This document shows positions 1 to 64,000 of a stretch of 64,000 bases of DNA, one piece after another. The position numbers and the translations under genes were made by a program. Origin of the DNA: Sphingopyxis sp. (GTDB taxonomy: Bacteria; Pseudomonadota; Alphaproteobacteria; Sphingomonadales; Sphingomonadaceae); the NCBI GenBank assembly GCA_016463225.1, contig JAEMRT010000003.1, positions 8,073 to 72,072 on the forward strand, read 5' to 3'. The notes below the pieces were generated by a model, which had not been told where the DNA came from, did not search any database, and saw only the letters and a list, made by a program, of their open reading frames with translations. Each line of letters opens with the position of its first letter. The first letter of the stretch is position 1.

Positions 1-242
1 GTGCCTTCGACGGCGTTGCCGGCCTTGTCGGCGGCAGCGGCGGTCGCGGCAGCGGCATCGTCGGCAGCAGCAGCGGTTGCGTCGGCGGCGTCAGCGGCAC
101 CTTCAGCGACGGCGTCGCCAGCAGCGGCGGCGTCGTCAGCAACGGCGGCGCCGGCTTCCGAAGTTTCTTCCTGGGCCTTTTCCGAGCAGGCGGTGAGGCT
201 GAAGGCCGCGGCGGCCATCGACGCGATGAGAATCTTGCGCAT
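1..242 (-). CDS. Ala-rich lipoprotein, C-terminus cut by window edge
   Basis: Reading leftwards from an ATG at 242, the protein starts MRKILIASMAAAAFSLTACS, a lipoprotein signal peptide with an LTAC lipobox, so the mature protein should begin at a lipidated Cys. The remainder is almost only Ala with Asp, Glu, Thr and Lys (runs such as AADDAAAAGDAV), which suggests a long amphipathic helix. It runs off the left end, so its length is unknown. It is a paralogue of the gene at 452-772, which has the same architecture. Function unknown; such proteins may act as envelope spacers, but that is a guess. Confidence 0.75.
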   Translation of the reverse strand, partial: MRKILIASMAAAAFSLTACSEKAQEETSEAGAAVADDAAAAGDAVAEGAADAADATAAAADDAAAATAAAADKAGNAVEG

Positions 243-383
243 GGGTATTCCTTTCGAATGCAATGACCGTCTGACCGGTCATGGACGCAGAGAGTTAGCG
301 AGGGTTCAGGGGCTTGGCAATCAATAGCTTTTGTCCTCTGGCGGCACAGCGCCTGTCCTGAAAACAGCCACGGCTGCCCGAAT

Positions 384-416
384 GAACAAAGGGGCCGCCG
401 GTGAACCGACGACCCC
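384..416 (-). terminator. Rho-independent terminator after the Ala-rich lipoprotein gene
   Basis: On the minus strand the RNA would form an 11-bp stem (GGGGUCGUCGG with CCGGCGGCCCC, two G-U pairs) closed by a four-base loop and followed by UUUGUU. The stem pairs completely only in the minus-strand RNA; the plus strand has two A-C mismatches. It lies about 35 bases past the stop of the 452-772 gene. Confidence 0.65.
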
Positions 417-451
417 CATTGTTCTGTTGGCCAATCTGGCCCGCAAGAAGC

Positions 452-772
452 TTACTTCTTGGCTTCTTCCATCGCGCCCTTGGCGGCGTCGGCAGCTTCC
501 TTGGCGGCGTCAGCAGCTTCGGTTGCCTTGTCGGCGGCAACGGCGGTGTCGCCAGCAGCAGCAGCGTCGGCAGCGCCTTCAGCAGCGGCGCCAGCGGTCG
601 CAGCGGCGTCAGCAGCGCCTTCAGCAGCTTCCATCGCGCCGTCAGCGGCACCTTCGACGGTCGCTGCTGCGTCTTCGGTGGCGGCTGCGGTGTCGTCGGC
701 AGCCTTTTCACCGCAAGCGGCGAGGCCCATCGAGGCGGCAAGGACGAGCGACAGAGTGATCGATTTTTTCAT
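452..772 (-). CDS. Ala-rich lipoprotein (106 aa)
   Basis: The protein starts MKKSITLSLVLAASMGLAAC, a lipoprotein signal peptide with a LAAC lipobox. The mature part is about 85 residues of Ala-rich repeats (variants of EGAADAAATAG and DAAKEAADAAKG) ending in MEEAKK, consistent with an amphipathic or coiled helix. The start is set by the signal peptide; the reading frame stays open far upstream but has no coding character there. It is a paralogue of the partial gene at 1-242, on the same strand with 209 bases between them, so the pair looks like a tandem duplication. Function unknown. Confidence 0.8.
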   Translation of the reverse strand: MKKSITLSLVLAASMGLAACGEKAADDTAAATEDAAATVEGAADGAMEAAEGAADAAATAGAAAEGAADAAAAGDTAVAADKATEAADAAKEAADAAKGAMEEAKK

Positions 773-964
773 TTGGGAAACCCCTCTCGGTTTGAACAGA
801 TCGACCGGCATAGGAACAGATCGATCCCGGAATATGCCAATCGAGCGCAGAATTACCCGCTCGGCAAATGGCGCGCAACGCCCTTTTTCGGCCAGCCGGG
901 ATGTTTCGTCGCAAACCTGCTTTGCCCCGAACGCGCATGGCGGAAATAGGGGTGTGCGCGTTGG

Positions 965-993
965 TTGACCAGATATAAAGAAAGCTTTATATG
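965..993 (+). promoter_or_regulatory. Promoter with overlapping palindromic operator for the met operon
   Basis: A -35-like TTGACC (965-970) is followed after 17 bases by TATATG (988-993). A perfect inverted repeat, ATATAAAG-AAAG-CTTTATAT (973-992), fills the spacer and the -10 box. A transcript would start at about 1000, at or next to the ATG at 1001, so the message is probably leaderless. ArsR-family repressors bind such dyads, so autoregulation by the next gene is the simplest reading. Confidence 0.7.
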
Positions 994-1000
994 TATTGTC

Positions 1001-1993
1001 ATGCGCGAGCTGATCGACATCTTTCGGGCCCTGGCGGACCCCACGCGCTTGCGAGTCGTCGCTCTGCTGCGCGAAATGGAGCTGGCGATCGGCGAGCTGG
1101 CGGTGGTGCTTGACCAGAGCCAGCCGCGCGTATCGCGCCATGTCCGTATCCTCGTCGAGGCGGGGATTGTCGAGCGGCGGCGCGAAGGGAGTTGGGTGTT
1201 CCTGCGGATCGCCAACGGCGGCCCGGTTGCGGAGATCATCGGACAGGCTGAAAACTGGCCGTTCTCGGCGCGAGAGGCGCTGGTCATCGCGCATGACGCG
1301 CGGCGGCTGGCGGCGGTGCGCGACGAACGCGTTGCGGTCGCCGAACGCTATTTCGCCGAACATGCCGCCGAATGGGACGCGATCCGGTCGCGCCACGTCG
1401 CCGAAAGCGAGGTCGAGGCGGCGATGCTGGCGATGATGCACAACCGCAGGCTTGGGCATCTGCTCGACATCGGGACCGGCACTGGCCGGATGGCGGAGAT
1501 TTTTGCGCCGACCGCGCGCCGGATCACCGCGCTCGACCGTAGCCCCGAAATGCTGCGCATCGCGCGTTCCAAACTGGCGGGGCAGGCGATCCCGGTCGAT
1601 CTGGTGCAGGGCGATTTTCTGGACCTGCCGGTGGGCGACGCCAGTGTCGACAGCATCGTCATCCATCAGGCGCTCCACTTTGCGCACGAACCCGATCGGG
1701 TGATTGCCGAAGCCAGCCGGGTGCTGCGCGGCGGCGGCCATCTGCTTGTCGTCGATTTCGCGCCGCACGAGGATGAGGCGCTGCGCAACCTCGCTGCGCA
1801 TGCGCGGCTGGGCTTTTCGGATGCGCAGATCCGCGGCTGGTTCGCTTCGGCCGGCCTGTTGCTGGAAAACACGCAAACGCTCGAAGGCGGCGAGCTGGTC
1901 GTCAAGCTCTGGCTTGGCCGTCGTCGCAGCGATGAAGATCAACCCCCGGTCGCCCATGATGGCGACGGGCAAAGCAAAAGGCTTGCGGCATGA
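1001..1993 (+). CDS. ArsR-family regulator fused to a SAM-dependent methyltransferase domain
   Basis: Residues 1-90 form an ArsR winged helix (IFRALADPTRLRVVALL, then QSQPRVSRHVRIL as recognition helix). Residues 140-300 form a class I methyltransferase fold with the SAM motif LLDIGTGTGRM. At 330 aa this is the usual two-domain length. The gene overlaps metF by ATGA and heads the methionine operon. Proteins of this kind (SahR-like) are known regulators of the SAM/homocysteine cycle in Proteobacteria, with S-adenosylhomocysteine as the reported ligand; assigning this copy to that role is inference. The start at 1001 was chosen because it lies at the expected transcription start and begins the ArsR domain; a farther ATG at 965 falls inside the promoter. 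Confidence 0.85.
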   Translation: MRELIDIFRALADPTRLRVVALLREMELAIGELAVVLDQSQPRVSRHVRILVEAGIVERRREGSWVFLRIANGGPVAEIIGQAENWPFSAREALVIAHDARRLAAVRDERVAVAERYFAEHAAEWDAIRSRHVAESEVEAAMLAMMHNRRLGHLLDIGTGTGRMAEIFAPTARRITALDRSPEMLRIARSKLAGQAIPVDLVQGDFLDLPVGDASVDSIVIHQALHFAHEPDRVIAEASRVLRGGGHLLVVDFAPHEDEALRNLAAHARLGFSDAQIRGWFASAGLLLENTQTLEGGELVVKLWLGRRRSDEDQPPVAHDGDGQSKRLAA

Positions 1994-2928
1994 CGTCGAA
2001 CTTGAATTCGCTCGCGGAAGCGCGCCGCGCCGCGGCGTCGCCGCTGTTTGCCAATCTGGACGGCGACATCGGCGTGAGCTTCGAATTTTTCCCGCCCAAG
2101 ACCGAGAAGATGGAAGCCCAGCTGTGGGATACGTTCCGCACGCTGGAGCCTTTGGCGCCGCGCTTCGTGTCGGTCACCTATGGCGCGGGCGGTTCGACGC
2201 GCGAACGCACCCATGCGACCGTCGCGCGCATCGCCGCCGAAAGCGCCGTGCCCCCCGCGGCGCACTTGACCTGCGTCGAGGCATCGCGTGCTGAAATTAA
2301 CGAGGTGGCAGAGGCCTATTGGGAGGCTGGAGTGCGGCACATCGTCGCGCTGCGCGGCGACGTGCCGGGCGGAGCACCCTATAGCGCGCATCCGCAAGGC
2401 TATGCCAACGCGGTCGAGCTGGTGGCCGGGCTGAAGGCTGTGGCGCCGTTCGACATTTCGGTCGCTGCCTATCCTGAAACGCATCCCGATGCGGATTGTC
2501 CGCAGTCCGATCTCGACAATCTGAAGCGCAAGCTCGATGCCGGGGCGACGCGCGCGATCACGCAGTTCTTCTTCTCGCCCGACAGCTTCCTGCGTTTCCG
2601 CGACGCCGCGGCGGCGGCGGGGATCGATGCACCGATCATTCCGGGCATCCTGCCGGTGTCGAATGTGTCGCAGACGCGCCGCATCGCCGACATGTGCGGT
2701 ACCGCGATCCCGGCGTGGATGGTGTCGCTGTTCGAAGGGCTCGACGATCATCCCGCCGCGCGCCAGCTGGTGGCGGCGACCGTCGCCGCCGAAATGTGCC
2801 GCCGCCTCTATGCGGGCGGGGTCCGCGATTTCCATTTCTACACGCTCAACCGCGCCGAGCTCAGCTATGCCATCTGTCATCTGCTGGGGCTGCGACCGGC
2901 CGCGAACGCAAAGGATCAGGCGGCATGA
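1990..2928 (+). CDS. metF: Methylenetetrahydrofolate reductase
   Basis: The 312-aa protein reduces 5,10-methylene-THF to 5-methyl-THF, the methyl donor for MetH. Family signatures are visible: VSFEFFPPKTEKME near the N-terminus, FVSVTYGAGGSTRERT, HLTCVEASRAEI, and IPGILPVSN with FHFYTLNRAEL near the C-terminus. Length is normal for bacterial MetF. It overlaps the upstream regulator by 4 bases and the downstream metH gene by 4 bases (both ATGA), so translation of the three is probably coupled. Confidence 0.95.
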   Translation: MTSNLNSLAEARRAAASPLFANLDGDIGVSFEFFPPKTEKMEAQLWDTFRTLEPLAPRFVSVTYGAGGSTRERTHATVARIAAESAVPPAAHLTCVEASRAEINEVAEAYWEAGVRHIVALRGDVPGGAPYSAHPQGYANAVELVAGLKAVAPFDISVAAYPETHPDADCPQSDLDNLKRKLDAGATRAITQFFFSPDSFLRFRDAAAAAGIDAPIIPGILPVSNVSQTRRIADMCGTAIPAWMVSLFEGLDDHPAARQLVAATVAAEMCRRLYAGGVRDFHFYTLNRAELSYAICHLLGLRPAANAKDQAA

Positions 2929-3989
2929 GCGCCAATATGAAAATGGGTACACGCGGAGCTTTGCAAGCGGCGGCGAGGGAGCGCATCCTGCTCACCGACG
3001 GCGCGTTCGGGACCGAGATCCAGAACTGGAAGCTGGCCGAGGCGGACTATGCCGGGTCGCTCGGGCTGAGCCACGATCAGAAGGGCAACAACGATATCCT
3101 CGCGATCACCAAGCCCGAGGTGCCGGAGACGATCACGCGCGCCTATCTCGACGCCGGATCGGACATCGTCTCGACCAATACCTTCTCGGCAAATATCATC
3201 AGTCAGGCCGATTATGGCGCCGAGCATCTGGTCCGCGCGATCAACGTCGAAAGTGCGAAGATCGCGCGGCGGCTCGCCGACGAATATGCCGCGAAGGACG
3301 GGCGCCCGCGCTTTGTCGCCGGAGCGATCGGGCCGACCAACAAGACCTTGTCCTTGTCGCCTGACGTCAACGACCCCGGTTTTCGCGAGATCGACTTCGA
3401 CTATCTCAAGGCCGTGTACCTCGAGCAGGTCATCGCGCTGGCCGAGGGCGGCGCCGATTTCATCCTGATCGAGACGATCTTCGACACGCTGAATGCCAAG
3501 GCCGGGATCGCCGCGGTGCTGGAGGCCGAGGCAAAGGTCAGCCGCGAGCTGCCGCTGATGATTTCGATGACGCTCACCGACCTGTCGGGTCGCAATTTGT
3601 CGGGGCATACGGTCGAGGCCTTCTGGTACGCGGTGCGCCATGCGCGGCCGCTGACGATCGGGCTCAATTGCTCGTTCGGCGCGGCGCAGCTCCGCCCGCA
3701 TGTCCGCGTGCTGTCCGACATCGCCGATGCGCTGGTGATGGTTTACCCGAACGCGGGTCTGCCCAATGAGCTCGGCGAATATGACGAGATGCCCGACACG
3801 ACCGCGGCGTTGGTGCGCGAATGGGCTGAGCATGGCCAGGTCAACATCCTCGGCGGCTGCTGCGGTTCGACCCCGGCGCATATCGCCGCGATGGCGAAGG
3901 CGGTGGCGGGATTGCCCGCGCGGCAAATTCCCGAGGTGCCGGTTCGGACGCGGCTCGCGGGACTTGAACCCTTCACGATGGCGGCTTGA
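2925..3989 (+). CDS. metH: Methionine synthase, homocysteine-binding module (split MetH part 1)
   Basis: This 354-aa protein carries only the homocysteine S-methyltransferase domain. [12 protein letters not shown] opens the barrel, and the zinc ligands are the Cys in GLNCSFG and the pair in [11 protein letters not shown]. In E. coli this domain is the N-terminal third of one MetH polypeptide; here it is a separate gene, with the other domains at 4541-7159. Split MetH is common in alphaproteobacteria. The two parts should act together in the cytoplasm, moving the methyl group from 5-methyl-THF via cobalamin to homocysteine. The start overlaps the metF stop. Confidence 0.93.
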
Positions 3990-3993
3990 ACCG

Positions 3994-4518
3994 ATGACCG
4001 ACATTCCGACTTGGACGATCCGGGAGGCCGGCGCGGATGACGCGTCGGCGCTCGCGCTGATCGGCGCCGCGACCTTTCTCGAAACCTTCGCGGGCATTCT
4101 CGACGGCGATGCGATCGTCGGTCACTGCGCTGCGCAGCATAGCGGGACGGCCTACCGCGACTATTTCGCGGCCGGCGCACGTGCGTGGATCGCCGAAGCG
4201 CAGCCGGGCGGTGCGCCGATCGGTTTCGCGCTGGTCGGCAAGCCCGATCTCGCCGCCGCCATCGACGGCGATATCGAATTGAAGCGCATCTATTCGCTGT
4301 CGCGCTTTCACGGCACCGGCGTGGGCGCCGGATTGATGAAACAGGCGTTGGCGGCTGCGAAGGATCATCGCCGCCTGCTGCTCGGCGTCTATGCGCATAA
4401 CAGCCGCGCGCTCGCCTTCTACCGCAAACAGGATTTCGTTGATATCGGCACCCGCCAGTTCAACGTCGGCGGCAAGCTCTATGACGATCTCGTCCTCGCC
4501 CGCCCGCTTGCCGCCTGA
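3994..4518 (+). CDS. GNAT-family N-acetyltransferase
   Basis: The 174-aa protein has a GNAT fold: [14 protein letters not shown] at the N-terminus, a beta strand [21 protein letters not shown] that carries the acetyl-CoA loop (H-G-T-G-V-G), and [21 protein letters not shown], the usual C-terminal N-x-x-A-x-x-F-Y motif. It begins 4 bases after the stop of metH part 1 and ends 22 bases before metH part 2, so it is co-transcribed with the methionine genes. Its acceptor cannot be deduced from sequence; an amino acid, polyamine or protein N-terminus are all possible. Confidence 0.85.
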
Positions 4519-4540
4519 TGCCCGCTTTCAGGATTTTTCA

Positions 4541-7159
<2,619 letters not shown>

Positions 7160-7252
7160 CTTCACGCGGCACGCCTGTCCGACAACGGGACGCGCCTCCG
7201 GTTAACCGCCTTCGCGAACGACTGACGGCGCAAAACGCGCTATAACGTCTTC

Positions 7253-8206
7253 ATGGCAAAGTCTCTTTTTCGTCGGCCGTGGCTGCCGGCGCTCGCCCTT
7301 CCGCTGCTGTTTGCTCCGGCACCGCTGCCCGCGCAGACCGGCGCTGCGCCCTATAGCGTCGATGGCCGCAGCTTCGGGCGGTTGCAGGACGCGGTCGATG
7401 CGATCGGCGGCGGCGAGGGGACGATCCGCATCGCCGCGGGCTATCACCGCGACTGCGCGGTGCAGACCGCGGGCCGCGTTGCCTTTGTGGCGGCGGAGCC
7501 CGGCCGCGCGATCTTCGACGGGGTGACCTGCGAGGGCAAGGCGGCGCTGGTGCTGCGCGGCGCCGGCGCGCGCGTCGATGGGCTGGTGTTCCAGAATATG
7601 CGCGTTCCCGACGGCAATGGCGCGGGCATCCGGCTGGAGGCGAGCGACCTCGATGTGCTGAACAGCCTGTTCCGCGCCAGCGAGCAGGGCATATTGTCCG
7701 CCGACGATCCCGAAGCCACGCTGACCATCGACCGCTCGACCTTTTCAGGCCTTGGTCGCTGCGACCGCGGGCTGAGCTGCGCGCATAGCGTCTATACCGG
7801 GATTTACGGCAAGGTCGCCGTGACGCGGACGCGGTTCGAAAAGGGCAGCGGTGGCCACTATCTCAAAACCCGCGCGATCGCGGTCGACATCAACGACAAC
7901 AGCTTCGACGACACCCAGGGAACGGCGACCAACTATATGATCGATCTGTCGTCGGGGTCGGTCGGGCAGATCGCGAACAATCTGTTCGTGCAGGGGCGCG
8001 ACAAGGAAAATTACTCGGCGCTGATCGCGGTGGCGGCAGAGGAACGCAAAAACCCGTCGCGCGGGCTTTCGATTGTCGGCAATCGCGCCAGCCTGCCCGC
8101 GGGGATCGGCCGCACGTCGGTGTTTGTGGCCGACTGGAGCGGCGAGGCGCTGGCGATCGGTGCGAATGAGCTGGGCGCGGGGTTGACGCGGTTCGAGAAA
8201 CGGTAA
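7253..8206 (+). CDS. Exported right-handed parallel beta-helix protein
   Basis: The 317-aa protein starts with a Sec signal peptide (MAKSLFRRPWLPALALPLLF, cleavage near APLPAQ). The body has irregular repeats typical of a right-handed beta helix (GAGARVDGLVFQNMRV, GAGIRLEASDLDVLNSLF, SVYTGIYGKVAVTRTRF, AIAVDINDNSF, GSVGQIANNLF). Such folds occur in polysaccharide lyases, pectin-active enzymes and surface proteins. No catalytic motif could be assigned, so substrate and role are unknown. Probably periplasmic or surface located. It stands alone, 93 bases after metH. Confidence 0.75.
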   Translation: MAKSLFRRPWLPALALPLLFAPAPLPAQTGAAPYSVDGRSFGRLQDAVDAIGGGEGTIRIAAGYHRDCAVQTAGRVAFVAAEPGRAIFDGVTCEGKAALVLRGAGARVDGLVFQNMRVPDGNGAGIRLEASDLDVLNSLFRASEQGILSADDPEATLTIDRSTFSGLGRCDRGLSCAHSVYTGIYGKVAVTRTRFEKGSGGHYLKTRAIAVDINDNSFDDTQGTATNYMIDLSSGSVGQIANNLFVQGRDKENYSALIAVAAEERKNPSRGLSIVGNRASLPAGIGRTSVFVADWSGEALAIGANELGAGLTRFEKR

Positions 8207-8253
8207 GCTGCAATGTCACTCCGCTCGATGCGAACGGGCTTTCCAGGTAGGCT

Positions 8254-8760
8254 TTACGCCTCGCCGCGCGTCTCGATCAGCGATGCGGCCAGCGCTTCGG
8301 CGGGGGATTTGCCGCCCCACAACACGAACTGGAACACCGGGTAAAAGCGTTCGCACTCGTCGATTGCGCTTTCGATCAGCGTTTCGGTCATGTCGAGCGA
8401 CAAGGATGCGTCGCTACCGACGAGCAGGCCGTGGCGGAACAGGATCGTGCCGCTGTTCGACCACAGCTCGAAATGGCCCAGCCACAATTGCTCGTTGATC
8501 AGCGCCAGCGCCTCGTGCGCGACGGCGCGCTTGTCCTCGACCACGCGGATGTCGGGGAACGCAAGCAGCTGGATGACGCCGTCGTCGGCGCGCCACACCG
8601 CGCGCAGCTCATAGGTCGTCCAGCTACCCTGCGCGGTCGCAACGATCTCGTCCTCGCCGACCATCTCGTGCGGCCAGTCGTGCGCGGCAAAATAGGATGA
8701 CAGCATATCCATCGGGGCTGCGTCCTGGCCGTCTTCGTCGTCGTAAATATCTTCGCTCAT
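8254..8760 (-). CDS. YbjN domain-containing protein
   Basis: The 168-aa protein has the YbjN pattern: an acidic N-terminus (MSEDIYDDEDGQD), then MLSSYFAAHDWPHEMVGEDEIVATAQG, VIQLLAFPDIRV and a helix pair ending in FVLWGGKSPAEALAASL. The fold resembles type III secretion chaperones. E. coli YbjN is linked to motility and stress, but the molecular role is unclear. In sphingomonads the gene is usually found beside ubiK and proC, as it is here. Cytoplasmic, with no signal peptide. Confidence 0.8.
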   Translation of the reverse strand: MSEDIYDDEDGQDAAPMDMLSSYFAAHDWPHEMVGEDEIVATAQGSWTTYELRAVWRADDGVIQLLAFPDIRVVEDKRAVAHEALALINEQLWLGHFELWSNSGTILFRHGLLVGSDASLSLDMTETLIESAIDECERFYPVFQFVLWGGKSPAEALAASLIETRGEA

Positions 8761-8816
8761 GGGGGCGCTTTAGCGAGTGTTCGATCAGGTGGCGAGTCGC
8801 TATGCCCACCACCAAT

Positions 8817-8894
8817 CGTCATCCCGGCGAAGGCCGGGATCTCGACAGAGCGCAAAGACGCGAGGGTGAGGCCCCGGCCTTCGCCGGGGTGACG
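8817..8894. repeat. Palindromic dispersed repeat (CCCGGCGAAGGCCGGG type)
   Basis: Two arms in inverted orientation, GTCATCCCGGCGAAGGCCGG from 8818 and its near reverse complement ending in CCGGGGTGAC at about 8893, enclose a short spacer. This is a repetitive extragenic palindrome of a kind widespread in sphingomonads and Caulobacter-like genomes. It lies between ybjN-like and ubiK and just overlaps the end of ubiK. Confidence 0.7.
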
Positions 8895-8895
8895 A

Positions 8896-9237
8896 CTATT
8901 TCTTGGGTGCAGCTTTCGGCTTCGCGGCAGGCTTCGCCGCGGCTTTTGGCGCAGCCGCAGGCTTCGCTGCGGCCTTGGGCGCCGCGGCCGGCTTCTTCGC
9001 CGCGCCTTCCAGCTTGTCGAGCCGCGCTTTCAGCGCTTCGGTCTCCGCACGCGCGGTTGCGGCCATCTGCTTCACCGCGTCGAATTCTTCGCGGCTGACG
9101 AAATCCATCCGGCCGACCCATTCCTTGGCGCGTTCGCGCATCGCGGCTTCGGCTTCGCGGCCGGCGCCGGCAACGGTTCCGGCGACGCCGTTCACCATCT
9201 TGGCCAGATCGTCGAAAAAGCGGTTTTCGCTCTGCAT
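8896..9237 (-). CDS. ubiK: UbiK / BMFP-domain accessory protein
   Basis: The 113-aa protein has the BMFP (YqiC/UbiK) layout: an N-terminal helix FFDDLAKMVNGVAGTVAGAG, then a coiled coil DFVSREEFDAVKQMAATARAETEALKARLDKLE (in two segments), and a C-terminal tail of repeated KPAAAPKAA units. UbiK assists ubiquinone biosynthesis under aerobic conditions in E. coli by binding UbiJ and lipids. The Lys/Pro/Ala tail is longer than in enterobacteria and is typical of alphaproteobacterial members. Confidence 0.85.
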   Translation of the reverse strand: MQSENRFFDDLAKMVNGVAGTVAGAGREAEAAMRERAKEWVGRMDFVSREEFDAVKQMAATARAETEALKARLDKLEGAAKKPAAAPKAAAKPAAAPKAAAKPAAKPKAAPKK

Positions 9238-9274
9238 CTTAAAATTCCTTTGTCGGACGTTCAGTCCCTTGCCG

Positions 9275-9826
9275 TTACCCTATCTGGGTGCTGGCGGCGG
9301 TGGGGACAAGGGTTTCGGCGTCGGGATTGCGCTGGTCGATCTGAAAATTCAGGATCGCGGCAAAGCTGAGCCAGATCATATACGGGACGAGCAGCCATGC
9401 CGCGGCCTTGCGGATCGGGGCAAAGGCAAAGGTGGTGGCGATCGTCATCATCAGGATGAAGATGATCAGATAGAGCGCGCTCGTGACCTGATACTGGCCA
9501 AAGAACAGCGGCGACCACGCGAAATTGGCGATCAGCTGGACAAAGAACAGCAGCAGCGCAAAGCCGCGCCCCTTCGCGCCGCGTGCGTGGAGGATCATCG
9601 CGAGCGCCAGCCCGAGCATGATGTAGAGGATCGGCCACACGACCCCGAACACCCAGCCCGGCGGGGTGTTCGCGGGCAGGTCGAGCGAGGCGAACCAGCG
9701 ATTGCCGTAACCGCTGTTCGACAGCACGCCCATCAGGCTGCCGATCAGGACGATCGCGGGGACGGTCACCAGCGCCCAGCGCAGATACGACATGCGAAGC
9801 TGGCCCGGTGTAGCGATCTCGGTCAT
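9275..9826 (-). CDS. tspO: TspO/MBR family tryptophan-rich sensory protein
   Basis: The 183-aa membrane protein has five predicted transmembrane helices and the TspO signatures WFASLDLPANTPPGWVFGVV and WPILYIMLGLALA. TspO/MBR proteins bind porphyrins and cholesterol-like ligands and influence tetrapyrrole and stress responses; the exact role here is unknown. The start at 9826 is preferred over the ATG at 9832 because AAGGA lies 8 bases before 9826 but only 2 before 9832. The gene lies 38 bases upstream of ubiK on the same strand. Confidence 0.85.
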   Translation of the reverse strand: MTEIATPGQLRMSYLRWALVTVPAIVLIGSLMGVLSNSGYGNRWFASLDLPANTPPGWVFGVVWPILYIMLGLALAMILHARGAKGRGFALLLFFVQLIANFAWSPLFFGQYQVTSALYLIIFILMMTIATTFAFAPIRKAAAWLLVPYMIWLSFAAILNFQIDQRNPDAETLVPTAASTQIG

Positions 9827-9887
9827 GCACATGGTCCTTTGCGCGGGAATCGGCTGATCAAGGATGTCGCGGCGGGCGGGGCTGGCG

Positions 9888-10628
9888 TCAAGCGGCAGCT
9901 TTGACTGCGGCGATCAGAAATTCGACATTGCCCTCCGGCCCGGTGATCGGGCTTTCGACGGTGTCAACGACGCGCCAGCCGCCGCGTTCCATCCATTCGC
10001 GCACTTCTTCGCACACCCGCGCGTGCACCGCGGCGTCGCGGATCACGCCTTTTTTGCCGACCTCGTGCCGTTCGGCTTCGAACTGCGGCTTGATCAGCGC
10101 GACCATCCGCGCGCCGTCTTTGGCAAAACTCATCGGCACCGGCAGCACCTTGGACAGCGCGATGAAACTCGCGTCGCAGACGATCAGGTCGATGGGTTCG
10201 GGGATATGTGCGGCGGTCAGAATGCGCGCGCTTGTTTGTTCGTGGACGATGACGCGATCGTCCTGACGCAGCTTCCACGCGAGCTGGTTGGTCCCCGAAT
10301 CGACCGCATAGACGCGCACCGCGCCGCGGCTGAGCAGCACGTCGGTAAAGCCGCCGGTCGACGAGCCGACATCAATCGCGACCGCGCCCGTCACCTCCCA
10401 GTCGAGGTGCGTGAGGGCATGGTCGAGCTTGACCCCGCCGCGCGACACCCACGGATGGTCGCGGCCCTTGACGCTGATCTCGGCGTCGTCGGCGACCTGT
10501 TGCCCGGCCTTGTCGATCTTGCGGTCGCCGACGTAGGCGAGACCCGCGAGGATGAGCGCCTGCGCGCGCGTCCGGCTTTCGGCGAGGCCGCGGTCAACGA
10601 GCAGCTGGTCGGCGCGCTGCTTGGCCAT
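9888..10628 (-). CDS. tlyA: TlyA family rRNA (cytidine-2'-O)-methyltransferase
   Basis: The 246-aa protein has an N-terminal S4 RNA-binding domain (ADQLLVDRGLAESRTRAQAL to about residue 60) and an FtsJ-like SAM methyltransferase domain (VAIDVGSSTGGFTDVLLSRG). VSRGGVKLDHAL links the two, as in the TlyA/hemolysin A family. TlyA methylates 16S and/or 23S rRNA in other bacteria. The start at 10628 begins the S4 domain; the frame upstream enters a dispersed repeat and is not coding. Confidence 0.9.
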   Translation of the reverse strand: MAKQRADQLLVDRGLAESRTRAQALILAGLAYVGDRKIDKAGQQVADDAEISVKGRDHPWVSRGGVKLDHALTHLDWEVTGAVAIDVGSSTGGFTDVLLSRGAVRVYAVDSGTNQLAWKLRQDDRVIVHEQTSARILTAAHIPEPIDLIVCDASFIALSKVLPVPMSFAKDGARMVALIKPQFEAERHEVGKKGVIRDAAVHARVCEEVREWMERGGWRVVDTVESPITGPEGNVEFLIAAVKAAA

Positions 10629-10639
10629 CAGCCTAATCC

Positions 10640-10721
10640 CGTCATTGCGAGGAGCGAAGCGACGCGGCAATCCAGAGTCGCGTAAACCGCTCTGGATTGC
10701 TTCGCTTCGCTCGCAATGACG
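10640..10721. repeat. Palindromic dispersed repeat (GTCATTGCGAG type)
   Basis: GTCATTGCGAG at 10641-10651 pairs with CTCGCAATGAC at 10710-10720. Inner segments GCAATCCAGAG and CTCTGGATTGC also pair, so about 80 bases can fold into one interrupted hairpin. It fills the gap between dsbD and tlyA. This is a second repeat family, unlike the one at 8817-8894. Confidence 0.75.
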
Positions 10722-10731
10722 AGGTGAAATA

Positions 10732-12771
10732 TCATTGCTTGGCCAAATCCGTCAGCGTGCTTGGCGTCAGGATCTGCGGCAGAATTTCCGGTTTTGCCGC
10801 GCCCGGGGCGTACCACAGGTAGAGCGGCACGCTGTTGCGGCCGTGTTCGGCCAGCGTGCGGGTGATGACGGGATCGCCGTTGGTCCAGTCGCCGATGAGG
10901 GTAACGACACCTTTCTTCTTGAAAGTTTCCTGCACCGCCGCGCGGTTGATCGCGCCCGCCTCGTTCGCCTTGCAAGACAGACACCAGTCGGCGGTGAAAT
11001 AGACGAAGACGGGCTTGCCGGTGGCGCGGGCCTTGGCGAGCGCATTGGGCGAGAAGGTTGATCCATCCGCTGCGGCTGTTCGCTCCGCGTCGGCAACATC
11101 CGTTACCGTTCCACCCAAACCGATGACGAAGAGCAGCCCCGCCGCGATCAGCAGCCACGACCGCCGGTCGCCGCGCTGCATCGCGCCATAATGGGTGAGC
11201 AGCACCAGCGCCATGGCAACCGCGACGATCGGCCAGATCAGCTGCGATCCGCTGCCGAGCTGGCGCCACAGCAACCAGCCGAGCGCCAGCGCGGTGAGCC
11301 CCATCGGCAGCGCCATCCATTTGCGGAACCTGTCCATCCACGGCCCCGGCTTGGGCAGCCGGTTGCGCAGCGCCGGGACAAAACCGACGGCGAGAAAGGG
11401 CAGGGCAAGCCCAAGGCCGAGACCGCCAAAAATCGGGAGCGCGGCCCACGCGGGTAGCACCAGCGTCGCGCCCAGCGCAGCGCCGAGCAACGGGCCGCTG
11501 CACGGCGTCGCGACAAAAGCGGCAAGTGCGCCGGTCCAGAATCCGCCTGCTGCGCCGCCCTTGTCGACCAGTGCCTGACCGCCGCCAAACGATGGCAATT
11601 CATAGGCGCCGAGCAAGTTGAGCGTAATCGCAAGCGCGAGGATCAGCAGCGCCAGAACGCTGACGGGATGTTGCAATTGAAACGCCCAGCCGACCTGTTC
11701 GCCCACCGCGCGTAGCGCGAGCAGCGCAGCGCCGAGCAGCAACGCGGTGACGATCGCGCCCGCGGTATAGGCCAGCGCCTCGAGCTTCGCCGATCGCGCG
11801 TCGCCGCCCGAGCGCGCGAGACTGAGCGCCTTGAGGCTGAGGATCGGGAAGACGCAGGGCATCAGGTTGAGGATCAACCCGCCGAGGATCGCGCCGCCGA
11901 GCGCGGTCCAGAACAGACCGAAATCGATGGCATCTGTCGTTCCAGCGATCGCCTCACCCGCGGTCGGCACCGCGCCGGGCTCGAACTTGACCGAAAGCCC
12001 GCGTCCCTCGCCAAGTTTGAGCAGCGCCGCGATCGGTCCCGCGGCTTCGCCCTTGGCGCGCGTCTCGACGATGATGAAATCGCCATTGCGGCTGAATTGC
12101 TGTGGCGCGACATAATCGACCAGATTCTGCGTCTCGACGAAAATATAGGGTGCGTTGAGCGTCGACCGGGCGGGCAGGGGGATAGCAAAGCGCACGGTAT
12201 CGCCGCGCCGCTCCCAAGTTCCGCTACGATCGAGCGGCTGCGGCAGCAGCGCGCGCCAGCCGTCGAAGCGCACCCGCGACGCGGCTGGAACAGCGCCATC
12301 GCCCGCCTTGAGCGTGACCGAAATTACCGCCTTTTCCGGCACGCACACCTTGTCGGTGCAGGCGAGCCAGTTGGCCACGCCCGAAAGCGTCAAATCACTT
12401 CCCTGCGCGACCCTTTCGTCAACTTCGACGTCGGCGAGCAGCGCATAGGGGTGTTCGTAAACATGGTTCATCATGCCGAACAGGATCAGCGGTTCGGGGA
12501 CCGGATAACGCAGCGGTGCGACCGTCACCCCCTCTGGCGCATTCCATTCGATCGACAGCCCGAACCCGGCATCGCCGCCATTGATCCAATAGCCGTGCCA
12601 GCCCTTGTCGGGGTTCATCGTGAGCGCAAGCGTTGTCGCGCCGCCGGGCGCGGGCGCGCTGGATTCGGCAACCAGCTTAGGCTGGATATGCGTCGTTTGC
12701 GCCTGCGCGGGGCCAAGCGCGAGCAGGGCGAACGCGAGCAGTGCCAGCGCCGCACGCCAAAGGCTTGTCAC
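10732..12771 (-). CDS. dsbD: Thiol:disulfide interchange protein DsbD / ScsB family
   Basis: The 679-aa inner-membrane protein moves electrons from cytoplasmic thioredoxin to periplasmic thiols. After a signal peptide ending near PAQA it has a periplasmic alpha-like domain with WLACTDKVCVPE, a central eight-helix DsbD domain with redox cysteines in NLMPCVFPI and ATPCSGPLL, and a C-terminal thioredoxin domain with WCLSCK. A GTG start at 12771 is chosen because AAGGA lies 7 bases before it; an ATG at 12795 lacks a ribosome binding site. It is divergent from the phosphatase gene at 12897. Confidence 0.9.
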   Translation of the reverse strand: MTSLWRAALALLAFALLALGPAQAQTTHIQPKLVAESSAPAPGGATTLALTMNPDKGWHGYWINGGDAGFGLSIEWNAPEGVTVAPLRYPVPEPLILFGMMNHVYEHPYALLADVEVDERVAQGSDLTLSGVANWLACTDKVCVPEKAVISVTLKAGDGAVPAASRVRFDGWRALLPQPLDRSGTWERRGDTVRFAIPLPARSTLNAPYIFVETQNLVDYVAPQQFSRNGDFIIVETRAKGEAAGPIAALLKLGEGRGLSVKFEPGAVPTAGEAIAGTTDAIDFGLFWTALGGAILGGLILNLMPCVFPILSLKALSLARSGGDARSAKLEALAYTAGAIVTALLLGAALLALRAVGEQVGWAFQLQHPVSVLALLILALAITLNLLGAYELPSFGGGQALVDKGGAAGGFWTGALAAFVATPCSGPLLGAALGATLVLPAWAALPIFGGLGLGLALPFLAVGFVPALRNRLPKPGPWMDRFRKWMALPMGLTALALGWLLWRQLGSGSQLIWPIVAVAMALVLLTHYGAMQRGDRRSWLLIAAGLLFVIGLGGTVTDVADAERTAAADGSTFSPNALAKARATGKPVFVYFTADWCLSCKANEAGAINRAAVQETFKKKGVVTLIGDWTNGDPVITRTLAEHGRNSVPLYLWYAPGAAKPEILPQILTPSTLTDLAKQ

Positions 12772-12896
12772 AAAAACGTCCTTGCCGCGATCCATGCCGG
12801 TTCCGCTGTCACCTGTCTCTCGAGGCTTGCCATATAGGCGGGTTTCGCCGAGAGGACAGCCCGCGCTGACACCCTTGTGCAACGGAGACGCCGCTC

Positions 12897-14573
12897 GTGA
12901 CGCTGAACCCTCTCAAAATCGCCCTGGCCGCCACCCTCTGCATCGGCAGCGGCAGCGCCGTTCTCGCGCAGAACTCGGCCCCGCCAGTCGCCAAAGTGAC
13001 CGCCGCGACCCCGCCGCCCAAGCTGATCGTGATGGTTGCGGTCGATCAGCTGTCGGCCGATCTGTTCGCCGAATATCGCGGTAAGTTCACCGGCGGCCTT
13101 GCGCGGTTGGCGTCGGGCGCCGTCTTTCCGTCGGGCTATCAGGCGCATGGTGCGACCGAAACCTGCCCCGGCCATTCGACGATCCTGACCGGCAGTCATC
13201 CCGGGCGCGCCGGGATCGTCGCCAACAATTATTTCGACCTCTCGGTCGGCCGCGAAGACAAGCGCGTCTATTGCGCCGAAGACGAAAGCGTCCCCGGTAC
13301 CGCATCGGGCGGCGGCAAATATGCGCCGTCGGTGAACCATCTTCTCGTTCCGACTCTCGGCGATTTGATGAAGGCGCGCGACCCCAACACGCAGGTTGTG
13401 TCGGTCGCGGGCAAGGACCGCGCTGCGATCATGATGGGCGGACGTCAGGCCGACGAGCTGCTGTGGCTCGCGCCCACCGGTCTCACCAGCTACCGCGGCA
13501 CCACCCTGTCACCGACCGCGACGCAGGCCGGTGCGGCAATCGCCGCCGCCATCGCGCAGCCGCGCCCGGGGCTGGCGCTGCCCGCCGATTGCGCGGCGCA
13601 CGACATTGCCATCCCGGTGGGCGACAAGGGCGCCACCGTCGGTACGGGCCGCATGGCACGCGATGCGGGCGATTTTCGCCGCTTTATGGCCTCACCCGAA
13701 GCCGACGGCGCGGTCCTCGCGACCGCCGCGGCGATGCGCCAGGTGCGCAAGATGGGCGAGGGCAGCGGCACCGACCTGCTGATCGTCGGCCTGTCGGCGA
13801 CCGATTATGTCGGCCATGGCGTGGGTACGGAAGGCGCCGAAATGTGCCTCCAGATGATGGGGCTCGACCGCGAACTCGGCGACTTTTTCGCGCGGCTCGA
13901 TGCGACCGGCATCGACTATGCCGTCGCGCTGACCGCCGACCATGGCGGGCATGACATGCCCGAACGCAATCGCCAGAATGGCTGGCCGGCGGCGCAGCGC
14001 GTCGACCGGGCGCTTGATCCCGATACGCTCGGTAAGGCGGTCGCCGAAAAGCTCGGCCTGCCGCAGCCTTTGCTTTATGGCGACGGCCCGTTCGGCGACA
14101 TGTATCTGTCGAAGGCGTTGACCCCGGCGCAGCGCCAGGCGGCACAGGCCGAAATCCTGGCGCGGCTGCGCGCGCATCCGCAGATCGAAGCGGTCGTGAC
14201 CGCCGAGGAGCTGGCGAGCCGGCCGGTCTCGAAACAGGCGCCCGACACCTGGAGCCTGCACGACAAGCTGCGCGCGTCGTTCCACCAGGGCCGCTCGGGC
14301 GATTTTATCGTGGTCCTGAAACCGCGGGTCACTCCGATTCCCGAATCGGGACTCGGCTATGTTGCGACGCACGGGTCGGTGTGGGACTATGACCGGCGCG
14401 TGCCGATGCTGTTCTGGCGCAAGGGGCTCGCCGGGTTCGAACAGCCTAATGCGGTGATGACGGTCGATATCATGCCGACGCTGGCATCGCTGATCGGCGT
14501 ACCGGTCGATGCGGGCAAGATCGACGGACGCTGCCTCGACCTGTTGTCGGGCGCCGACAGCAGTTGTCGTTAG
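12897..14573 (+). CDS. phoK: PhoK-type alkaline phosphatase (Thr nucleophile)
   Basis: The 558-aa exported protein has a signal peptide (cleavage near AVLAQ) and an alkaline phosphatase superfamily fold. Thr89 lies in GATETCPGHST at the nucleophile position, KDR at 173-175 supplies the phosphate-binding Lys and Arg, and metal ligands appear in VAVDQLSADL, TADHGGHDMP and YVATHGS. This matches Sphingomonas PhoK/SPAP, which is about 559 aa with Thr89 as nucleophile. It would release phosphate from monoesters in the periplasm or outside the cell. The start is GTG with GGAG upstream. No Pho box was identified. Confidence 0.88.
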   Translation: MTLNPLKIALAATLCIGSGSAVLAQNSAPPVAKVTAATPPPKLIVMVAVDQLSADLFAEYRGKFTGGLARLASGAVFPSGYQAHGATETCPGHSTILTGSHPGRAGIVANNYFDLSVGREDKRVYCAEDESVPGTASGGGKYAPSVNHLLVPTLGDLMKARDPNTQVVSVAGKDRAAIMMGGRQADELLWLAPTGLTSYRGTTLSPTATQAGAAIAAAIAQPRPGLALPADCAAHDIAIPVGDKGATVGTGRMARDAGDFRRFMASPEADGAVLATAAAMRQVRKMGEGSGTDLLIVGLSATDYVGHGVGTEGAEMCLQMMGLDRELGDFFARLDATGIDYAVALTADHGGHDMPERNRQNGWPAAQRVDRALDPDTLGKAVAEKLGLPQPLLYGDGPFGDMYLSKALTPAQRQAAQAEILARLRAHPQIEAVVTAEELASRPVSKQAPDTWSLHDKLRASFHQGRSGDFIVVLKPRVTPIPESGLGYVATHGSVWDYDRRVPMLFWRKGLAGFEQPNAVMTVDIMPTLASLIGVPVDAGKIDGRCLDLLSGADSSCR

Positions 14574-14593
14574 GGACGAGAAAAGAAGCGAAT

Positions 14594-15424
14594 ATGACGA
14601 AGTTTTTGCGGGATTTCTCCGGCCAGTTGCTGCTGGTCGGTTGTGGCAACATGGCGGGCGCGATGCTTGATCGCTGGCTGGCGGCGGGCCTGGACCGCGC
14701 GCAGGTCTCGATCGTCGATCCCATTGCGACACCGCGCGACGGTGTCGTCCAATACGCATCGCTGGCAGACTGGCAGGCCGCGGGCGGCACCGCCGACTGG
14801 ATCATGCTGGGCATGAAGCCGCAGCAACTGGGCGATGTCGCCGATCTGCTGGCGCCGCTGGCGACTGGCGGCGTCCATCTGATGTCGATCCTGGCGGGCG
14901 TTTCGCTTTCCGATCTCGCGGCGCGTTTCCCTAGTGCTGGCGCGCAGGTTCGCATCCTGCCCAACCTCGCTGCGCGCATCGGCGCCGGGGTGACCGCCGT
15001 CGCGACGCTGGGCGACGCCGATGGCGAGGCGATCGCCGCGCTGCTCGATCCGCTGGGCCAGACGGTGACGCTCGCCGACGATTCGACGATGGATCTGGTC
15101 ACCGCCTTTACCGGCAGCGGCCCGGCCTTTGTGTTTCGCCTGATCGAATCCTACGCCGCGGCGGGCGAGCGGCTGGGCCTGTCGGCGGAGGATGCGCTGG
15201 CGCTGGCCACGGCAACCTTCGGCGGCGCCACCGCGCTGCTCGCCGACAGCGGCGAAAAGCCCGGGGTGCTGATTGCGCAGGTGGCGAGCAAGGGCGGCAC
15301 GACGCAGGCCGGGCTCGACGTCCTCGACAGCGACGGACAGATCGCCGCGCTGCTCACCAATGTGCTGCGCGCGGCGCGCGACCGCGGGCGCGAGCTTGCC
15401 GATATTGCGCGCGGCGAGGGCTAA
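14594..15424 (+). CDS. proC: Pyrroline-5-carboxylate reductase
   Basis: The 276-aa enzyme makes proline from pyrroline-5-carboxylate with NAD(P)H. It has the Rossmann motif LLLVGCGNMAGAML at the N-terminus, WIMLGMKPQQ in the middle, and the C-terminal dimerisation domain with FTGSGPAFVFRLIES and the signature VASKGGTTQAGLDVL. The start at 14594 sits 20 bases after the phosphatase stop. Its stop overlaps that of the convergent marR gene by 2 bases. Confidence 0.95.
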   Translation: MTKFLRDFSGQLLLVGCGNMAGAMLDRWLAAGLDRAQVSIVDPIATPRDGVVQYASLADWQAAGGTADWIMLGMKPQQLGDVADLLAPLATGGVHLMSILAGVSLSDLAARFPSAGAQVRILPNLAARIGAGVTAVATLGDADGEAIAALLDPLGQTVTLADDSTMDLVTAFTGSGPAFVFRLIESYAAAGERLGLSAEDALALATATFGGATALLADSGEKPGVLIAQVASKGGTTQAGLDVLDSDGQIAALLTNVLRAARDRGRELADIARGEG

Positions 15425-15933
15425 GCCGGACCCTTGCCCAGCGCCGCGATGCGTTTGCGGTCGCGCGCGGGAACAAGTGCTTCGCTGACGTGCCAGAACC
15501 CGGTCACCGCCTGTTGTCCGGCGTGGGTATAGGCGCGGCTCATCGTGTCGCGCAGCAGCGTGAAGATCGCCGCTTCGATCACGCGCCCGGCTTCGGTCAG
15601 CCGCAGTTCCTTTTGCCGCCGGTCGCGATTGCCGGGCCGCGTTGTCAGCATGTCGCGCGCTTCCAATTCCTTGACCACCCGGCCGAGCGATTGTTTGGTG
15701 ATCCCCAGCAACGCGAGCAGGTCCGAAATCGTCAGCCCCGGTTGCCGCGCGATGAAATAGAGCGCGCGATAATGCGCGCGCCCCAGTTCCTGCTCGGCGA
15801 GCTGCGCGTCGATCGACCGCCACAGCGACGCATGCGCGAAAAACAGAAATTCGATGCCCCGGCGCACTTCGTCTTCGCGCAAGAAAAGGGCAGACGCAGC
15901 GGGTACTTGTGAAAGAAAATTTTCATCCGGCAT
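15421..15933 (-). CDS. MarR-family transcriptional regulator
   Basis: The 170-aa protein has a MarR winged-helix fold: RAHYRALYFIARQPGLTIS leads into DLLALLGITKQSLGRVVKEL (recognition helix), and the wing is LTTRPGNRDRRQKELRLTEAG. The N-terminal and C-terminal helices would make the dimer interface. It is divergent from ilvE with 78 bases between the starts, so it may control itself and ilvE, but no clear dyad was found. Its ligand is unknown. Confidence 0.88.
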   Translation of the reverse strand: MPDENFLSQVPAASALFLREDEVRRGIEFLFFAHASLWRSIDAQLAEQELGRAHYRALYFIARQPGLTISDLLALLGITKQSLGRVVKELEARDMLTTRPGNRDRRQKELRLTEAGRVIEAAIFTLLRDTMSRAYTHAGQQAVTGFWHVSEALVPARDRKRIAALGKGPA

Positions 15934-16011
15934 AGTCACTATCGTTGCGCGCCGCGCTCGTCTTTGGCAAGAGGCGCGCACCATAGACCCCATAACCATA
16001 GGTGTTTTCGC

Positions 16012-17097
16012 ATGTCCGCTCCCGCCTTCACCCATCTGCCGCACCCCAATCGCGTTGCGGACGATGTACGGGCGGCGGCGATTGCCGACCCAGCGTTCGG
16101 GCGCGTCTTCACCGACCATATGGTGTCGATCCGCTATACCGAGGGGCAGGGCTGGCACGACGCGCAGGTAATGCCGCGCGGGCCGCTGACGCTCGATCCC
16201 GCGACCGCGGTGCTGCATTATGCACAAGAGATTTTCGAGGGGCTCAAGGCGTACCGTCTCGACGACGGGTCGATGGCGCTGTTCCGGGTCGAGGCCAATG
16301 CGGCGCGCTTCAACGCCAGCGCGCGCCGCATGGCGATGGCCGAAATGCCCGAGGAGCTGTTCATCGCCGCGGTCAAGGAAGCCGTCGCCGCCGATGCACG
16401 CTGGTTCCCGCCGGTCGACGGTGGCGCGCTGTACCTGCGCCCCTTCATGTTCGCGAGCGAGGTGTTCCTCGGCGTGAAGCCTGCAGCTGAATATCAGTTC
16501 CTCGTCATCACCTCGCCCGTCGGCAATTATTTCAAATCGGGCGCCCCGGCGATTTCGCTGTGGGTGTCGGAAGATTTCACCCGCGCCGCGCCGGGCGGTA
16601 CCGGCGCCGCCAAATGCGGCGGCAATTATGCCTCCAGCCTGATCGCGCAGCGCGAGGCCATTTCCAAGGGGCACGACCAGGTCGTCTTCCTCGACGCCGC
16701 CGAGCATCGCTGGATCGAGGAGCTGGGCGGCATGAACATGTTCTTCGTGTTCGACGACGGCAGCATCGTCACCCCGCCGCTGACCGGCACGATCCTGCCC
16801 GGAATCACCCGCGACGCGATCATCACGCTGGCGCGCGGCGCCGGGCTGACGGTGCGCGAAGAACCCTATGCGATCGACCAGTGGCAGGCCGATGCCGAGA
16901 GCGGCCGCCTGACCGAAAGCTTTGCCTGCGGCACCGCCGCGGTGGTGACCCCGGTGGGCAAGGTCACGCGCGGCGACACCAGCTTCACCATCGGCGCGGG
17001 CGGTCCGGGGCAGGTGACCGGTATGCTCAAGGACAAGCTGGTCGATATCCAGCGCGGCCGCGCTGCCGATCCGCACGGCTGGGTGACGCGGCTCTAA
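16012..17097 (+). CDS. ilvE: Branched-chain amino acid aminotransferase
   Basis: The 361-aa PLP enzyme performs the last step of Val, Ile and Leu synthesis and the first of their breakdown. Class IV aminotransferase signatures are present: YAQEIFEGLKAYR, YLRPFMFASE, the catalytic Lys in GGTGAAKCGGNYA, and EELGGMNMFFVF. Length and motifs match the BCAT-II group. A hairpin at 17100-17119 follows the stop. Confidence 0.95.
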   Translation: MSAPAFTHLPHPNRVADDVRAAAIADPAFGRVFTDHMVSIRYTEGQGWHDAQVMPRGPLTLDPATAVLHYAQEIFEGLKAYRLDDGSMALFRVEANAARFNASARRMAMAEMPEELFIAAVKEAVAADARWFPPVDGGALYLRPFMFASEVFLGVKPAAEYQFLVITSPVGNYFKSGAPAISLWVSEDFTRAAPGGTGAAKCGGNYASSLIAQREAISKGHDQVVFLDAAEHRWIEELGGMNMFFVFDDGSIVTPPLTGTILPGITRDAIITLARGAGLTVREEPYAIDQWQADAESGRLTESFACGTAAVVTPVGKVTRGDTSFTIGAGGPGQVTGMLKDKLVDIQRGRAADPHGWVTRL

Positions 17098-17099
17098 GG

Positions 17100-17119
17100 G
17101 CCGCCTTGCATTAGGCGGC
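17100..17119 (+). terminator. Hairpin after ilvE, possible terminator
   Basis: GCCGCCT (17100-17106) pairs with AGGCGGC (17113-17119) around a six-base loop, directly after the ilvE stop. There is no T-run after it, so termination may be weak or Rho-dependent. Confidence 0.4.
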
Positions 17120-17153
17120 GGCGCGTTATAGAGCGCGCCTCGCACCGGCCCGT

Positions 17154-17228
17154 TGGGGCGTCGCCAAGTGGTAAGGCAGCGGCTTTTGATGCCGCCATTC
17201 GCAGGTTCGAATCCTGCCGCCCCAGCCA
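17154..17228 (+). tRNA. tRNA-Gln (anticodon TTG)
   Basis: The acceptor arms TGGGGCG (17154-17160) and CGCCCCA (17218-17224) pair, with discriminator G and an encoded CCA at 17226-17228. The anticodon stem GCGGC/GCCGC encloses the loop TTTTGAT, with anticodon TTG at 17186-17188. The T arm carries GGTTCGAATCC. The integrase gene starts 162 bases downstream, which makes the 3' end of this tRNA the likely integration site. Confidence 0.95.
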
Positions 17229-17389
17229 GCCGAATCCTCAAGATTCGGCTGAAAACCAAGGGATGCCGGTGCAAATGAGTGGTCTGTCGGTACGACAGCT
17301 CTAGCCAGTTTTGGACTGGTTTTGACACCATTTGTATCACGATTTGTATCCTGATTTTCTGGGTTGGGAGCCGATTATGGAGTCGGCCT

Positions 17390-18685
17390 GTGTCCAAAGT
17401 TGCTGCATTCACGCCTGCGTCTATCGATGCGCTGCGTAAGGGGAGCCTCATTGATCCGCTTACACCGGGTCTAAAAATCAAAATCCTGTCCAGCGGAAAG
17501 AAGAAATGGAAATATTATCGCCGAATTGTGGGGGACCAGTTCATCAGGCTGACGCTCGGCGAATTTCCTGCCCATACTATCTCGGATGCGCGCGCGTGGG
17601 CGCGCGAACTGAACGAGAAGGTCGAGGAAGGCACTGATCCGCGCGAGGAAAGACGCCGGGCCGACGAACGCGCAAGCATGACCGTGGCGCGCGCGCACTC
17701 TCTCTATATCGAAGCCGCGCGAGAGGGGCGGGCGTCACGCGCCAAGCGCATGAACAAGCCCCGGACCATCACCGACAAACTGAAAATCTATCGCTGCGAT
17801 ATCGCGCCAAAGCTCGGAAAGCGATCGATCTACGACGTAACCGAGCGGGACCTGCTCATGCTCGTCAAAACCAAGGGCCGAACAGCGAAGGTCCGCGCGA
17901 ACCGGCTAGCATCCGAACTCAAGGTGTTCTTCGGATGGGCCTCCAGCCTGAGAGGATTAGAAGTTGGGCTGGAAGAGAACCCCGCCCGTCGGCTGGCCGA
18001 CATTCGATATCCCGAGCCCCCACGCCAGCGGAAGCTGAGCACGGAAGAAATTGGCTGGTATTTTCGCGCCGTTGCCGAAGAAGAAGAGCGCGACTTCCGG
18101 CGAGGCCTTGTTCTGCTGTTGCTGACCGCTGTCCGTATCTCCGAACTTCGCAACGCGCACAGGAGCGAGGTAACCGACGGAATCTGGACGATCCCATCAG
18201 GTCGCAGCAAGAATGACCGACCTCACAGCATCGCGCTTGGTCCTTGGGGGGGCGCCCTGATGGCGACGAACGCCGAGTGGATTTTCCCCGCGCCGAAGGT
18301 TGACGGTCCGCGCAAATCAGGTTGGTACAGGGCGCGCGACCGGGTCCTCGCGCGGATGGCGCTCTACGCCGGTCAGCCTGTAGAACATTTTGTGCCACAT
18401 GATCTTCGCCGCACGATGCGAAGCAACACGAAACGTCTCAAGATCGATTTCGAGACCGCCGAGGCGATGCTTAACCATCTAAAGAGCGGGATGGCGCGAA
18501 TCTACGACGGCTATGAGCATGCCGAAGAAATGGCTGCATCCTTCCATGTGTGGGAAAATGAGCTTGTCGGGATTGCCCGGGAAGCGGGCGTTGCGAACAA
18601 ACTCGACGTTCCGGAAAGTCGGCGGCCGAACCGCGCGGTGGTTCGGGGACGCTATCGTCGGGACGGACGCAAGCCGGGGCACTAG
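17390..18685 (+). CDS. Tyrosine-type site-specific integrase of a genomic island
   Basis: The 431-aa protein has an N-terminal arm-binding domain (LTPGLKIKILSSGKKKWKYY, LTLGEFPAHTISDARAWA), a core-binding domain, and a catalytic domain with TAVRISELR (first Arg), PHDLRRTMRS (His-x-x-Arg), LNHLKSG and the likely nucleophile in IYDGYEHA. This is the P4-like integrase layout of tRNA-targeting islands. A GTG start at 17390 is preferred because GGAG lies 7 bases before it; the open frame upstream (MVCRYDSSSQ) is not conserved in style. No second att copy was found in the window. Confidence 0.9.
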   Translation: MSKVAAFTPASIDALRKGSLIDPLTPGLKIKILSSGKKKWKYYRRIVGDQFIRLTLGEFPAHTISDARAWARELNEKVEEGTDPREERRRADERASMTVARAHSLYIEAAREGRASRAKRMNKPRTITDKLKIYRCDIAPKLGKRSIYDVTERDLLMLVKTKGRTAKVRANRLASELKVFFGWASSLRGLEVGLEENPARRLADIRYPEPPRQRKLSTEEIGWYFRAVAEEEERDFRRGLVLLLLTAVRISELRNAHRSEVTDGIWTIPSGRSKNDRPHSIALGPWGGALMATNAEWIFPAPKVDGPRKSGWYRARDRVLARMALYAGQPVEHFVPHDLRRTMRSNTKRLKIDFETAEAMLNHLKSGMARIYDGYEHAEEMAASFHVWENELVGIAREAGVANKLDVPESRRPNRAVVRGRYRRDGRKPGH

Positions 18686-19214
18686 CGCCGGCAGCTGTCG
18701 ATTTTACTCTAGCACCGGATACTGCCTATCCACTTTCCGGATATCCTGGAGAGAGGCACGTCTCTTGGGATTATCGGCTTGCCCAGAGGCGGCGATTTTG
18801 AACCGCAATCTTATGATGCGGCGCTGTTATGCTGCGCCGCCCGGGCCCATCCTCGACCCGCTTTCCGAATCCATCCGCGCCGTAAAAGGTGGCTGTACGC
18901 CCCAATTAGAGCCATGCCCATAGGTTCAGGTATCCTTGTAAATGTCTTCATCTTCTTAATGAGCCCCATCAACTCGACGAAGAAAGTTAAGCGGCGCGGG
19001 CCTGTCGCGCTGCGCGTGTCAGGCGCGGTCATGGCCGGTCTGCGGTTGAGGGGGCATTATTGACTCCCTCGAGTTTTCAGCGATAGGAGCAATCTCTACT
19101 AATTTAGATGATAATACAGCGAGTTCTTCTAATACCTTTGAAGCGGACTTCCCCGACGGCAATGGACGGCCTTTGGTGGGTTTACATCGCGCTTCGATGA
19201 GCCGGAGACCCAAC
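18686..19214. other. Gap without a convincing gene; holds a dyad motif
   Basis: About 530 bases between the integrase and the DOPA-dioxygenase-like gene. The short open frames here have no recognisable protein features. The notable content is a -35-like TTGACT at 19060-19065 and the dyad at 19095-19111, described separately. Confidence 0.5.
19095..19111. promoter_or_regulatory. Dyad motif TCTACTAATTTAGATGA, candidate operator
   Basis: The 17-mer has the symmetric pattern TCnnCTAAnTTAGnnGA. Nearly the same sequence (one change) occurs at 38816-38832 in front of the sigma54 activator. Its place between a promoter-like element and the gene at 19215 suits a repressor site. The binding protein is unknown. 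Confidence 0.5.
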
Positions 19215-19913
19215 ATGAGCGGACTTGGAAACCCCGACGAAAATCTTGATCGCGAGTGGGCCGAGCGGCTGGCGCCTGATCGCCGCGGACTGATACGCGC
19301 GGGCGCGGGGCTCGTGGCCGCCGGGCTTGCAGGCGCGGCAGGGCAAGCGTTCGCTGCGGAGACGAAGCCGCTTTCAGCCTCGGCGATGGCGCTGCGGACG
19401 AAGACGAGCCCATGGGGTTACGAGACTGACAAGGAACCGACGCCCCGGCCGCATTCCTTTCGGCCCGGCGAGGAGGCGGGTCTACCCGGTCGTCCGCGCG
19501 CCTACACCGATATCGAAAGCTATCATGCGCACATCTATTTCGACGAAGACAGCTACCAGAAAGCGGTACTGATCCGCAAATGGGCGGCCGAGCGCTTCCT
19601 GGTCGAACTAGGCAACTGGAACCTTGAGCCGCGCGGCCCGCACGTCACGCCATCCTTCTACTTCGGCTTTGGGACCGAACTTCAGCCGATCATTCTGCCA
19701 TGGCTCCAGCTCAACAGCCTAGGGCTTACCATCCTCATTCACCCGAACACCGACGATCCGCGTGCGGATCATCTCCACTATTCCCTCTGGGTGAACAGGG
19801 CGCAGCCGGTGAACGCCTATGGCATGAAAAAGGCCGACCTCGCGGCGGGCGAACCCGCGGTCGAGCAAATATATCCGAACACGCGGCCAAGCGTGCCGAT
19901 CGAAAAGAGCTGA
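19215..19913 (+). CDS. DOPA 4,5-dioxygenase family protein with Tat-like signal
   Basis: The 232-aa protein has a Tat-like leader (DRRGLIRAGAGLVAAGLAGA, with AFA before the likely cleavage site) and then a DOPA-dioxygenase domain: YTDIESYHAHIYFDE, VELGNWNLEPRGPHVTPSFY and LTILIHPNTDDPRADHLHYS. The His residues in HAHIYF, HPNTDD and DHLHYS are the likely iron ligands. Family members open catechol rings in the extradiol mode, but most are small cytoplasmic proteins, so the export signal is unusual. GGAG 7 bases before the ATG supports the start. The substrate is unknown. Confidence 0.75.
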   Translation: MSGLGNPDENLDREWAERLAPDRRGLIRAGAGLVAAGLAGAAGQAFAAETKPLSASAMALRTKTSPWGYETDKEPTPRPHSFRPGEEAGLPGRPRAYTDIESYHAHIYFDEDSYQKAVLIRKWAAERFLVELGNWNLEPRGPHVTPSFYFGFGTELQPIILPWLQLNSLGLTILIHPNTDDPRADHLHYSLWVNRAQPVNAYGMKKADLAAGEPAVEQIYPNTRPSVPIEKS

Positions 19914-20036
19914 GCGGGGCTTGCCGGCGATTGTTATGGGTTTTCCGCTTCTGATGGAATGCTCGCCTAGCATCCCGGCTTCGGCTGCGCAGCCTCGACT
20001 TTCCCGCGACGAATCGAGGCCGGTCCTGCTAACGGG

Positions 20037-21263
20037 CTAGGGCTGGGGCCAATCGGTCAATGATGGCTGCTTCGGATATAATCTCGCAGTAGTCGTCGTT
20101 TCCGACCGATCGACGCGCAGCCAGCAGTCGGCGGCCAATGGCGAACGCATCACATGGGAACGCTGGTCGTCGAGCGGCACCGCGCCCGACAGGTTGGCCG
20201 GCGAACGGCGGGCCGACAAAAACAGGGTCGTGCCGTCCCGGCCCTCCACCGGAGCGACGATTTCGCAGCCTTGCTCGCCAGGCAATTCCATCTGCCGCCG
20301 GATAGCCGCGGCAACGAAGAACCGGAATCCGACAAGCGCGGCGACTGGATTTCCCGGAAGGCCGAAAAAGGGGCGCCCGTCGGCAAGCAGCGCAAACAAA
20401 AGGGGCTTTCCGGGCCGCATGGCGATGCCGTGAAAGATTATCCGTGCCGACAGGTTTTCGAGAGCGTTGCGGACGAGGTCATGATTTCCGCTCGACACGC
20501 CGCCGGTCGAGACGATCATGTCGTTTTGCCCGTTTTCGCACGCCGCGGCGAAAGCGGCCGTTACCGATCGAAGATCGTCGGCAATCGGACGCGAGACGCT
20601 TGGCTGCAAGCCAAGCTGCCGTGACAGGGCGGCAACCATCGGTCCATTGCTGTCGAAACGGGATCCGGTTCCGGTCGTCGTTCCCGCGATAATCTCAGAG
20701 CCAGTGGGCAAGACCGTAATGCGCGGGGGGCGGCGGCACCAGATTTGGGGGACGCCATAGGCCAGAAGCGCGCCAATCGCTTCGGGAGACAACGGCGTTC
20801 CGGGCGCAATGATGGACCCACCTTGGGGCAGGTCTTCCCCGCGGCGCCGGATGTTCAGCCCGATCCGCACCCGATCCCGGACCAGAAGGTTGCCGTGCAA
20901 TGTCTCGCAGCGTTCCTGAATGACGACGGCATCTGCGCCCTCGGGAATGGGACCGCCGGTGCTGATCGGTGCCGCCGCGCCGGGCGCCAACCGGGTTAGT
21001 GGACCCTGCGCGGCAATCTCGCCGGCAAGCGTCAATATTGCCGGGACGCCCGGGCTCGCCCGCATCGTATCGACGCTGCGAACAGCAAAGCCGTCCATTG
21101 CGGAGCAATCGAAGCGCGGCGTGTCATGGGCCGCCGTGATCGGGCGGTCGGTGACATGGTGGAGGAGATCGGCATCGACGCGGCGCAGTTCGGCGGGCAA
21201 GGGCGTCACATGCGTCAGGATCAGGTCCAGCGCTTCGTCGACCGATACCTTAGTCCCGACCAT
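20037..21263 (-). CDS. moeA: Molybdopterin molybdenumtransferase
   Basis: The 408-aa protein inserts molybdate into adenylated molybdopterin. MoeA signatures are clear: FDCSAMDGFAVR, ISTGGPIPEGADAVVIQE, LPTGSEI, FDSNGPMV, MIVSTGGVSSGNHDLV and KPLLFALLADGRPFFGLPGN (in two segments). It is the last gene of the formate dehydrogenase operon and overlaps the end of mobA by 14 bases. Placing it in this operon suggests the cofactor supply is raised together with the enzyme. Confidence 0.93.
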   Translation of the reverse strand: MVGTKVSVDEALDLILTHVTPLPAELRRVDADLLHHVTDRPITAAHDTPRFDCSAMDGFAVRSVDTMRASPGVPAILTLAGEIAAQGPLTRLAPGAAAPISTGGPIPEGADAVVIQERCETLHGNLLVRDRVRIGLNIRRRGEDLPQGGSIIAPGTPLSPEAIGALLAYGVPQIWCRRPPRITVLPTGSEIIAGTTTGTGSRFDSNGPMVAALSRQLGLQPSVSRPIADDLRSVTAAFAAACENGQNDMIVSTGGVSSGNHDLVRNALENLSARIIFHGIAMRPGKPLLFALLADGRPFFGLPGNPVAALVGFRFFVAAAIRRQMELPGEQGCEIVAPVEGRDGTTLFLSARRSPANLSGAVPLDDQRSHVMRSPLAADCWLRVDRSETTTTARLYPKQPSLTDWPQP

Positions 21264-21798
21264 GATCGGCGGCGAGCGAAGCCAAGTCGCCAGGTGTGTT
21301 GATGTTCCAGATCGGCCCCGTCGTCGTGAGCGCGACGGCGCCGACGGTCTTGGCCCAGCGGCGTACTCCGCCTGCGCCGCCGTTCGCCAGATGAATATCC
21401 AGTCGAGGGGAGAGCGAGGCGGGCCATAAACCGATCACCGGGCAGCGTTCGACGAAGGCCGGACCGGCGGATGCGGCGAGCTGGGTCAGCAGCGCCTGCG
21501 GCACGTGAGGTGTGTCGCACGGCAGCGAGAGCACTTGGTCGAATTTTTCGGTCCATGCCGCATAAAGGGCACCTGCAATACCGCCAAGCGGTCCCAGGCC
21601 TGGGCGGGGCCGGTCGGGCACGCTGCAACAGGTCGGATGATCGCGGCCCGCGACAACGACGATGTCGCAGTGGCGTTGAAGCGCCCCGATCGACCAATCG
21701 AGCAGCATCCGTCCTCGATAGAGCTCCGCTGCCTTGTCACGCCCGAACCGCGACGCGCGTCCTCCGGCGAGCACAACGCCGACGGTGCTCCGGCTCAT
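21250..21798 (-). CDS. mobA: Molybdenum cofactor guanylyltransferase
   Basis: The 182-aa protein adds GMP to the molybdenum cofactor to make the bis-MGD form used by formate dehydrogenase. It opens with the nucleotidyltransferase motif VGVVLAGGRASRFGRDKA, followed by LGPLGGIAGALYAA and LSLPCDTPHVP (metal-binding Asp), and ends with WNINTPGDLA. The start overlaps the fdhD stop by 4 bases. Confidence 0.9.
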   Translation of the reverse strand: MSRSTVGVVLAGGRASRFGRDKAAELYRGRMLLDWSIGALQRHCDIVVVAGRDHPTCCSVPDRPRPGLGPLGGIAGALYAAWTEKFDQVLSLPCDTPHVPQALLTQLAASAGPAFVERCPVIGLWPASLSPRLDIHLANGGAGGVRRWAKTVGAVALTTTGPIWNINTPGDLASLAADHGRD

Positions 21799-22580
21799 GG
21801 CGCGTGTGCCAGCATGGCATCGCGCCGGACGAGCACGCGCAGCGCCAGTCCCGCCGCCGCGGCGCGGTCGACCGCGAGGCGCGTCGGAGCGGAGATCGTT
21901 GCGAGCATCGGGCAGCCGGCGAGCGCGGCCTTTTCGACGAGCTCGTAGGAACAGCGCGAGGACAGCAGGGCGAAGCCGCCATCCCATGGGACATTGGCGC
22001 GCCGCATCGCGCCGATCAGCTTGTCAAAGGCATTGTGACGCCCGACATCCTCGCGCGCGAACCGGATCGTCCCATTGGCATCGACCAGCGCTGCTGCATG
22101 GACGGCGCCTGTCCGCGCGTTGAGCAGCTGGTGTGCTTCCAGTTCGCCAAGCGCACGAAACACGGCTGCGTCGTCGGCGCGGCATGGCTCCGACACGGAG
22201 GGAAGCGGGCGGATTGCCTGCTCGATATTCTCTATCCCGCAAAGGCCGCATGAGGAATCCGAGGCGCGGTGCCGCACGCGATCAAGCAGGGCATGCGCGC
22301 GTTCTGCCGGCAGGTTTGCGCGCGCGACAATGCCCTTAGCTGTGCGGTGCAGCGCCACGGGAACAACAAGATCGCCGGGCTGCTGCAGCCGTTCCGAGAG
22401 CAGGAAGCCCGCGACGAGGTCCTCGATGTCCGTCGGGGTCGCCATCAGCACGGCGTAGCCGATGCCGTTGAACTCGAGCGCGACGGGGACTTCGTCGGCT
22501 AGCTCGCGCTCGACGGGGCGGCCGTCGCCATCGGACGTGATCCGCCGAAAGGTTTGGAGCGCGGGTGCACTGTCGTTCAA
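21795..22580 (-). CDS. fdhD: Formate dehydrogenase sulfurtransferase FdhD
   Basis: The 261-aa protein carries sulfur from a desulfurase to the Mo-bisMGD cofactor, which formate dehydrogenases need for activity (FdsC in other fds operons). The conserved Cys loop is SCGLCGIENIEQ, and FAREDVGRHNAFDKLIG and SSRCSYELVEKA are family motifs. It overlaps fdsD by 4 bases (ATGA) and mobA by 4 bases. Cytoplasmic. Confidence 0.93.
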   Translation of the reverse strand: MNDSAPALQTFRRITSDGDGRPVERELADEVPVALEFNGIGYAVLMATPTDIEDLVAGFLLSERLQQPGDLVVPVALHRTAKGIVARANLPAERAHALLDRVRHRASDSSCGLCGIENIEQAIRPLPSVSEPCRADDAAVFRALGELEAHQLLNARTGAVHAAALVDANGTIRFAREDVGRHNAFDKLIGAMRRANVPWDGGFALLSSRCSYELVEKAALAGCPMLATISAPTRLAVDRAAAAGLALRVLVRRDAMLAHAP

Positions 22581-22822
22581 GTTGCCGCGATCCGTTCAAT
22601 AGCGGCGGCGGCGATCGGGGACAGGGCGTCGGGGTGCTCGCTCGCCAGCTCGACGATGCGGCGCCGCATCGAAGGATCCCAGAAACTGCGGATATGCTCG
22701 GCGACCATTTGGGTCGACCGGTCGGGTCCTTCAGACGCCAGATTGCGCGCGATCTGGTTCGCCATGTAGATCAGGCGGTCGCCGGTCGACATAACGCCGT
22801 CCTCGTCGTGCGCGTCGGCCAT
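22577..22822 (-). CDS. fdsD: NAD-dependent formate dehydrogenase delta subunit
   Basis: This 81-aa protein has the FdsD pattern: GDRLIYMANQIARNLASEG, then MVAEHIRSFWDPSMRRRIV. The delta subunit is small and is needed for a stable, active soluble enzyme. It starts 1 base after the fdsA stop. The ATG at 22822 was chosen because it lies just after the alpha-subunit stop; an ATG at 22792 is a possible alternative. Confidence 0.88.
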   Translation of the reverse strand: MADAHDEDGVMSTGDRLIYMANQIARNLASEGPDRSTQMVAEHIRSFWDPSMRRRIVELASEHPDALSPIAAAAIERIAAT

Positions 22823-22823
22823 C

Positions 22824-25670
22824 CTATTCGGCCGCCTCGAGCGGCACGATGCGGCGGCTCTGCCGGGCATGATCGGCATAATCCTCCTGCCAGTCGGACG
22901 GACCGTTCGAGAGGCCGACTTGCACGGCTGTCACCTTATATTCGGGGCAGTTGGTGGCCCAGTCCGAATAGTCGGTGGTGATGACGTTCGCCTGGGTGTC
23001 GGGGTGATGGAAGGTCGTGTACACAACGCCCGGTGCGACGCGTTCAGTGATCAGCGCGCGCAGCGTCGTCTCGCCCGCGCGGCTGCGCAGGCTCACCCAG
23101 TCGCCGTCCTTGATCCCGCGGTTCTCGGCATCGCTGGGATGGATTTCGAGGAGGTCCTCGGGGTGCCAGGCGGTGTTCGCGGTCCGGCGCGTTTGTGCAC
23201 CGACATTATAGTGGCTGAGGATACGGCCCGTCGTGAGAAGCAGCGGGAAGCGCGGCCCCGTCTTTTCGTCGGTCGGCACGTAATCAGTGACGACGAACTT
23301 GCCCTTGCCGCGTACGAAGCCGTCGATGTGCATCGTCGGCGTGCCGTCGGGCGCGGCCTCATTCGCGGGCCATTGCAGCGAGCCCTCTTCGTCGAGGCGG
23401 TCGTAGTGAACCCCGGCGAAGGTCGGGGTCAGCGCCGCGATCTCGTCCATGATTTCGGAAGGATGCGCATAGGTCCAGCCAAGATCCATCGCGTTCGCGA
23501 GAAGCTGGACGATCTCCCAATCGGCATAACCGTTGAGCGGCGCCATCACCTTGCGCACGCGCTGGATGCGGCGTTCGGCATTGGTGAAGGTGCCGTCCTT
23601 CTCGAGGAAGGTCGATCCCGGCAGGAAGACATGGGCGTAGTTGGCGGTCTCGTTGAGGAAGAGATCCTGCACGACGACGCATTCCATCGCGGCGAGGCCC
23701 GCCGCGACATGATGCGTGTTGGGGTCGGACTGGAGAATATCCTCGCCCTGGATGAACAGGGCCTTGAAGCTGCCGTCGGTCGCGGCGTCGAGCATGTTGG
23801 GGATGCGAAGGCCCGGCTCGGAATCGAGTGTCACTCCCCAGGCGCGTTCGAACATCGCGCGCGCGGTATCGTCGGAGACGTGGCGATAGCCCGAAAATTC
23901 GTGCGGAAAACTGCCCATGTCGCACGCGCCCTGGACATTGTTCTGGCCGCGCAGCGGGTTCACGCCCACGCCTTCGCGCCCGACATTGCCAGTTGCCATC
24001 GCTAGATTTGCAATTGCCATCACCGTCGAGCTGCCCTGACTGTGCTCGGTGACGCCAAGGCCATAGTAGATCGCGCCGTTGCCGCCTGTGGCATAGAGCC
24101 GCGCCGCGGCGCGAACTTCGTCGGAGAGGACGCCAGTCAGAGCCTCGACCGCTTCGGGCGAACGGCTCGCTTCTGAGACATAATCCCCCCAGTCGAGAAA
24201 CTCGTCCCAGTCGCAGCGAGTGCGGATGAAGGCCTCGTCGTAGAGCTTCTCAGTCACGATGACGTGCGCCATCGCAGTCAGCATCGCGACATTGGTGCCG
24301 GGGCGCAGCGGGAGGTGATGCTCGGCTTCGACATGCGGCGACTTCACGAGGTCGGTCCGCCGCGGATCGATGACGATCAGCTTTGCACCTTGCCGCAGCC
24401 GTTGTTTCATTCGGCTGCCGAAGACGGGATGCGCGTCTGTCGGGTTGGCGCCGATGACTAGGATAACGTCGGCGTGCATCACGCTGTCGAAATCCTGCGT
24501 CCCCGCCGAAGTGCCGAAGGTCGTCTTGAGCCCGTAGCCGGTCGGCGAGTGGCAGACGCGTGCGCAGGTATCGACGTTGTTATTTCCGAAGCCCTGCCGG
24601 ATCAGCTTCTGGACGAGGAAGGTCTCCTCGTTCGTGCACCGGCTCGACGTGATGCCGCCGACGGCGAGCCTGCCATATTTATCTTGGATTCGGCGGAACT
24701 CGCTTGCGGTGTGCGCGATCGCTTCGTCCCAGCCGACCTCGCGCCACGGTTCGGTGACGCTCGCGCGGATCATCGGTTTGAGGATGCGTTCCTGATGCTG
24801 GGCGTAGCCCCAGGCGAAACGCCCCTTGACGCAGCTGTGGCCGTGGTTCGCCTTGCCGTCCTTCCAAGGCACCATGCGAACAAGCTCCTCACCGCGCATC
24901 TCGGCGCGGAAGGTACAGCCGACGCCGCAATAGGCGCAGGTCGTGATCACCGCGCGATCAGGGGTGCCCGTCTCCACTACCTTCTTCTCGATCAGGCTCG
25001 CGGTCGGACACGCCTGCACACACGCGCCACACGACACGCATTCAGAGGACAGAAAGGCGTCGTTCTGCGACGGGGCAACCTTCGATCCGAAGCCCATGCC
25101 CTCGATCGTAAGCGCGAAGGTGCCCTGCACCTCGTCGCACGCGCGGACGCAGCGCGAGCAGACGATGCATTTCGATGGGTCGAAATCGAAATAAGGGTTC
25201 GACTGGTCCTTAGGCTGGCCCATATTGGTTGCGCCGTCATAGCCGTAGCGTACGTCGCGGAGGCCGACGGCGCCCGCCTGGTCCTGCAATTCGCAGTCGC
25301 CGTTCGCGGCGCAGGTCAGGCAGTCGAGCGGGTGGTCGGAGATATAGAGCTCCATCACTCCGCGACGGAGCTGCTTCAGCCTGTCGGTCTGGGTGCGCAC
25401 GACCATGCCCTCGGCGATCGGGGTGGTGCACGAGGCGGGATAGCCGTTCCGCCCCTCGACCTCGACGAGGCACAGACGGCACGAGCCGAAGCTCTCGATG
25501 TTATCAGTCGCGCAGAGCTTCGGGATCGATCCGCCGCTGAGCGATGCCGCGCGCATGATCGACGTGCCCTCAGGCAGGGTGACTTGTTCGCCGTCGATTG
25601 TAAGCGTGACGTTCGTGCCCGTTGCGATGGCGGGCGGGGTGCCATGGTCGGTTTCTCGGGTGAAGCCCAT
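22824..25670 (-). CDS. fdsA: NAD-dependent formate dehydrogenase alpha (molybdenum) subunit
   Basis: The 948-aa catalytic subunit oxidises formate to CO2. The N-terminus has a 2Fe-2S ferredoxin domain (FGSCRLCLVEVEG) and His/Cys and 4Fe-4S cluster motifs (CLTCAANGDC, CIVCSRCVRAC, CVSCGACVQACP). The molybdopterin domain starts with CAYCGVGCTF at about 245, and the Mo ligand is Cys373 in CARVCHSPT, so this is the Cys rather than selenocysteine type. Molybdopterin-dinucleotide motifs such as VIGANPTDAHPVF and NVGREGVGVNPLRGQNN follow. It starts 4 bases after the fdsB stop. Confidence 0.95.
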   Translation of the reverse strand: MGFTRETDHGTPPAIATGTNVTLTIDGEQVTLPEGTSIMRAASLSGGSIPKLCATDNIESFGSCRLCLVEVEGRNGYPASCTTPIAEGMVVRTQTDRLKQLRRGVMELYISDHPLDCLTCAANGDCELQDQAGAVGLRDVRYGYDGATNMGQPKDQSNPYFDFDPSKCIVCSRCVRACDEVQGTFALTIEGMGFGSKVAPSQNDAFLSSECVSCGACVQACPTASLIEKKVVETGTPDRAVITTCAYCGVGCTFRAEMRGEELVRMVPWKDGKANHGHSCVKGRFAWGYAQHQERILKPMIRASVTEPWREVGWDEAIAHTASEFRRIQDKYGRLAVGGITSSRCTNEETFLVQKLIRQGFGNNNVDTCARVCHSPTGYGLKTTFGTSAGTQDFDSVMHADVILVIGANPTDAHPVFGSRMKQRLRQGAKLIVIDPRRTDLVKSPHVEAEHHLPLRPGTNVAMLTAMAHVIVTEKLYDEAFIRTRCDWDEFLDWGDYVSEASRSPEAVEALTGVLSDEVRAAARLYATGGNGAIYYGLGVTEHSQGSSTVMAIANLAMATGNVGREGVGVNPLRGQNNVQGACDMGSFPHEFSGYRHVSDDTARAMFERAWGVTLDSEPGLRIPNMLDAATDGSFKALFIQGEDILQSDPNTHHVAAGLAAMECVVVQDLFLNETANYAHVFLPGSTFLEKDGTFTNAERRIQRVRKVMAPLNGYADWEIVQLLANAMDLGWTYAHPSEIMDEIAALTPTFAGVHYDRLDEEGSLQWPANEAAPDGTPTMHIDGFVRGKGKFVVTDYVPTDEKTGPRFPLLLTTGRILSHYNVGAQTRRTANTAWHPEDLLEIHPSDAENRGIKDGDWVSLRSRAGETTLRALITERVAPGVVYTTFHHPDTQANVITTDYSDWATNCPEYKVTAVQVGLSNGPSDWQEDYADHARQSRRIVPLEAAE

Positions 25671-25674
25671 GCCC

Positions 25675-27249
25675 TTACTCCGCTGCTTCAAAAGCCGGTG
25701 CGGGTGCACCGAAATCTTCGGGGAAATGGTCGAGCGCGCTGAGCACCGGATAGGGGGTAAAACCGCCGAGCGCGCAGAGCGATCCGTATTTCATCGTGTC
25801 GCAGAGATCGCGGAGCAAAGTGGTTTGAGCCTCGATGCTCACGTCGATGCGATCGGGCGCACGCGAATAGAGCGCCTTGCCGAGCGTGCCGCCATTGGCA
25901 GTGGCGCGAGCCGGTTCGGTTTCGCGCGCCGCAATGATCCGGTCGACGATCTCGACCCCGCGCGTCGACCCGATCCGGCACGGCGTGCATTTGCCGCAGC
26001 TTTCGACCGCGCAAAACTCCATCGCGAAGCGCGCCATATGCGCCATGTCGACGCTGTCGTCGAAGACGGTGATCCCGGCATGACCGATCAATCCGCCGGC
26101 AGCCGTAAACGCTTCATAATCGAAGGGCAGGTCAAACATTGACGGCGGGAAATAGGCGCCGAGCGGCCCTCCAACTTGGACCGCGCGCACCGGCCGGCCG
26201 CTTTCCGTCCCTCCGCCGATATCATTCACCAGCTCGCCGAGGGTGATCCCAAAGCCAACCTCGAACAGCCCGCCATGCTTCACATTTCCCGCAAGCTGGA
26301 CCGGCATCGTCCCGCGCGAGCGCCCGAAGCCGACATTGGCATAGGCGTCGGCCCCTTCGGCGAGGATGAAGGGAACCGCGGCGAGGCTTAGCACATTGTT
26401 GATCACCGTCGGCTTGCCAAAAAGGCCCGATAGTGCGGGGAGCGGCGGCTTGGCGCGCACCTGTCCGCGCTTGCCCTCGATGCTGTCGAGCAGCGCCGTC
26501 TCCTCGCCGCAGACATACGCGCCGGCGCCGACGCGCACCTCCAGTGTGAAGGGGGCGATCCTACTCGCGGACAAGGCAATCGCGTCACGCATCGTCTGAC
26601 AAGCGAACGGATATTCGCTGCGGATATAGATATAGCCGTGGTTTGCCCCGACCGCGTGCGCGGCAATCGTCATGCCTTCGATCAAGCAGAAGGGGTCCCC
26701 TTCCATCAGCATGCGATCGGCGAAGGTGCCGCTGTCGCCCTCGTCGGCGTTGCAGACGATATACTTGGTCGCGCCGGGTGCATCGAGCACGGTCTGCCAC
26801 TTGATGCCGGTCGGGAAACCCGCACCGCCGCGCCCGCGCAAGCCGCTCGCCTTGACCTCATCAATGACCGCTTGCGGCTTGGAGGAGCGTGCGATGTCGA
26901 GACCGATCCAGCCGCCGTGCGCGGCATAGTCGGTGAGGTTTAGCGGATCGATGATGCCGCAGCGGGCGAAGGTGAAGCGTTGCTGCACAGCGAAAAACGG
27001 CAGTGCGATGACATCCCCGCGCCGGTGCGCATGCGTACCGTCCAGCACCGCCGCCACATCGCTGGGCGAAACCGGGCCATAGCCGACACGGCCTTCGGTG
27101 GTCTCGACCTCGACGAGCGGCTCTATCGAGAAAAGCCCGCGCGATCCGGTACGGACGACGTCGCATCCGGCGTCGGCAAAGGCGCGCGCGACTTCGTCGG
27201 CTCCAAGCGCCACCGATGCCATGTCGCGGCTGATGAAAACGCGCCTCAT
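25675..27249 (-). CDS. fdsB: NAD-dependent formate dehydrogenase beta (NADH/FMN) subunit
   Basis: The 524-aa NuoF-like subunit passes electrons from FdsA to NAD+. NAD/FMN motifs are GLRGRGGAGFPTGIKW and VCNADEGDSGTF, followed by GAGAYVCGEETALLDSIEG; the 4Fe-4S cluster is SCGKCTPCRIG near residue 445. The N-terminal 110 residues form a thioredoxin-like domain, as in other FdsB proteins. The ATG at 27249 overlaps the fdsG stop by 4 bases. Confidence 0.95.
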   Translation of the reverse strand: MRRVFISRDMASVALGADEVARAFADAGCDVVRTGSRGLFSIEPLVEVETTEGRVGYGPVSPSDVAAVLDGTHAHRRGDVIALPFFAVQQRFTFARCGIIDPLNLTDYAAHGGWIGLDIARSSKPQAVIDEVKASGLRGRGGAGFPTGIKWQTVLDAPGATKYIVCNADEGDSGTFADRMLMEGDPFCLIEGMTIAAHAVGANHGYIYIRSEYPFACQTMRDAIALSASRIAPFTLEVRVGAGAYVCGEETALLDSIEGKRGQVRAKPPLPALSGLFGKPTVINNVLSLAAVPFILAEGADAYANVGFGRSRGTMPVQLAGNVKHGGLFEVGFGITLGELVNDIGGGTESGRPVRAVQVGGPLGAYFPPSMFDLPFDYEAFTAAGGLIGHAGITVFDDSVDMAHMARFAMEFCAVESCGKCTPCRIGSTRGVEIVDRIIAARETEPARATANGGTLGKALYSRAPDRIDVSIEAQTTLLRDLCDTMKYGSLCALGGFTPYPVLSALDHFPEDFGAPAPAFEAAE

Positions 27250-27713
27250 GCCGAGATCGCCACAGCTATGCGGTCGAGTGCCGCCGCGTCGATCCGCGCC
27301 ACTGGCCGGCCGTCGACGAGGGCATTGGGGCCGATCGCGCACAGGCCGAGGCAATAGACGGGCTCCAGCGTGACTTGCCCGTCGCGTCGCATCTCGCCCA
27401 TCGCGACCCCCAGCCGCTCGGCCGCGGCGGCTTCGATCGCTGCTCCGCCGCGCGATTGGCAGCTTTCGGCGCGGCACAGTTTGACGACATGCCGGCTGGC
27501 GGGCTTGCGGCGAAAATCATGATAAAAAGTGATCACACCGTGTACATCGGCGCGGCTGAGGTTGAGGCTTGCTGCAATCGCCGGAACCAGCGCGTCATCA
27601 ACATAGCCTATCTCCTCCTGCAGTGCGTGCAACAGGGGAACGAGTTGATCACGGCCGCGGCCATGCTGATCGGCCCAAGCCGAAATCACCAGATTTGCGT
27701 CAGCACTCTGCAC
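27246..27713 (-). CDS. fdsG: NAD-dependent formate dehydrogenase gamma subunit (2Fe-2S)
   Basis: The 155-aa NuoE-like protein carries a 2Fe-2S cluster bound by LCRAESCQ (two Cys) and YCLGLC (two Cys). LVPLLHALQEEIGYV and GVITFYHDFRRKP match the family. It is the first gene of the operon fdsG-fdsB-fdsA-fdsD-fdhD-mobA-moeA. The glutathione reductase gene lies 94 bases upstream on the same strand, so a shared transcript is possible. Confidence 0.92.
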   Translation of the reverse strand: MQSADANLVISAWADQHGRGRDQLVPLLHALQEEIGYVDDALVPAIAASLNLSRADVHGVITFYHDFRRKPASRHVVKLCRAESCQSRGGAAIEAAAAERLGVAMGEMRRDGQVTLEPVYCLGLCAIGPNALVDGRPVARIDAAALDRIAVAISA

Positions 27714-27807
27714 GTCGGTCTATCCAATCCCCATTCCCGGCGCCACTAAAGTGGCTTCCAATTCTTTCGACGTCAAATCGCTCCAATCAACGAATGATAG
27801 AGAAAAG

Positions 27808-29157
27808 CTATCTCATCAGGACCAGTTCTTCGGCCATGGTCGGATGAAGCGCGACCACATTGTCGAAGTCCTGCTTGGTGAGCCCTGCCTTGATTGCGAC
27901 CGCAGCAACTTGGAGAAGTTCGGGCGCCTCGGGGCCGATCATGTGCAGGCCGACGACACGTCCCGTCTTTTCCTCGCAGATCATCTTGTAGAGCGCTCGC
28001 TCATTTCGCCCTGCAAGCACATTCTTCATCGGCCGGAAATCCGAGACATGAATTGTCAGTGCTCCAAGTTCGCTTCGGGCCCCCTCTTCGGTAAGGCCAA
28101 CGCTTGCAAGCGGTGGGTGGCTAAAGGCAGCCGAAGGGACGTAATCATAGTCGACGACATGCGGCTGACCCCCGAAACGCGTGTCGGCGAATGCCTGACC
28201 TTCCCGGATCGCGACCGGGGTCAACTGGATGCGGTTGGTGACATCGCCGATCGCCCAGATCGAGGGAACCGACGTCTGGCCATGGCCGTCGATCCTGACG
28301 GCGCCGGCCTCGTCAAGATCGACGCCCACGTCTTCAAGGCCGACCCCGCGACTATTGGGTACGCGCCCGATTGCGAACAGCAGCGTGTCGCAGGCGATCG
28401 CTGCGGCACCATCGTCGAGATACACGACGAGTTCGCCCGCCGCGTCGCGTGTGACGCGATCGAAGCGCGCATTGAAGCGATATGAAATGCCGTTCTCGCG
28501 ATTGATTTCAAGCAGCCGGTCGCGGATCTGCCCATCGAACCCGGCAAGCATACGCTCGGACCGGTTGACGATCGTGACCGTCGAACCGAGGCTGTTGAAG
28601 ATGCCGGCAAACTCGTTCGCAATATACCCGCTGCCCGCGATCACGATATTGCGCGGCAGCTCCTCCAGATGAAAGGCCTCATTGGATGTGATCCCATATT
28701 CCGCGCCTTCAAAGGTGGGAAGGAGGGGCGTTGCACCCGTGGCGACCAGAATGAGCCCCGCCGAAACCAGTCGGCCGTCCGCCAGGGCGACCTGATGAGG
28801 GCCGACGATCTTCGCGCGCTCATGGAATGTCGCAACCTGATTGTTATCAAGCGTCTGTTGATAAAGGCCGTTGAGGCGATCGACGTCGTCGAGGACGTTC
28901 TTGCACAATTCTTTCCAGTCGAAGCTTGCATCGCCGATCCGCCACCCGAACCGCCGTGCATCGTGAAGATCCTCGGCAAATTGGGCCCCATAAAAGAGCA
29001 TCTTCTTGGGAACGCAGCCACGAATGACGCAGGTTCCGCCGACACGATATTCTTCTGCGATCGCGACGCGTGCGCCATGGGCGGCCGACGCCCGGGCGGC
29101 GCGAAACCCGCCCGACCCCGCGCCGATAACGAACAGATCGAAGTCGTAATTTGTCAT
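27808..29157 (-). CDS. gor: Glutathione-disulfide reductase
   Basis: The 449-aa flavoprotein regenerates GSH with NADPH. It has the FAD motif LFVIGAGSGGFRAARASA, the redox disulfide in GGTCVIRGCVPKK, the NADPH motif IVIAGSGYIANEFA followed by NRSERML, the FAD motif IWAIGDVTNRIQLTPVA, and the C-terminal HPTMAEE with the active-site His. GSH supply matters for the GST and the PcpC-like dehalogenase at the right end of the window. A TTG at 29166 is an alternative start. Confidence 0.92.
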   Translation of the reverse strand: MTNYDFDLFVIGAGSGGFRAARASAAHGARVAIAEEYRVGGTCVIRGCVPKKMLFYGAQFAEDLHDARRFGWRIGDASFDWKELCKNVLDDVDRLNGLYQQTLDNNQVATFHERAKIVGPHQVALADGRLVSAGLILVATGATPLLPTFEGAEYGITSNEAFHLEELPRNIVIAGSGYIANEFAGIFNSLGSTVTIVNRSERMLAGFDGQIRDRLLEINRENGISYRFNARFDRVTRDAAGELVVYLDDGAAAIACDTLLFAIGRVPNSRGVGLEDVGVDLDEAGAVRIDGHGQTSVPSIWAIGDVTNRIQLTPVAIREGQAFADTRFGGQPHVVDYDYVPSAAFSHPPLASVGLTEEGARSELGALTIHVSDFRPMKNVLAGRNERALYKMICEEKTGRVVGLHMIGPEAPELLQVAAVAIKAGLTKQDFDNVVALHPTMAEELVLMR

Positions 29158-29844
29158 AAACCCCAATATTGAAGTATTTTCAGCATATTATCTCGAAACA
29201 GAGCAAGTCTGGATTTCGAATTTCGTTGCTTGAGTGAGGGCCTGGTGAGCGCCAAGCGCGCGAATGTTGTCGATGATAGGGCCCGGACAATCGAAGCAAA
29301 ATATCGCGAACCGGTTTCCCGCTATTCATATTCTGCAATTGATATGGTCGATTTCGGCTTGAATCCGCGCCGCCGCCCGAATGGTCGCGAGGCCGGTGGC
29401 GCCATCTCATGCGCGCGTTGGAAATGAGAGGCGCCAGCAGAAACCAGGAGCGCCTGGAATTTTTGTTGGCATGTCGCGCGCGGCGTGCCTCATCCACAGG
29501 CGCTTCTGATCGCGATGTGGAAACTGCGGCAAATCGCCATAGGGGCTGGGGCCGTACATCTTCCCGAGCTGGAAGTGCCGCGCCTGGAACTGGGGGGCGA
29601 CGGCATAAAGTTCAAAACCGCGAATGAATTGCTTTGCAATTTCGATGCTATCTGGCCCGCGGCACAGAGGTGGGTACTCCAGGTCGCCCGCTTTCGATCA
29701 TCGCCTCGAACGCGGGAGCGATATAGGAAATTGATGTGATTATCTAGGACACGAGCCGCGAGCGCGTCATACTCCGTAGCGTGATGAGCGCCTTGCTCTC
29801 CGATGATTCATGCAGCGCAAACGATTGGCCGATATGGGCGCAGT
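29158..29844. other. Gap without a recognised gene
   Basis: About 690 bases between gor and the HEPN-like gene. Several short open frames exist on both strands, but none has a ribosome binding site plus recognisable features. It may be remnant sequence or hold the gor promoter. No repeats or hairpins stand out. Confidence 0.4.
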
Positions 29845-30315
29845 ATGGCGAGTGATGGCAAATCCTATCCCGGCGACCAGGCGGGTCCCATTTCGCTCCG
29901 ATTGCTCGCGGACCAGTATCGACGCGCCGCGAACGTACTTCGGGACAGCGGTCAGCGAGGCCACCCGATGAGCTGGGCACCTTTTCGCCTCACGGCCGTG
30001 CAGGCAATTGAACTCTATCTAACGGCCTTCCTTCTTCATCGCGGCTGCGGGGCCGTGGAGGTGAGGCGGATGGGGCATCATCTCGGGTTACGAGCCGATG
30101 CCGCGGCCGCAGCTGGCCTGAAACTGCGAAAGCGGACGTACGAGCATCTCGTGTCTTTGAGCGCGACGCGTGAGTATCTCATAACCCGGTATTGCCCTGA
30201 CGGGCTCGAATCTGCGTCTCAAATCAACCGCCTCGATGCAACGCTTGCGGAGGTGACACACAAAACGGCTGTCGTCGGTGCGTCGTTTCCGAGCCGATGG
30301 GAAGTCGATCCCTAG
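29845..30315 (+). CDS. Hypothetical protein, possibly HEPN-like
   Basis: The 156-aa protein is mostly helical: LLADQYRRAANVLRDSG, LTAVQAIELYLTAFLLHRGC, then HHLGLRADAAAAAGLKLRKR and HLVSLSATREYLITRYCPD. The order of helices and the TAVQAIELYL segment recall HEPN-fold proteins, but the usual R-x4-6-H motif is not evident, so this is only a fold guess. No signal peptide. The ATG at 29803 in the same frame is an alternative start (170 aa). It stands alone before a sigma54 promoter. Confidence 0.5.
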   Translation: MASDGKSYPGDQAGPISLRLLADQYRRAANVLRDSGQRGHPMSWAPFRLTAVQAIELYLTAFLLHRGCGAVEVRRMGHHLGLRADAAAAAGLKLRKRTYEHLVSLSATREYLITRYCPDGLESASQINRLDATLAEVTHKTAVVGASFPSRWEVDP

Positions 30316-30624
30316 ACTTTGGGGCAGCCGACGTCTGTCCGGTATCGGCTAAATCTCGCCGTCAGATGTTATTTATCGTCTGTGCCACGCGCGATAGATT
30401 TGAAAGGGCGGCGGTACAGGCTGCCAGGGTTGGAAGCAGCGTCAGCCTGTTGAGGACAAAACAGCAGGGGCATAATCGAATGTGGAGTTTCGGCCACTTC
30501 GCGAGGAGAGAATACCCTAAAACCCGCTGAAATGATGACATTGTGAGACTGGCACGCCCTTTGCGTCACTGCCCCCGTCTGTCCCGCGTGATGCGGGTCG
30601 GTTCAGCGCTAAGGGGTAATCGCA
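30316..30624. other. Intergenic region with sigma54 promoter
   Basis: About 310 bases between the HEPN-like gene and the TonB receptor. The promoter is described separately; the roughly 230 bases before it would be where an enhancer-binding activator and a bending protein act. I see no clear repeated activator site. Confidence 0.5.
30550..30564 (+). promoter_or_regulatory. Sigma54 (-24/-12) promoter for the TonB receptor
   Basis: TGGCACGCCCTTTGC matches the consensus TGGCAC-N5-TTGC, with GG at 30551-30552, GC at 30563-30564 and exactly 10 bases between. The receptor starts at 30625, leaving a leader of about 50 bases. Confidence 0.8.
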
Positions 30625-32958
30625 GTGTTCGGGAAATCAGTGTCGTCGAAATCGCTTCGCTTAATCGGTGGCGGTGCTGCCGCGCTTTTTGCAGTGAGCC
30701 ATGCCTGTGCAGCGCATGCCAATGAGGATGCCGCGTCCGCGGCCGCTGAGGCTGCGTCCACCGAAGATGGTGATTCCGGCGGCGCGATCGTCGTCACCGC
30801 GCAGCGCCGCGAGGAAAGGCTGCAGGATGTGCCCGTCGCGGTCACCGCAATCGGCGAGGAGCAGTTCACCGTAGGCGGCCTCGGCCGGTCAGCCAACGAA
30901 GTGCTGAACCTCGTTCCCAACGCGTCGGCCGGCACGCAGCAACATGGCCGGCCCCGGTGGTGGATCCGCGGCGTCGGTGCAGGGCAGCAGCAGCTCGACT
31001 TGGCGAACCCAGTCGGCTTCTACCTTGACGATGTCTACATCAGTAACGCGAGCGCTACCGGCCTGCCGCTATTCGACGTCGAGCGTGTCGAGGTGCTACG
31101 CGGCCCGCAGGGCACGCTGTGGGGCAAGAATACGACTGGCGGCGCGATCAACGTCATCTCCAAGCGTCCTTCGCTGACTGGCGACGACGATAATTATGTG
31201 AAGCTCGAATATGGCACCTACGACAACAAGATCCTCGAGGCAGGGGTCGGCACGGCGATCGTCGAGGATCGGCTTGCCGCGCGCGTCTCGGCCCGCTTCG
31301 ATGATCGCGGCGGCCGGTTCGACAATCTCTTCACCGGCGAGAAATCCAATGCGGTCAAGGACGTCGTCGTGCGCGGGCAGTTGCTCGCGGCGCCGACCGA
31401 CAATTTCGAGGCCTTGCTGAGCGTCCATTACCGCGACTACGACACCGACGGCAGCTATTGGACGACCGCGAGCTATATCCCGAGCGGCGTCGTGCGAAAC
31501 GGCTATGCACCCTCGAGACGCATCAACGACATCAGCGCCAATGCGCCCGAATATGGGCGATCGAGCCAGCTTGGCGGATCGCTGCATCTCGACTGGGATT
31601 TCGGCGGCGTTACCCTGACCTCGATCACCGGCTATGAACGTTACAAGACGCGTGGAGCAGGGGAGAGCGATTATACGCCGCTCGAAATCTCGCGCAGCTA
31701 CAGCGAAGCGCGCTCGCGCCAGTGGAGCCAGGAACTGCGGCTGGCATCGCCGCAGGACGACCGCCTGACGTGGATCGTCGGGCTTTTCTATTTCAACGAA
31801 GACATCAATTCGAATGCTTTCTCGGCGACGCTGCCCCAGGGCTTGGTGCCGTCGCTGCCGGGCACTGCCCCCGCAGCGTTCAGCGATACGGCCTATAACC
31901 ACAAGGCCGAAAGCGGCGCGGTGTTCGGCAGCACGAGCTTCGCCTTCACCGACAGCGTCAAGCTGACGCTCGGCGGCCGCTGGAGCCGCGAGACGAAGGA
32001 AGTCGACTTCGTGCGCCGGGCGTCGCCCAACGCGGCCGGGGCCTCTTGGAGCAACCTTGCGCAGTGGTGGGATAGCTACACCGGCACCTATGGCGGACCC
32101 GGCACCTTCAGCAATTCGCTGAAGGAGACATGGGACGCCTTCACCTATGACATCACGCCATCGTGGAAGATCGCGCGCGATCATCTTCTCTATGCGAAAT
32201 TCTCGCATGGCGTAAAATCGGGCGGCTTCAACACGGCCGCGACGCTGGCGATAGCACTCACCGATGTCCGCCCCGAGAAGCTCGACGCATATGAGATTGG
32301 CTACAAGTCGAGCTGGTTCGACGGCCGGGTAGGCTTCAATGCCACCGCCTTCCATTATGATTATGACGATGTGCAGGTGAATGTCGTCGGTCCGAACCCT
32401 GGAGCGGTCGGCGGTGCGACAGTGTCCTATCTGCAGAATGCCGAAAAAGCCAAGGTCGACGGGGCGGAGTTCGAACTGACGCTTGAGCCGGTAGAAGGTC
32501 TGAATTTCAACGCGGCGCTCGGCCTGCTCGATACTGAATATACGCGGTTTCAGGTGCAAAACGGCGGCGCGAACCTCGCGGGTGCGCGGTTTGTTCGTGC
32601 GCCGAAGGTGACGTATAATTTCGGGGGCTCCTACAGCTTAGCACTCGGCAATATTGGCAAGCTCGAGCTGGCAGCAGATGCGCGGTATCAGTCGCGGCAA
32701 TTCTACTATGTGACGCCGCAGGACCCCGTAAACCGCTATTATCTGACGCAGAAGCCCTACACGATCACCAATCTTCGGGTCACTTATACGACGAAAGACG
32801 AGAATGTGAGCGTCACCGGCTTCATCAACAATCTGTTCGACGTGCGCTACCTCAACCACGCGCTGCCGGCGGCAAATGCCGCGCTCGGCGTGACGGGCGA
32901 CACGGTGGCCTGGGCCGAGCCACTGACCGCGGGCGCCGCGGTCGTATTCCGCTTCTGA
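30625..32958 (+). CDS. TonB-dependent outer-membrane receptor under sigma54 control
   Basis: The 777-aa protein has a signal peptide, a TonB-box-like segment (GGAIVVTAQRREERLQDVPV), a plug domain (RWWIRGVGAGQQQLDLANPV, VEVLRGPQGTLWGKNTTGGA) and a 22-strand barrel ending in AAVVFRF. Such receptors import substrates using TonB energy. The GTG start at 30625 has AAGGGG 8 bases before it. Its sigma54 promoter resembles those before the dszB-like genes, so import of an organosulfur compound is the likely role, by inference. Confidence 0.9.
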   Translation: MFGKSVSSKSLRLIGGGAAALFAVSHACAAHANEDAASAAAEAASTEDGDSGGAIVVTAQRREERLQDVPVAVTAIGEEQFTVGGLGRSANEVLNLVPNASAGTQQHGRPRWWIRGVGAGQQQLDLANPVGFYLDDVYISNASATGLPLFDVERVEVLRGPQGTLWGKNTTGGAINVISKRPSLTGDDDNYVKLEYGTYDNKILEAGVGTAIVEDRLAARVSARFDDRGGRFDNLFTGEKSNAVKDVVVRGQLLAAPTDNFEALLSVHYRDYDTDGSYWTTASYIPSGVVRNGYAPSRRINDISANAPEYGRSSQLGGSLHLDWDFGGVTLTSITGYERYKTRGAGESDYTPLEISRSYSEARSRQWSQELRLASPQDDRLTWIVGLFYFNEDINSNAFSATLPQGLVPSLPGTAPAAFSDTAYNHKAESGAVFGSTSFAFTDSVKLTLGGRWSRETKEVDFVRRASPNAAGASWSNLAQWWDSYTGTYGGPGTFSNSLKETWDAFTYDITPSWKIARDHLLYAKFSHGVKSGGFNTAATLAIALTDVRPEKLDAYEIGYKSSWFDGRVGFNATAFHYDYDDVQVNVVGPNPGAVGGATVSYLQNAEKAKVDGAEFELTLEPVEGLNFNAALGLLDTEYTRFQVQNGGANLAGARFVRAPKVTYNFGGSYSLALGNIGKLELAADARYQSRQFYYVTPQDPVNRYYLTQKPYTITNLRVTYTTKDENVSVTGFINNLFDVRYLNHALPAANAALGVTGDTVAWAEPLTAGAAVVFRF

Positions 32959-32992
32959 TCGGAAAACGCGCTTCCCGCTCATTCTGTAGGAG

Positions 32993-33039
32993 CTCGGCCG
33001 ACAGGCCGCTCGCAAGAGCGAGGCAGCCTGTCGGCCGAG
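32993..33039. terminator. Long hairpin after the TonB receptor gene
   Basis: CTCGGCCGACAGG (32993-33005) and CCTGTCGGCCGAG (33027-33039) pair perfectly over 13 bp, with a second small hairpin CGCTC-GCAA-GAGCG (33007-33020) in the loop. It lies 35 bases past the receptor stop, between convergent genes. There is no T-run, so it may be a Rho-linked or bidirectional structure rather than a classic terminator. Confidence 0.45.
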
Positions 33040-33228
33040 TAGCGGGCGAACATATTCGCCCGCCCCGATACGCTCACTCAAGATGCGGCGTGCCGGCGAG
33101 GATGAACGCTGTGGGCGCCGCGTGCGATCAGTTCGTCGAACTGCGACGCGCGTTGTTCGAAGCTGCCTGCGACGCCCAGCGCCGAATAGCGGCTACGGCA
33201 GGATCGAGCCGCTAGTGAATGGCGAGCG

Positions 33229-33837
33229 TCATGCAGCATTCCATTCTTCGGTGAAGGCCAGCGTTCCGAGCGTTCCGGCAAAAACGGTCTCGCTGAGCGG
33301 CCGGCGGCCGCTAGGCGCTTCAGCGGCATGAAATTGCGGATCGAGATCGGCGAGATCACCTTTGCGTCCGAGCGCGACAAAGGCCTCGATCTCATAATCG
33401 TAGGGAATGGCGAGCCGCGTGCGTGCCGCGGCGCGGTCGAAGCCGCCGATCCCGTGCGTGTGCCAACCGAGCAGCAACGCCTGATGCGCGAAGTTCGTCC
33501 AGGCTGCCCCGGCGTCGAAGCTGTGCGAGCTGTTATCGACGACCGTGCCTCCGCGTTCGAGTTGCCGCGCCGAGAGGATGAGAATCAGCGCCGAGGCACG
33601 CGCAGCCCACAGCCGGTTCTTTGCCATCAGCAGTTCAAGAAAGCCGTCCCACGCAGCATCGCCAGAGCGCGCGACGAGGAAGCGCCACGGCTGCGCGTTC
33701 GACGCCGAAGGTGCCCAGCGAGCCGCCTCGAACGCGCTTTGCAGCACGGCGTCGGGAACCGGCTCTCCGGTGAAGCTGCGCGGCGACCAACGAGTTGTGA
33801 AGATCGGATCGACGGGGTGATCGGAAATGCGGCTCAT
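33229..33837 (-). CDS. Nitroreductase-family flavoprotein
   Basis: The 202-aa protein has the nitroreductase fold: FTTRWSPRSFTGEPVPDAVL, then EAARWAPSASNAQPWRFLVA (FMN binding) and LGWHTHGIGGFD. These enzymes use NAD(P)H to reduce nitro compounds or free flavin. It is the last gene of the ABC transporter operon (1-base overlap with the ATPase gene). In this setting it could supply FMNH2 to the DszA-like monooxygenase at 42074, as separate flavin reductases do in Dsz and Ssu systems; this is inference. Confidence 0.82.
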   Translation of the reverse strand: MSRISDHPVDPIFTTRWSPRSFTGEPVPDAVLQSAFEAARWAPSASNAQPWRFLVARSGDAAWDGFLELLMAKNRLWAARASALILILSARQLERGGTVVDNSSHSFDAGAAWTNFAHQALLLGWHTHGIGGFDRAAARTRLAIPYDYEIEAFVALGRKGDLADLDPQFHAAEAPSGRRPLSETVFAGTLGTLAFTEEWNAA

Positions 33838-34691
33838 CAGCGGGCCTCCCGGTTTGGCAAGTGAACAAGGTTGTCCGCACCTGCGTCCGCGTCGGCGCCC
33901 GAGGTTAGCTCAGCGAGTATCTCGTCCTTTAGGCGGTGGAGGAGCGGCGAGCGCCGGTCGCGCGGGTGCGACAGATCGACATCGACGATGCGGCGGATCC
34001 GCCCCGGGTTGGGGGACATCACGATCACCCGGTCGCCCAGGTAGAGGGCTTCCTCGACATCATGCGTGACCATCAGCATTGTCGAGCGCTGGGTCATCCA
34101 AATGCGCTGGAGCTCGTTTTGGACATGAACGCGCGTCAGGGCGTCGAGCGCGCCCAGTGGCTCGTCGAGCAGCAGCAATCGGGGTTCGGTGACGAGCGCA
34201 CGTGCAATCGCCGCGCGCTGCGCCATGCCGCCCGACAGCTGGTGCGGATAGGCCTTCTCGAAACCGGTGAGGTTCACCAGCGCGATATGATCGGCGACGA
34301 TCTTCGCGCGCCGGTCTTTCGGCGTGTCGGTGTTGAGCAGCGCGAGCTCGACATTCTGTTCGAGCGTCATCCACGGAAACAGCCGGTGGTCCTGGAATAC
34401 GATGCCGCGATCGAGGCTTGTAGTCGCGATCCGTTCGCCGTCGAGGCGCAGTTCGCCGCCATAATCGGTGTCGAGTCCGACGATCAGGCGCAGCAGCGTC
34501 GACTTGCCGCAGCCCGATGCGCCGACGATGCTGACGAATTCGCCCGGCCGGACGTCGAGGTTGATATCGTCGAGGACCTTGTGCGGCCGGCCGCCGATCT
34601 GGAAACTCTTGTCCAGATCCCGGACGCTGAGCGCACCGCGTTGCAATGGCGCCAGGGGCTTGTCTTCGCGAGTTTGGGGATGGGCACTCAA
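33837..34691 (-). CDS. ABC transporter ATPase, sulfonate/nitrate/taurine type
   Basis: The 284-aa ATPase has Walker [10 protein letters not shown] (57-65), Q loop FQDHRLFPW, signature [16 protein letters not shown], Walker B LLLLDEP and switch His in [12 protein letters not shown], all typical of SsuB/TauB-like proteins. It energises the importer formed with the two permeases upstream. The operon order is binding lipoprotein, permease, permease, ATPase, nitroreductase. Confidence 0.92.
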
Positions 34692-34708
34692 GACGTGTCT
34701 CCTGATCG

Positions 34709-35476
34709 TTACGCCGAAGGCTGCCAGCGCAGCAATGACTGGCGGAGCTGGCGGAACAGCTGGTTGATTGTGAAGCCGAGCGTGGCGGTGACGCCGATGA
34801 TCACGAGCATGACGTCGAGCCGCTGCTGGACCTGGGCGAGCTGCATCGCAACGCCGAGGCCGGCATTTGCGCCGGTGAGCAATTCAGTCCCAATCGTGGC
34901 GATCCAGGCGAAAGCGAGCGCCTGCGTGATGCCGGTGAGGACGAGCGGCATCGCGCCCGGCAACAGGATGTGACGAATGCGCTGCGCAACCGAGAAGCGG
35001 AATATGCTTCCCACCTCGATGTAACGCCGTTCGACTTGGCCGACCCCGGCATGGCTGTTCAACATTGACGGGAAAAAAGAAGACATGCTGACGACCGCGA
35101 GTTCGGTCGTCGCGCCCATTCCGAACCACAGACCCATCAGCGGTAACCACCCAATCATCGGAACTTGTCGCAGCGCATGGAGGAGCGGGCCGACCAGCCG
35201 ATCAACTGGCTTCCATATGCCCGTCGCGACTCCGACCGCCACGCCTAGCGGCACGCCGATCGCTAGCCCAGTGAAGGCGCGCTCGAGCGTTGCGAGCGTG
35301 TCGCGCAGCAGGTCGCCGCTACGAACGAGTTCGAGCAGGGCGGTACCCACTGCAGCGGGTGGGGCAAAGCTGACGATATGGGCGTTTGTTTGCCATTGCC
35401 ACCAAGCGATCAGCAAGGCCGGCGCGATCAGTCCGATCGCGAAACGGATGGGCAGGTGCGAGAGCCAGCCAGTCAT
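34709..35476 (-). CDS. ABC transporter permease (second), sulfonate type
   Basis: The 255-aa inner-membrane protein has about six helices and the inner-membrane coupling motif (EVGSIFRFSVAQRIRHILLP, GAMPLVLTGITQALA) of the SsuC/TauC class. It overlaps the first permease by 4 bases (ATGA). The two permeases are related but not identical, so the channel is probably a heterodimer, whereas SsuC usually forms a homodimer. Confidence 0.9.
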   Translation of the reverse strand: MTGWLSHLPIRFAIGLIAPALLIAWWQWQTNAHIVSFAPPAAVGTALLELVRSGDLLRDTLATLERAFTGLAIGVPLGVAVGVATGIWKPVDRLVGPLLHALRQVPMIGWLPLMGLWFGMGATTELAVVSMSSFFPSMLNSHAGVGQVERRYIEVGSIFRFSVAQRIRHILLPGAMPLVLTGITQALAFAWIATIGTELLTGANAGLGVAMQLAQVQQRLDVMLVIIGVTATLGFTINQLFRQLRQSLLRWQPSA

Positions 35477-36279
35477 GCAGATTTCCAGCGCGTAGCGTGG
35501 CTCTCGACCCAGCGCGCGCCGCGGTCGAGGAAGAAGCCGACTAGGCCGGTAACGATAACCCCAGCCAGGACGACGTCGATCTGGAAGAGCTGGCGCCCCA
35601 TCTCCATCATCTGCCCGAGGCCGCTGTCAGCGGCGAGCAGCTCGGCCGCGACCAGCACCACCCAAGCTCGGGTCAGCGAAATCCGCAGGCCCGTCAGGAC
35701 CGCTGGCACCGTAGCCGGCAAAAGAATGTGGCGGATCAGTCGGAGCAGGCTGAGACGATAGACTTTCGCGACCTCGAACCAGCTTTTCGGCACGCCGCGA
35801 ATGCCGTCGAAGGTAGCGAGCGCCATTGGAAAGAAGGCGGCGATCGCTACGACTGCGAGCTTGAAGGGCTCGTCGATGCCAAGAAACATGACCATTATCG
35901 GCACGAACGCGATGACAGGAACCTGCCACAGCGCCAGGAACAGCGGCGACAGCACCGCCTCGGCGAGCCGGGAGAGCGCGATCGTTGCGCCGAAGGCCAT
36001 TCCGGCGAAGGCGCCGATCGCGAAACCGAGCAATAGTCGACGCAAGCTGTCGCCGAGGTGCCGCTGAAGCTCGCCCGTCAGCGCCATCTCCTGGAGTGTT
36101 CGTGCGACCGCGCTCGGCGCGACCAATACCTGTGGCGGGAATACGCCGGTGAGACAAAGGAGTTGCCAGAGTCCTATCAGCAGCAATGGCGCCACGAGGG
36201 CGTCAACGGAAAGGCGATCGAGACGGAGGCTCGAAGACGGGCGGACCGGAGGCTGCCCACCGAGAGGCCAGCTCGCCAT
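35473..36279 (-). CDS. ABC transporter permease (first), sulfonate type
   Basis: The 268-aa membrane protein has the SsuC-type layout: LLLIGLWQLLCLTGVFPP, LLLGFAIGAFAGMAFG, ALWQVPVIAFVPIMVM, FFPMALATFDGIRGVP and the coupling loop VYRLSLLRLIRHILLPATVP. Its start overlaps the stop of the binding-protein gene by 1 base. Confidence 0.9.
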   Translation of the reverse strand: MASWPLGGQPPVRPSSSLRLDRLSVDALVAPLLLIGLWQLLCLTGVFPPQVLVAPSAVARTLQEMALTGELQRHLGDSLRRLLLGFAIGAFAGMAFGATIALSRLAEAVLSPLFLALWQVPVIAFVPIMVMFLGIDEPFKLAVVAIAAFFPMALATFDGIRGVPKSWFEVAKVYRLSLLRLIRHILLPATVPAVLTGLRISLTRAWVVLVAAELLAADSGLGQMMEMGRQLFQIDVVLAGVIVTGLVGFFLDRGARWVESHATRWKSA

Positions 36280-37388
36280 TACCCAGCACCCTCCACCGGC
36301 TGGGCCCAGAAATCATCCAGCTTCAGATCGGTCAGCGCCTTGGCGACGAAGCGATCATCGAACAGCGCGTCTGCATCAATCTTGCTCCGGATCAACCCGC
36401 GCCTGAACGCGTAGTCGGCGACCGAGTGATAATGGGTACGCAGCGCCGGGCTGTAAAGCGGTGAGAAGCGTTCGCGCCAGGGAATGCTGGAGTCGGCATA
36501 ATCCTTCTCGATGATTTCGACCGGCAGCGCGCCGCGCGCGGCATTGCGGATGACAGCCGCCTTGTTGGCCTCCTCCGACGACCATGCGCCGGCACGGACG
36601 AAGGCTTCGACGACAAGCTGGGTCAGTTCGGGATGGGCATCGACGAAATCTTTACGAGCGAACAATTCGGCACGCATCTTCCAGTCGGCCGGCGCCTCGC
36701 GCGTTGACCAGAGCACGCGGGCGATGCCGTTTTGCTCGACGAGCAGGCCGTCAGACAGAAGGACGGCGGCATCGACGCTTCCCGATTCCAATGCTGCGGG
36801 CGTCGCCGCCGGATTGATGTTGACGATCTTGAAGTCTTCGAGCTTAAGCCCCTTGCTGTCGACGAGCTTGGAAAAGGGCAGCTCCCATGGCCGGCCGCGG
36901 TGGAGCGCGATCCGCTTGCCCTTGAGATCGGCGAGGCTCTTCGCCGCCAACCCCTTGCGCACCACTAAATAGACGTCCTGACCCTGGCCCACCGGCGCGA
37001 CGATTTTGAGCGGCACGCCGCCGGCGACGGCTATCGTCGCTGGGAAGTCGCCATAAGAAGCGAAATCGATGCGCTTGCCCGAAAAACCTTCATTGATGAC
37101 GGGTGCGCCGACGGCTGTCGACACGGGCGTGAAGACGAGCTCGATACCTTTCTTGGCGAGCTGGTCCCTGAGCCAGCCTTGTTCGGCGACCACGCCGTTC
37201 AGCCCGGCGAAGACCTGCTTGCCCTGATAGGGATAAGCAATCGATGCTATCGTTACCGTCGAGACTTTGTCGCCGGCATCCTTGGCCGATCCGCAACTCG
37301 CGAGCATAGCGCCCGCAAAGACTGCGATTGCGGCGGCGCGCCAATTCCGGGTGAAACGGAAAATTGCTGACCTGCTGCTCTGTATCAC
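36279..37388 (-). CDS. ABC transporter substrate-binding lipoprotein (sulfonate type)
   Basis: The 369-aa protein has a lipoprotein signal peptide with LASC lipobox and an SsuA-like fold: INEGFSGKRIDFASYGDFPA, LVVRKGLAAKSLADLKGKRI, INPAATPAALESGSVDAAV. It would catch an aliphatic or aromatic sulfur ester or similar anion in the periplasm. A GTG start at 37388 is chosen because GGGAG lies 7 bases before it and the signal peptide begins there. First gene of its operon, with a likely sigma54 promoter at 37439-37453. Confidence 0.88.
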   Translation of the reverse strand: MIQSSRSAIFRFTRNWRAAAIAVFAGAMLASCGSAKDAGDKVSTVTIASIAYPYQGKQVFAGLNGVVAEQGWLRDQLAKKGIELVFTPVSTAVGAPVINEGFSGKRIDFASYGDFPATIAVAGGVPLKIVAPVGQGQDVYLVVRKGLAAKSLADLKGKRIALHRGRPWELPFSKLVDSKGLKLEDFKIVNINPAATPAALESGSVDAAVLLSDGLLVEQNGIARVLWSTREAPADWKMRAELFARKDFVDAHPELTQLVVEAFVRAGAWSSEEANKAAVIRNAARGALPVEIIEKDYADSSIPWRERFSPLYSPALRTHYHSVADYAFRRGLIRSKIDADALFDDRFVAKALTDLKLDDFWAQPVEGAG

Positions 37389-37438
37389 TGAAAGGCTCCC
37401 TGTTCCCGGCCGGTTTCGAAAAGCTCTCGCTCCATCAT

Positions 37439-37453
37439 GCATGGCCTGTGCCA
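37439..37453 (-). promoter_or_regulatory. Sigma54 promoter for the ABC transporter operon
   Basis: On the minus strand TGGCACAGGCCATGC gives GG and GC with exactly 10 bases between. The -12 side is ATGC instead of TTGC, so it is weaker than the others. Transcription would start about 40 bases before the GTG at 37388. Confidence 0.55.
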
Positions 37454-37619
37454 ACCGCCGGATCGGCGCGCTCGCGCCGGGCACCCCATGCGGGTGTGTG
37501 CGGGGTTGCTGATTTTGACGCAGTTTGCTCGGGCGAATTGCGCGAAATGAAGCGGCCCGGCGTGAGGCATCGAGCGCGAAAGGCAGAAATATGCCGGGTC
37601 GACGTTCGGTCCCTGTATC

Positions 37620-37634
37620 TGGCACGGGCTTTGC
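37620..37634 (+). promoter_or_regulatory. Sigma54 promoter for the first dszB-like gene
   Basis: TGGCACGGGCTTTGC has GG at 37621-37622 and GC at 37633-37634, with the correct 10-base gap and full consensus bases. The gene starts at 37723, so the leader is about 75 bases. Confidence 0.8.
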
Positions 37635-37722
37635 GAAAGAGCGGAATGAACGCCGCATAAGGACCGGTTTCGGCTAGTGCTGCTGCGGAGTGGCAGCTAT
37701 TCGGACATGAGAGGGAGGTTGG

Positions 37723-38775
37723 ATGCCGAAAGGAAAGGCTTCGAGCGCAGCGCCGATCGGATTGGACAAGCTCTGGGTCACGCGCTGCCCCGTGCCGGCG
37801 GCGTCGAGTATCGCATGGGCCAAGGGATGGATGGCGGATGCTTTCGCTCCGGACGGCATCGCCGTGGGGCGCGTACAGGAGCAGGGGCTGAACCTGGTCC
37901 AGGGCGATCCCGAGAACCAAGTGCGTCACCTGTTTCGCGAGGGCGGGAACATCCAGGCTCTCGCCGCGCGCGCGCTCGGCGCGCCGACCCGCGTCATCGG
38001 CCTGACCTGGATCGACGAACGGCAGGCGATCATGGTGCGGCGCGATGCCGCCATTCTGGATCCGGCCGATCTCAAGGGGCTGCGCTTCGCGCTTCCCGGT
38101 TACGCGCGCTCGCGCGGAGAGAGCATCGCCCGCGGCATGGCGCTCCATGGTATAAAGAGTGCTCTGGCACTCGGCGGGCTCACCCTCGACGACGCCCGCT
38201 TCGTCGAGATCCCGGCGCCGCCCGTCGAACAGGCGAGCGCGGAAGGCATGCGCCGGCTTTGGCTCGGCCTCGAATGGCTTGCCACCGGCCGTGTCGATGC
38301 GGTCTATGTAAAAGGTGCCGCTGCGGCCGAGGCCGCCCACCGCTTAGGGCTCGAAATCGGTATCGACCTCGATGCCTATCCGAGCCGCCTTGCGCGCGTG
38401 AACAATGGCACGCCGCGCCCGATCGTCGTGCATCAGCATATGATAGATCACCATCCCGAGCTGGTCGAACGCTTCCTCGAGCAAAGCCTCCGCGCAGCAG
38501 ACTGGGCCGCGCGCAATCTGCCGGAAGTTAAGGCGATCGTTGCAAACGAGACCCTGGCCGGGATCGACGGCGTTGAGACGGCCTACCGGAACAATTTCCA
38601 TCGCTCGCTTCATCCGGACCTGTCGGACGAGCGGATCCAGATGCTCAAGATCCAGGCCGATTTCCTCTGGCTGCACGGCTTTCTCGAATCGCCTGTCGCC
38701 ATCGATGACTGGATATGTGCCGGTCCGCTCGAAGCCGTGCTCGAACGGCGGGCAGCCGCCCTTCCGTCACTCTGA
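37723..38775 (+). CDS. DszB-like protein 1 (catalytic His replaced by Asp)
   Basis: The 350-aa protein belongs to the periplasmic-binding-protein-like family that contains the desulfinase DszB. It has no signal peptide, so it should stay in the cytoplasm. Cys22 lies in TRCPVPAA at the DszB Cys27 position, and Arg72 in FREGGN matches Arg70. The residue 10 before that Arg, His60 in DszB, is Asp62 here. If the alignment holds, desulfinase activity may be lost or altered, and the protein could be a ligand sensor or have another substrate. It has its own sigma54 promoter and lies alone before the activator gene. Confidence 0.75.
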   Translation: MPKGKASSAAPIGLDKLWVTRCPVPAASSIAWAKGWMADAFAPDGIAVGRVQEQGLNLVQGDPENQVRHLFREGGNIQALAARALGAPTRVIGLTWIDERQAIMVRRDAAILDPADLKGLRFALPGYARSRGESIARGMALHGIKSALALGGLTLDDARFVEIPAPPVEQASAEGMRRLWLGLEWLATGRVDAVYVKGAAAAEAAHRLGLEIGIDLDAYPSRLARVNNGTPRPIVVHQHMIDHHPELVERFLEQSLRAADWAARNLPEVKAIVANETLAGIDGVETAYRNNFHRSLHPDLSDERIQMLKIQADFLWLHGFLESPVAIDDWICAGPLEAVLERRAAALPSL

Positions 38776-38815
38776 TCATCCCGTTGAAAGCTCAGCTAGC
38801 CGCAGGAATTTAAAT

Positions 38816-38832
38816 TCTACTAAATTAGATGA
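38816..38832. promoter_or_regulatory. Dyad motif TCTACTAAATTAGATGA, candidate operator
   Basis: This differs from the motif at 19095-19111 at one central base and keeps the symmetry TCnnCTAAnTTAGnnGA. A second palindrome, GAATTTAAATTC, sits at 38806-38817. It lies about 50 bases before the activator gene, where a repressor or activator could set its level. The binding protein is unknown. Confidence 0.5.
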
Positions 38833-38882
38833 CAATTCCCTGTTATGGGTTGAGGCCCTCGAGAGCGAGGTACGGAGGGCGC

Positions 38883-39986
38883 ATGACAATCACCTCATCG
38901 GAGCGGGCCGCGCATGTAGCGGATGTGGGGCTTATGTCGGCCGTGAAGGGCGACGGTCCGCCGCTCCTCGCCTATGATTGCGAATCTCACCATGCCGTCG
39001 GCCCGCGCGCTCGCGCGCTCATCTTCAACGACCCGCGCTCGCGGGCGCTGCTCCCGCTGATCGCACGCGTGGCGCCGAGCGAGGCCCATGTGCTGATTAT
39101 GGGCGAGACCGGGACCGGCAAGGAACTGGTCGCTCGCTATGTCCACAGTCTGAGCAGCCGCGCCGATACGCCTTTTGTCGCCGTCAACTGCGGCGCCTTT
39201 TCCGAATCGATGATCGAGGGCGAGCTGTTCGGATATGAAAAGGGGGCCTTCACTGGCGCCGCCGTCGCGCGCCCGGGCTGGTTCGAAGCGGCCAACGGCG
39301 GCACCCTGTTCCTCGACGAGCTTGGCGACTTGCCTTTGGCTCTGCAGGTGAAGTTGCTGCGGGTTCTCCAAGAGCGTGAAGTAGTTCGGCTCGGATCGCG
39401 CAAGGCCGTAGCGCTTGACGTACGGGTTATCGCCGCGACCAACGTCGAGCTCCAGCAGGCGGTGAAAGAAGGCCGGTTCCGGTCCGATCTCTATTACCGA
39501 TTGCAGGTCGTCCCCATTTCGCTGCTGCCGCTGCGCGAACGGCGCGCCGACATTCTGCCGCTCGCTCGCCATTTTCTCGAAGTCTATGGCGCACGCGTGC
39601 GTGCCAATCGTCTTGAGCTCAGCGTTGCCGCTGAAGAGGCGCTGTTTCAGCATGACTGGCCCGGCAATATTCGCGAACTCGAGAATGCCATCCACCGCGG
39701 CACGCTGGTTTGCGAGGACGGGCGCATCTCTCCTGCGCATCTCGGTCTCGACGATGCGGACAGCGAGGTGGTACAGAGCGGTGCAGACTCGTTCGAGGAT
39801 GCGGTCCGGCCCTTTGTCCGAAATTTGATTAAGGCCGATCACGCAAACCTGCTCGACCGGCTGGTCGCCTTCACGGTCACCGAGGCGTTCCGGCAATCCA
39901 ATCAGAACCAGATCAAGACCGCCGAGGCGTTGGGCGTGACGCGCAACGTCGTGCGCACGCACCTTAAAAATCTCGGCATGATCTGA
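38883..39986 (+). CDS. Sigma54-dependent activator without sensor domain (SfnR-like)
   Basis: The 367-aa bacterial enhancer-binding protein has the AAA+ domain from about residue 45: Walker A GETGTGKE (74-81), sigma54 loop GAFTGA (121-126), Walker B TLFLDE, arginine fingers in FRSDLYYRL, and a C-terminal Fis-like HTH (IKTAEALGVTRNVVRTHL). It lacks a regulatory N-terminal domain, like SfnR of Pseudomonas, which controls dimethyl sulfone use. It therefore is probably controlled by its own level. An upstream ATG at 38829 lies in the dyad motif; 38883 is preferred, with GGAGGG before it. Confidence 0.92.
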   Translation: MTITSSERAAHVADVGLMSAVKGDGPPLLAYDCESHHAVGPRARALIFNDPRSRALLPLIARVAPSEAHVLIMGETGTGKELVARYVHSLSSRADTPFVAVNCGAFSESMIEGELFGYEKGAFTGAAVARPGWFEAANGGTLFLDELGDLPLALQVKLLRVLQEREVVRLGSRKAVALDVRVIAATNVELQQAVKEGRFRSDLYYRLQVVPISLLPLRERRADILPLARHFLEVYGARVRANRLELSVAAEEALFQHDWPGNIRELENAIHRGTLVCEDGRISPAHLGLDDADSEVVQSGADSFEDAVRPFVRNLIKADHANLLDRLVAFTVTEAFRQSNQNQIKTAEALGVTRNVVRTHLKNLGMI

Positions 39987-39988
39987 CA

Positions 39989-40050
39989 CTGCCCGCGAGC
40001 CACGGCTGCAAATCCAACAGGGAAGCTGTTCAATATGCCGCAGCGGGCAG
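39989..40050. promoter_or_regulatory. Inverted pair CTGCCCGC / GCGGGCAG upstream of a sigma54 promoter
   Basis: CTGCCCGC (39989-39996) and GCGGGCAG (40043-40050) are exact inverted copies 46 bases apart, 46-107 bases before the -24/-12 element at 40096. They could be activator sites or the arms of a terminator for the preceding gene. Confidence 0.3.
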
Positions 40051-40095
40051 ACAAGCGTTCCACCGGAAATCCCGTATTTTAGCCGATTTTTCGAC

Positions 40096-40110
40096 TGGCA
40101 CAGCTTTTGC
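40096..40110 (+). promoter_or_regulatory. Sigma54 promoter for the dszB2-aldolase-dszA-dszB3 operon
   Basis: TGGCACAGCTTTTGC has GG at 40097-40098 and GC at 40109-40110, with 10 bases between and all consensus positions present. The first gene starts at 40150, giving a leader of about 30 bases. Confidence 0.8.
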
Positions 40111-40149
40111 TCATTACCGGACATGAAATGAGCCGGGAGCTGCCGATCC

Positions 40150-41268
40150 GTGTCGACCCTGTTGAAATCCGATCAAGCTGCGGCGGCGCTTCCGCAAGAA
40201 ATCTGGTTCACTCGCTGCCCGGTCCCGACCGCGACCGGGATCGCCTACAAGCTCGGCTGGCTGACCGAGGCCTTCGAGGAAGACGGGATTGCACTGCGCA
40301 CGCTCCAAGAATCTGGATCCGAACTCGGCCGCCACCATTATGATCACCGCCTGCCGACGCTGATCCGTGAAGGCGGCAACATGCTCGCCATTGCGGCGCG
40401 TGCGCAGGGCGAACCAACGAAACTCGTCGGGTTGACCTGGATCGAGGAAAGCCAACTGATCCTAACCCGGCCCGGGTCGGGCATCGCGTCTGCCGCCGAC
40501 CTCGCGGGCAAACGTCTCGCGCTTCCGGGTTGGAGTCATAACGATATTCCGAGCCATGTGCGGGGCACCAGCATTGCGCGCGGGATGTCGCTCGCGGGCT
40601 ATAGAGGCGTTCTGGCGTCTGCCGGGCTGACACTCGACGATGTGACTTTGGTCGAGACACCCGACCGGCTGCGCAATGTCGGCGGCGTGGGCCGCGACTT
40701 GCTGCAGCACGGCGAGAGGCGCCGTAGCGACCTCGGTCGCCTGTGGCCGATCGAGGCGCTCGACGATGGCCGGGTCGATGCCGTCTATGTCAAGGGTGCC
40801 GCCGCGCTCGATCAGGCGCGCGAGGCGGGGCTCGTCGTCGCGATCGACATCGATGCACTGCCTGACCGGCGCTATCGTGTGAATAACGGCACCCCGCGTC
40901 CCATCACGGTCCATCAAAGCCTAATCGACGATCATTTCGACCTGCTGGTCCGCTTTCTCGGCGTCACGTTGCGCGCGGCGGACTGGATTGCGGCGCAGCC
41001 GAACCGCCTGCGCAACATCTTGGAGCATGAGACCCAAGGCAGCGCCGGCGCCGTCGACCAAGCCTATGCGCGGCTCCACGAAGGCCTGCATCCTAAGCTC
41101 GACGACGAGCGGCTGGCCCTATTCGATCAGCAGAAGCGGTTCCTGTTCATGCACGGCTTCCTCGATGCCGATTTCGAGCTCGCCGACTGGGTCGATCCCC
41201 GGCCCCTGGAGGCCGCCTACTTTTCGAACGCTGAACGCAATCCCAACCTTTCAACCGGAGGAAATTGA
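40150..41268 (+). CDS. DszB-like desulfinase 2
   Basis: The 372-aa protein has no signal peptide and matches DszB (2'-hydroxybiphenyl-2-sulfinate desulfinase) at the catalytic positions: Cys23 in TRCPVPTA, His63 in RHHYDHR and Arg73 in IREGGN, with the same 10-residue gap from His to Arg. Two-lobe binding-protein segments follow (TWIEESQLILTRPGSG, DLAGKRLALPGW, GRVDAVYVKGAAAL, VNNGTPRP). It would release sulfite from an organic sulfinate in the cytoplasm. GTG start with GGGAG upstream. First gene of a sigma54-driven operon. Confidence 0.78.
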   Translation: MSTLLKSDQAAAALPQEIWFTRCPVPTATGIAYKLGWLTEAFEEDGIALRTLQESGSELGRHHYDHRLPTLIREGGNMLAIAARAQGEPTKLVGLTWIEESQLILTRPGSGIASAADLAGKRLALPGWSHNDIPSHVRGTSIARGMSLAGYRGVLASAGLTLDDVTLVETPDRLRNVGGVGRDLLQHGERRRSDLGRLWPIEALDDGRVDAVYVKGAAALDQAREAGLVVAIDIDALPDRRYRVNNGTPRPITVHQSLIDDHFDLLVRFLGVTLRAADWIAAQPNRLRNILEHETQGSAGAVDQAYARLHEGLHPKLDDERLALFDQQKRFLFMHGFLDADFELADWVDPRPLEAAYFSNAERNPNLSTGGN

Positions 41269-41270
41269 AC

Positions 41271-42017
41271 ATGTCTGATACAAACGGCCTGTCCGCGGAG
41301 GCGATCGCCTTCATAACGCAGGCAAGCGACGACGCGCGCCGCGCCTTCCGCCTGCTGCGTGAGAGCCGCACCGTCTCGGCGAGCGGCACGCTGGGCTTCG
41401 CCGTGCGGATTCCGGGCGAGGAGAAGATCGCGACGCTGAGCTATGTTGGCCTCTGGGAAGATGACCCCGACAAACCGCGCGTCAGCGTTATCGATTTCGA
41501 GGGCAACCGCTTGTGGGGCGCGGCGACGGGGGGCGAGGCTCGCTACCTCAAGATCTTCAAGAAGTATCCCGACTTCAAGGCAATTAGTCATATCCACACG
41601 CCGCACCTTGGCGCTTATTCGCAGGCGCACGAAGAATTGCCTTTGCTCTATGTGCCGAACCGCCGCTTCCGCTTCACCGCGAAGCTCCCCGTCTATATCA
41701 ACCGGCGGCAGGGCGAGCCCGATTTCATCCTCGAAGCGATCGAGCAGGACCGTGACGTACCCGGCATCATCGAGGCCAATGGCGGCGCGACGATCTGGAG
41801 TTGGAAGGGCATTCGCGATCTTGCCGAGACGATAGTGCTGCTCGAGGAAGGTGCACAGTTCCAGATACTCTCCGCGGCGCTCGGCGGCTCGCAGCCTTTC
41901 GGTCCCGGTGTGCTCGAGCAGCAATGGAAAATGGGCAAGCTCGTCGCCCCCGATGCCCGTGTCGACGACGACGGCACAATCCATCTGCCCGAAGAGGCCG
42001 TCCAAGCGGCCGAATAA
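41271..42017 (+). CDS. Class II aldolase/adducin-family protein
   Basis: The 248-aa protein has the zinc-aldolase fold with metal-ligand candidates in SHIHTPHLGAYSQAHEELP, and TVSASGTLGFAVRIPGEEK near the N-terminus. Members act as aldolases, epimerases or decarboxylases. It starts 2 bases after the dszB-like gene 2 stop, with GGAGG in front, and sits before the dszA-like gene. Its presence suggests that the substrate after desulfurisation, or its side chain, is cleaved further, which is not part of the classic dibenzothiophene pathway. Confidence 0.82.
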   Translation: MSDTNGLSAEAIAFITQASDDARRAFRLLRESRTVSASGTLGFAVRIPGEEKIATLSYVGLWEDDPDKPRVSVIDFEGNRLWGAATGGEARYLKIFKKYPDFKAISHIHTPHLGAYSQAHEELPLLYVPNRRFRFTAKLPVYINRRQGEPDFILEAIEQDRDVPGIIEANGGATIWSWKGIRDLAETIVLLEEGAQFQILSAALGGSQPFGPGVLEQQWKMGKLVAPDARVDDDGTIHLPEEAVQAAE

Positions 42018-42073
42018 ATCCCGGCGCCCCGTCGCGGGCGCCGCATCTTCCCCAAAATTTCGGAGCGATCCTC

Positions 42074-43435
42074 ATGAGCCGCAACAAACGCCAACTCGCA
42101 CTGGCTGTATTCCTCACCCGGCATGGCCATCACCCCGGCGCCTGGCGCCAGCCGGGCACCGCAAGCACCGGCAAGCCCGATTTCCGCTATTGGGCCGACC
42201 TCGTCCGCACTGCCGAGCGCGGCAAGCTCGATGCGGCGTTCTTCGCCGACTTCGTCGGCCAGAGCGGCGACAGCACCAAGGGGATCGAGCGGCGGCATGC
42301 CTTCCTCGATTTCGAACCGCTCACGGCGATCGCTGCGCTCGCGAGCATCACCAGCCACATCGGGCTGGTCGCGACAGTGAACACCAATTTCGAACAGCCC
42401 TATGCGCTCGCGCGGCGTTTTGCCTCGCTTGATCATATCAGCGGCGGCCGCACCGGGTGGAACATCGTTTCCTCGCTCGCCGATGGCGCGGCGAAAAGCT
42501 TCGGGATCGACCAGCCTGCTACCCATGCCGAACGCTATGCGCGGGCGCATGATTTCACCGAGCTTGCAAAGGCTCTGTGGAACAGCTGGGAAGACGACGC
42601 CTTCGACACCGCCGACAAGGACAGCGGCGTCTATCTCAACGCCGACGCGGTCCATCCCGTTCACTATCGCGGACCCTATTATCACATCGACTCGATCCTC
42701 GACATGCCGCGCCCGATCCAGGGCTATCCGGTCTTCGCGCAGGCAGGCAATTCCGAGGTCGGACGCGACTTCGCCGCGCGCCACGCCGAAATGATCTACG
42801 CCGCCGCGCAGTTCATCGAGGACGCGCAGGCCTTCTATAAGGATGTGAAGGATCGTGTTGCCGGTTACGGCCGCGATCCCGACACGCTGAAGGTGATGCC
42901 CGGTCTCTCCTACACCATCGGGTCGAGTCTGCAGGAAGCCCAAGACAAGTTCGGCGCGCTCGAAGAGAAAGTCGACTTCGGGGGCGACCTTAACCTCATG
43001 GGCCAGGATGTGAGCGCCTATCCGCTCGACGGACCGCTGCCGGATCTGCCCGAGCCCGAAAATGGCAAGGGGCGCTGGCGCCAGCTCACCGCGCTTGCGC
43101 GGCGCGAAAATCTGACCATCCGCCAGCTCTTCCTGCGTTTCAACGCGGTTCGCGGTCACCGCGTGGTGCTCGGCACGCCGACCGACATCGCCGACCAGAT
43201 CCAAGACTGGTTCGAGCGCGACGCCGCCGACGGGTTCAACCTGATCCCGCCGCTGCTACCGAGCTCACTCGAGGATTTCGTTGACCTCGTGGTTCCCGAG
43301 TTGCAGCGCCGCGGACTGTTCCGCACCGAATATGAAGGCACGACGCTGCGCGAGCATTTGGGGCTGCCGCGCCCGGTCAATCCTAATGCGCGCGCGGACA
43401 CATCGCCCGCGCCGGTCCTCGAATCCGCCGACTAA
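42074..43435 (+). CDS. DszA/NtaA/SnaA-family flavin-dependent monooxygenase
   Basis: The 453-aa luciferase-like TIM barrel has family signatures: HPGAWRQPGTAS, RTAERGKLDAAFFADFVG, SLDHISGGRTGWNIVSSL, YHIDSILDMPRPIQGYPVF and QAGNSEVGRDFAARHAEM. Members use reduced FMN from a partner reductase to oxidise nitrilotriacetate, pristinamycin or aryl sulfones (DszA). Between two dszB-like genes, sulfone-to-sulfinate cleavage is the most likely role, but the substrate is unknown. Length matches DszA. Confidence 0.85.
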   Translation: MSRNKRQLALAVFLTRHGHHPGAWRQPGTASTGKPDFRYWADLVRTAERGKLDAAFFADFVGQSGDSTKGIERRHAFLDFEPLTAIAALASITSHIGLVATVNTNFEQPYALARRFASLDHISGGRTGWNIVSSLADGAAKSFGIDQPATHAERYARAHDFTELAKALWNSWEDDAFDTADKDSGVYLNADAVHPVHYRGPYYHIDSILDMPRPIQGYPVFAQAGNSEVGRDFAARHAEMIYAAAQFIEDAQAFYKDVKDRVAGYGRDPDTLKVMPGLSYTIGSSLQEAQDKFGALEEKVDFGGDLNLMGQDVSAYPLDGPLPDLPEPENGKGRWRQLTALARRENLTIRQLFLRFNAVRGHRVVLGTPTDIADQIQDWFERDAADGFNLIPPLLPSSLEDFVDLVVPELQRRGLFRTEYEGTTLREHLGLPRPVNPNARADTSPAPVLESAD

Positions 43436-43459
43436 CTTTTCGTTTGAAGGGGAATTTCC

Positions 43460-44518
43460 TTGGCCCAGAAACTCGACACGCTCTGGTATACCCGCTGCCC
43501 GGTCCCGACCGGGCTCGGCATCGCGCTGCAGCAGGGATGGCTGGAACAGGCCTTCGCCGAGCAGGGGACGAGCCTCTCTTCGCTGCTCGAATCGAACGAT
43601 TTCGCCAAGCGGGAATCGCATTTCTCGCACACGGTGCAGAATTCGGTTCGCCATGGCGGCAACATCCCCGCGATCAGCGCGAAGGCGCGCGGGCGCAATA
43701 CGCGCGTTATCGGCCTGTCCTGGGCCGATGAAACCCAGCTGATCCTTGCGAGTCCGGAATCGGGTATCACCTCGGTCCGCGACCTGAAGGGCCGGCGCTT
43801 CGGCTTGCCCAACTGGAAGAATGTCGAGATCGACTTCACACGGGCGCAGGCGATTCGCGGCCTCGAGAACGCTCTGCGGCTCGAGGGGCTCGAAGTGTCT
43901 GACGTCGAGATCTTGGACCAGGATATCGACACGCACTACAGCGACGGGCAGGCCGAAAATGTCGGCGGCACGCTCGCTTGGAACGGCCGCAGCACGACCC
44001 GCGCTCGCGCAAATAATCTGGAACTGATCGCGCTGTTGCGCGGCGAAGTCGATGCGATATTCCTCAAAGGCGCGTCGGGCGCACAGATCGCGCACCAGTT
44101 CGGGCTGACGACGGTGATCGACACCGGCATTCATCCCGACCCGCTCGTGCGGGCGAATAATGGTACGCCGCGGACGCTCGCGGTCGACGGGCATCTCCTC
44201 GACAACCATTTCGACGCCGCGGTCACCATCGTCGAACAGGTGCTACGCGCCGAAGCCTGGGCGCAGGCGCACCCCTCCGAAGTTCGCCGTTATCTCGCGC
44301 GTGAGACCAACAGCAGCGAGTATTGGGTGGGCATAGCCTATGGCGAAGACGCGCAAAAACGGCTGAGGACCGATCTTTCCGAACAATCGATCGCCGGTAT
44401 CCAAAATTTCACCGATTTCCTGCACCGCTGGCACTTCATTCCTGAAAGCTTCGACGTGCGCCAGTGGATCGATCTGCGGCCGCTGGATGCCGCGCACGCC
44501 TTGCCCCTTGCTGTCTGA
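43460..44518 (+). CDS. DszB-like desulfinase 3
   Basis: The 352-aa protein, without signal peptide, keeps the DszB catalytic residues: Cys13 in TRCPVPTG, His54 in ESHFSH and Arg64 in VRHGGN, with the 10-residue His-Arg gap; HF right at the His matches DszB locally. Further segments are SWADETQLILASPESG, DLKGRRFGLPNW and GEVDAIFLKGASGA. The start is TTG with AAGGGGA 7 bases before it. It follows dszA by 24 bases and ends the operon, so it is the best candidate for the desulfinase partner of the monooxygenase. Confidence 0.8.
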   Translation: MAQKLDTLWYTRCPVPTGLGIALQQGWLEQAFAEQGTSLSSLLESNDFAKRESHFSHTVQNSVRHGGNIPAISAKARGRNTRVIGLSWADETQLILASPESGITSVRDLKGRRFGLPNWKNVEIDFTRAQAIRGLENALRLEGLEVSDVEILDQDIDTHYSDGQAENVGGTLAWNGRSTTRARANNLELIALLRGEVDAIFLKGASGAQIAHQFGLTTVIDTGIHPDPLVRANNGTPRTLAVDGHLLDNHFDAAVTIVEQVLRAEAWAQAHPSEVRRYLARETNSSEYWVGIAYGEDAQKRLRTDLSEQSIAGIQNFTDFLHRWHFIPESFDVRQWIDLRPLDAAHALPLAV

Positions 44519-44537
44519 GCGGACCGGCGCGCCGCTC
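44517..44537. terminator. Hairpin between convergent genes
   Basis: GAGCGG (44517-44522) pairs with CCGCTC (44532-44537) around nine bases, right at the stop of dszB-like 3. No T-run; a weak end point for convergent transcription. Confidence 0.35.
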
Positions 44538-44634
44538 ATATCGCTGTGCGCGATTTGACCACGCCCGAGGTTTCGCGGTCCGAGGATGCCGTTAACGCGT
44601 ACTAGGATCGGAATCGGGCGCGCGATGGGCCAAA

Positions 44635-45135
44635 TTACGGAACCTTCGCGGCAATCGCCTCGATCTCGATCAGGAAGTTCGGACCTGCCAGCCCGGCAAC
44701 CTGCACGGTCGAGCGCGCCACCAGATTGGGATTTTCGGCGGTGCCGAAGAATTCCTTGTAACCGGCGTTGAAGCCCGCAAAATCCATCTTGCCGCCCAGT
44801 TTCGGATCGCCAGTGACAAATACAGTCAGCTTGACGATGTCTGACATCGAATAACCGAGCTTTTCGAGCGCTGCCTTGATCTTATTGAATGTGCTGATCG
44901 TCTGCGTTTTGGTGTCTCCAAACGCCTCGATACTGTCGGTCTTGGCCGGATCGATCGGCGAGGCGAGCTGGCCGCTCAGGAGCACGATCTCGGCGCCCGG
45001 AGGAAGGGTGACGCCGCCGAGGATGATCGCCGGCGGCGGATTGGTGTGACGCACGATCGCGGAAGGCACGGGCTCTGCGGCTGCGGCGCTCCCGCCGAGC
45101 AGCGATGCGGCGATCAAGATACTCAAGGCTTTCAT
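44635..45135 (-). CDS. Exported RidA-family imine/enamine deaminase
   Basis: The 166-aa protein has a signal peptide (LSILIAASLLGGSAAAAEPV) and a RidA/YjgF domain: AEIVLLSGQLASPIDP, STFNKIKAALEKLGYSMSDIVKLTVFV and LVARSTVQVAGLAGPNFLIEIEAIA (in segments), with the conserved Arg in ARSTVQV. RidA hydrolyses reactive imines made by flavin oxidases and PLP enzymes. It is last in an operon after an exported flavin oxidase (47830-49443), so it may detoxify the oxidase product in the periplasm. GGGAG 6 bases before the ATG sets the start. Confidence 0.85.
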   Translation of the reverse strand: MKALSILIAASLLGGSAAAAEPVPSAIVRHTNPPPAIILGGVTLPPGAEIVLLSGQLASPIDPAKTDSIEAFGDTKTQTISTFNKIKAALEKLGYSMSDIVKLTVFVTGDPKLGGKMDFAGFNAGYKEFFGTAENPNLVARSTVQVAGLAGPNFLIEIEAIAAKVP

Positions 45136-45201
45136 GTCCATCTCCCTATATTGCGGCGGTTTGGCATGGAGCTCTTGGAGCCCCATGCCAATTCCCGGCC
45201 A

Positions 45202-47742
45202 TCAGAATTTGAAATTCACACGCCCGTAATAATAGCCGCCATTGATCCCGTACGGGCTGAAGGTCAGCGGGGCATCGAGCACATTGCCTCCATTGACCAG
45301 CGTCGAGTTGGTCGTTCCTGGCACCAGCGCGACGGTCGGCGGCCGCATATTAAACAAATTATTGCCTCCGATCGAAATCGTCAGCTCGTCGGTGAGGTCG
45401 TACCCGAGTTCGAGATCGGCAATGAACGCGGTGCCAATCACCTGCTTGTAGAATGTGCCGCCGTCCGGGCTCGCGAAGTTGGAGCTCTTGCCATAGACTG
45501 TCCCGCGCGCCGTCGCGGAAAACCGCCCAAGCGAGAGATCGGCGGACGCGATGACCTTCAGTTTGGGCGATGCCGTCTCGAGATTGCTTTGCGCACTGGC
45601 ATCGAACAGCGGGATCCCGCCTAGTGTGGCGGGCGCGGCAGCTAGCTTCGTGATCTTCGTCTTGTTGTAATTGCCCGAAAGCGTCCATGCGATGCCGCCG
45701 CCATCGAGGTCGGTCGTGTAGCTCACCGTCATTTCCAGGCCCTGCGTCCGGGTGGTCGCGCCATTGGTGAAGATGTTGATGCCGGTCTGGCTCACCGTCG
45801 GATCGAGAATGTTGCCATTGGCAATGATCGCGGCGGTCACGATCGGGAAGTTCGTCGCGCCGCCACTGCCAAAGATCGATCCGGTACCGAGAATGCGGTC
45901 GCGGATACGGACCTGGTAGGCGTCGAGGGTGATCGTGAGGCTCGCTGCCGGTTCCAGCACGACGCCGAGGCTGAAGTTCGTCGATTTCTCCGGCTTCAGA
46001 TTGTCAAAGCCGATGAGCTTTGCCGCCGCGGAGTTTGCGGGAAGCTGGACGAACGCCGACGTTGGCGAGACGTTGGTCGCCGAATAGAAGGATTCAGCGA
46101 GCGTCGGTGCACGAAACCCGGTCGATACGGTGCCGCGCAGGGCGAAGGCGTCGCTAAAGTCGTAGCGGCCCGTGCCCTTGAAAATGACATTGCTGCCAAA
46201 ATCCGAATAATGCTCGTAGCGCACGGCGCCGTCGAGTTTCATCTCCTCGACGGGGGACGCCGCGATATCGAGATAGATCGATTTGTTGTTGCGCGAATTA
46301 TAGCCCGCATCCGAGGGGCGGAAGCCCGGGTAGGACTGGCCGCCCTCCTTGTAGATCGACGCCGGATCGCCCGAACCGATCTCATAGGAATTCTTTCGAT
46401 ACTCTAGTCCGAACGCCACGTTGAGTGGTTCCGCCATCCCGGCGTCGAATTCCTTGCTGAAATCGGCGTTGGCGGTGAATTCGCGGGCCTTGAAGAAGCC
46501 GTTGTAGAAATCCAGCGGCGTGAAATGCGTGTCGATGAACAGCGATCGGTTGGCCGAATCGAGCGTGTAGATCAGATTCTTGTCTTCGCCATAGGTCGTG
46601 CTGAAATCGAAGTTGAAGCCGCCGAGCGTTCCGCGAAAGCCGCCCGTCATCGAATAATCGTCCTCGCGGATCCCCTCGCGCGGGCTGAAGCCCATCGGGA
46701 AGGGAACGAGCTCACCCGGCGTCGTAAGCGTGCCCGCGACGCCCAGCACAGGCGAGGCGATGACCCGGTCGGGAACGCGAAGATTCTCATACGCGCTGGC
46801 GATGCGCTTGCTGTACGAGCCGAACGCATAAGCCTCGACGTCGCCGAAATCATAGGCCGAGTTGAACTGCAGGTTCGTCAGGTGCGACTTCGCGTCGCCG
46901 TTGATCTTGTTGACGTACGGGAAGCCCGGAATGTTGCGATAGAGCGCCTGCTGCGCCGCCGACAGCGCCGGGTTGGTCGTCGTGGTGAGCAGATTGCCAT
47001 TGATATCGGTGACGCGCCGGTCGAGCCCGCCGATCTGGGTAAAATCATGGTAGCGGTGGAAGAGCGTGACGTTGATGAAGCCGGCATCGCCGACCCGGGT
47101 CGCAAGATGGATCGTGCCGGCATAGGTATCGCCGCCGACGTCGTAATTCTTGCCGGCGGTAGCATAGCCCGAGCCGCCCTCGTCATCGTCCTTCAATATG
47201 ATGTTGATCACGCCCGCAATCGCATCGGAGCCATATTGCGCAGCCGCCCCATCCTCGAGCACTTCGATCCGCTTGATCGAGGAGGGAGAAATCAGGTCGA
47301 GATCGGCCGTCGCCGCGCCCTGATAGGGTCCGCCGAGAACGGCGAGGTTGGAGGTGCCGTGCCGCCGCTTGCCATTGACGAGCACCAGCGTGTGATTGGG
47401 GCTGAGACCGCGCAGGCGGGCGGACAATGTGAGGTTGGCGGTATCGCCGCCGAAGGCTTGGGCGGTGAAGGAGGGCACCAGCTGCGTCAGCACCTGGTTG
47501 AGGTTCGGCTGGCCGACATGGCTCATCGTGTCCTCGCCCAGCACCTTGATCGGCGTCGGGCTTTCGGCGACTGTCAGCCCGGACGTGCGCGTGCCGGTGA
47601 CGATGATCTCGCTGCCGCTTTGGTCGCCGGCGGTTACTGCGTCCTCTGCTGCGGCTTCTGCCTCGGCCGCAAACGCTGCCTGGCTGAGCGAAAGACCCGC
47701 AACGGCAATCGCGATATGTGAAATGAAACCTACTATTTTCAT
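45202..47742 (-). CDS. TonB-dependent receptor of the oxidase/RidA operon
   Basis: The 846-aa outer-membrane protein has a signal peptide, the plug motif (SARLRGLSPNHTLVLVNGKR, IKRIEVLEDGAAAQYGSDAI, AGVINIIL) and a C-terminal barrel ending in YYYGRVNFKF. The start has AAGGGG 8 bases before it. It sits between the flavin oxidase and RidA genes, and probably imports the amine or amino-acid-like substrate of that oxidase. Confidence 0.9.
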   Translation of the reverse strand: MKIVGFISHIAIAVAGLSLSQAAFAAEAEAAAEDAVTAGDQSGSEIIVTGTRTSGLTVAESPTPIKVLGEDTMSHVGQPNLNQVLTQLVPSFTAQAFGGDTANLTLSARLRGLSPNHTLVLVNGKRRHGTSNLAVLGGPYQGAATADLDLISPSSIKRIEVLEDGAAAQYGSDAIAGVINIILKDDDEGGSGYATAGKNYDVGGDTYAGTIHLATRVGDAGFINVTLFHRYHDFTQIGGLDRRVTDINGNLLTTTTNPALSAAQQALYRNIPGFPYVNKINGDAKSHLTNLQFNSAYDFGDVEAYAFGSYSKRIASAYENLRVPDRVIASPVLGVAGTLTTPGELVPFPMGFSPREGIREDDYSMTGGFRGTLGGFNFDFSTTYGEDKNLIYTLDSANRSLFIDTHFTPLDFYNGFFKAREFTANADFSKEFDAGMAEPLNVAFGLEYRKNSYEIGSGDPASIYKEGGQSYPGFRPSDAGYNSRNNKSIYLDIAASPVEEMKLDGAVRYEHYSDFGSNVIFKGTGRYDFSDAFALRGTVSTGFRAPTLAESFYSATNVSPTSAFVQLPANSAAAKLIGFDNLKPEKSTNFSLGVVLEPAASLTITLDAYQVRIRDRILGTGSIFGSGGATNFPIVTAAIIANGNILDPTVSQTGINIFTNGATTRTQGLEMTVSYTTDLDGGGIAWTLSGNYNKTKITKLAAAPATLGGIPLFDASAQSNLETASPKLKVIASADLSLGRFSATARGTVYGKSSNFASPDGGTFYKQVIGTAFIADLELGYDLTDELTISIGGNNLFNMRPPTVALVPGTTNSTLVNGGNVLDAPLTFSPYGINGGYYYGRVNFKF

Positions 47743-47829
47743 GAAAACGGCCCCTTGATTATATTGCGTACGGTGGCCTCTCCGATCGCGGGTCATGTCT
47801 GCGCATGGCTCCGAAACTGGTAGAATCTG

Positions 47830-49443
47830 TCAGGCGGCCTGGGCCGATCCCACTGCTGACTGCGTCAGCGTCAGCGCTCGCGCCGACACCTGCCCGGCGA
47901 GCGCCGCGACGGCGGCATGCGCGGACTGGATCGCGCCTTCCTGCCAACCCGGCGTCTGGCTCAAGGCCGCGCCGGCAAAGAAGATGCGGCCATCGGGCTG
48001 GTTCAAAAGCCGGAATTCGGGCGTGTCGATATGAGCCTCCTGCCGGCCCGGCTGCCCGGGGTTCCAGTTGGGCCAGGGACCCAGGCTGAACGGCACCTTC
48101 TTCCAGTTCACGACGAGCGGGCTCACGCAGTCGCCGCCATGGCCGGGATGGGTTTTCTCGATCGCGGCGCGTGCGGCCGCGATTTGCCCGGCGAGCGGCC
48201 TTGACTGGAATTCGGCCGCTTTCGGGCCCGAAGAGTAGCAGCCGAGCAGCATGCCCCGCTCGCTGTGCAGGTTGGCCGAGGGATACCAGATGAGGCTGGT
48301 GTCCCCGCCGACGAAGGTGATCCCGCCATAGATATGGTCGCGCTCCCAGAAGCGCGGCGCCTCGAATGCAACCTTGTTGCTGTCGTCATAGACAACGGCG
48401 GCGATGGCCTTTTCCACGGGCTTGGAGAAATTGGCGTCGATCTTCGCGAGCACGGGGAAGGGGATGGTGCAGACGATATAATCGCCCTTGACCGTCCGCG
48501 CCGCGCCGCTCGGCCGGTCGACATAGGTGACCGAGACGCCCTTCGCATCGTGCCGGATGCGCTGCACCTCGGCATGGCGGATCGCGCGGCTCTTGAGGTT
48601 GCGCTCGATGCCGATCGAGATCTGGTCCATCCCGCCGATCGGCTGGAACATCGTCGCCTGCATGTAGAGGGCATCCTCGAACAGCGACATCGGCAGCTGC
48701 TCGTTGGCGAGCAGTGTCGAGAGCGGAGCGGGCTTGGCGGGCGTCTCGAAACTCGATGTGCCCGCGCCGGGCGGCGTCGATAAGCCCGACCGGGTGGTTC
48801 CGGTGAAGGCTCCCTCTTGATTGAGATCGCCGTAGATGCGCAGGAACGGCATCAGCTTGGCCTTGTCCTCGGCGGTCACCGCCTGGTCTAGCGCGCCCTT
48901 GTCGATGGCTTTCGAGAGGAGCTCGGCAATATGGCCGCGCGTGTCGTTGATCGCGCTGCGCATCCGCACCTTTTTCCCGTCATCGGCGACGAGGAAGGCA
49001 GAACGGCTCGAATTGACCTCGACCTCGAGCGGGACGCCGAATTTCTTCGCGTAACCGAGGATGCCCTGGTGAAAGCTTGGGAGGCGCGCCGGCCCCGCAT
49101 TGAAATAGACGCCTTCGGAGAATTTGGCGGTTTGCGTCGCCTCGCCGATCATCTCGATCTTGTCGCCGTCGCGCACCGTCCAGGCGCGCCCGCCGACCCG
49201 GCCGCGCGCCTCGAGTAGGGTGACCGAGAATCCGGCCTGTTCCAGCTCATAGGCCGAGACGAGCCCGGCGATTCCCGCACCGAGGATGATGACATGGCCG
49301 TTCTTGCCGTGATCCGGCGGCAAGGCCGGAAGCGCGTTTGCAGGTGAAACGCCGAACAGTCCTAAAGATTGCATGGCCGCCGCGGTCGCCCCGGCGCCTC
49401 CCGTTATTCCGATCTTTCCCAATAAAACGCGGCGCGTGATCAT
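47830..49443 (-). CDS. Tat-exported flavin amine / L-amino-acid oxidase
   Basis: The 537-aa flavoprotein has a twin-arginine start (MITRRVLLGKIGITGGAG) and the FAD motif VIILGAGIAGLVSAYELEQA with LLEARGRVGGRAWT. FAGAALSQTPGWQEGAIQSA near the C-terminus is the FAD-binding end of monoamine and L-amino-acid oxidases. It would release an imine, hydrogen peroxide and, after hydrolysis, ammonia. First gene of an operon with a TonB receptor and RidA. The true substrate (amine, amino acid or amino-acid conjugate) is unknown. Confidence 0.85.
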   Translation of the reverse strand: MITRRVLLGKIGITGGAGATAAAMQSLGLFGVSPANALPALPPDHGKNGHVIILGAGIAGLVSAYELEQAGFSVTLLEARGRVGGRAWTVRDGDKIEMIGEATQTAKFSEGVYFNAGPARLPSFHQGILGYAKKFGVPLEVEVNSSRSAFLVADDGKKVRMRSAINDTRGHIAELLSKAIDKGALDQAVTAEDKAKLMPFLRIYGDLNQEGAFTGTTRSGLSTPPGAGTSSFETPAKPAPLSTLLANEQLPMSLFEDALYMQATMFQPIGGMDQISIGIERNLKSRAIRHAEVQRIRHDAKGVSVTYVDRPSGAARTVKGDYIVCTIPFPVLAKIDANFSKPVEKAIAAVVYDDSNKVAFEAPRFWERDHIYGGITFVGGDTSLIWYPSANLHSERGMLLGCYSSGPKAAEFQSRPLAGQIAAARAAIEKTHPGHGGDCVSPLVVNWKKVPFSLGPWPNWNPGQPGRQEAHIDTPEFRLLNQPDGRIFFAGAALSQTPGWQEGAIQSAHAAVAALAGQVSARALTLTQSAVGSAQAA

Positions 49444-49702
49444 ATTGCCCCCTGTGCAATGTGTCGTCGCTCCCCCATCGTTAGCCGCTTCAGTTGTCCG
49501 CGCGGCCTTTGGTCTAAATCACTTGTTCCAAATCGTTCCTGCAAACATACGTCTTGTCGTAAATTTGAAAATTTGAGCGCAGGTGCCTCGGGCCGCGGAA
49601 GGGGGCGCTGGGCTATTCCCATCGCAGTCGCCTACTCGGCGTGCCCCGCGTCAGGCCTGTTGCCGTCTGAGCTGACAGCAGGGCTGCCTTATGGCCCGAG
49701 CG

Positions 49703-51322
49703 CTATCTGACAACACCCGCGCTTTCGCGACCCGAAGCGTCGTAATCTATGCCAAGCTGTTGCAAGTAGCTGTCATACTTGTCCGGCTGGTAATATTGCG
49801 CCTCCATGGCCGGCCGAATTTGGGCCATCGTCCGTGCATTGCGGTTGATCGCGGGCATGTCGGTGGGTGCGATCAACGGATCGTAGGCCTGTTCTTTCAG
49901 TTGGACGTCGCGGAACCACGCCTTGGCATCGGCCACCAGCTTTGGTGTCGTGGCGATGTCGAGGATCGTCATGGCAACCGCCTTGGCACCTGCCTCCGTG
50001 CCCTTGTGGGCGATCGGCGTAGCCATCGCCATCGCAGCGGTCGAGTGGTGGAAAATCACGTTGGGGATGTTGGCCGGATAGAGGACAGTCACGGTCGGCA
50101 CAGTCCACATGACGTCGCCGATGTCGTCCGACCCCCCGAAGCTGGCCCCGCCGCGCGTCTGGGGCGTAGAGAGAGGCGCGATGGTGGTCGGTAGGGCTTG
50201 CACCTTCAACCTGTTCCGGGTTTGCACCGCCCCAGCGAAGGCCTGATCGGCCGCGGACCACTGGGGCATGCCCACCACCTTGATATTGGCATAGAGCGCC
50301 TCGGCGAGCGGCTTATTGCCATAGTTTGGGGCGGCAAAGCCCAGCACGTTGCGGGTGACTTTGGTGCCGGTCGCGAGTGCAGCAGCCTCCGCCACATCGT
50401 TGCCCGTGCGATACAAGTCGCGGAGCGAAGCGAAGTCCGACTGGCGAAAATAATACCAGCTGCTCGCCTTATCGGGCACGACGTTGGGCTGCCCACCGCC
50501 ATTAGTGATGACATTGTGTGATCTTTGCGAAAGCGGCAGATGCTCCCGCCGGAAATTCCACATCACGTCCATCAACTCGACACCGTCGAGCGCGCTGCGG
50601 CCCTCCCAGGGCGACGTGGCGGAATGGGCGGTCTTGCCCTTGAACTCATACTCAACCGAGATCATGCCGGTGAGGCCGAGGTCGCCCCATCCAGTGCCGA
50701 AGCCGGTGTTGACGTGGGCAAAGATTGAGGCGTCGACGTCTTTGAATACGCCCGCGCGCACATAGTAGGCCTTGGTTCCCAGCAATTCTTCCGCCACGCC
50801 GGGCCACAGCATCAACCGGCCCTTGATGCCGTGTTTTTGCATCACATGCTTGGCGGCGATCGCAGCGGCTACCATCAGCGGCATGCCCGAATTATGCCCT
50901 TCGCCATGTCCGGATGCGCCTTCCGTAAGTGGCTTGATATCGGCGATGCCAGGGACCTGTGAGATGCCGACAAGCCCATCGATGTCGCTTCCCAATGCAA
51001 TCTTGGGGCCGCCCTCGCCCCAGGTCGCGGTAAAGGCGGTGGGAACGCCAGCGATGCCACGCTCAATCTTAAAGCCGTTCTCCTCGAGGATGGAGATCAG
51101 ATATTCTGACGTCCGGATCTCCTGAAAGCCAGGCTCGCCAAAGCTGAAGATTTGGTCGACCATGACCTGGATTTGTTTGCGCTGGGCTTCCACCTCGGCG
51201 AGGACTTCCTGTTTAAGCGCAGGGGTCGCCGCTGCATGCGCAGGGACCGGCGGTAAAATGGCTCCGGCCAGCATGGGCGCCATCCCAAAGTAGAGAGCGC
51301 GTTTCTTGAGTTTCATGATCAT
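49703..51322 (-). CDS. Exported M20-family metallohydrolase (AbgB-like), copy 2
   Basis: The 539-aa protein has a signal peptide (cleavage near PAHA) and an M20D-type amidohydrolase fold: KIALGSDIDGL, GASGHGEGHNSGMP, GVAEELLGTKAYYV and SVEYEFKGKTAHSA. AbgB-like enzymes split aminobenzoyl-glutamate or other N-acyl amino acids. The usual metal-binding HACGH has Glu in place of Cys (HGEGH). It overlaps copy 1 by 4 bases (ATGA), is clearly homologous over its whole length, and probably arose by duplication. Confidence 0.85.
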   Translation of the reverse strand: MIMKLKKRALYFGMAPMLAGAILPPVPAHAAATPALKQEVLAEVEAQRKQIQVMVDQIFSFGEPGFQEIRTSEYLISILEENGFKIERGIAGVPTAFTATWGEGGPKIALGSDIDGLVGISQVPGIADIKPLTEGASGHGEGHNSGMPLMVAAAIAAKHVMQKHGIKGRLMLWPGVAEELLGTKAYYVRAGVFKDVDASIFAHVNTGFGTGWGDLGLTGMISVEYEFKGKTAHSATSPWEGRSALDGVELMDVMWNFRREHLPLSQRSHNVITNGGGQPNVVPDKASSWYYFRQSDFASLRDLYRTGNDVAEAAALATGTKVTRNVLGFAAPNYGNKPLAEALYANIKVVGMPQWSAADQAFAGAVQTRNRLKVQALPTTIAPLSTPQTRGGASFGGSDDIGDVMWTVPTVTVLYPANIPNVIFHHSTAAMAMATPIAHKGTEAGAKAVAMTILDIATTPKLVADAKAWFRDVQLKEQAYDPLIAPTDMPAINRNARTMAQIRPAMEAQYYQPDKYDSYLQQLGIDYDASGRESAGVVR

Positions 51323-52935
51323 CGCGGCGCTACTCCGCCAGGGGCGTCGAGCAGCGGGTATTTGATCCCGAGCTGGTCGAGATAGGTTTCATATTTGGAG
51401 GGGTCATAGTAATATTTCTCCATCAGCGGGCGGTAGAGCGCCATGTTGCGCTCGTTGAGCCAGATCGCCGGGACGTCCTTGTCGGTTAGGATCGGAGCGT
51501 AGGTGTCGGTCTTTAGTTGGACGTCTTTGAAATATGCCTTCGCCTCGGCGACGAGTTTCGGCGTGGTAAGGATGTCGAGTACCGTCATCGCGACGGCCTT
51601 TGCGCCTGCTTCCACCCCCTTGTGCGCGATCGGTGTCGCCATCGCGATGGCCGCAATCGAGTTGTGGCCGATCAAATTAGGAATATTTGATGGGTAGCGG
51701 ATGGTGATGGTTGGAACTGTCCACATGACGTCGCCGATGTCGTCCGAGCCACCGCCGGTCGAGGGCTTGCGGTTTTCCGGAGTGGAGAGCGGGGCGACCT
51801 CGTCTTTGAGCGGCTCGATCTTTCGATCGTTGAGGGTCTGCACAGCCTTCGCGAAGGCCTGGTCGTCCACGCTCCACTTGGGCATGCCTACCATCTTGAT
51901 ATTGGCATAGGCGGCCTCGGCCAGCGGCTTGTTGCCGAAATTGGGCGCCGCATAACCCAGCGTCTGCTGGGTTACCGTCGTCCCTGTGGCCAGCGCTGCG
52001 GCCTTTGCGATGTCGTTGCCGACCTCATAGAGCTTGCGGATGTCGTCAAAGGTGCGTTCGCGGAAGTAATACCAAACGCTTGCCTTGTCCGGCACCACAT
52101 TGGGCTGGCCGCCGCCATTGGTGATGATCATGTGCGAGCGCTGAGTCAGCGGTAGATGTTCACGCCGGAAATTCCACGCTACGTCCATAATCCCGACGGC
52201 GTCCAGGGCGCTCCGTCCTTCCCACGGCATCCCCGCCGAATGCGCGGTTTTGCCCTTAAAGGAATATTCCACCGAGATCAGGCCATTGTTGCCCATCTCG
52301 CCGTAGCCGGTCGAGAAGTCGTTGCTGACATGCCCGAAGATCGAGACATCGACGTCATCGAACAGGCCGGCGCGCACATAATAGGCCTTGGTAGCCAACA
52401 GCTCTTCGGCGACACCGGGCCAGAGCATCAACCGCCCCTGGATGCCGTGCTTTTCCATCACCTTTTTCGTCGCGATCGCCGCTGCCACCATCATCGGCAT
52501 GCCAGAATTATGGCCCTCGCCATGCCCCGGCGCGCCCTCGATTATCGGCTTGAGATATGGTACGCCGGGCATCTGCGACACGCCCAGAACGTCATCGATG
52601 TCGCTACCTAACGCGATCTTGGGACCGCCCGTTCCCCAGGTGGCGGTAAAGGCGGTAGGGATACCCGCTACGCCCTTGGTCACGGTGAACCCGTTTTCGG
52701 CAAGGATATCGGTCAAATATTCGGACGTCCTGATCTCCTGAAAGCCGGGTTCGGCAAAGCTGAAGATCTGGTCGACCATGACCTGGATTTGCTTCCGCTG
52801 GGCTTCGACTTCGGCCGCGACCTCCTTCTTGAGCGACTTCGGGGCCTCAGCATGGGCCGGCGTGGCCGCGATCGGGGCCAGAACAGCGGACGTGCTCAAG
52901 GCAGCAGCAATGACGGCGCGATCAAATTTGTTCAT
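51319..52935 (-). CDS. Exported M20-family metallohydrolase (AbgB-like), copy 1
   Basis: The 538-aa protein has a signal peptide (cleavage near PAHA) and the same architecture as copy 2: ALGSDIDDVLG, APGHGEGHNSGMPM with Glu140 in place of the common Cys, GVAEELLATKAYYV, VEYSFKGKTAHSAGMPWEGR and GGGSDDIGDVMWTVPT. Its ATG at 52935 is 25 bases after the TonB receptor stop, so all three genes form an operon. It probably cleaves an amide taken up through that receptor. Confidence 0.85.
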   Translation of the reverse strand: MNKFDRAVIAAALSTSAVLAPIAATPAHAEAPKSLKKEVAAEVEAQRKQIQVMVDQIFSFAEPGFQEIRTSEYLTDILAENGFTVTKGVAGIPTAFTATWGTGGPKIALGSDIDDVLGVSQMPGVPYLKPIIEGAPGHGEGHNSGMPMMVAAAIATKKVMEKHGIQGRLMLWPGVAEELLATKAYYVRAGLFDDVDVSIFGHVSNDFSTGYGEMGNNGLISVEYSFKGKTAHSAGMPWEGRSALDAVGIMDVAWNFRREHLPLTQRSHMIITNGGGQPNVVPDKASVWYYFRERTFDDIRKLYEVGNDIAKAAALATGTTVTQQTLGYAAPNFGNKPLAEAAYANIKMVGMPKWSVDDQAFAKAVQTLNDRKIEPLKDEVAPLSTPENRKPSTGGGSDDIGDVMWTVPTITIRYPSNIPNLIGHNSIAAIAMATPIAHKGVEAGAKAVAMTVLDILTTPKLVAEAKAYFKDVQLKTDTYAPILTDKDVPAIWLNERNMALYRPLMEKYYYDPSKYETYLDQLGIKYPLLDAPGGVAPR

Positions 52936-52960
52936 CTTGCGGATAGTCCCTACTTCTCGC

Positions 52961-55858
52961 TCAGAATTGGATCTTGGCGGCGACGCGGAAAGACCGGCCG
53001 ACGACGTCGAAACGACTGCGGTTGGTTTGGGCAAAGGCGGGCACGTTGTTGCCATCGGGCCCGTTGCCGACGAGGACGGGGTCCTTGTTGAGAAGGTTGT
53101 TCACGATGAAGGTGAGGTGGCCCGTGCCGGCCATCGCCTGGAACTCGAAGTCAACCGAAGCATCGAAATAGGTCGCACCATCGATGCGGTTGTTGTTGAT
53201 CGTGCGGAATTGCGACGTGCTGGCAGGGCAGGCGCCGTCGCACTCGATCCAGTCGTTACCGTAGGTCCCGCTGGTGAAGCCGCGCGCGACTAGGTTGAAG
53301 GTGACCGGGTCGATTTCATAAAAGGCACTCAGTCGATAGACCCAGTTAGGCGAGTTATAGGTGCCGGCCGAAAGCACCCCGGCATAGTCGATGGGGAAGC
53401 TGATGCCGTCGTCGATCACATTCTTGATGTAATGCGTTACCTGGCTGTGAAGCCGTAGTTCGCCCGGGCCGATCGGTGTGGAGTAGCTTGCCTCGATATC
53501 AAAACCGCGCGTTTTCTGGGTCGCAAAGTTGATTGGCGTCAGGTCGATCGTGCTGAGTGCACCATTCACGAACTTGATGTTTGGGCAATATGCCGCGATG
53601 CCTTGATCGTAGCACAGGTCAACAGTCTGTTGCGCCGTTACGGAGCCGATCGCGTCGTCGATATCGATCGCGTAATAGTCGAAGGATGCGCTGAAACCTG
53701 GCAGGAACGGCGGGGTGAAAACGGCGCCAACGGTCCAGCTGTCGGCCACCTCAGGCTTGAGGTTCGGGTTGCCGAAGGCGTTCTGTACAAATTGCTGCGA
53801 ACCCGTAACAGGCGTATTGGCGCCGGCCGGGATGATGACCGAATTGGTACGCGCGGTACCGGCGGCGAACAGTTCCTCCAGGTTCGGTGCGCGGATGTCA
53901 TGGCTGATGTTGCCGCGCAGACGCAGAGCCTCGAATATCTGGTAACTGGCTCCAAATTTCCATGTGCCCACCCACCCGGAAGTCGAGTAATGGGTGCCGC
54001 GTGCGGCAGCATCCAGATTCATTCCGTCGAATATGGGGATGGAGAGTTCGAGGAAGCCCTCATAGACGTCATATTTGCCCTGGTTGACCCGGTAGTTGCC
54101 ATAGAGCCAGCCGGAGTTGTGGACTGGGTCCACTTCGCCGTTGATCTGCTCGCGGCGCCACTCAACACCCGTTGCGAACGCAACGTCTCCAGCTGGGAGC
54201 GCAAAGAGATCGCCCGAAAGGGTGCTAGCAGCGACATCCTGCTTGATCGTCTGGTGACGCAACGGCTGGAATCCGTCGAAGAAGATATAGTCGAGCGCCT
54301 CCTGTGACGGACCTTCCGTGCCGAGACGATCGATCGGTACGCATCCGTTGGCCGGGTTGGTCAAGGTGGAGCGACACACGATCCTCCCATCGGGCGCAAA
54401 GACGGCGTCCTGCGCCAACGCCATGCGCGCGTTCTGCCAGGTATTGGTCAGAGCTTCGCGCGTCTTGGTCACGCCCTTCTGGTAGTAGGCATCCCAGGAC
54501 ATTGCAGATCCGAACAGGCTGACGTTGCCCTTTGCTCCGGCTACGAGGCGGTACACGGCGCGCTTGTTATCGCTGCCCGGAAGCGGGAAGCCCGCGTTTG
54601 AGGTGCCGATGGTGATCGAGGGGAGGTTCCGCGCGGCCATCGTCGCTGCAATCGCGGGATACTGGCTGCGAAGATAGGCGTTGTCCGCGAGGATCGAAAC
54701 GCCGGTGCTCGGCGTCTGCTGATAAGAGCTGGCACTGACCGAACGGTTATAAGAGAATTGACCGAAGATCTCGATGTCGGGTGTGACGTCGAAGGCAACG
54801 CGTTGAAACACGCTCAGACGCTCGTCCAGCGGCACCAGCGTGTTCGTACCTGCGTGACCGGAAAGCGTCGTCTTCCAATCGCCGCCGATCATCCAGGGGC
54901 CCGCGATCGTCCCAAAGGTCAGTTGCGCGGTCTGACCTTCGCCAAGGAAATAGGTGCCCCGCAGCGGACCGCTGGTGATCAGGCCGCCCGTCGTATAACC
55001 GGAGGGCCCGATCCCACCGGCAACCAGTCGTTGGGGCTGGCCGTTGGTGCCGTTATATGCCGGGTTGTTGATTTGGAAATAGCCGCTGTCGTTCCAGCCG
55101 CGGTTGATCCCTTCCTCACGGTCCTGATGGAACCACGAGACATTGGTCAGAAGGTGCAGCCGGTCGCCGAGCAGCGAAAACCCGGCCGTCCCCGAGAGGC
55201 GGTAGTTAAAGGCGTCGCCATAGGTTGAGACGCCGGTGTCCGCGGAAAGCTTCACGCCGTCGAAGCCGGTATCGAGGATGAAATTGACGACGCCGCCCAC
55301 GGCGTCCGAACCATAAGCGGCGGAGGCGCCACCGGTAATGACCTCGACACGCTTAACCAGATCCTGCGGAATCGTGTTGATGTCGACCGTGCCGCCAACA
55401 CTCGAAGCGACCGAGCGTTGACCGTCGACGAGGATCAGCGTGCGACCGACGCCGAGCCCGCGCAGGCCGATAGAATTGATGCCGGCGGCGGCACTGGATA
55501 AGCCGCCCGACGACGAACCTGAGGTATTGCTGCCGGCAATCGCGGGTAGCTGGTTGACGAAATCAGAGATGTTGGCCGGCGACTGCGCTGCGATGTCGGA
55601 TTCACCCAGGACTGCGACGGGCGTTGGCGCACTATAGCCGTCACGCACAATGCGCGAACCGGTGACGACGATGCTGCTCGTCGGCTCCTCGGCAATCTCG
55701 CCAGCGGGGGCGGATATTTCCTGTGCCATAGCCGGCGCGATCGAGAGTAACGGCGCCGCCGAAGCCAGCAGCATCTGGATCGCCGCTTTTCGCGACATGT
55801 TTCGTACGGTCGAAGTTCGCCCCCCTTCTGCCGTGCTCTTGTACGTGACCCCTTGCAT
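52961..55858 (-). CDS. TonB-dependent receptor of the M20 operon
   Basis: The 965-aa protein has a longer N-terminus with the signal segment IQMLLASAAPLLSIAPAMAQ, a TonB-box region (TSSIVVTGSRIV), plug motifs (GLRGLGVGRTLILVDGQRS, VKRVEVITGGASAAYGSDAV) and a barrel ending in FRVAAKIQF. The start at 55858 has GGGAG 7 bases before it; an ATG at 55798 lies nearer the signal peptide but lacks a site. Its partner hydrolases suggest uptake of N-acyl amino acids or peptide-like compounds. Confidence 0.9.
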   Translation of the reverse strand: MQGVTYKSTAEGGRTSTVRNMSRKAAIQMLLASAAPLLSIAPAMAQEISAPAGEIAEEPTSSIVVTGSRIVRDGYSAPTPVAVLGESDIAAQSPANISDFVNQLPAIAGSNTSGSSSGGLSSAAAGINSIGLRGLGVGRTLILVDGQRSVASSVGGTVDINTIPQDLVKRVEVITGGASAAYGSDAVGGVVNFILDTGFDGVKLSADTGVSTYGDAFNYRLSGTAGFSLLGDRLHLLTNVSWFHQDREEGINRGWNDSGYFQINNPAYNGTNGQPQRLVAGGIGPSGYTTGGLITSGPLRGTYFLGEGQTAQLTFGTIAGPWMIGGDWKTTLSGHAGTNTLVPLDERLSVFQRVAFDVTPDIEIFGQFSYNRSVSASSYQQTPSTGVSILADNAYLRSQYPAIAATMAARNLPSITIGTSNAGFPLPGSDNKRAVYRLVAGAKGNVSLFGSAMSWDAYYQKGVTKTREALTNTWQNARMALAQDAVFAPDGRIVCRSTLTNPANGCVPIDRLGTEGPSQEALDYIFFDGFQPLRHQTIKQDVAASTLSGDLFALPAGDVAFATGVEWRREQINGEVDPVHNSGWLYGNYRVNQGKYDVYEGFLELSIPIFDGMNLDAAARGTHYSTSGWVGTWKFGASYQIFEALRLRGNISHDIRAPNLEELFAAGTARTNSVIIPAGANTPVTGSQQFVQNAFGNPNLKPEVADSWTVGAVFTPPFLPGFSASFDYYAIDIDDAIGSVTAQQTVDLCYDQGIAAYCPNIKFVNGALSTIDLTPINFATQKTRGFDIEASYSTPIGPGELRLHSQVTHYIKNVIDDGISFPIDYAGVLSAGTYNSPNWVYRLSAFYEIDPVTFNLVARGFTSGTYGNDWIECDGACPASTSQFRTINNNRIDGATYFDASVDFEFQAMAGTGHLTFIVNNLLNKDPVLVGNGPDGNNVPAFAQTNRSRFDVVGRSFRVAAKIQF

Positions 55859-56468
55859 CGTAAAACTCCCTGCGGCCTGATCCCTGTCTGCCGTAGGCGT
55901 CCCATCCCATGAAAATGGTAGGTACGAGCTTGGTCACACCGGCGAAGTGCCGGTCAGCGGAACACCCCGCCGTTTTCCCATCGTTTCGACCTAACCCCGC
56001 AGCAATTGCGAGGACCATCCGTCGGAAGTGCCCGTTGGCATCGTGGCCGCCGGTGCTCCTTACCGAGCGACTGCGATCTTAGCTGGAAGCAGGCGGGCGA
56101 TCTCACGAAAGATGAAGTGCATCGGGCCCCGTTATGACCGATTCTGTCCTCAAAAGCGGATACTGTATTAAAATTGTGCGCGCCATCGGCCCAAATCGCA
56201 ATTTGCGATTAACTCGAGCGAAGTGATTCGGAAAGCAGCGCAACGCGTCGCTTACACGCCAAAAGCCAATGAAGCTGACGCAAGCAGAGACAGTTTCCTG
56301 CAAGTTTTTCGCTTATTGTATGGGAATTCAGCGCGCGAAGCCTTGGGCCTAGCGACTAGTTCGGGGATGCTCCCCTTTGATATCTTTTGGTCTCGCCATC
56401 ACGCATCGACCCGTCCGGGCAAGTTGCCGATTTGGCGATACCGGAGAGCTCGACGGGCTAGCGACGGG
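55859..56468. other. Intergenic region, no gene seen
   Basis: About 610 bases upstream of the TonB receptor and downstream of the GST gene. It should contain the promoter of the receptor operon. Open frames here look like chance. No repeat or strong hairpin was noticed. Confidence 0.5.
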
Positions 56469-57116
56469 TTAACTCGTTACCTCGCCCGGCCAAGCCAAAT
56501 CTTCTTGTTTCAGCGCGCTTGCAATCGACGGTCGCGCCGCGAGGCGGTCGCCGAAAGCCGCGAGCCGATGTAGCGGAGGGAGTTTTCCGTCAAGAACGGG
56601 TCGACGCGACCATAATATGAAGACGAAGAGATAGAGATCGCAAAAGCTGAAGCGATCGCCGAGAGCATAGGGACCGTCTCCCAAGCGCTCATCGAGCAGC
56701 GTCAGAACGCTGCGCAGAGTTCCCAGGCCCGTCGATAAAACATCCCGCTGGGCGTCATCCGTCGCGGCGAAGCGGTTGGGGCGAAAGATTGGTCGAAATG
56801 CGACATGCACTGTGCTCGAAAGCAGTGCGAGCCATTCCAGTCCGCGCGCATGCTCGAGGCCAGATCTGGGGAGAAGCTCGCGCTCTGGAACTAGATCCGC
56901 AATGTAATGGAGGATCGCAACATTCTCGGTGAGTATCTCATCGCCGATTTGCAGCGCCGGTATCCGCGCCCAAGGATTTTTCTGGCGATATTCGGAAGAG
57001 TATTGGACCTCTTTACGGAGATCGACGAGCTCGACCTGATATTCGAGACCCGCCTCTTCGAGCGCGGCATGCGACGCCAGCGAACAGGAACCTGGATTAT
57101 AGTAGAGTTTCAACAT
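56469..57116 (-). CDS. Glutathione S-transferase
   Basis: The 215-aa protein has an N-terminal thioredoxin-like domain (MLKLYYNPGSCSLASHAALE, QKNPWARIPALQIGDEILTE, NVAILHYIADLVP) and an all-helical C-terminal domain (LGDGPYALGDRFSFCDLYLF). Ser or Cys in GSCSLASH is the likely catalytic residue, as in beta-class bacterial GSTs. It lies at the edge of a pcp/lin-like cluster and could handle chlorinated or quinone intermediates. A role as a dehalogenase is not shown by sequence. Confidence 0.88.
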   Translation of the reverse strand: MLKLYYNPGSCSLASHAALEEAGLEYQVELVDLRKEVQYSSEYRQKNPWARIPALQIGDEILTENVAILHYIADLVPERELLPRSGLEHARGLEWLALLSSTVHVAFRPIFRPNRFAATDDAQRDVLSTGLGTLRSVLTLLDERLGDGPYALGDRFSFCDLYLFVFILWSRRPVLDGKLPPLHRLAAFGDRLAARPSIASALKQEDLAWPGEVTS

Positions 57117-57423
57117 CGCATGGCCTTCCGCGAATGATCTGGTTGCGTGCCGGTCGGCATGTCTGCCGCCGCATGGCTTATTCCGGGTATGTCGCGGATC
57201 GCGGGCAAGCCAAATGCTGAAGGCGGATCGGGCCTATCTGCCCGGCCGATAGGCCCATCGTTCTGTCTCGACTAAGATAATCGAGTGAATTTCGAAAGAT
57301 CGCTCCGGCCGAGCCCGGCCGAGAGAGAATTGTAGCAGAAGCACGGCGATCCATCGACGACTGATTGACACCAGCGGCGATCGGAATGGGCTGGCAAAGC
57401 ATGTTGGGAGACGGGGCTTTCCG
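57117..57423. other. Divergent intergenic region, GST and FolB-like gene
   Basis: About 310 bases between the divergent GST and FolB-like genes. No clear promoter, repeat or RNA was recognised. Confidence 0.4.
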
Positions 57424-57858
57424 ATGAACGAGCAAATTACAATCTTTCCTGACATCGGCGACGGATATCGGTGTCTGCTGAACACGCGACTATGGGTGCG
57501 TGCCGAGCAGGTCTCGCTCCAGGCGAGCGTTGGCATCTATCGGGGCGAGAAATGCAGTCGCCAGACGATCCTGCTAAATATCGCCGCCGAAGTTTCTGAA
57601 CCCGACGACGATCGGATTGCCGAAACCGTCGATTATCGTACGTTGGTCGACGCGGCCGAGCGCCTCGCTGCCGAAGGCCATTTCGAGCTGATTGAAACTT
57701 TCATCTGCGAACTGGGCCGGCGCATTATTGGTATCGAACGGGTCAATGCGGTCGATCTCGAACTGTACAAGCCAGCGGCGATCCCGCCCGCCATGGCATC
57801 GGTTCGCTATCAGATCGCCAAACCCGATGAGCGAGAGATCGCCGGAGACTGGCCGTGA
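57424..57858 (+). CDS. folB: Dihydroneopterin aldolase (FolB) family protein
   Basis: The 144-aa protein has the FolB pattern: LQASVGIYRGEKCSRQTILL, ETVDYRTLVDAAERLAAEGH, FELIETFICELGRRI and VNAVDLELYKPAAIP. FolB makes 6-hydroxymethyl-dihydropterin in folate synthesis. The Glu in FELIET and the Lys in YKPAAI match the catalytic positions. Its place beside PurU suggests a folate-linked C1 function in this cluster, though it may be only a spare paralogue. Confidence 0.8.
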   Translation: MNEQITIFPDIGDGYRCLLNTRLWVRAEQVSLQASVGIYRGEKCSRQTILLNIAAEVSEPDDDRIAETVDYRTLVDAAERLAAEGHFELIETFICELGRRIIGIERVNAVDLELYKPAAIPPAMASVRYQIAKPDEREIAGDWP

Positions 57859-57990
57859 CAATCGCAACCAGTCAGCCATCGACCAGCTTGGAAGCAGAAT
57901 CTTTCGGCGCCGCGATCTGAACTGCAGCAGCGACCGTGCGGACGGGCGCCATCGCAAATCCGGGTCTAAGCTTTGCCAAGGAGGCACCAG

Positions 57991-58626
57991 ATGTCGCGCG
58001 ATCAGGCAATCGTCATTCGTTATGACAATCCCGACGCCGCTGGCAAAGGCCGCGAACTTGTCTATTTTCATGGTCGCGGCAGTAGCGAACGCGAGGCAGG
58101 GATGGCCCTCTCGCTTTTCGGGAATGCCAACGTGCGCTCCTATCGAGGGCCAATCGCACAAGGTGCCGGATTTGCATGGTTCCTCAATGCCGGAATCGGC
58201 GAGGCGATCCCCGAGAGCCTAGCCGCTGAAGTCAGGAAGGTGGGTGCATGGATCGCCGCCGATACGGGCCGCCGACGTCCATGGCTTTGCGGCTTCAGCA
58301 ATGGCGCAGCGATGGCGAGCGCCCTACTGCTGGACGAGCCCGATGCCTATGCCGGGCTTCTCATGATCGGCGGCTGTTTTGCCGTTGGAGATGCGGAGCT
58401 TCCCACGGGCGGCCTTGCCGGCAAACCCATCCTTTTCTGCCGCGGCAAATTCGATGAGGTCATTCCCAACAGGAAATTCGAACAGGCAGAGACCTACCTA
58501 AGGGACCGTAGTGGCGCCCACGTGACCTTTTTCGATTATGAAGGGGGTCACGAGCTACCGTTGACAATCACGACCTCAGTACGCGCATGGCTTGCCGCGG
58601 AGGAGCGCGCTGGGCCGATCGAATAG
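57991..58626 (+). CDS. Alpha/beta hydrolase (serine esterase / dienelactone hydrolase-like)
   Basis: The 211-aa protein has the alpha/beta-hydrolase core: ELVYFHGRGSSEREAGMAL (oxyanion loop), nucleophile Ser in LCGFSNGAAMA, acid Asp in GKFDEVIPN and His in EGGHELPL. AAGGAGG 6 bases before the ATG is a perfect ribosome site. Length and motifs match carboxylesterase/phospholipase- and dienelactone-hydrolase-like enzymes. In a ring-cleavage cluster it may open a lactone or ester, which is inference. Confidence 0.82.
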   Translation: MSRDQAIVIRYDNPDAAGKGRELVYFHGRGSSEREAGMALSLFGNANVRSYRGPIAQGAGFAWFLNAGIGEAIPESLAAEVRKVGAWIAADTGRRRPWLCGFSNGAAMASALLLDEPDAYAGLLMIGGCFAVGDAELPTGGLAGKPILFCRGKFDEVIPNRKFEQAETYLRDRSGAHVTFFDYEGGHELPLTITTSVRAWLAAEERAGPIE

Positions 58627-58630
58627 AGGC

Positions 58631-59689
58631 TCAACAGGCCACTGGCGGAAGCCCATCGAGCGCATGTTCGAGAAGATGCGTGATCCCTTCTTCGGTGATC
58701 GGCCTTGGATTGGGGTAGGGATTGGAGACGGCAAGCTTTGCTGCGATCGCAACGCCTTCACGCGGCATTCCCAGCTTCGCCAGCGACATCTCCGCGCCTA
58801 GCCCGGCCGCCAGCTCGTACAGCCGTGTCGCGGGATCGCCACCGCCTAGCGCGCGCGACGCGCGCTCCATCGCCTCCGGAACGGCTGGAGCGTTGTACGC
58901 GATCGCATGCGGCAGCACGGCCGTGTGAGTCTGCGCATGCGGCATGTCGAACGAACCCCCAAGCGTGTGGCAAAGCTTGTGATGCAGCGCTACGCTCGCC
59001 GCGCCAAGTACGCTGCCGGCGAGCCAGCAACCATAGAGCGCCTCGGCTCGGGCCGCGGCATTTGTGGGATCCTTGTGGATCACGGGGAGGCTTGCAGCCA
59101 GCGCCCGAATGCTGTCCTCGGCCATGAGGGTAACAATCGGATTGCCGTCGAAGGCATATAAGCCTTCCATGGAATGGGCGATGGCGTTGAGACCGCTAGC
59201 GATCGACATGCCGACTGGCAGCGTCAATGTCAGCTCCGGATCATAGATCACCGCTTTCGGAAGTACGCGGCGGTCGCGGCCGGTCGTCTTGACCCCATTC
59301 TCCGTGAGCCCCCAGATCGGAGTGACTTCGGAACCCGCATAAGTAGTCGGAATGGCAAGCGTCGGTAGCTCAAGCCGAAGAGCCAGCGCCTTGGCAAGGC
59401 CGATCGTCGAGCCGCCGCCAAGCGCGACAACACAATCCGCCTTGAGCTCGACCGCACGCGCCACCGCGGCGTCGACGGTCGGTACCGGCACATGCATGAC
59501 CGCATCGGTGAAGAGGCCTGCCGCCATCGGCCCAAGCCCGTCGGCGAGCGCGGCGGCATCCGCCTTTTGTTCGGGTGTCGAGAGAACGAGCGCACGTGTC
59601 CCGATCCGATTCAGTTCCTCGTTGACCCTGCCAAGTGTTCCGGCCCCGAAGATTACGCGATAGGGGTGCGGTTCGAATATGAATTGCAC
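58631..59689 (-). CDS. Maleylacetate reductase (PcpE/LinF-like)
   Basis: The 352-aa protein belongs to the iron-type alcohol dehydrogenase superfamily and looks like maleylacetate reductase: FIFEPHPYRVIFGAGTLG, CVVALGGGSTIGLAKALAL (NADH binding), IPTTYAGSEVTPIWGLTENG, and His motifs GLNAIAHSMEGLY and HHKLCHTLGGSFDMPHAQTH. It would reduce maleylacetate to 3-oxoadipate, the end of the (chloro)hydroquinone pathway. GTG start at 59689 with GAGGA 6 bases before it. LinF has the same length. Its stop lies 2 bases from the convergent hydrolase stop. Confidence 0.9.
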   Translation of the reverse strand: MQFIFEPHPYRVIFGAGTLGRVNEELNRIGTRALVLSTPEQKADAAALADGLGPMAAGLFTDAVMHVPVPTVDAAVARAVELKADCVVALGGGSTIGLAKALALRLELPTLAIPTTYAGSEVTPIWGLTENGVKTTGRDRRVLPKAVIYDPELTLTLPVGMSIASGLNAIAHSMEGLYAFDGNPIVTLMAEDSIRALAASLPVIHKDPTNAAARAEALYGCWLAGSVLGAASVALHHKLCHTLGGSFDMPHAQTHTAVLPHAIAYNAPAVPEAMERASRALGGGDPATRLYELAAGLGAEMSLAKLGMPREGVAIAAKLAVSNPYPNPRPITEEGITHLLEHALDGLPPVAC

Positions 59690-60180
59690 GGAATTTCCTC
59701 TCAGACCGGGCGGGCATCCCTCGCGCGTGCAGCGCAATCGGAGAACCGCCTTCCTTCCCAAGAGATAGAAGAACGGGGCGTCGCTGCCCAGCCGGGCAGC
59801 TCGTTGATCGGGCGCCATGCCAGCGGCTTCGGTGAGGGAATCTCTCGTGCCTGCACGGCTCAGAATTTGGCAATCCAATCCGAAGGATTTGTTATCACAT
59901 TGAATTACATATAGATTTGTCGCTTCAATTTTCGAAGCCGAATTGGCGGCGGGGCCGCTTGGGTGGCCACGTGTGCCTGTTATCCGCAATCCGAATTGAT
60001 TCTATTCATGGCTGGAGCGGTCGAGGGGTGGATATTCGCAGTCAAACTATCCGCAAAATGGAAGGGGCAAAGCCGTTGTACGGACCGTTCGCGGTCTTGC
60101 CTTTGACCCCATTGTGGCTTGATTAGAACGCCACAAGTCCGTCGGTCGACGGATAGCTCAAAATATAGGCGGGATGTGGC
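59690..60180. other. Divergent intergenic region with a LysR-type box
   Basis: About 490 bases between the maleylacetate reductase and purU genes. It contains the dyad CTTCAATTTTCGAAG (59923-59937), listed separately. No small gene with convincing features was seen. Confidence 0.5.
59923..59937. promoter_or_regulatory. LysR-type dyad TTC-N7-GAA (site 2)
   Basis: CTTCAATTTTCGAAG is a perfect CTTC/GAAG dyad with a seven-base centre. PcpR in pentachlorophenol degraders is described as using ATTC-N7-GAAT. It lies between the divergent maleylacetate reductase and purU genes. Confidence 0.5.
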
Positions 60181-61038
60181 GTGTCTTCAGAGGAAATTCT
60201 CAAATTATCGTGTCCGGACCGACCCGGCATCGTGTCCGCAGTCAGCACGGCGCTTTTTGACAGCGGTGCAAACATCACCGAGGCGCAACAGTTCGACGAT
60301 CCGGAAACCGGGCGCTTTTTCATGCGCGTCGTTGCCAACTTCGAAAGTGATGGCAGCGGGGCCTTCCGCAGCACGTTCGCCGTCATCGCCGAGCGATATG
60401 AAATGGACTGGTCGCTTCGTCCGATCAACCAGCGCCGGAAAGTGGTCGCGCTCGTATCGAAGTTCGATCATTGCCTAGGGCATCTCCTCTACGGGAGCCG
60501 GATCGGTGAAATCGACATGGACGTTGTCGCGATCATTTCGAACCATCCGAAAGAGGCGCTCACTATAAGGTCGTGGCTGGAGGATATCCCTTACCACTAT
60601 CTTCCAATCACCAAGGATACGAAGGCCGAGCAAGAAGCGAGAATCAAACAGGTGATCGATGCTTCGGGCGCCGAGCTTGTCGTCCTCGCTCGCTATATGC
60701 AGATCCTTTCCGATGACCTGGCCGCGTTTCTGTCGGGGCGATGCATCAATATCCACCATAGCTTTTTGCCCGGGTTCAAAGGTGCCAAGCCCTATCATCA
60801 AGCGCATTCGCGCGGCGTGAAGATGATTGGAGCCACTGCGCACTATGTCACTGCCGATCTCGACGAAGGGCCGATCATCCACCAGGATGTCGAGTTGGTG
60901 TCCCATGCCGAAACTCCCGACGATCTGGTACGCAAGGGCCGGAGCATCGAACAGCGCGTGCTGTCGCGCGCTGTTCTCTATCATGTCCAAGACCGGGTTT
61001 TCATCAACGACGGCAAGACCGTCGTCTTTCGAGACTGA
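60181..61038 (+). CDS. purU: Formyltetrahydrofolate deformylase
   Basis: The 285-aa enzyme hydrolyses 10-formyl-THF to formate and THF. An N-terminal ACT domain ([18 protein letters not shown]) is followed by the formyltransferase-like domain with [20 protein letters not shown] and [16 protein letters not shown], which carry the catalytic His and Asp. The GTG start begins the ACT domain; the ribosome site is weak. PurU supplies formate for the formate dehydrogenase at 20-28 kb, and in Sphingobium it is used to free THF after demethylation of methoxy-aromatics. Whether that happens here is unknown. Confidence 0.93.
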
Positions 61039-61119
61039 ATTCAGTATTGCGGCCTTCGGCGAAGGGAGGTTCGCCCCGAACGAATAGGCCGGTGCGATGG
61101 AATCCGCAGACGCCCGCGA

Positions 61120-62016
61120 CTAGTGGCTCAGACCCCGCATGCGGCTAAGGATGGTGCGCAACCAGCGATTGCCAGGGTCCTCGTGAAAGCGTTCGTGCCA
61201 ATATTGCTTCACCGTGAAGCCCGGCAAAGTGATCGGGGGCTGCAAGATGCGCACCCTCTCAGCTTTGAGTAGGCCGGTGAGCCTCGACGGTGCCGTGAGG
61301 ATGAGTTCCGACTGCTCAGCGATATGGGCGCTTAGTAGGAAATTTTCGGCCATAACAGTGATGTTGGCGGTTCCCACCATCTTCCGCAGCATCTTCTCAA
61401 CATCCTCATGCACATGACCGAGATGGCGGCCGTCGACGAGAATGTGCCGGGCGGCCTTGAACCGGCTGACGGTTAGTCGACCTTCGGGAAGATAGCTGCG
61501 CGGGACGACGCATACATATTCCTCGGTAAACAGCGCCTGTTCCAACACCCCCGCAAAGAGTGCGGGAAAGCTCCCGATTGCGACATCGACTTCGCCGGTC
61601 TCGAGGCGGGCGATGAGTTTCTCGCCGCCGAGCGGCACCGCCTTGAAGCGAACGCGCGGTGCGATCGGCCGCACCCATTCCACAAGGCGCGGCAGAACGA
61701 GCAGATGCCCCACGTCCGAGGCGGCGATATTAAAATTCCGGTCGGACAGCGAAGGGTCAAATTCCGTATGACCGCTGAGCCGCGTCCGATACAGTTCAAG
61801 CGCCTGCGAAACGGCCACCATCGCCGAGATGGCGACCGAAGTGGGCTCGAGACCGTTGCGGGTCCGAACGAACAGCTGGTTGCCGAAATGCTCGCGCAGC
61901 TGCTTAAGATAGCGGCTCAATGTCGGCTGCGGCACGTCCAGTGCCTCGGCAGCACCGCTTACGCTCTTCGTTCGCATGATGGCCTCGAAGACCGTCAAAT
62001 GCAGGAACGACAACAT
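61120..62016 (-). CDS. LysR-type regulator, LinR/PcpR-like
   Basis: The 298-aa protein has an N-terminal HTH (FLHLTVFEAIMRTKSVSGAA, LDVPQPTLSRYLKQLREHFG) and a two-lobe effector domain. It is divergent from the LinE/PcpA-like dioxygenase gene, and this order (LysR, ring cleavage enzyme, dehalogenase) is that of linR-linE-linD in lindane degraders. The effector would be a hydroquinone or its chlorinated form, by analogy. An ATG at 62016 starts the HTH domain; the frame extends to 62082 without added features. Confidence 0.87.
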   Translation of the reverse strand: MLSFLHLTVFEAIMRTKSVSGAAEALDVPQPTLSRYLKQLREHFGNQLFVRTRNGLEPTSVAISAMVAVSQALELYRTRLSGHTEFDPSLSDRNFNIAASDVGHLLVLPRLVEWVRPIAPRVRFKAVPLGGEKLIARLETGEVDVAIGSFPALFAGVLEQALFTEEYVCVVPRSYLPEGRLTVSRFKAARHILVDGRHLGHVHEDVEKMLRKMVGTANITVMAENFLLSAHIAEQSELILTAPSRLTGLLKAERVRILQPPITLPGFTVKQYWHERFHEDPGNRWLRTILSRMRGLSH

Positions 62017-62100
62017 GATCGACTCTACTGCCCCCACAAGCTCACTCTCTCCTCCATCGGAGAGAAAGCGACACTTCTTCAAGCGCCATCCTCATCCATT

Positions 62101-62115
62101 TTTCGAATAGAGAAC
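62101..62115. promoter_or_regulatory. LysR-type dyad TTC-N7-GAA (site 1)
   Basis: TTTCGAATAGAGAAC contains TTC-N7-GAA (62102-62114), a T-N11-A box, in the gap between the divergent LysR and dioxygenase genes. It overlaps a second dyad, GAAT-N7-ATTC (62105-62119). It is the expected place for the regulator. Confidence 0.55.
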
Positions 62116-62232
62116 ATTCACGAAGGCACGTGGAGCGGCCCCGGTCACGGTGCTATTTCAGACGAGGATGCTGCGACGGATCGGGCGGATAGCTCGCTGC
62201 GCAGTTCAAACCAATAATTTTGGAGAGCGATC

Positions 62233-63195
62233 GTGGACAACAACCATATCACCAGCTTGCACCATATCACCATCTGCACCGGTACGGCGCAGGGGGACAT
62301 CGATTTCTTCGTAAAGGTGCTCGGGCAGCGCTTCGTCAAGCGTACGCTGTTCTACGACGGCAATATTCCCATCTACCACCTCTATTTTGCCGACAAGACG
62401 GGCACGCCCGGTACGGTCATGACTACTTTCCCGACCCGTCGTACCGGCCTCAAGGGCCGCAAGGGATCGAACCAATTCACCGTCTGCACCTATTCGATTC
62501 CGAAAGGTTCGCTCGAATGGTGGGTCGATCATCTCAACAAGCATGGCATCGCGACCGGTGAACCGGGGACGCGCTTTGGACAGCGTTTCATCGGCTTTTC
62601 CCACCCCGAATGCGGCATCGACTTCGAGGTGCTCGAGGACGAGAATGACAATCGCGAACCGTTCGACTCGCCCTATGTCCCTCGCGAAAAAGCGCAGCGC
62701 GGCTTCCACAGCTGGACCGCCTCGGTGCGTGAGCTTGAGGACATGGATGTCTTCATGAGCAGTTGCTGGAATTTCGAGAAGATCGGAGAAGAAGGAAATC
62801 GGCACCGCTATCGGGTCAAAGACACCGATGCTGCAGGTACCATCATCGACATCCTGCATGAGCCCGACCGCCGCCAAGGCAGCTGGACGATCGCTGAAGG
62901 CATCATCCACCATGGTGCGTTCGCCGTACCTGACATGGAGGTTCAAGCCCGGATCAAGTTCGATACCGAAGGTGCGGGCTTTACCGACTTTTCGGACCGC
63001 AAGAACCGCGGCTACTTCGAATCCATTTATGTCCGCACCCCTGGGGGTGTGATGTTCGAAGCGACGCATAGTCTTGGCTTCACGCACGACGAAGATGAAG
63101 CGATGCTCGGCACGGACCTCAAGGTCTCGCCGCAGTTCGACGACAAAAAACATCTAATCGAACAGGCGATGCAGGACGATCCGATCGTCGTTTGA
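62233..63195 (+). CDS. (Chloro)hydroquinone 1,2-dioxygenase, PcpA/LinE-like
   Basis: The 320-aa protein has two VOC-fold modules and the iron ligands of PcpA at identical numbers: His11 in LHHIT, His227 in IIHHGAF and Glu276 in VMFEATH. The ring-cleaving dioxygenase PcpA (and LinE, 321 aa) opens (chloro)hydroquinone between a hydroxylated and a neighbouring carbon, leading to maleylacetate. A strong terminator follows at 63229. Calls down to substrate level (hydroquinone or dichlorohydroquinone) are by family only. Confidence 0.93.
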   Translation: MDNNHITSLHHITICTGTAQGDIDFFVKVLGQRFVKRTLFYDGNIPIYHLYFADKTGTPGTVMTTFPTRRTGLKGRKGSNQFTVCTYSIPKGSLEWWVDHLNKHGIATGEPGTRFGQRFIGFSHPECGIDFEVLEDENDNREPFDSPYVPREKAQRGFHSWTASVRELEDMDVFMSSCWNFEKIGEEGNRHRYRVKDTDAAGTIIDILHEPDRRQGSWTIAEGIIHHGAFAVPDMEVQARIKFDTEGAGFTDFSDRKNRGYFESIYVRTPGGVMFEATHSLGFTHDEDEAMLGTDLKVSPQFDDKKHLIEQAMQDDPIVV

Positions 63196-63228
63196 CCGCA
63201 TAACCGCTGTCGGGGGGCGGCGGAAGAA

Positions 63229-63260
63229 GGGCTCCGGCACATCATGCTGGAGCCCTTTTT
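63229..63260 (+). terminator. Rho-independent terminator after the dioxygenase gene
   Basis: GGGCTCCGGCA (63229-63239) pairs with TGCTGGAGCCC (63245-63255) around five bases, one G-U pair, followed by TTTTT (63256-63260). A strong terminator, which means the next gene needs its own promoter. Confidence 0.85.
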
Positions 63261-63566
63261 GCATCTTCGCGGCATCGCGCTCGCGGAACAGCGGATAGGC
63301 ATGTGTATCTGACGGCCGATCCCCCAATCGTGTCGACGGATGCGCAGCGGGCGGGCCGACGCATAAGTTTAGTGTGTCGGCTCGCCCCATCGGGCGCTCA
63401 TGGCAGCCGTCAAGCTGGGATCTGACGAAGCGAGGCGGGTCGGGGAGGATTCTACTACCTAGCCAAGACCTATTCATAAAACGGAACCGGACAATCCGGA
63501 TCGCAATATGAGGCGGCTGCGAGATCGGTGCTAGCCGACATCCCCAAAGAGCAGGAGCTATGGGAA
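63261..63566. other. Intergenic region before the PcpC-like gene
   Basis: About 300 bases after the terminator. It should contain the promoter of the PcpC-like gene. I looked for TTC-N7-GAA and found none with the right spacing; TTCATAAAACGGAA at 63473 is one base too long. Confidence 0.5.
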
Positions 63567-64000
63567 ATGCCCGAGATCGACCTTTTCAACTACACCATGT
63601 CGATTTGCTCGATGAAAACCCGCCTAGCGATGGACGAGTTCGGTATCGTCTACAATGACAAGCAAATCGACATCGGCTTCGCACTCGAGAATTTCGAGCC
63701 GGACTATGTGCGGCTGAACAGCAAGTGCGTGGTTCCGACCCTGGTGGTGGGCGACGCGATCGTCACCGATTCCTATAATATCATTCTCGAAGCGGCTCGC
63801 CTCGCCTCGATGGGCCTGCCGTCGAATCCGGCCGCGCGGCAATTCGCCTTGGACTGGTTCAAGAAGGGCGACGAGGTCAATTTCCAGGTTATCACCTACG
63901 GCCGAAAAGGGGTTCCGCGTGGCGACGAACTGTTGATCGCGCGGCGTGAACGGACGAAAGAATACGCCGCCAAATATCCCCAACTGCGCACGATCTATCT
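63567..64000 (+). CDS. Glutathione-dependent reductive dehalogenase, PcpC/LinD-like (C-terminus cut by window edge)
   Basis: The visible 144 residues start MPEIDLFNYTMSICSMKTR, nearly the N-terminus of PcpC, with the active-site Ser and Cys (Ser12, Cys14 including Met). Other PcpC/LinD stretches are FALENFEPDYVRLN, VVPTLVVGDAIVT, NFQVITYGRKGVPRGDELL and ARRERTKEYAAKYP. PcpC and LinD remove chlorine from chlorinated hydroquinones with glutathione. AGGAG 9 bases before the ATG sets the start. The dehalogenase role rests on strong similarity, but non-chlorinated zeta-class GST relatives (maleylacetoacetate isomerases) exist. Confidence 0.9.
   Translation, partial: MPEIDLFNYTMSICSMKTRLAMDEFGIVYNDKQIDIGFALENFEPDYVRLNSKCVVPTLVVGDAIVTDSYNIILEAARLASMGLPSNPAARQFALDWFKKGDEVNFQVITYGRKGVPRGDELLIARRERTKEYAAKYPQLRTIY

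Follow-up and report, generated by a model that had tools for sequence, protein, structure and literature searches.

A predicted organosulfur island with three DszB-like proteins, one of them a candidate pseudo-desulfinase, in a Sphingopyxis genome

The window analysed here is a whole 64 kb stretch of Sphingopyxis DNA, in which positions 30550-44518 encode a TonB receptor, a nitroreductase, an SsuABC-type importer and a short sigma54 activator, together with an NtaA/DmoA-family monooxygenase, a protein of the class II aldolase fold and three presumably cytosolic DszB-like proteins (Pfam). An earlier note on this DNA had listed these genes, and each was recovered in the family and at the position given there. 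The features are as follows:

30550-30565, +, sigma54-type -24/-12 site before the TonB receptor gene, TGGCACGCCCTTTGCG, 1 mismatch
30625-32958, +, TonB-dependent outer-membrane receptor (Pfam PF00593 E 6e-39, PF07715 E 1.8e-16)
33117-33182, -, SsuD-like monooxygenase gene remnant of 22 codons (tblastn 64% over 22 aa, E 2.5e-7)
33229-33837, -, nitroreductase-family protein (Pfam PF00881 E 9.6e-21)
33837-34691, -, ABC importer ATPase, sulfonate/nitrate type (PF00005 E 6.4e-33; SaoA, NrtCD and TauB models below cut-offs)
34709-35476, -, ABC importer permease 2 (PF00528 E 2.1e-18)
35473-36279, -, ABC importer permease 1 (PF00528 E 4.2e-24; SsuC model E 1.2e-43, below cut-off)
36279-37388, -, SsuA-type substrate-binding lipoprotein (best solved match 3uif SsuA, E 4.6e-87; TIGR01728 E 4.5e-35, below cut-off)
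37438-37453, -, sigma54-type site before the importer operon, TGGCACAGGCCATGCA, 1 mismatch
37620-37635, +, sigma54-type site before DszB1, 1 mismatch
37723-38775, +, DszB1, DszB-like, with Cys27 and Arg70 but Asp for His60 (alignment to DszB); candidate pseudo-desulfinase
38883-39986, +, sensor-less sigma54 activator (enhancer-binding protein; PF00158 E 1.4e-69; GAFTGA motif)
40096-40111, +, sigma54-type site before the DszB2-aldolase-monooxygenase-DszB3 operon, TGGCACAGCTTTTGCT, 0 mismatches
40150-41268, +, DszB2, DszB-like desulfinase candidate, Cys27/His60/Arg70/Gly73 intact (alignment to DszB)
41265-42017, +, class II aldolase/adducin-fold protein lacking the third metal-binding His (PF00596 E 1.1e-11; alignment, structure model)
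42074-43435, +, NtaA/DmoA-family FMN-dependent monooxygenase (TIGR03860 523.6 bits, cut-off 279.7; luciferase-like in Pfam)
43460-44518, +, DszB3, DszB-like desulfinase candidate, Cys27/His60/Arg70/Gly73 intact (alignment to DszB)

An SsuA-family lipoprotein, two permeases and an ATPase encoded in one operon indicate a sulfonate ABC importer, with all NCBIfam matches below cut-off. Its binding protein has the NMT1/SsuA fold (Pfam) and a lipobox (LASC) recognized by eye; the GTG start at 37388 was likewise set by eye, via the ribosome-binding site. The nitroreductase-family protein is a candidate FMN reductase for the monooxygenase, which belongs to the NtaA/SnaA/DszA/DmoA family and has CmoJ/YtnJ, DszA and DmoA as kin. 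The description of this enzyme as DszA-like therefore stands for its family (TIGR03860) but not for a specific nearness to DszA: against solved structures it scores 303 bits with YtnJ, 300 with 7e36, 285 with 3sdo and 282 with DszA 5tlc, and a plain DszA label was dropped. We take the closest solved relative, YtnJ/MoxC, to be CmoJ.

Nucleotide homology to a second copy of the cluster (contig C237; window 24001-52000 compared with positions 1-40000) spans 30546-33184 and 33196-44532. Beyond the outer limits, 30546 and 44532, which agree with the cluster coordinates proposed earlier, only short DszB paralogue matches occur. At window 33184/33196 the alignment leaps from 19093 to 17182 in C237. 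The SsuD-like gene left as a remnant at 33117-33182 is intact in C237 and in Sphingobium TomTYG65, the latter having an identical gene order save two inserted SsuD-like genes, and both carry two ABC exporter genes that are missing from the window copy. With two SsuD-like genes lost and the exporter genes absent, this copy might represent a reduced, or a redundant, form of the island. Comparison with other sphingomonad clusters recovered the complete gene order in 13 of 20 loci. A profile search with the aldolase-fold gene marked 79 loci, ranging from Sphingomonadales to Pseudomonas, and at 77 of them the stretch examined includes a DszB-like ORF; three lineages dominate these counts, which are not independent. 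In a family sample of 397 genomes, 12 were DszB-positive, and every one of the nine whose aldolase match was strong (E<=5.8e-64) belonged to those 12. Among neighbouring genes, SsuD-type and SfnB-type groups occur near 73 and 8 of the 79 loci, respectively, each group being typed by its representative only; the neighbour clustering is rich in shadow ORFs, and use was restricted to representatives that Pfam or NCBIfam had typed.

The four sigma54-type sites of the cluster are four of the six in the window at <=1 mismatch, and each lies directly upstream of a cluster transcription unit; at <=2 mismatches, 44 sites were observed in the window versus 31.7 expected. At this looser threshold a site precedes 13 of 14 DszB1 orthologues and all 15 DszB2 orthologues, compared with 5.0% of 5000 random 220-bp stretches, and none of the 15 orthologues of each of the aldolase-fold, monooxygenase and DszB3 genes. 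Sites precede 7 of 14 importer binding protein orthologues at <=1 mismatch, 2 of 14 permease 1 orthologues at <=2, and 0 of 14 (<=1) or 1 of 14 (<=2) activator gene orthologues. One RpoN gene is present in the assembly. The sigma54 promoters claimed earlier are thus borne out, as is the sensor-less activator, an AAA+ protein with GAFTGA: from the start at 38883, chosen by its ribosome-binding site, about 46 residues precede the AAA+ domain, which leaves no room for an N-terminal sensor domain. SfnR has the same layout, AAA+ with GAFTGA and no such domain. A count of inverted repeats in 40 promoter-upstream stretches gave only weak candidates for a shared activator-binding site; AACAG-N5-CTGTT occurs in three of them, the commonest repeat in shuffles reaching 1-2, and no site is claimed. 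Commoner GC-rich repeats lie, at least in part, inside the activator gene, at its conserved end. Boundaries, recurring gene order and conserved promoters, along with the sequence match of the DszB-like proteins to DszB described next, support the proposal that the cluster works as a single sigma54-controlled organosulfur unit, and a predicted organosulfur island is well supported.

All three DszB-like proteins have the NMT1/SsuA fold (Pfam), lack a signal peptide as judged by eye from their N-termini, and have DszB 2de2 as best solved sequence relative (E 2.3e-11 for DszB1, 7.6e-12 for DszB2 and 4.8e-11 for DszB3). A group profile matches DszB at E 1e-36 versus 0.009 for periplasmic SsuA, and also returns two annexin chains at ~1e-4 without any passing stretch. 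For the DszB1 model, Foldseek E-values favour DszB, with TM-scores alike (DszB 0.70, SsuA 3uif 0.71). Seven importer binding proteins form a separate group on the tree (100% SH-aLRT) and do not have the DszB residues of positions 27, 60 and 70, all three of which are kept in DszB2 and DszB3. Because identity to DszB is ~24% over the fold, homology does not fix the substrate.

The active site in DszB2 and DszB3 is CHRG (alignment to DszB). Among 15 DszB1 orthologues, a set that includes the window and C237 copies and leaves out a partial DszB1-like ORF at one locus (L056), 13 have CDRG and two SDRG, so that Asp occupies position 60 in all. The earlier view of three DszB-like proteins holds for the family. 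The three are not equivalent enzymes, since DszB1 lacks His60 in every aligned orthologue. As reported in the accessible part of PMC6100217, C27S abolishes DszB activity, H60Q cuts it ~17-fold, S25 contacts H60, and His60 stabilizes the ionized Cys27. Misalignment at His60 was considered and set aside: the HxxH of most intact copies is replaced in DszB1 by DPxxQ-like letters, with no other conserved His there. Decay into a pseudogene was rejected from dN/dS values of 0.03-0.18 in four comparisons, similar to those of other genes and rough, as NG86 gave dS >1 in two of the four. In the 71 columns that complete copies conserve, DszB1 has only T31A and H60D as fixed changes, and the Burkholderia clade only T25A, C27S and H60I; selective loss of His60 in DszB1 goes together with a retained fold and Arg70/Gly73. 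Cys27 is kept in the window copy, so weak or altered catalysis by DszB1 is possible.

Such degenerate copies recur. Cys/His/Arg is present in 105 of 161 DszB-like ORFs and altered in 56, including 23 SHR and 15 SIR rows from other clades in which Cys27 is lost; the clusters of Pseudomonas and Burkholderia contain one paralogue in which Ser replaces Cys27. On the tree, a quick run in which long branches were flagged, that of the DszB1 clade included, the degenerate copies form four separate clades, and the starred branches alone need at least four changes of state. Arg70 is kept in 54 of the 56, the two SQF rows (L079, L091) having lost it as well. Both kinds of copy occur at 51 of the 79 loci, complete copies only at 23, degenerate only at three and neither at two. 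A permease ORF lies <=1.5 kb from 47 of 50 measurable degenerate copies versus 17 of 87 complete ones; at five Pseudomonas loci a TonB gene, and not a permease, is listed closest to the degenerate copy. The degenerate copy is not obligatory for the cluster: three aldolase-bearing genomes (G086, G124, G291) have at least two intact copies each. A Streptomyces locus has a single intact copy adjoining an SsuABC-like operon, and four rhizobial loci have two DszB-like genes close together with every covered active site intact.

The class II aldolase proposed earlier was confirmed in fold and HxH motif but not in the remaining catalytic residues. PF00596 was found in 30 of 30 aldolase-fold proteins checked, the top structural match of the model is 1jdi, and HxH occurs at 79 of 79 loci, one of the two search patterns itself containing HxH. 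The third metal-binding His is absent from all 79, which have EANGG in place of the (S/N)HG seen in aligned solved aldolases, and no conservation is apparent at the catalytic acidic residue (alignment, by eye); both positions are presumably catalytic in FucA/AraD. With these canonical residues missing the protein need not be an aldolase, and a classic aldolase is doubted. Oxygenases (pyruvic oxime dioxygenase, NovR) are among its same-fold kin, so it may catalyse a reaction other than that of an aldolase.

We favour, at a probability of about 0.6, an accessory sulfur-scavenging island in which DszB2 and DszB3 desulfinate and DszB1 has been retained as a binding protein in the cytosol or as a partner subunit. 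An organosulfur compound would enter via the TonB receptor and then the SsuABC-type importer; the FMN monooxygenase, supplied with FMNH2 by the nitroreductase-family protein, would cut the C-S bond to give a sulfinate, from which DszB2 and DszB3 would release sulfite, and the aldolase-fold protein might act on the carbon part. Upon sulfur need the sensor-less activator would turn on the TonB, importer, DszB1 and DszB2 units. DszB1, probably no longer an efficient desulfinase, would most likely be tied to the importer adjoining its gene, binding substrate in the cytosol and so controlling import or transcription, or serving as an enzyme partner. A wider reading, offered tentatively, is that a desulfinase has repeatedly been turned into a cytosolic sulfinate/sulfonate receptor, which would sense substrate inside the cell and gate the importer, as proposed for the cytosolic domain of CmpC, or the adjoining sensor-less sigma54 activator. 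In the four clades concerned the DszB paralogue lacks the catalytic Cys, the catalytic His or both of them; it mostly keeps the sulfinate-binding Arg/Gly and usually lies beside an SsuABC-type importer.

All three DszB-like proteins might instead be active desulfinases for different substrates, Asp60 marking a change of specificity without loss. Cys27 and Arg70 of the window DszB1, the strong purifying selection on it and the activity left in DszB H60Q (accessible part of PMC6100217) agree with this; however, a carboxylate should oppose the stabilization of ionized Cys27 that the same part of PMC6100217 ascribes to His60, and Cys27 itself is gone from two of the 15 DszB1 orthologues and from the SHR (23) and SIR (15) rows, which makes this explanation rather unlikely. 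Still less likely, we consider the degenerate DszB an activating, prozyme-like partner in a hetero-oligomer with an intact one. Catalytically dead paralogues that activate a partner are known in other systems, according to the accessible parts of the sources, and Pseudomonas-type loci have SHR and CHR genes in tandem on the same strand. In Sphingomonadales and Burkholderia, however, the degenerate gene sits with or divergent to the importer operon, the intact copy being on the other strand or separated by the activator gene, and since the paired rhizobial copies are intact, pairing alone does not track the loss.

A purpose unrelated to sulfur, such as detoxification or the use of nitrogen or iron compounds, with the monooxygenase, nitroreductase and TonB receptor as core, would accord with the nitrilotriacetate and EDTA monooxygenases of the NtaA/DmoA family and with the lack of sulfur specificity in the nitroreductase and TonB genes. 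We regard it as improbable, given the SsuA-type binding protein and the DszB-like, SsuD-type (73/79 loci) and SfnB-type (8 loci) members of organosulfur families. The alternative raised in the earlier note, that the DszB-like proteins are non-enzymatic, formerly periplasmic binding proteins minus their signal peptide, draws on the SsuA/NMT1 fold common to both and on TM-scores that by themselves do not separate 3uif from DszB. Structure alone is not decisive here, but sequence favours Rhodococcus DszB (2de2 matches, profile) and the importer binding proteins stand apart on the tree and at positions 27, 60 and 70, so that this alternative is rejected on sequence and keeps very little probability.

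Most of what is known about DszB comes from a single industrial pathway, fuel desulfurization. The present loci suggest a broad natural setting for DszB-type proteins, in importer-fed, often sigma54-linked clusters with an aldolase-fold partner in Sphingomonadales, Caulobacterales, Rhodospirillales, Burkholderiales and Pseudomonas. That a retained paralogue, mostly beside importer genes, has repeatedly lost the same catalytic residues would come as a surprise to a specialist, and it offers a direct way to examine how sigma54 activators without a sensor domain, or importers of sulfonates, might sense cell contents. Among the literature matches listed, a scope outside which most subscription journals fall, none deals with this cluster or with DszB paralogues lacking Cys27, and the accessible part of PMC13352529 contains nothing on DszB.

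Several known systems resemble the island in part. It shares with dszABC (4S pathway, Rhodococcus/Gordonia) a DszB-family Cys27/His60/Arg70 protein and a DszA/NtaA-family FMN monooxygenase, whereas it has three DszB-like genes, one degenerate, and a monooxygenase that is not specifically DszA, and adds a TonB receptor, an ABC importer, an aldolase-fold gene and a sigma54 activator; the Pfam scan of the cluster ORFs showed no enzyme of the DszC type. From CmoO/CmoJ S-alkylcysteine salvage in Bacillus, the source of the closest solved kin of its monooxygenase (YtnJ/MoxC), it differs in having one luciferase-like monooxygenase only and neither acetyltransferase nor deacetylase among the cluster ORFs scanned (Pfam). 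The SsuA/TauA-type importer is common to ssuEADCB and tauABCD, but the window copy has only an SsuD remnant, with DszB and aldolase-fold genes instead. Fold matches of the DszB1 model include the CmpC/NrtC structures 9uak and 9uai; the cytosolic-side NrtA-like domain of CmpC/NrtC has been proposed as a solute-binding regulatory domain of cyanobacterial importers (PMC11349869, accessible part), and is an analogy only, being fused to the ATPase whereas DszB1 is a separate, DszB-derived protein. Sulfur-scavenging FMN monooxygenases with a sigma54 activator are shared with the sfn/msu system of Pseudomonas and its SfnR (PMC8234197, accessible part); there sulfinate is oxidized to sulfonate and then cleaved (MsuC, MsuD), whereas DszB-type desulfination is predicted for the island.

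Every gene that the earlier note named for the island (30550-44518) was found in the window, and its three DszB-like proteins all have DszB (2de2) as closest solved relative by sequence. The genes discussed here are:

33117-33182, remnant of an SsuD-like gene (22 codons) between the nitroreductase and TonB genes; the deletion junction lies within 33117-33196
36279-37388 (-), binding protein of the importer
37723-38775 (+), DszB1
40150-41268 (+), DszB2
41265-42017, class II aldolase-fold protein
42074-43435, NtaA/DmoA-family monooxygenase
43460-44518 (+), DszB3

A profile of the three proteins gave an E-value of 1e-36 against DszB and 0.009 against the periplasmic sulfonate-binding protein SsuA of E. 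coli. For the AlphaFold model of DszB1 (mean pLDDT 88.5), DszB was the first structural match by E-value (3.7e-21; SsuA, 2.1e-15), with nearly equal TM-scores (0.70 for DszB, 0.71 for SsuA 3uif). No signal peptide was seen in DszB1, DszB2 or DszB3, their N-termini being judged by eye. The binding protein that belongs to the importer itself is a lipoprotein of SsuA type (3uif, E 4.6e-87), and on the DszB tree seven importer binding proteins make up a group of their own (100% SH-aLRT). Because sequence, profile and E-values favour DszB, we rejected the idea that these are transporter binding proteins that have lost their signal peptide; only the TM-scores are alike for both.

An aldolase-fold profile search of genome contigs yielded 98 relatives, the best 80 of which were kept and represent 79 distinct loci from, among others, sphingomonads, Asticcacaulis, Niveispirillum and other Rhodospirillales, Burkholderiales, Jeongeupia, many Pseudomonas, Acinetobacter and one Streptomyces. 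DszB-like ORFs lie nearby (flanks up to 10 kb each side) in 77 loci; of the other two, L064 ends 0.8 kb past the gene and L087 is 3.8 kb long. One, two and three copies were identified in 14, 42 and 21 loci, respectively, which are lower bounds (e.g., the second copy of genomes G086 and G291 is outside the flank). ORFs grouped with an SsuD-type monooxygenase, a group typed by its representative only, are present in 73 of 79 loci. Comparison across sphingomonads, as suggested in the earlier note, recovered the full gene order in 13 of the 20 loci found with this profile: nitroreductase, ATPase, two permeases and binding protein, and divergently DszB1, activator, DszB2, aldolase, monooxygenase and DszB3. 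Two loci (L045, L046) keep this order in part and five (L065, L068, L072, L075, L076) are arranged otherwise. Sphingobium wenxiniae is one example of a sphingomonad that carries the complete cluster. The aldolase-fold gene is rare in the window's family (11 matches among 397 genomes, nine strong), in which DszB is present in 12 genomes, including all nine with a strong match; a class sample of 385 genomes gave six matches, three of them strong, counting the window's own genome. The island is accessory and patchy in occurrence.

The assembly (5.6 Mb, 239 contigs, estimated contamination 7.17%), in which the window lies on contig C208, contains a second island copy on contig C237 (L012:2144-19998), encoding proteins 87-97% identical to those of the window (TonB receptor, 99% over the 215 residues compared). 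Between window 24001-52000 and C237:1-40000, nucleotide homology starts at 30546, the first -24/-12 site, and ends at 44532, just past DszB3, with a single break at 33184/33196. C237 and Sphingobium sp. TomTYG65 have two intact SsuD-like monooxygenase genes at this break that are missing from the window, and in both of them DszB3 is followed by two ABC exporter genes, likewise absent from the window; the window copy is thus a reduced form of the island and the C237 copy a fuller one. On the DszB tree, both copies have Sphingopyxis panaciterrae (L048) as their nearest named relative. Genes next to the island (44635-51322, all on the minus strand) encode a RidA-family protein, a TonB receptor, a flavin amine oxidase and an M20-type amidohydrolase; this stretch has no nucleotide match in C237:1-40000.

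The class II aldolase proposed earlier holds for the fold (model mean pLDDT 90.9) but not for the active site. HxH is present in 79/79 members, one of the two search patterns having required it; EANGG, also in 79/79, replaces the (S/N)HG of aligned solved class II aldolases, so the third metal histidine is missing. The acidic residue that is catalytic in class II aldolases is likewise not conserved (alignment by eye). Matches of the model include L-ribulose-5-phosphate 4-epimerase, a decarboxylase, pyruvic oxime dioxygenase and NovR. The best hint at the reaction of this protein is its link to DszB. These proteins form a distinct EANGG subfamily (window 41265-42017; L043-L121) with DszB nearby in 77/79 loci, and a second, more divergent aldolase-fold member lies nearby in seven loci (ESNGG in 6/7). 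The monooxygenase described as DszA-like is a clear member of the NtaA/DmoA family but is not specific to DszA; it is about as close to YtnJ and 3sdo as to DszA, and DBT-sulfone chemistry should therefore not be assumed. CmoJ, DszA, DmoA and SsuD all cleave C-S bonds, according to excerpts of two studies (PMC8234197; PMC10863075).

Six sites matching TGGYAC-N5-TTGCW at ≤1 mismatch were identified in the window, four directly before cluster transcription units. In 15 sphingomonad loci with the whole or partial window-type cluster, TGGCAC-N5-TTGCW (≤2 mismatches) was found upstream of DszB1 in 13/14 and DszB2 in 15/15 cases, and upstream of the importer binding protein in 7/14, the first permease in 2/14, the activator in 1/14 and the TonB gene in 1/2. 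It was absent upstream of the nitroreductase (0/13), the ATPase and second permease (0/14 each), and the aldolase, monooxygenase and DszB3 (0/15 each); 5.0% of random 220-bp stretches from the same loci contain a site. One RpoN gene was detected in the assembly, and the predicted sigma54 promoters appear conserved before DszB1 and DszB2. The activator has an AAA+ domain with GAFTGA (exact string in 35/45 relatives). If its start at 38883 is correct, about 46 residues precede this domain, a layout that we take to resemble SfnR. SfnR is grouped with msu genes and cited as CysB-regulated and sigma54-dependent in part of one source (PMC8234197). The inverted repeat AACAG-N5-CTGTT at 40016-40030, some 65 bases upstream of the -24/-12 site at 40096 and also present upstream of DszB2 in L048 and L043, is a possible activator-binding site.

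In the portion of a DszB study considered here (PMC6100217), C27S abolished activity and H60Q lowered it about 17-fold, S25 is hydrogen-bonded to H60, and the RxGG motif includes R70. Cys27/His60/Arg70 (CHR) are complete in 105 of 161 DszB-like ORFs of the 79 loci. The 56 degenerate ORFs comprise 11 CDR and two SDR (sphingomonad DszB1), 23 SHR (Pseudomonas, Stutzerimonas), 15 SIR (Burkholderia, Paraburkholderia), two SQF, two PHR and one CYR; the DszB1 copies of the window and of C237 are CDR as well. On the DszB tree (181 rows, quick method, several long branches flagged, including the DszB1 clade), 59 degenerate rows fall into four separate clades. The starred branches alone need at least four changes of state, which means four losses provided that no lost residue was restored later. 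A permease ORF lies within 1.5 kb of 47 of 50 measurable degenerate copies and 17 of 87 complete ones, and in five Pseudomonas loci the nearest listed neighbour of the degenerate copy is a TonB gene; residue and neighbour counts track lineages and are not independent.

Copies outside these 79 loci were also checked. Tandem pairs in genomes drawn by phylum were SHR plus CHR in 4/4 loci, and further DszB1 copies in the family sample were CDR in 5/5, several being from the same species as named loci and not independent. Other copies examined (G086, G124, G128, G150, G198, G291, G902, G1029) are all intact. Seven loci on plasmids (four from rhizobia and one each from Variovorax, Paraburkholderia and Streptomyces) have intact DszB-like copies at every site covered and gave no aldolase-fold or activator match. 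An SsuABC-like operon adjoins the intact copy on the Streptomyces plasmid, so an importer alone does not entail a degenerate copy. Rhizobial plasmids including pSymA (L124 4696-12162; L125 4746-12099; L010) carry a dszABC-like set made up of two DszB-like genes, an NtaA/DmoA monooxygenase, a gene of the acyl-CoA dehydrogenase family and an ABC importer of the peptide type; the second DszB-like gene of L010 is split across two frames.

Decay of DszB1 was rejected on rough dN/dS values of 0.06, 0.03, 0.09 and 0.18 (window vs L012, L048, L043 and L051), within the range of DszB2, DszB3 and other island genes, and on its few fixed changes. Among 71 columns conserved in ≥90% of complete copies, DszB1 has fixed T31A and H60D (two partial changes), the Burkholderia SIR clade T25A, C27S and H60I, all in the active site (two partial), and the Pseudomonas SHR clade R26H, C27S and W41R (six partial). 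Gly73 is retained in 56/56 and Arg70 in 54/56 degenerate ORFs; with few other fixed changes, this suggests that chemistry was removed and binding residues were mostly retained. With Cys27 kept and His60 replaced, DszB1 might be an active desulfinase with altered specificity, which we consider rather unlikely. Both copy types occur in 51 of 79 loci, only complete copies in 23, only degenerate ones in three and neither in two. That DszB1 is a partner subunit of an intact DszB enzyme seems less likely still than altered specificity.

We favour a DszB1 that is predicted to bind substrate but desulfinate poorly. The substrate would enter via the TonB receptor and the SsuABC-type importer, its C-S bond would be cleaved by the FMN-dependent monooxygenase, and DszB2/DszB3 would desulfinate the product to sulfite, with island induction probably sigma54-dependent. 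CmpC has a cytosolic domain of the same fold that is thought, in the part of the source consulted (PMC11349869), to regulate its own importer, and structural matches of the DszB1 model include CmpC domains; this likeness to DszB1 is an analogy and not evidence of shared function.
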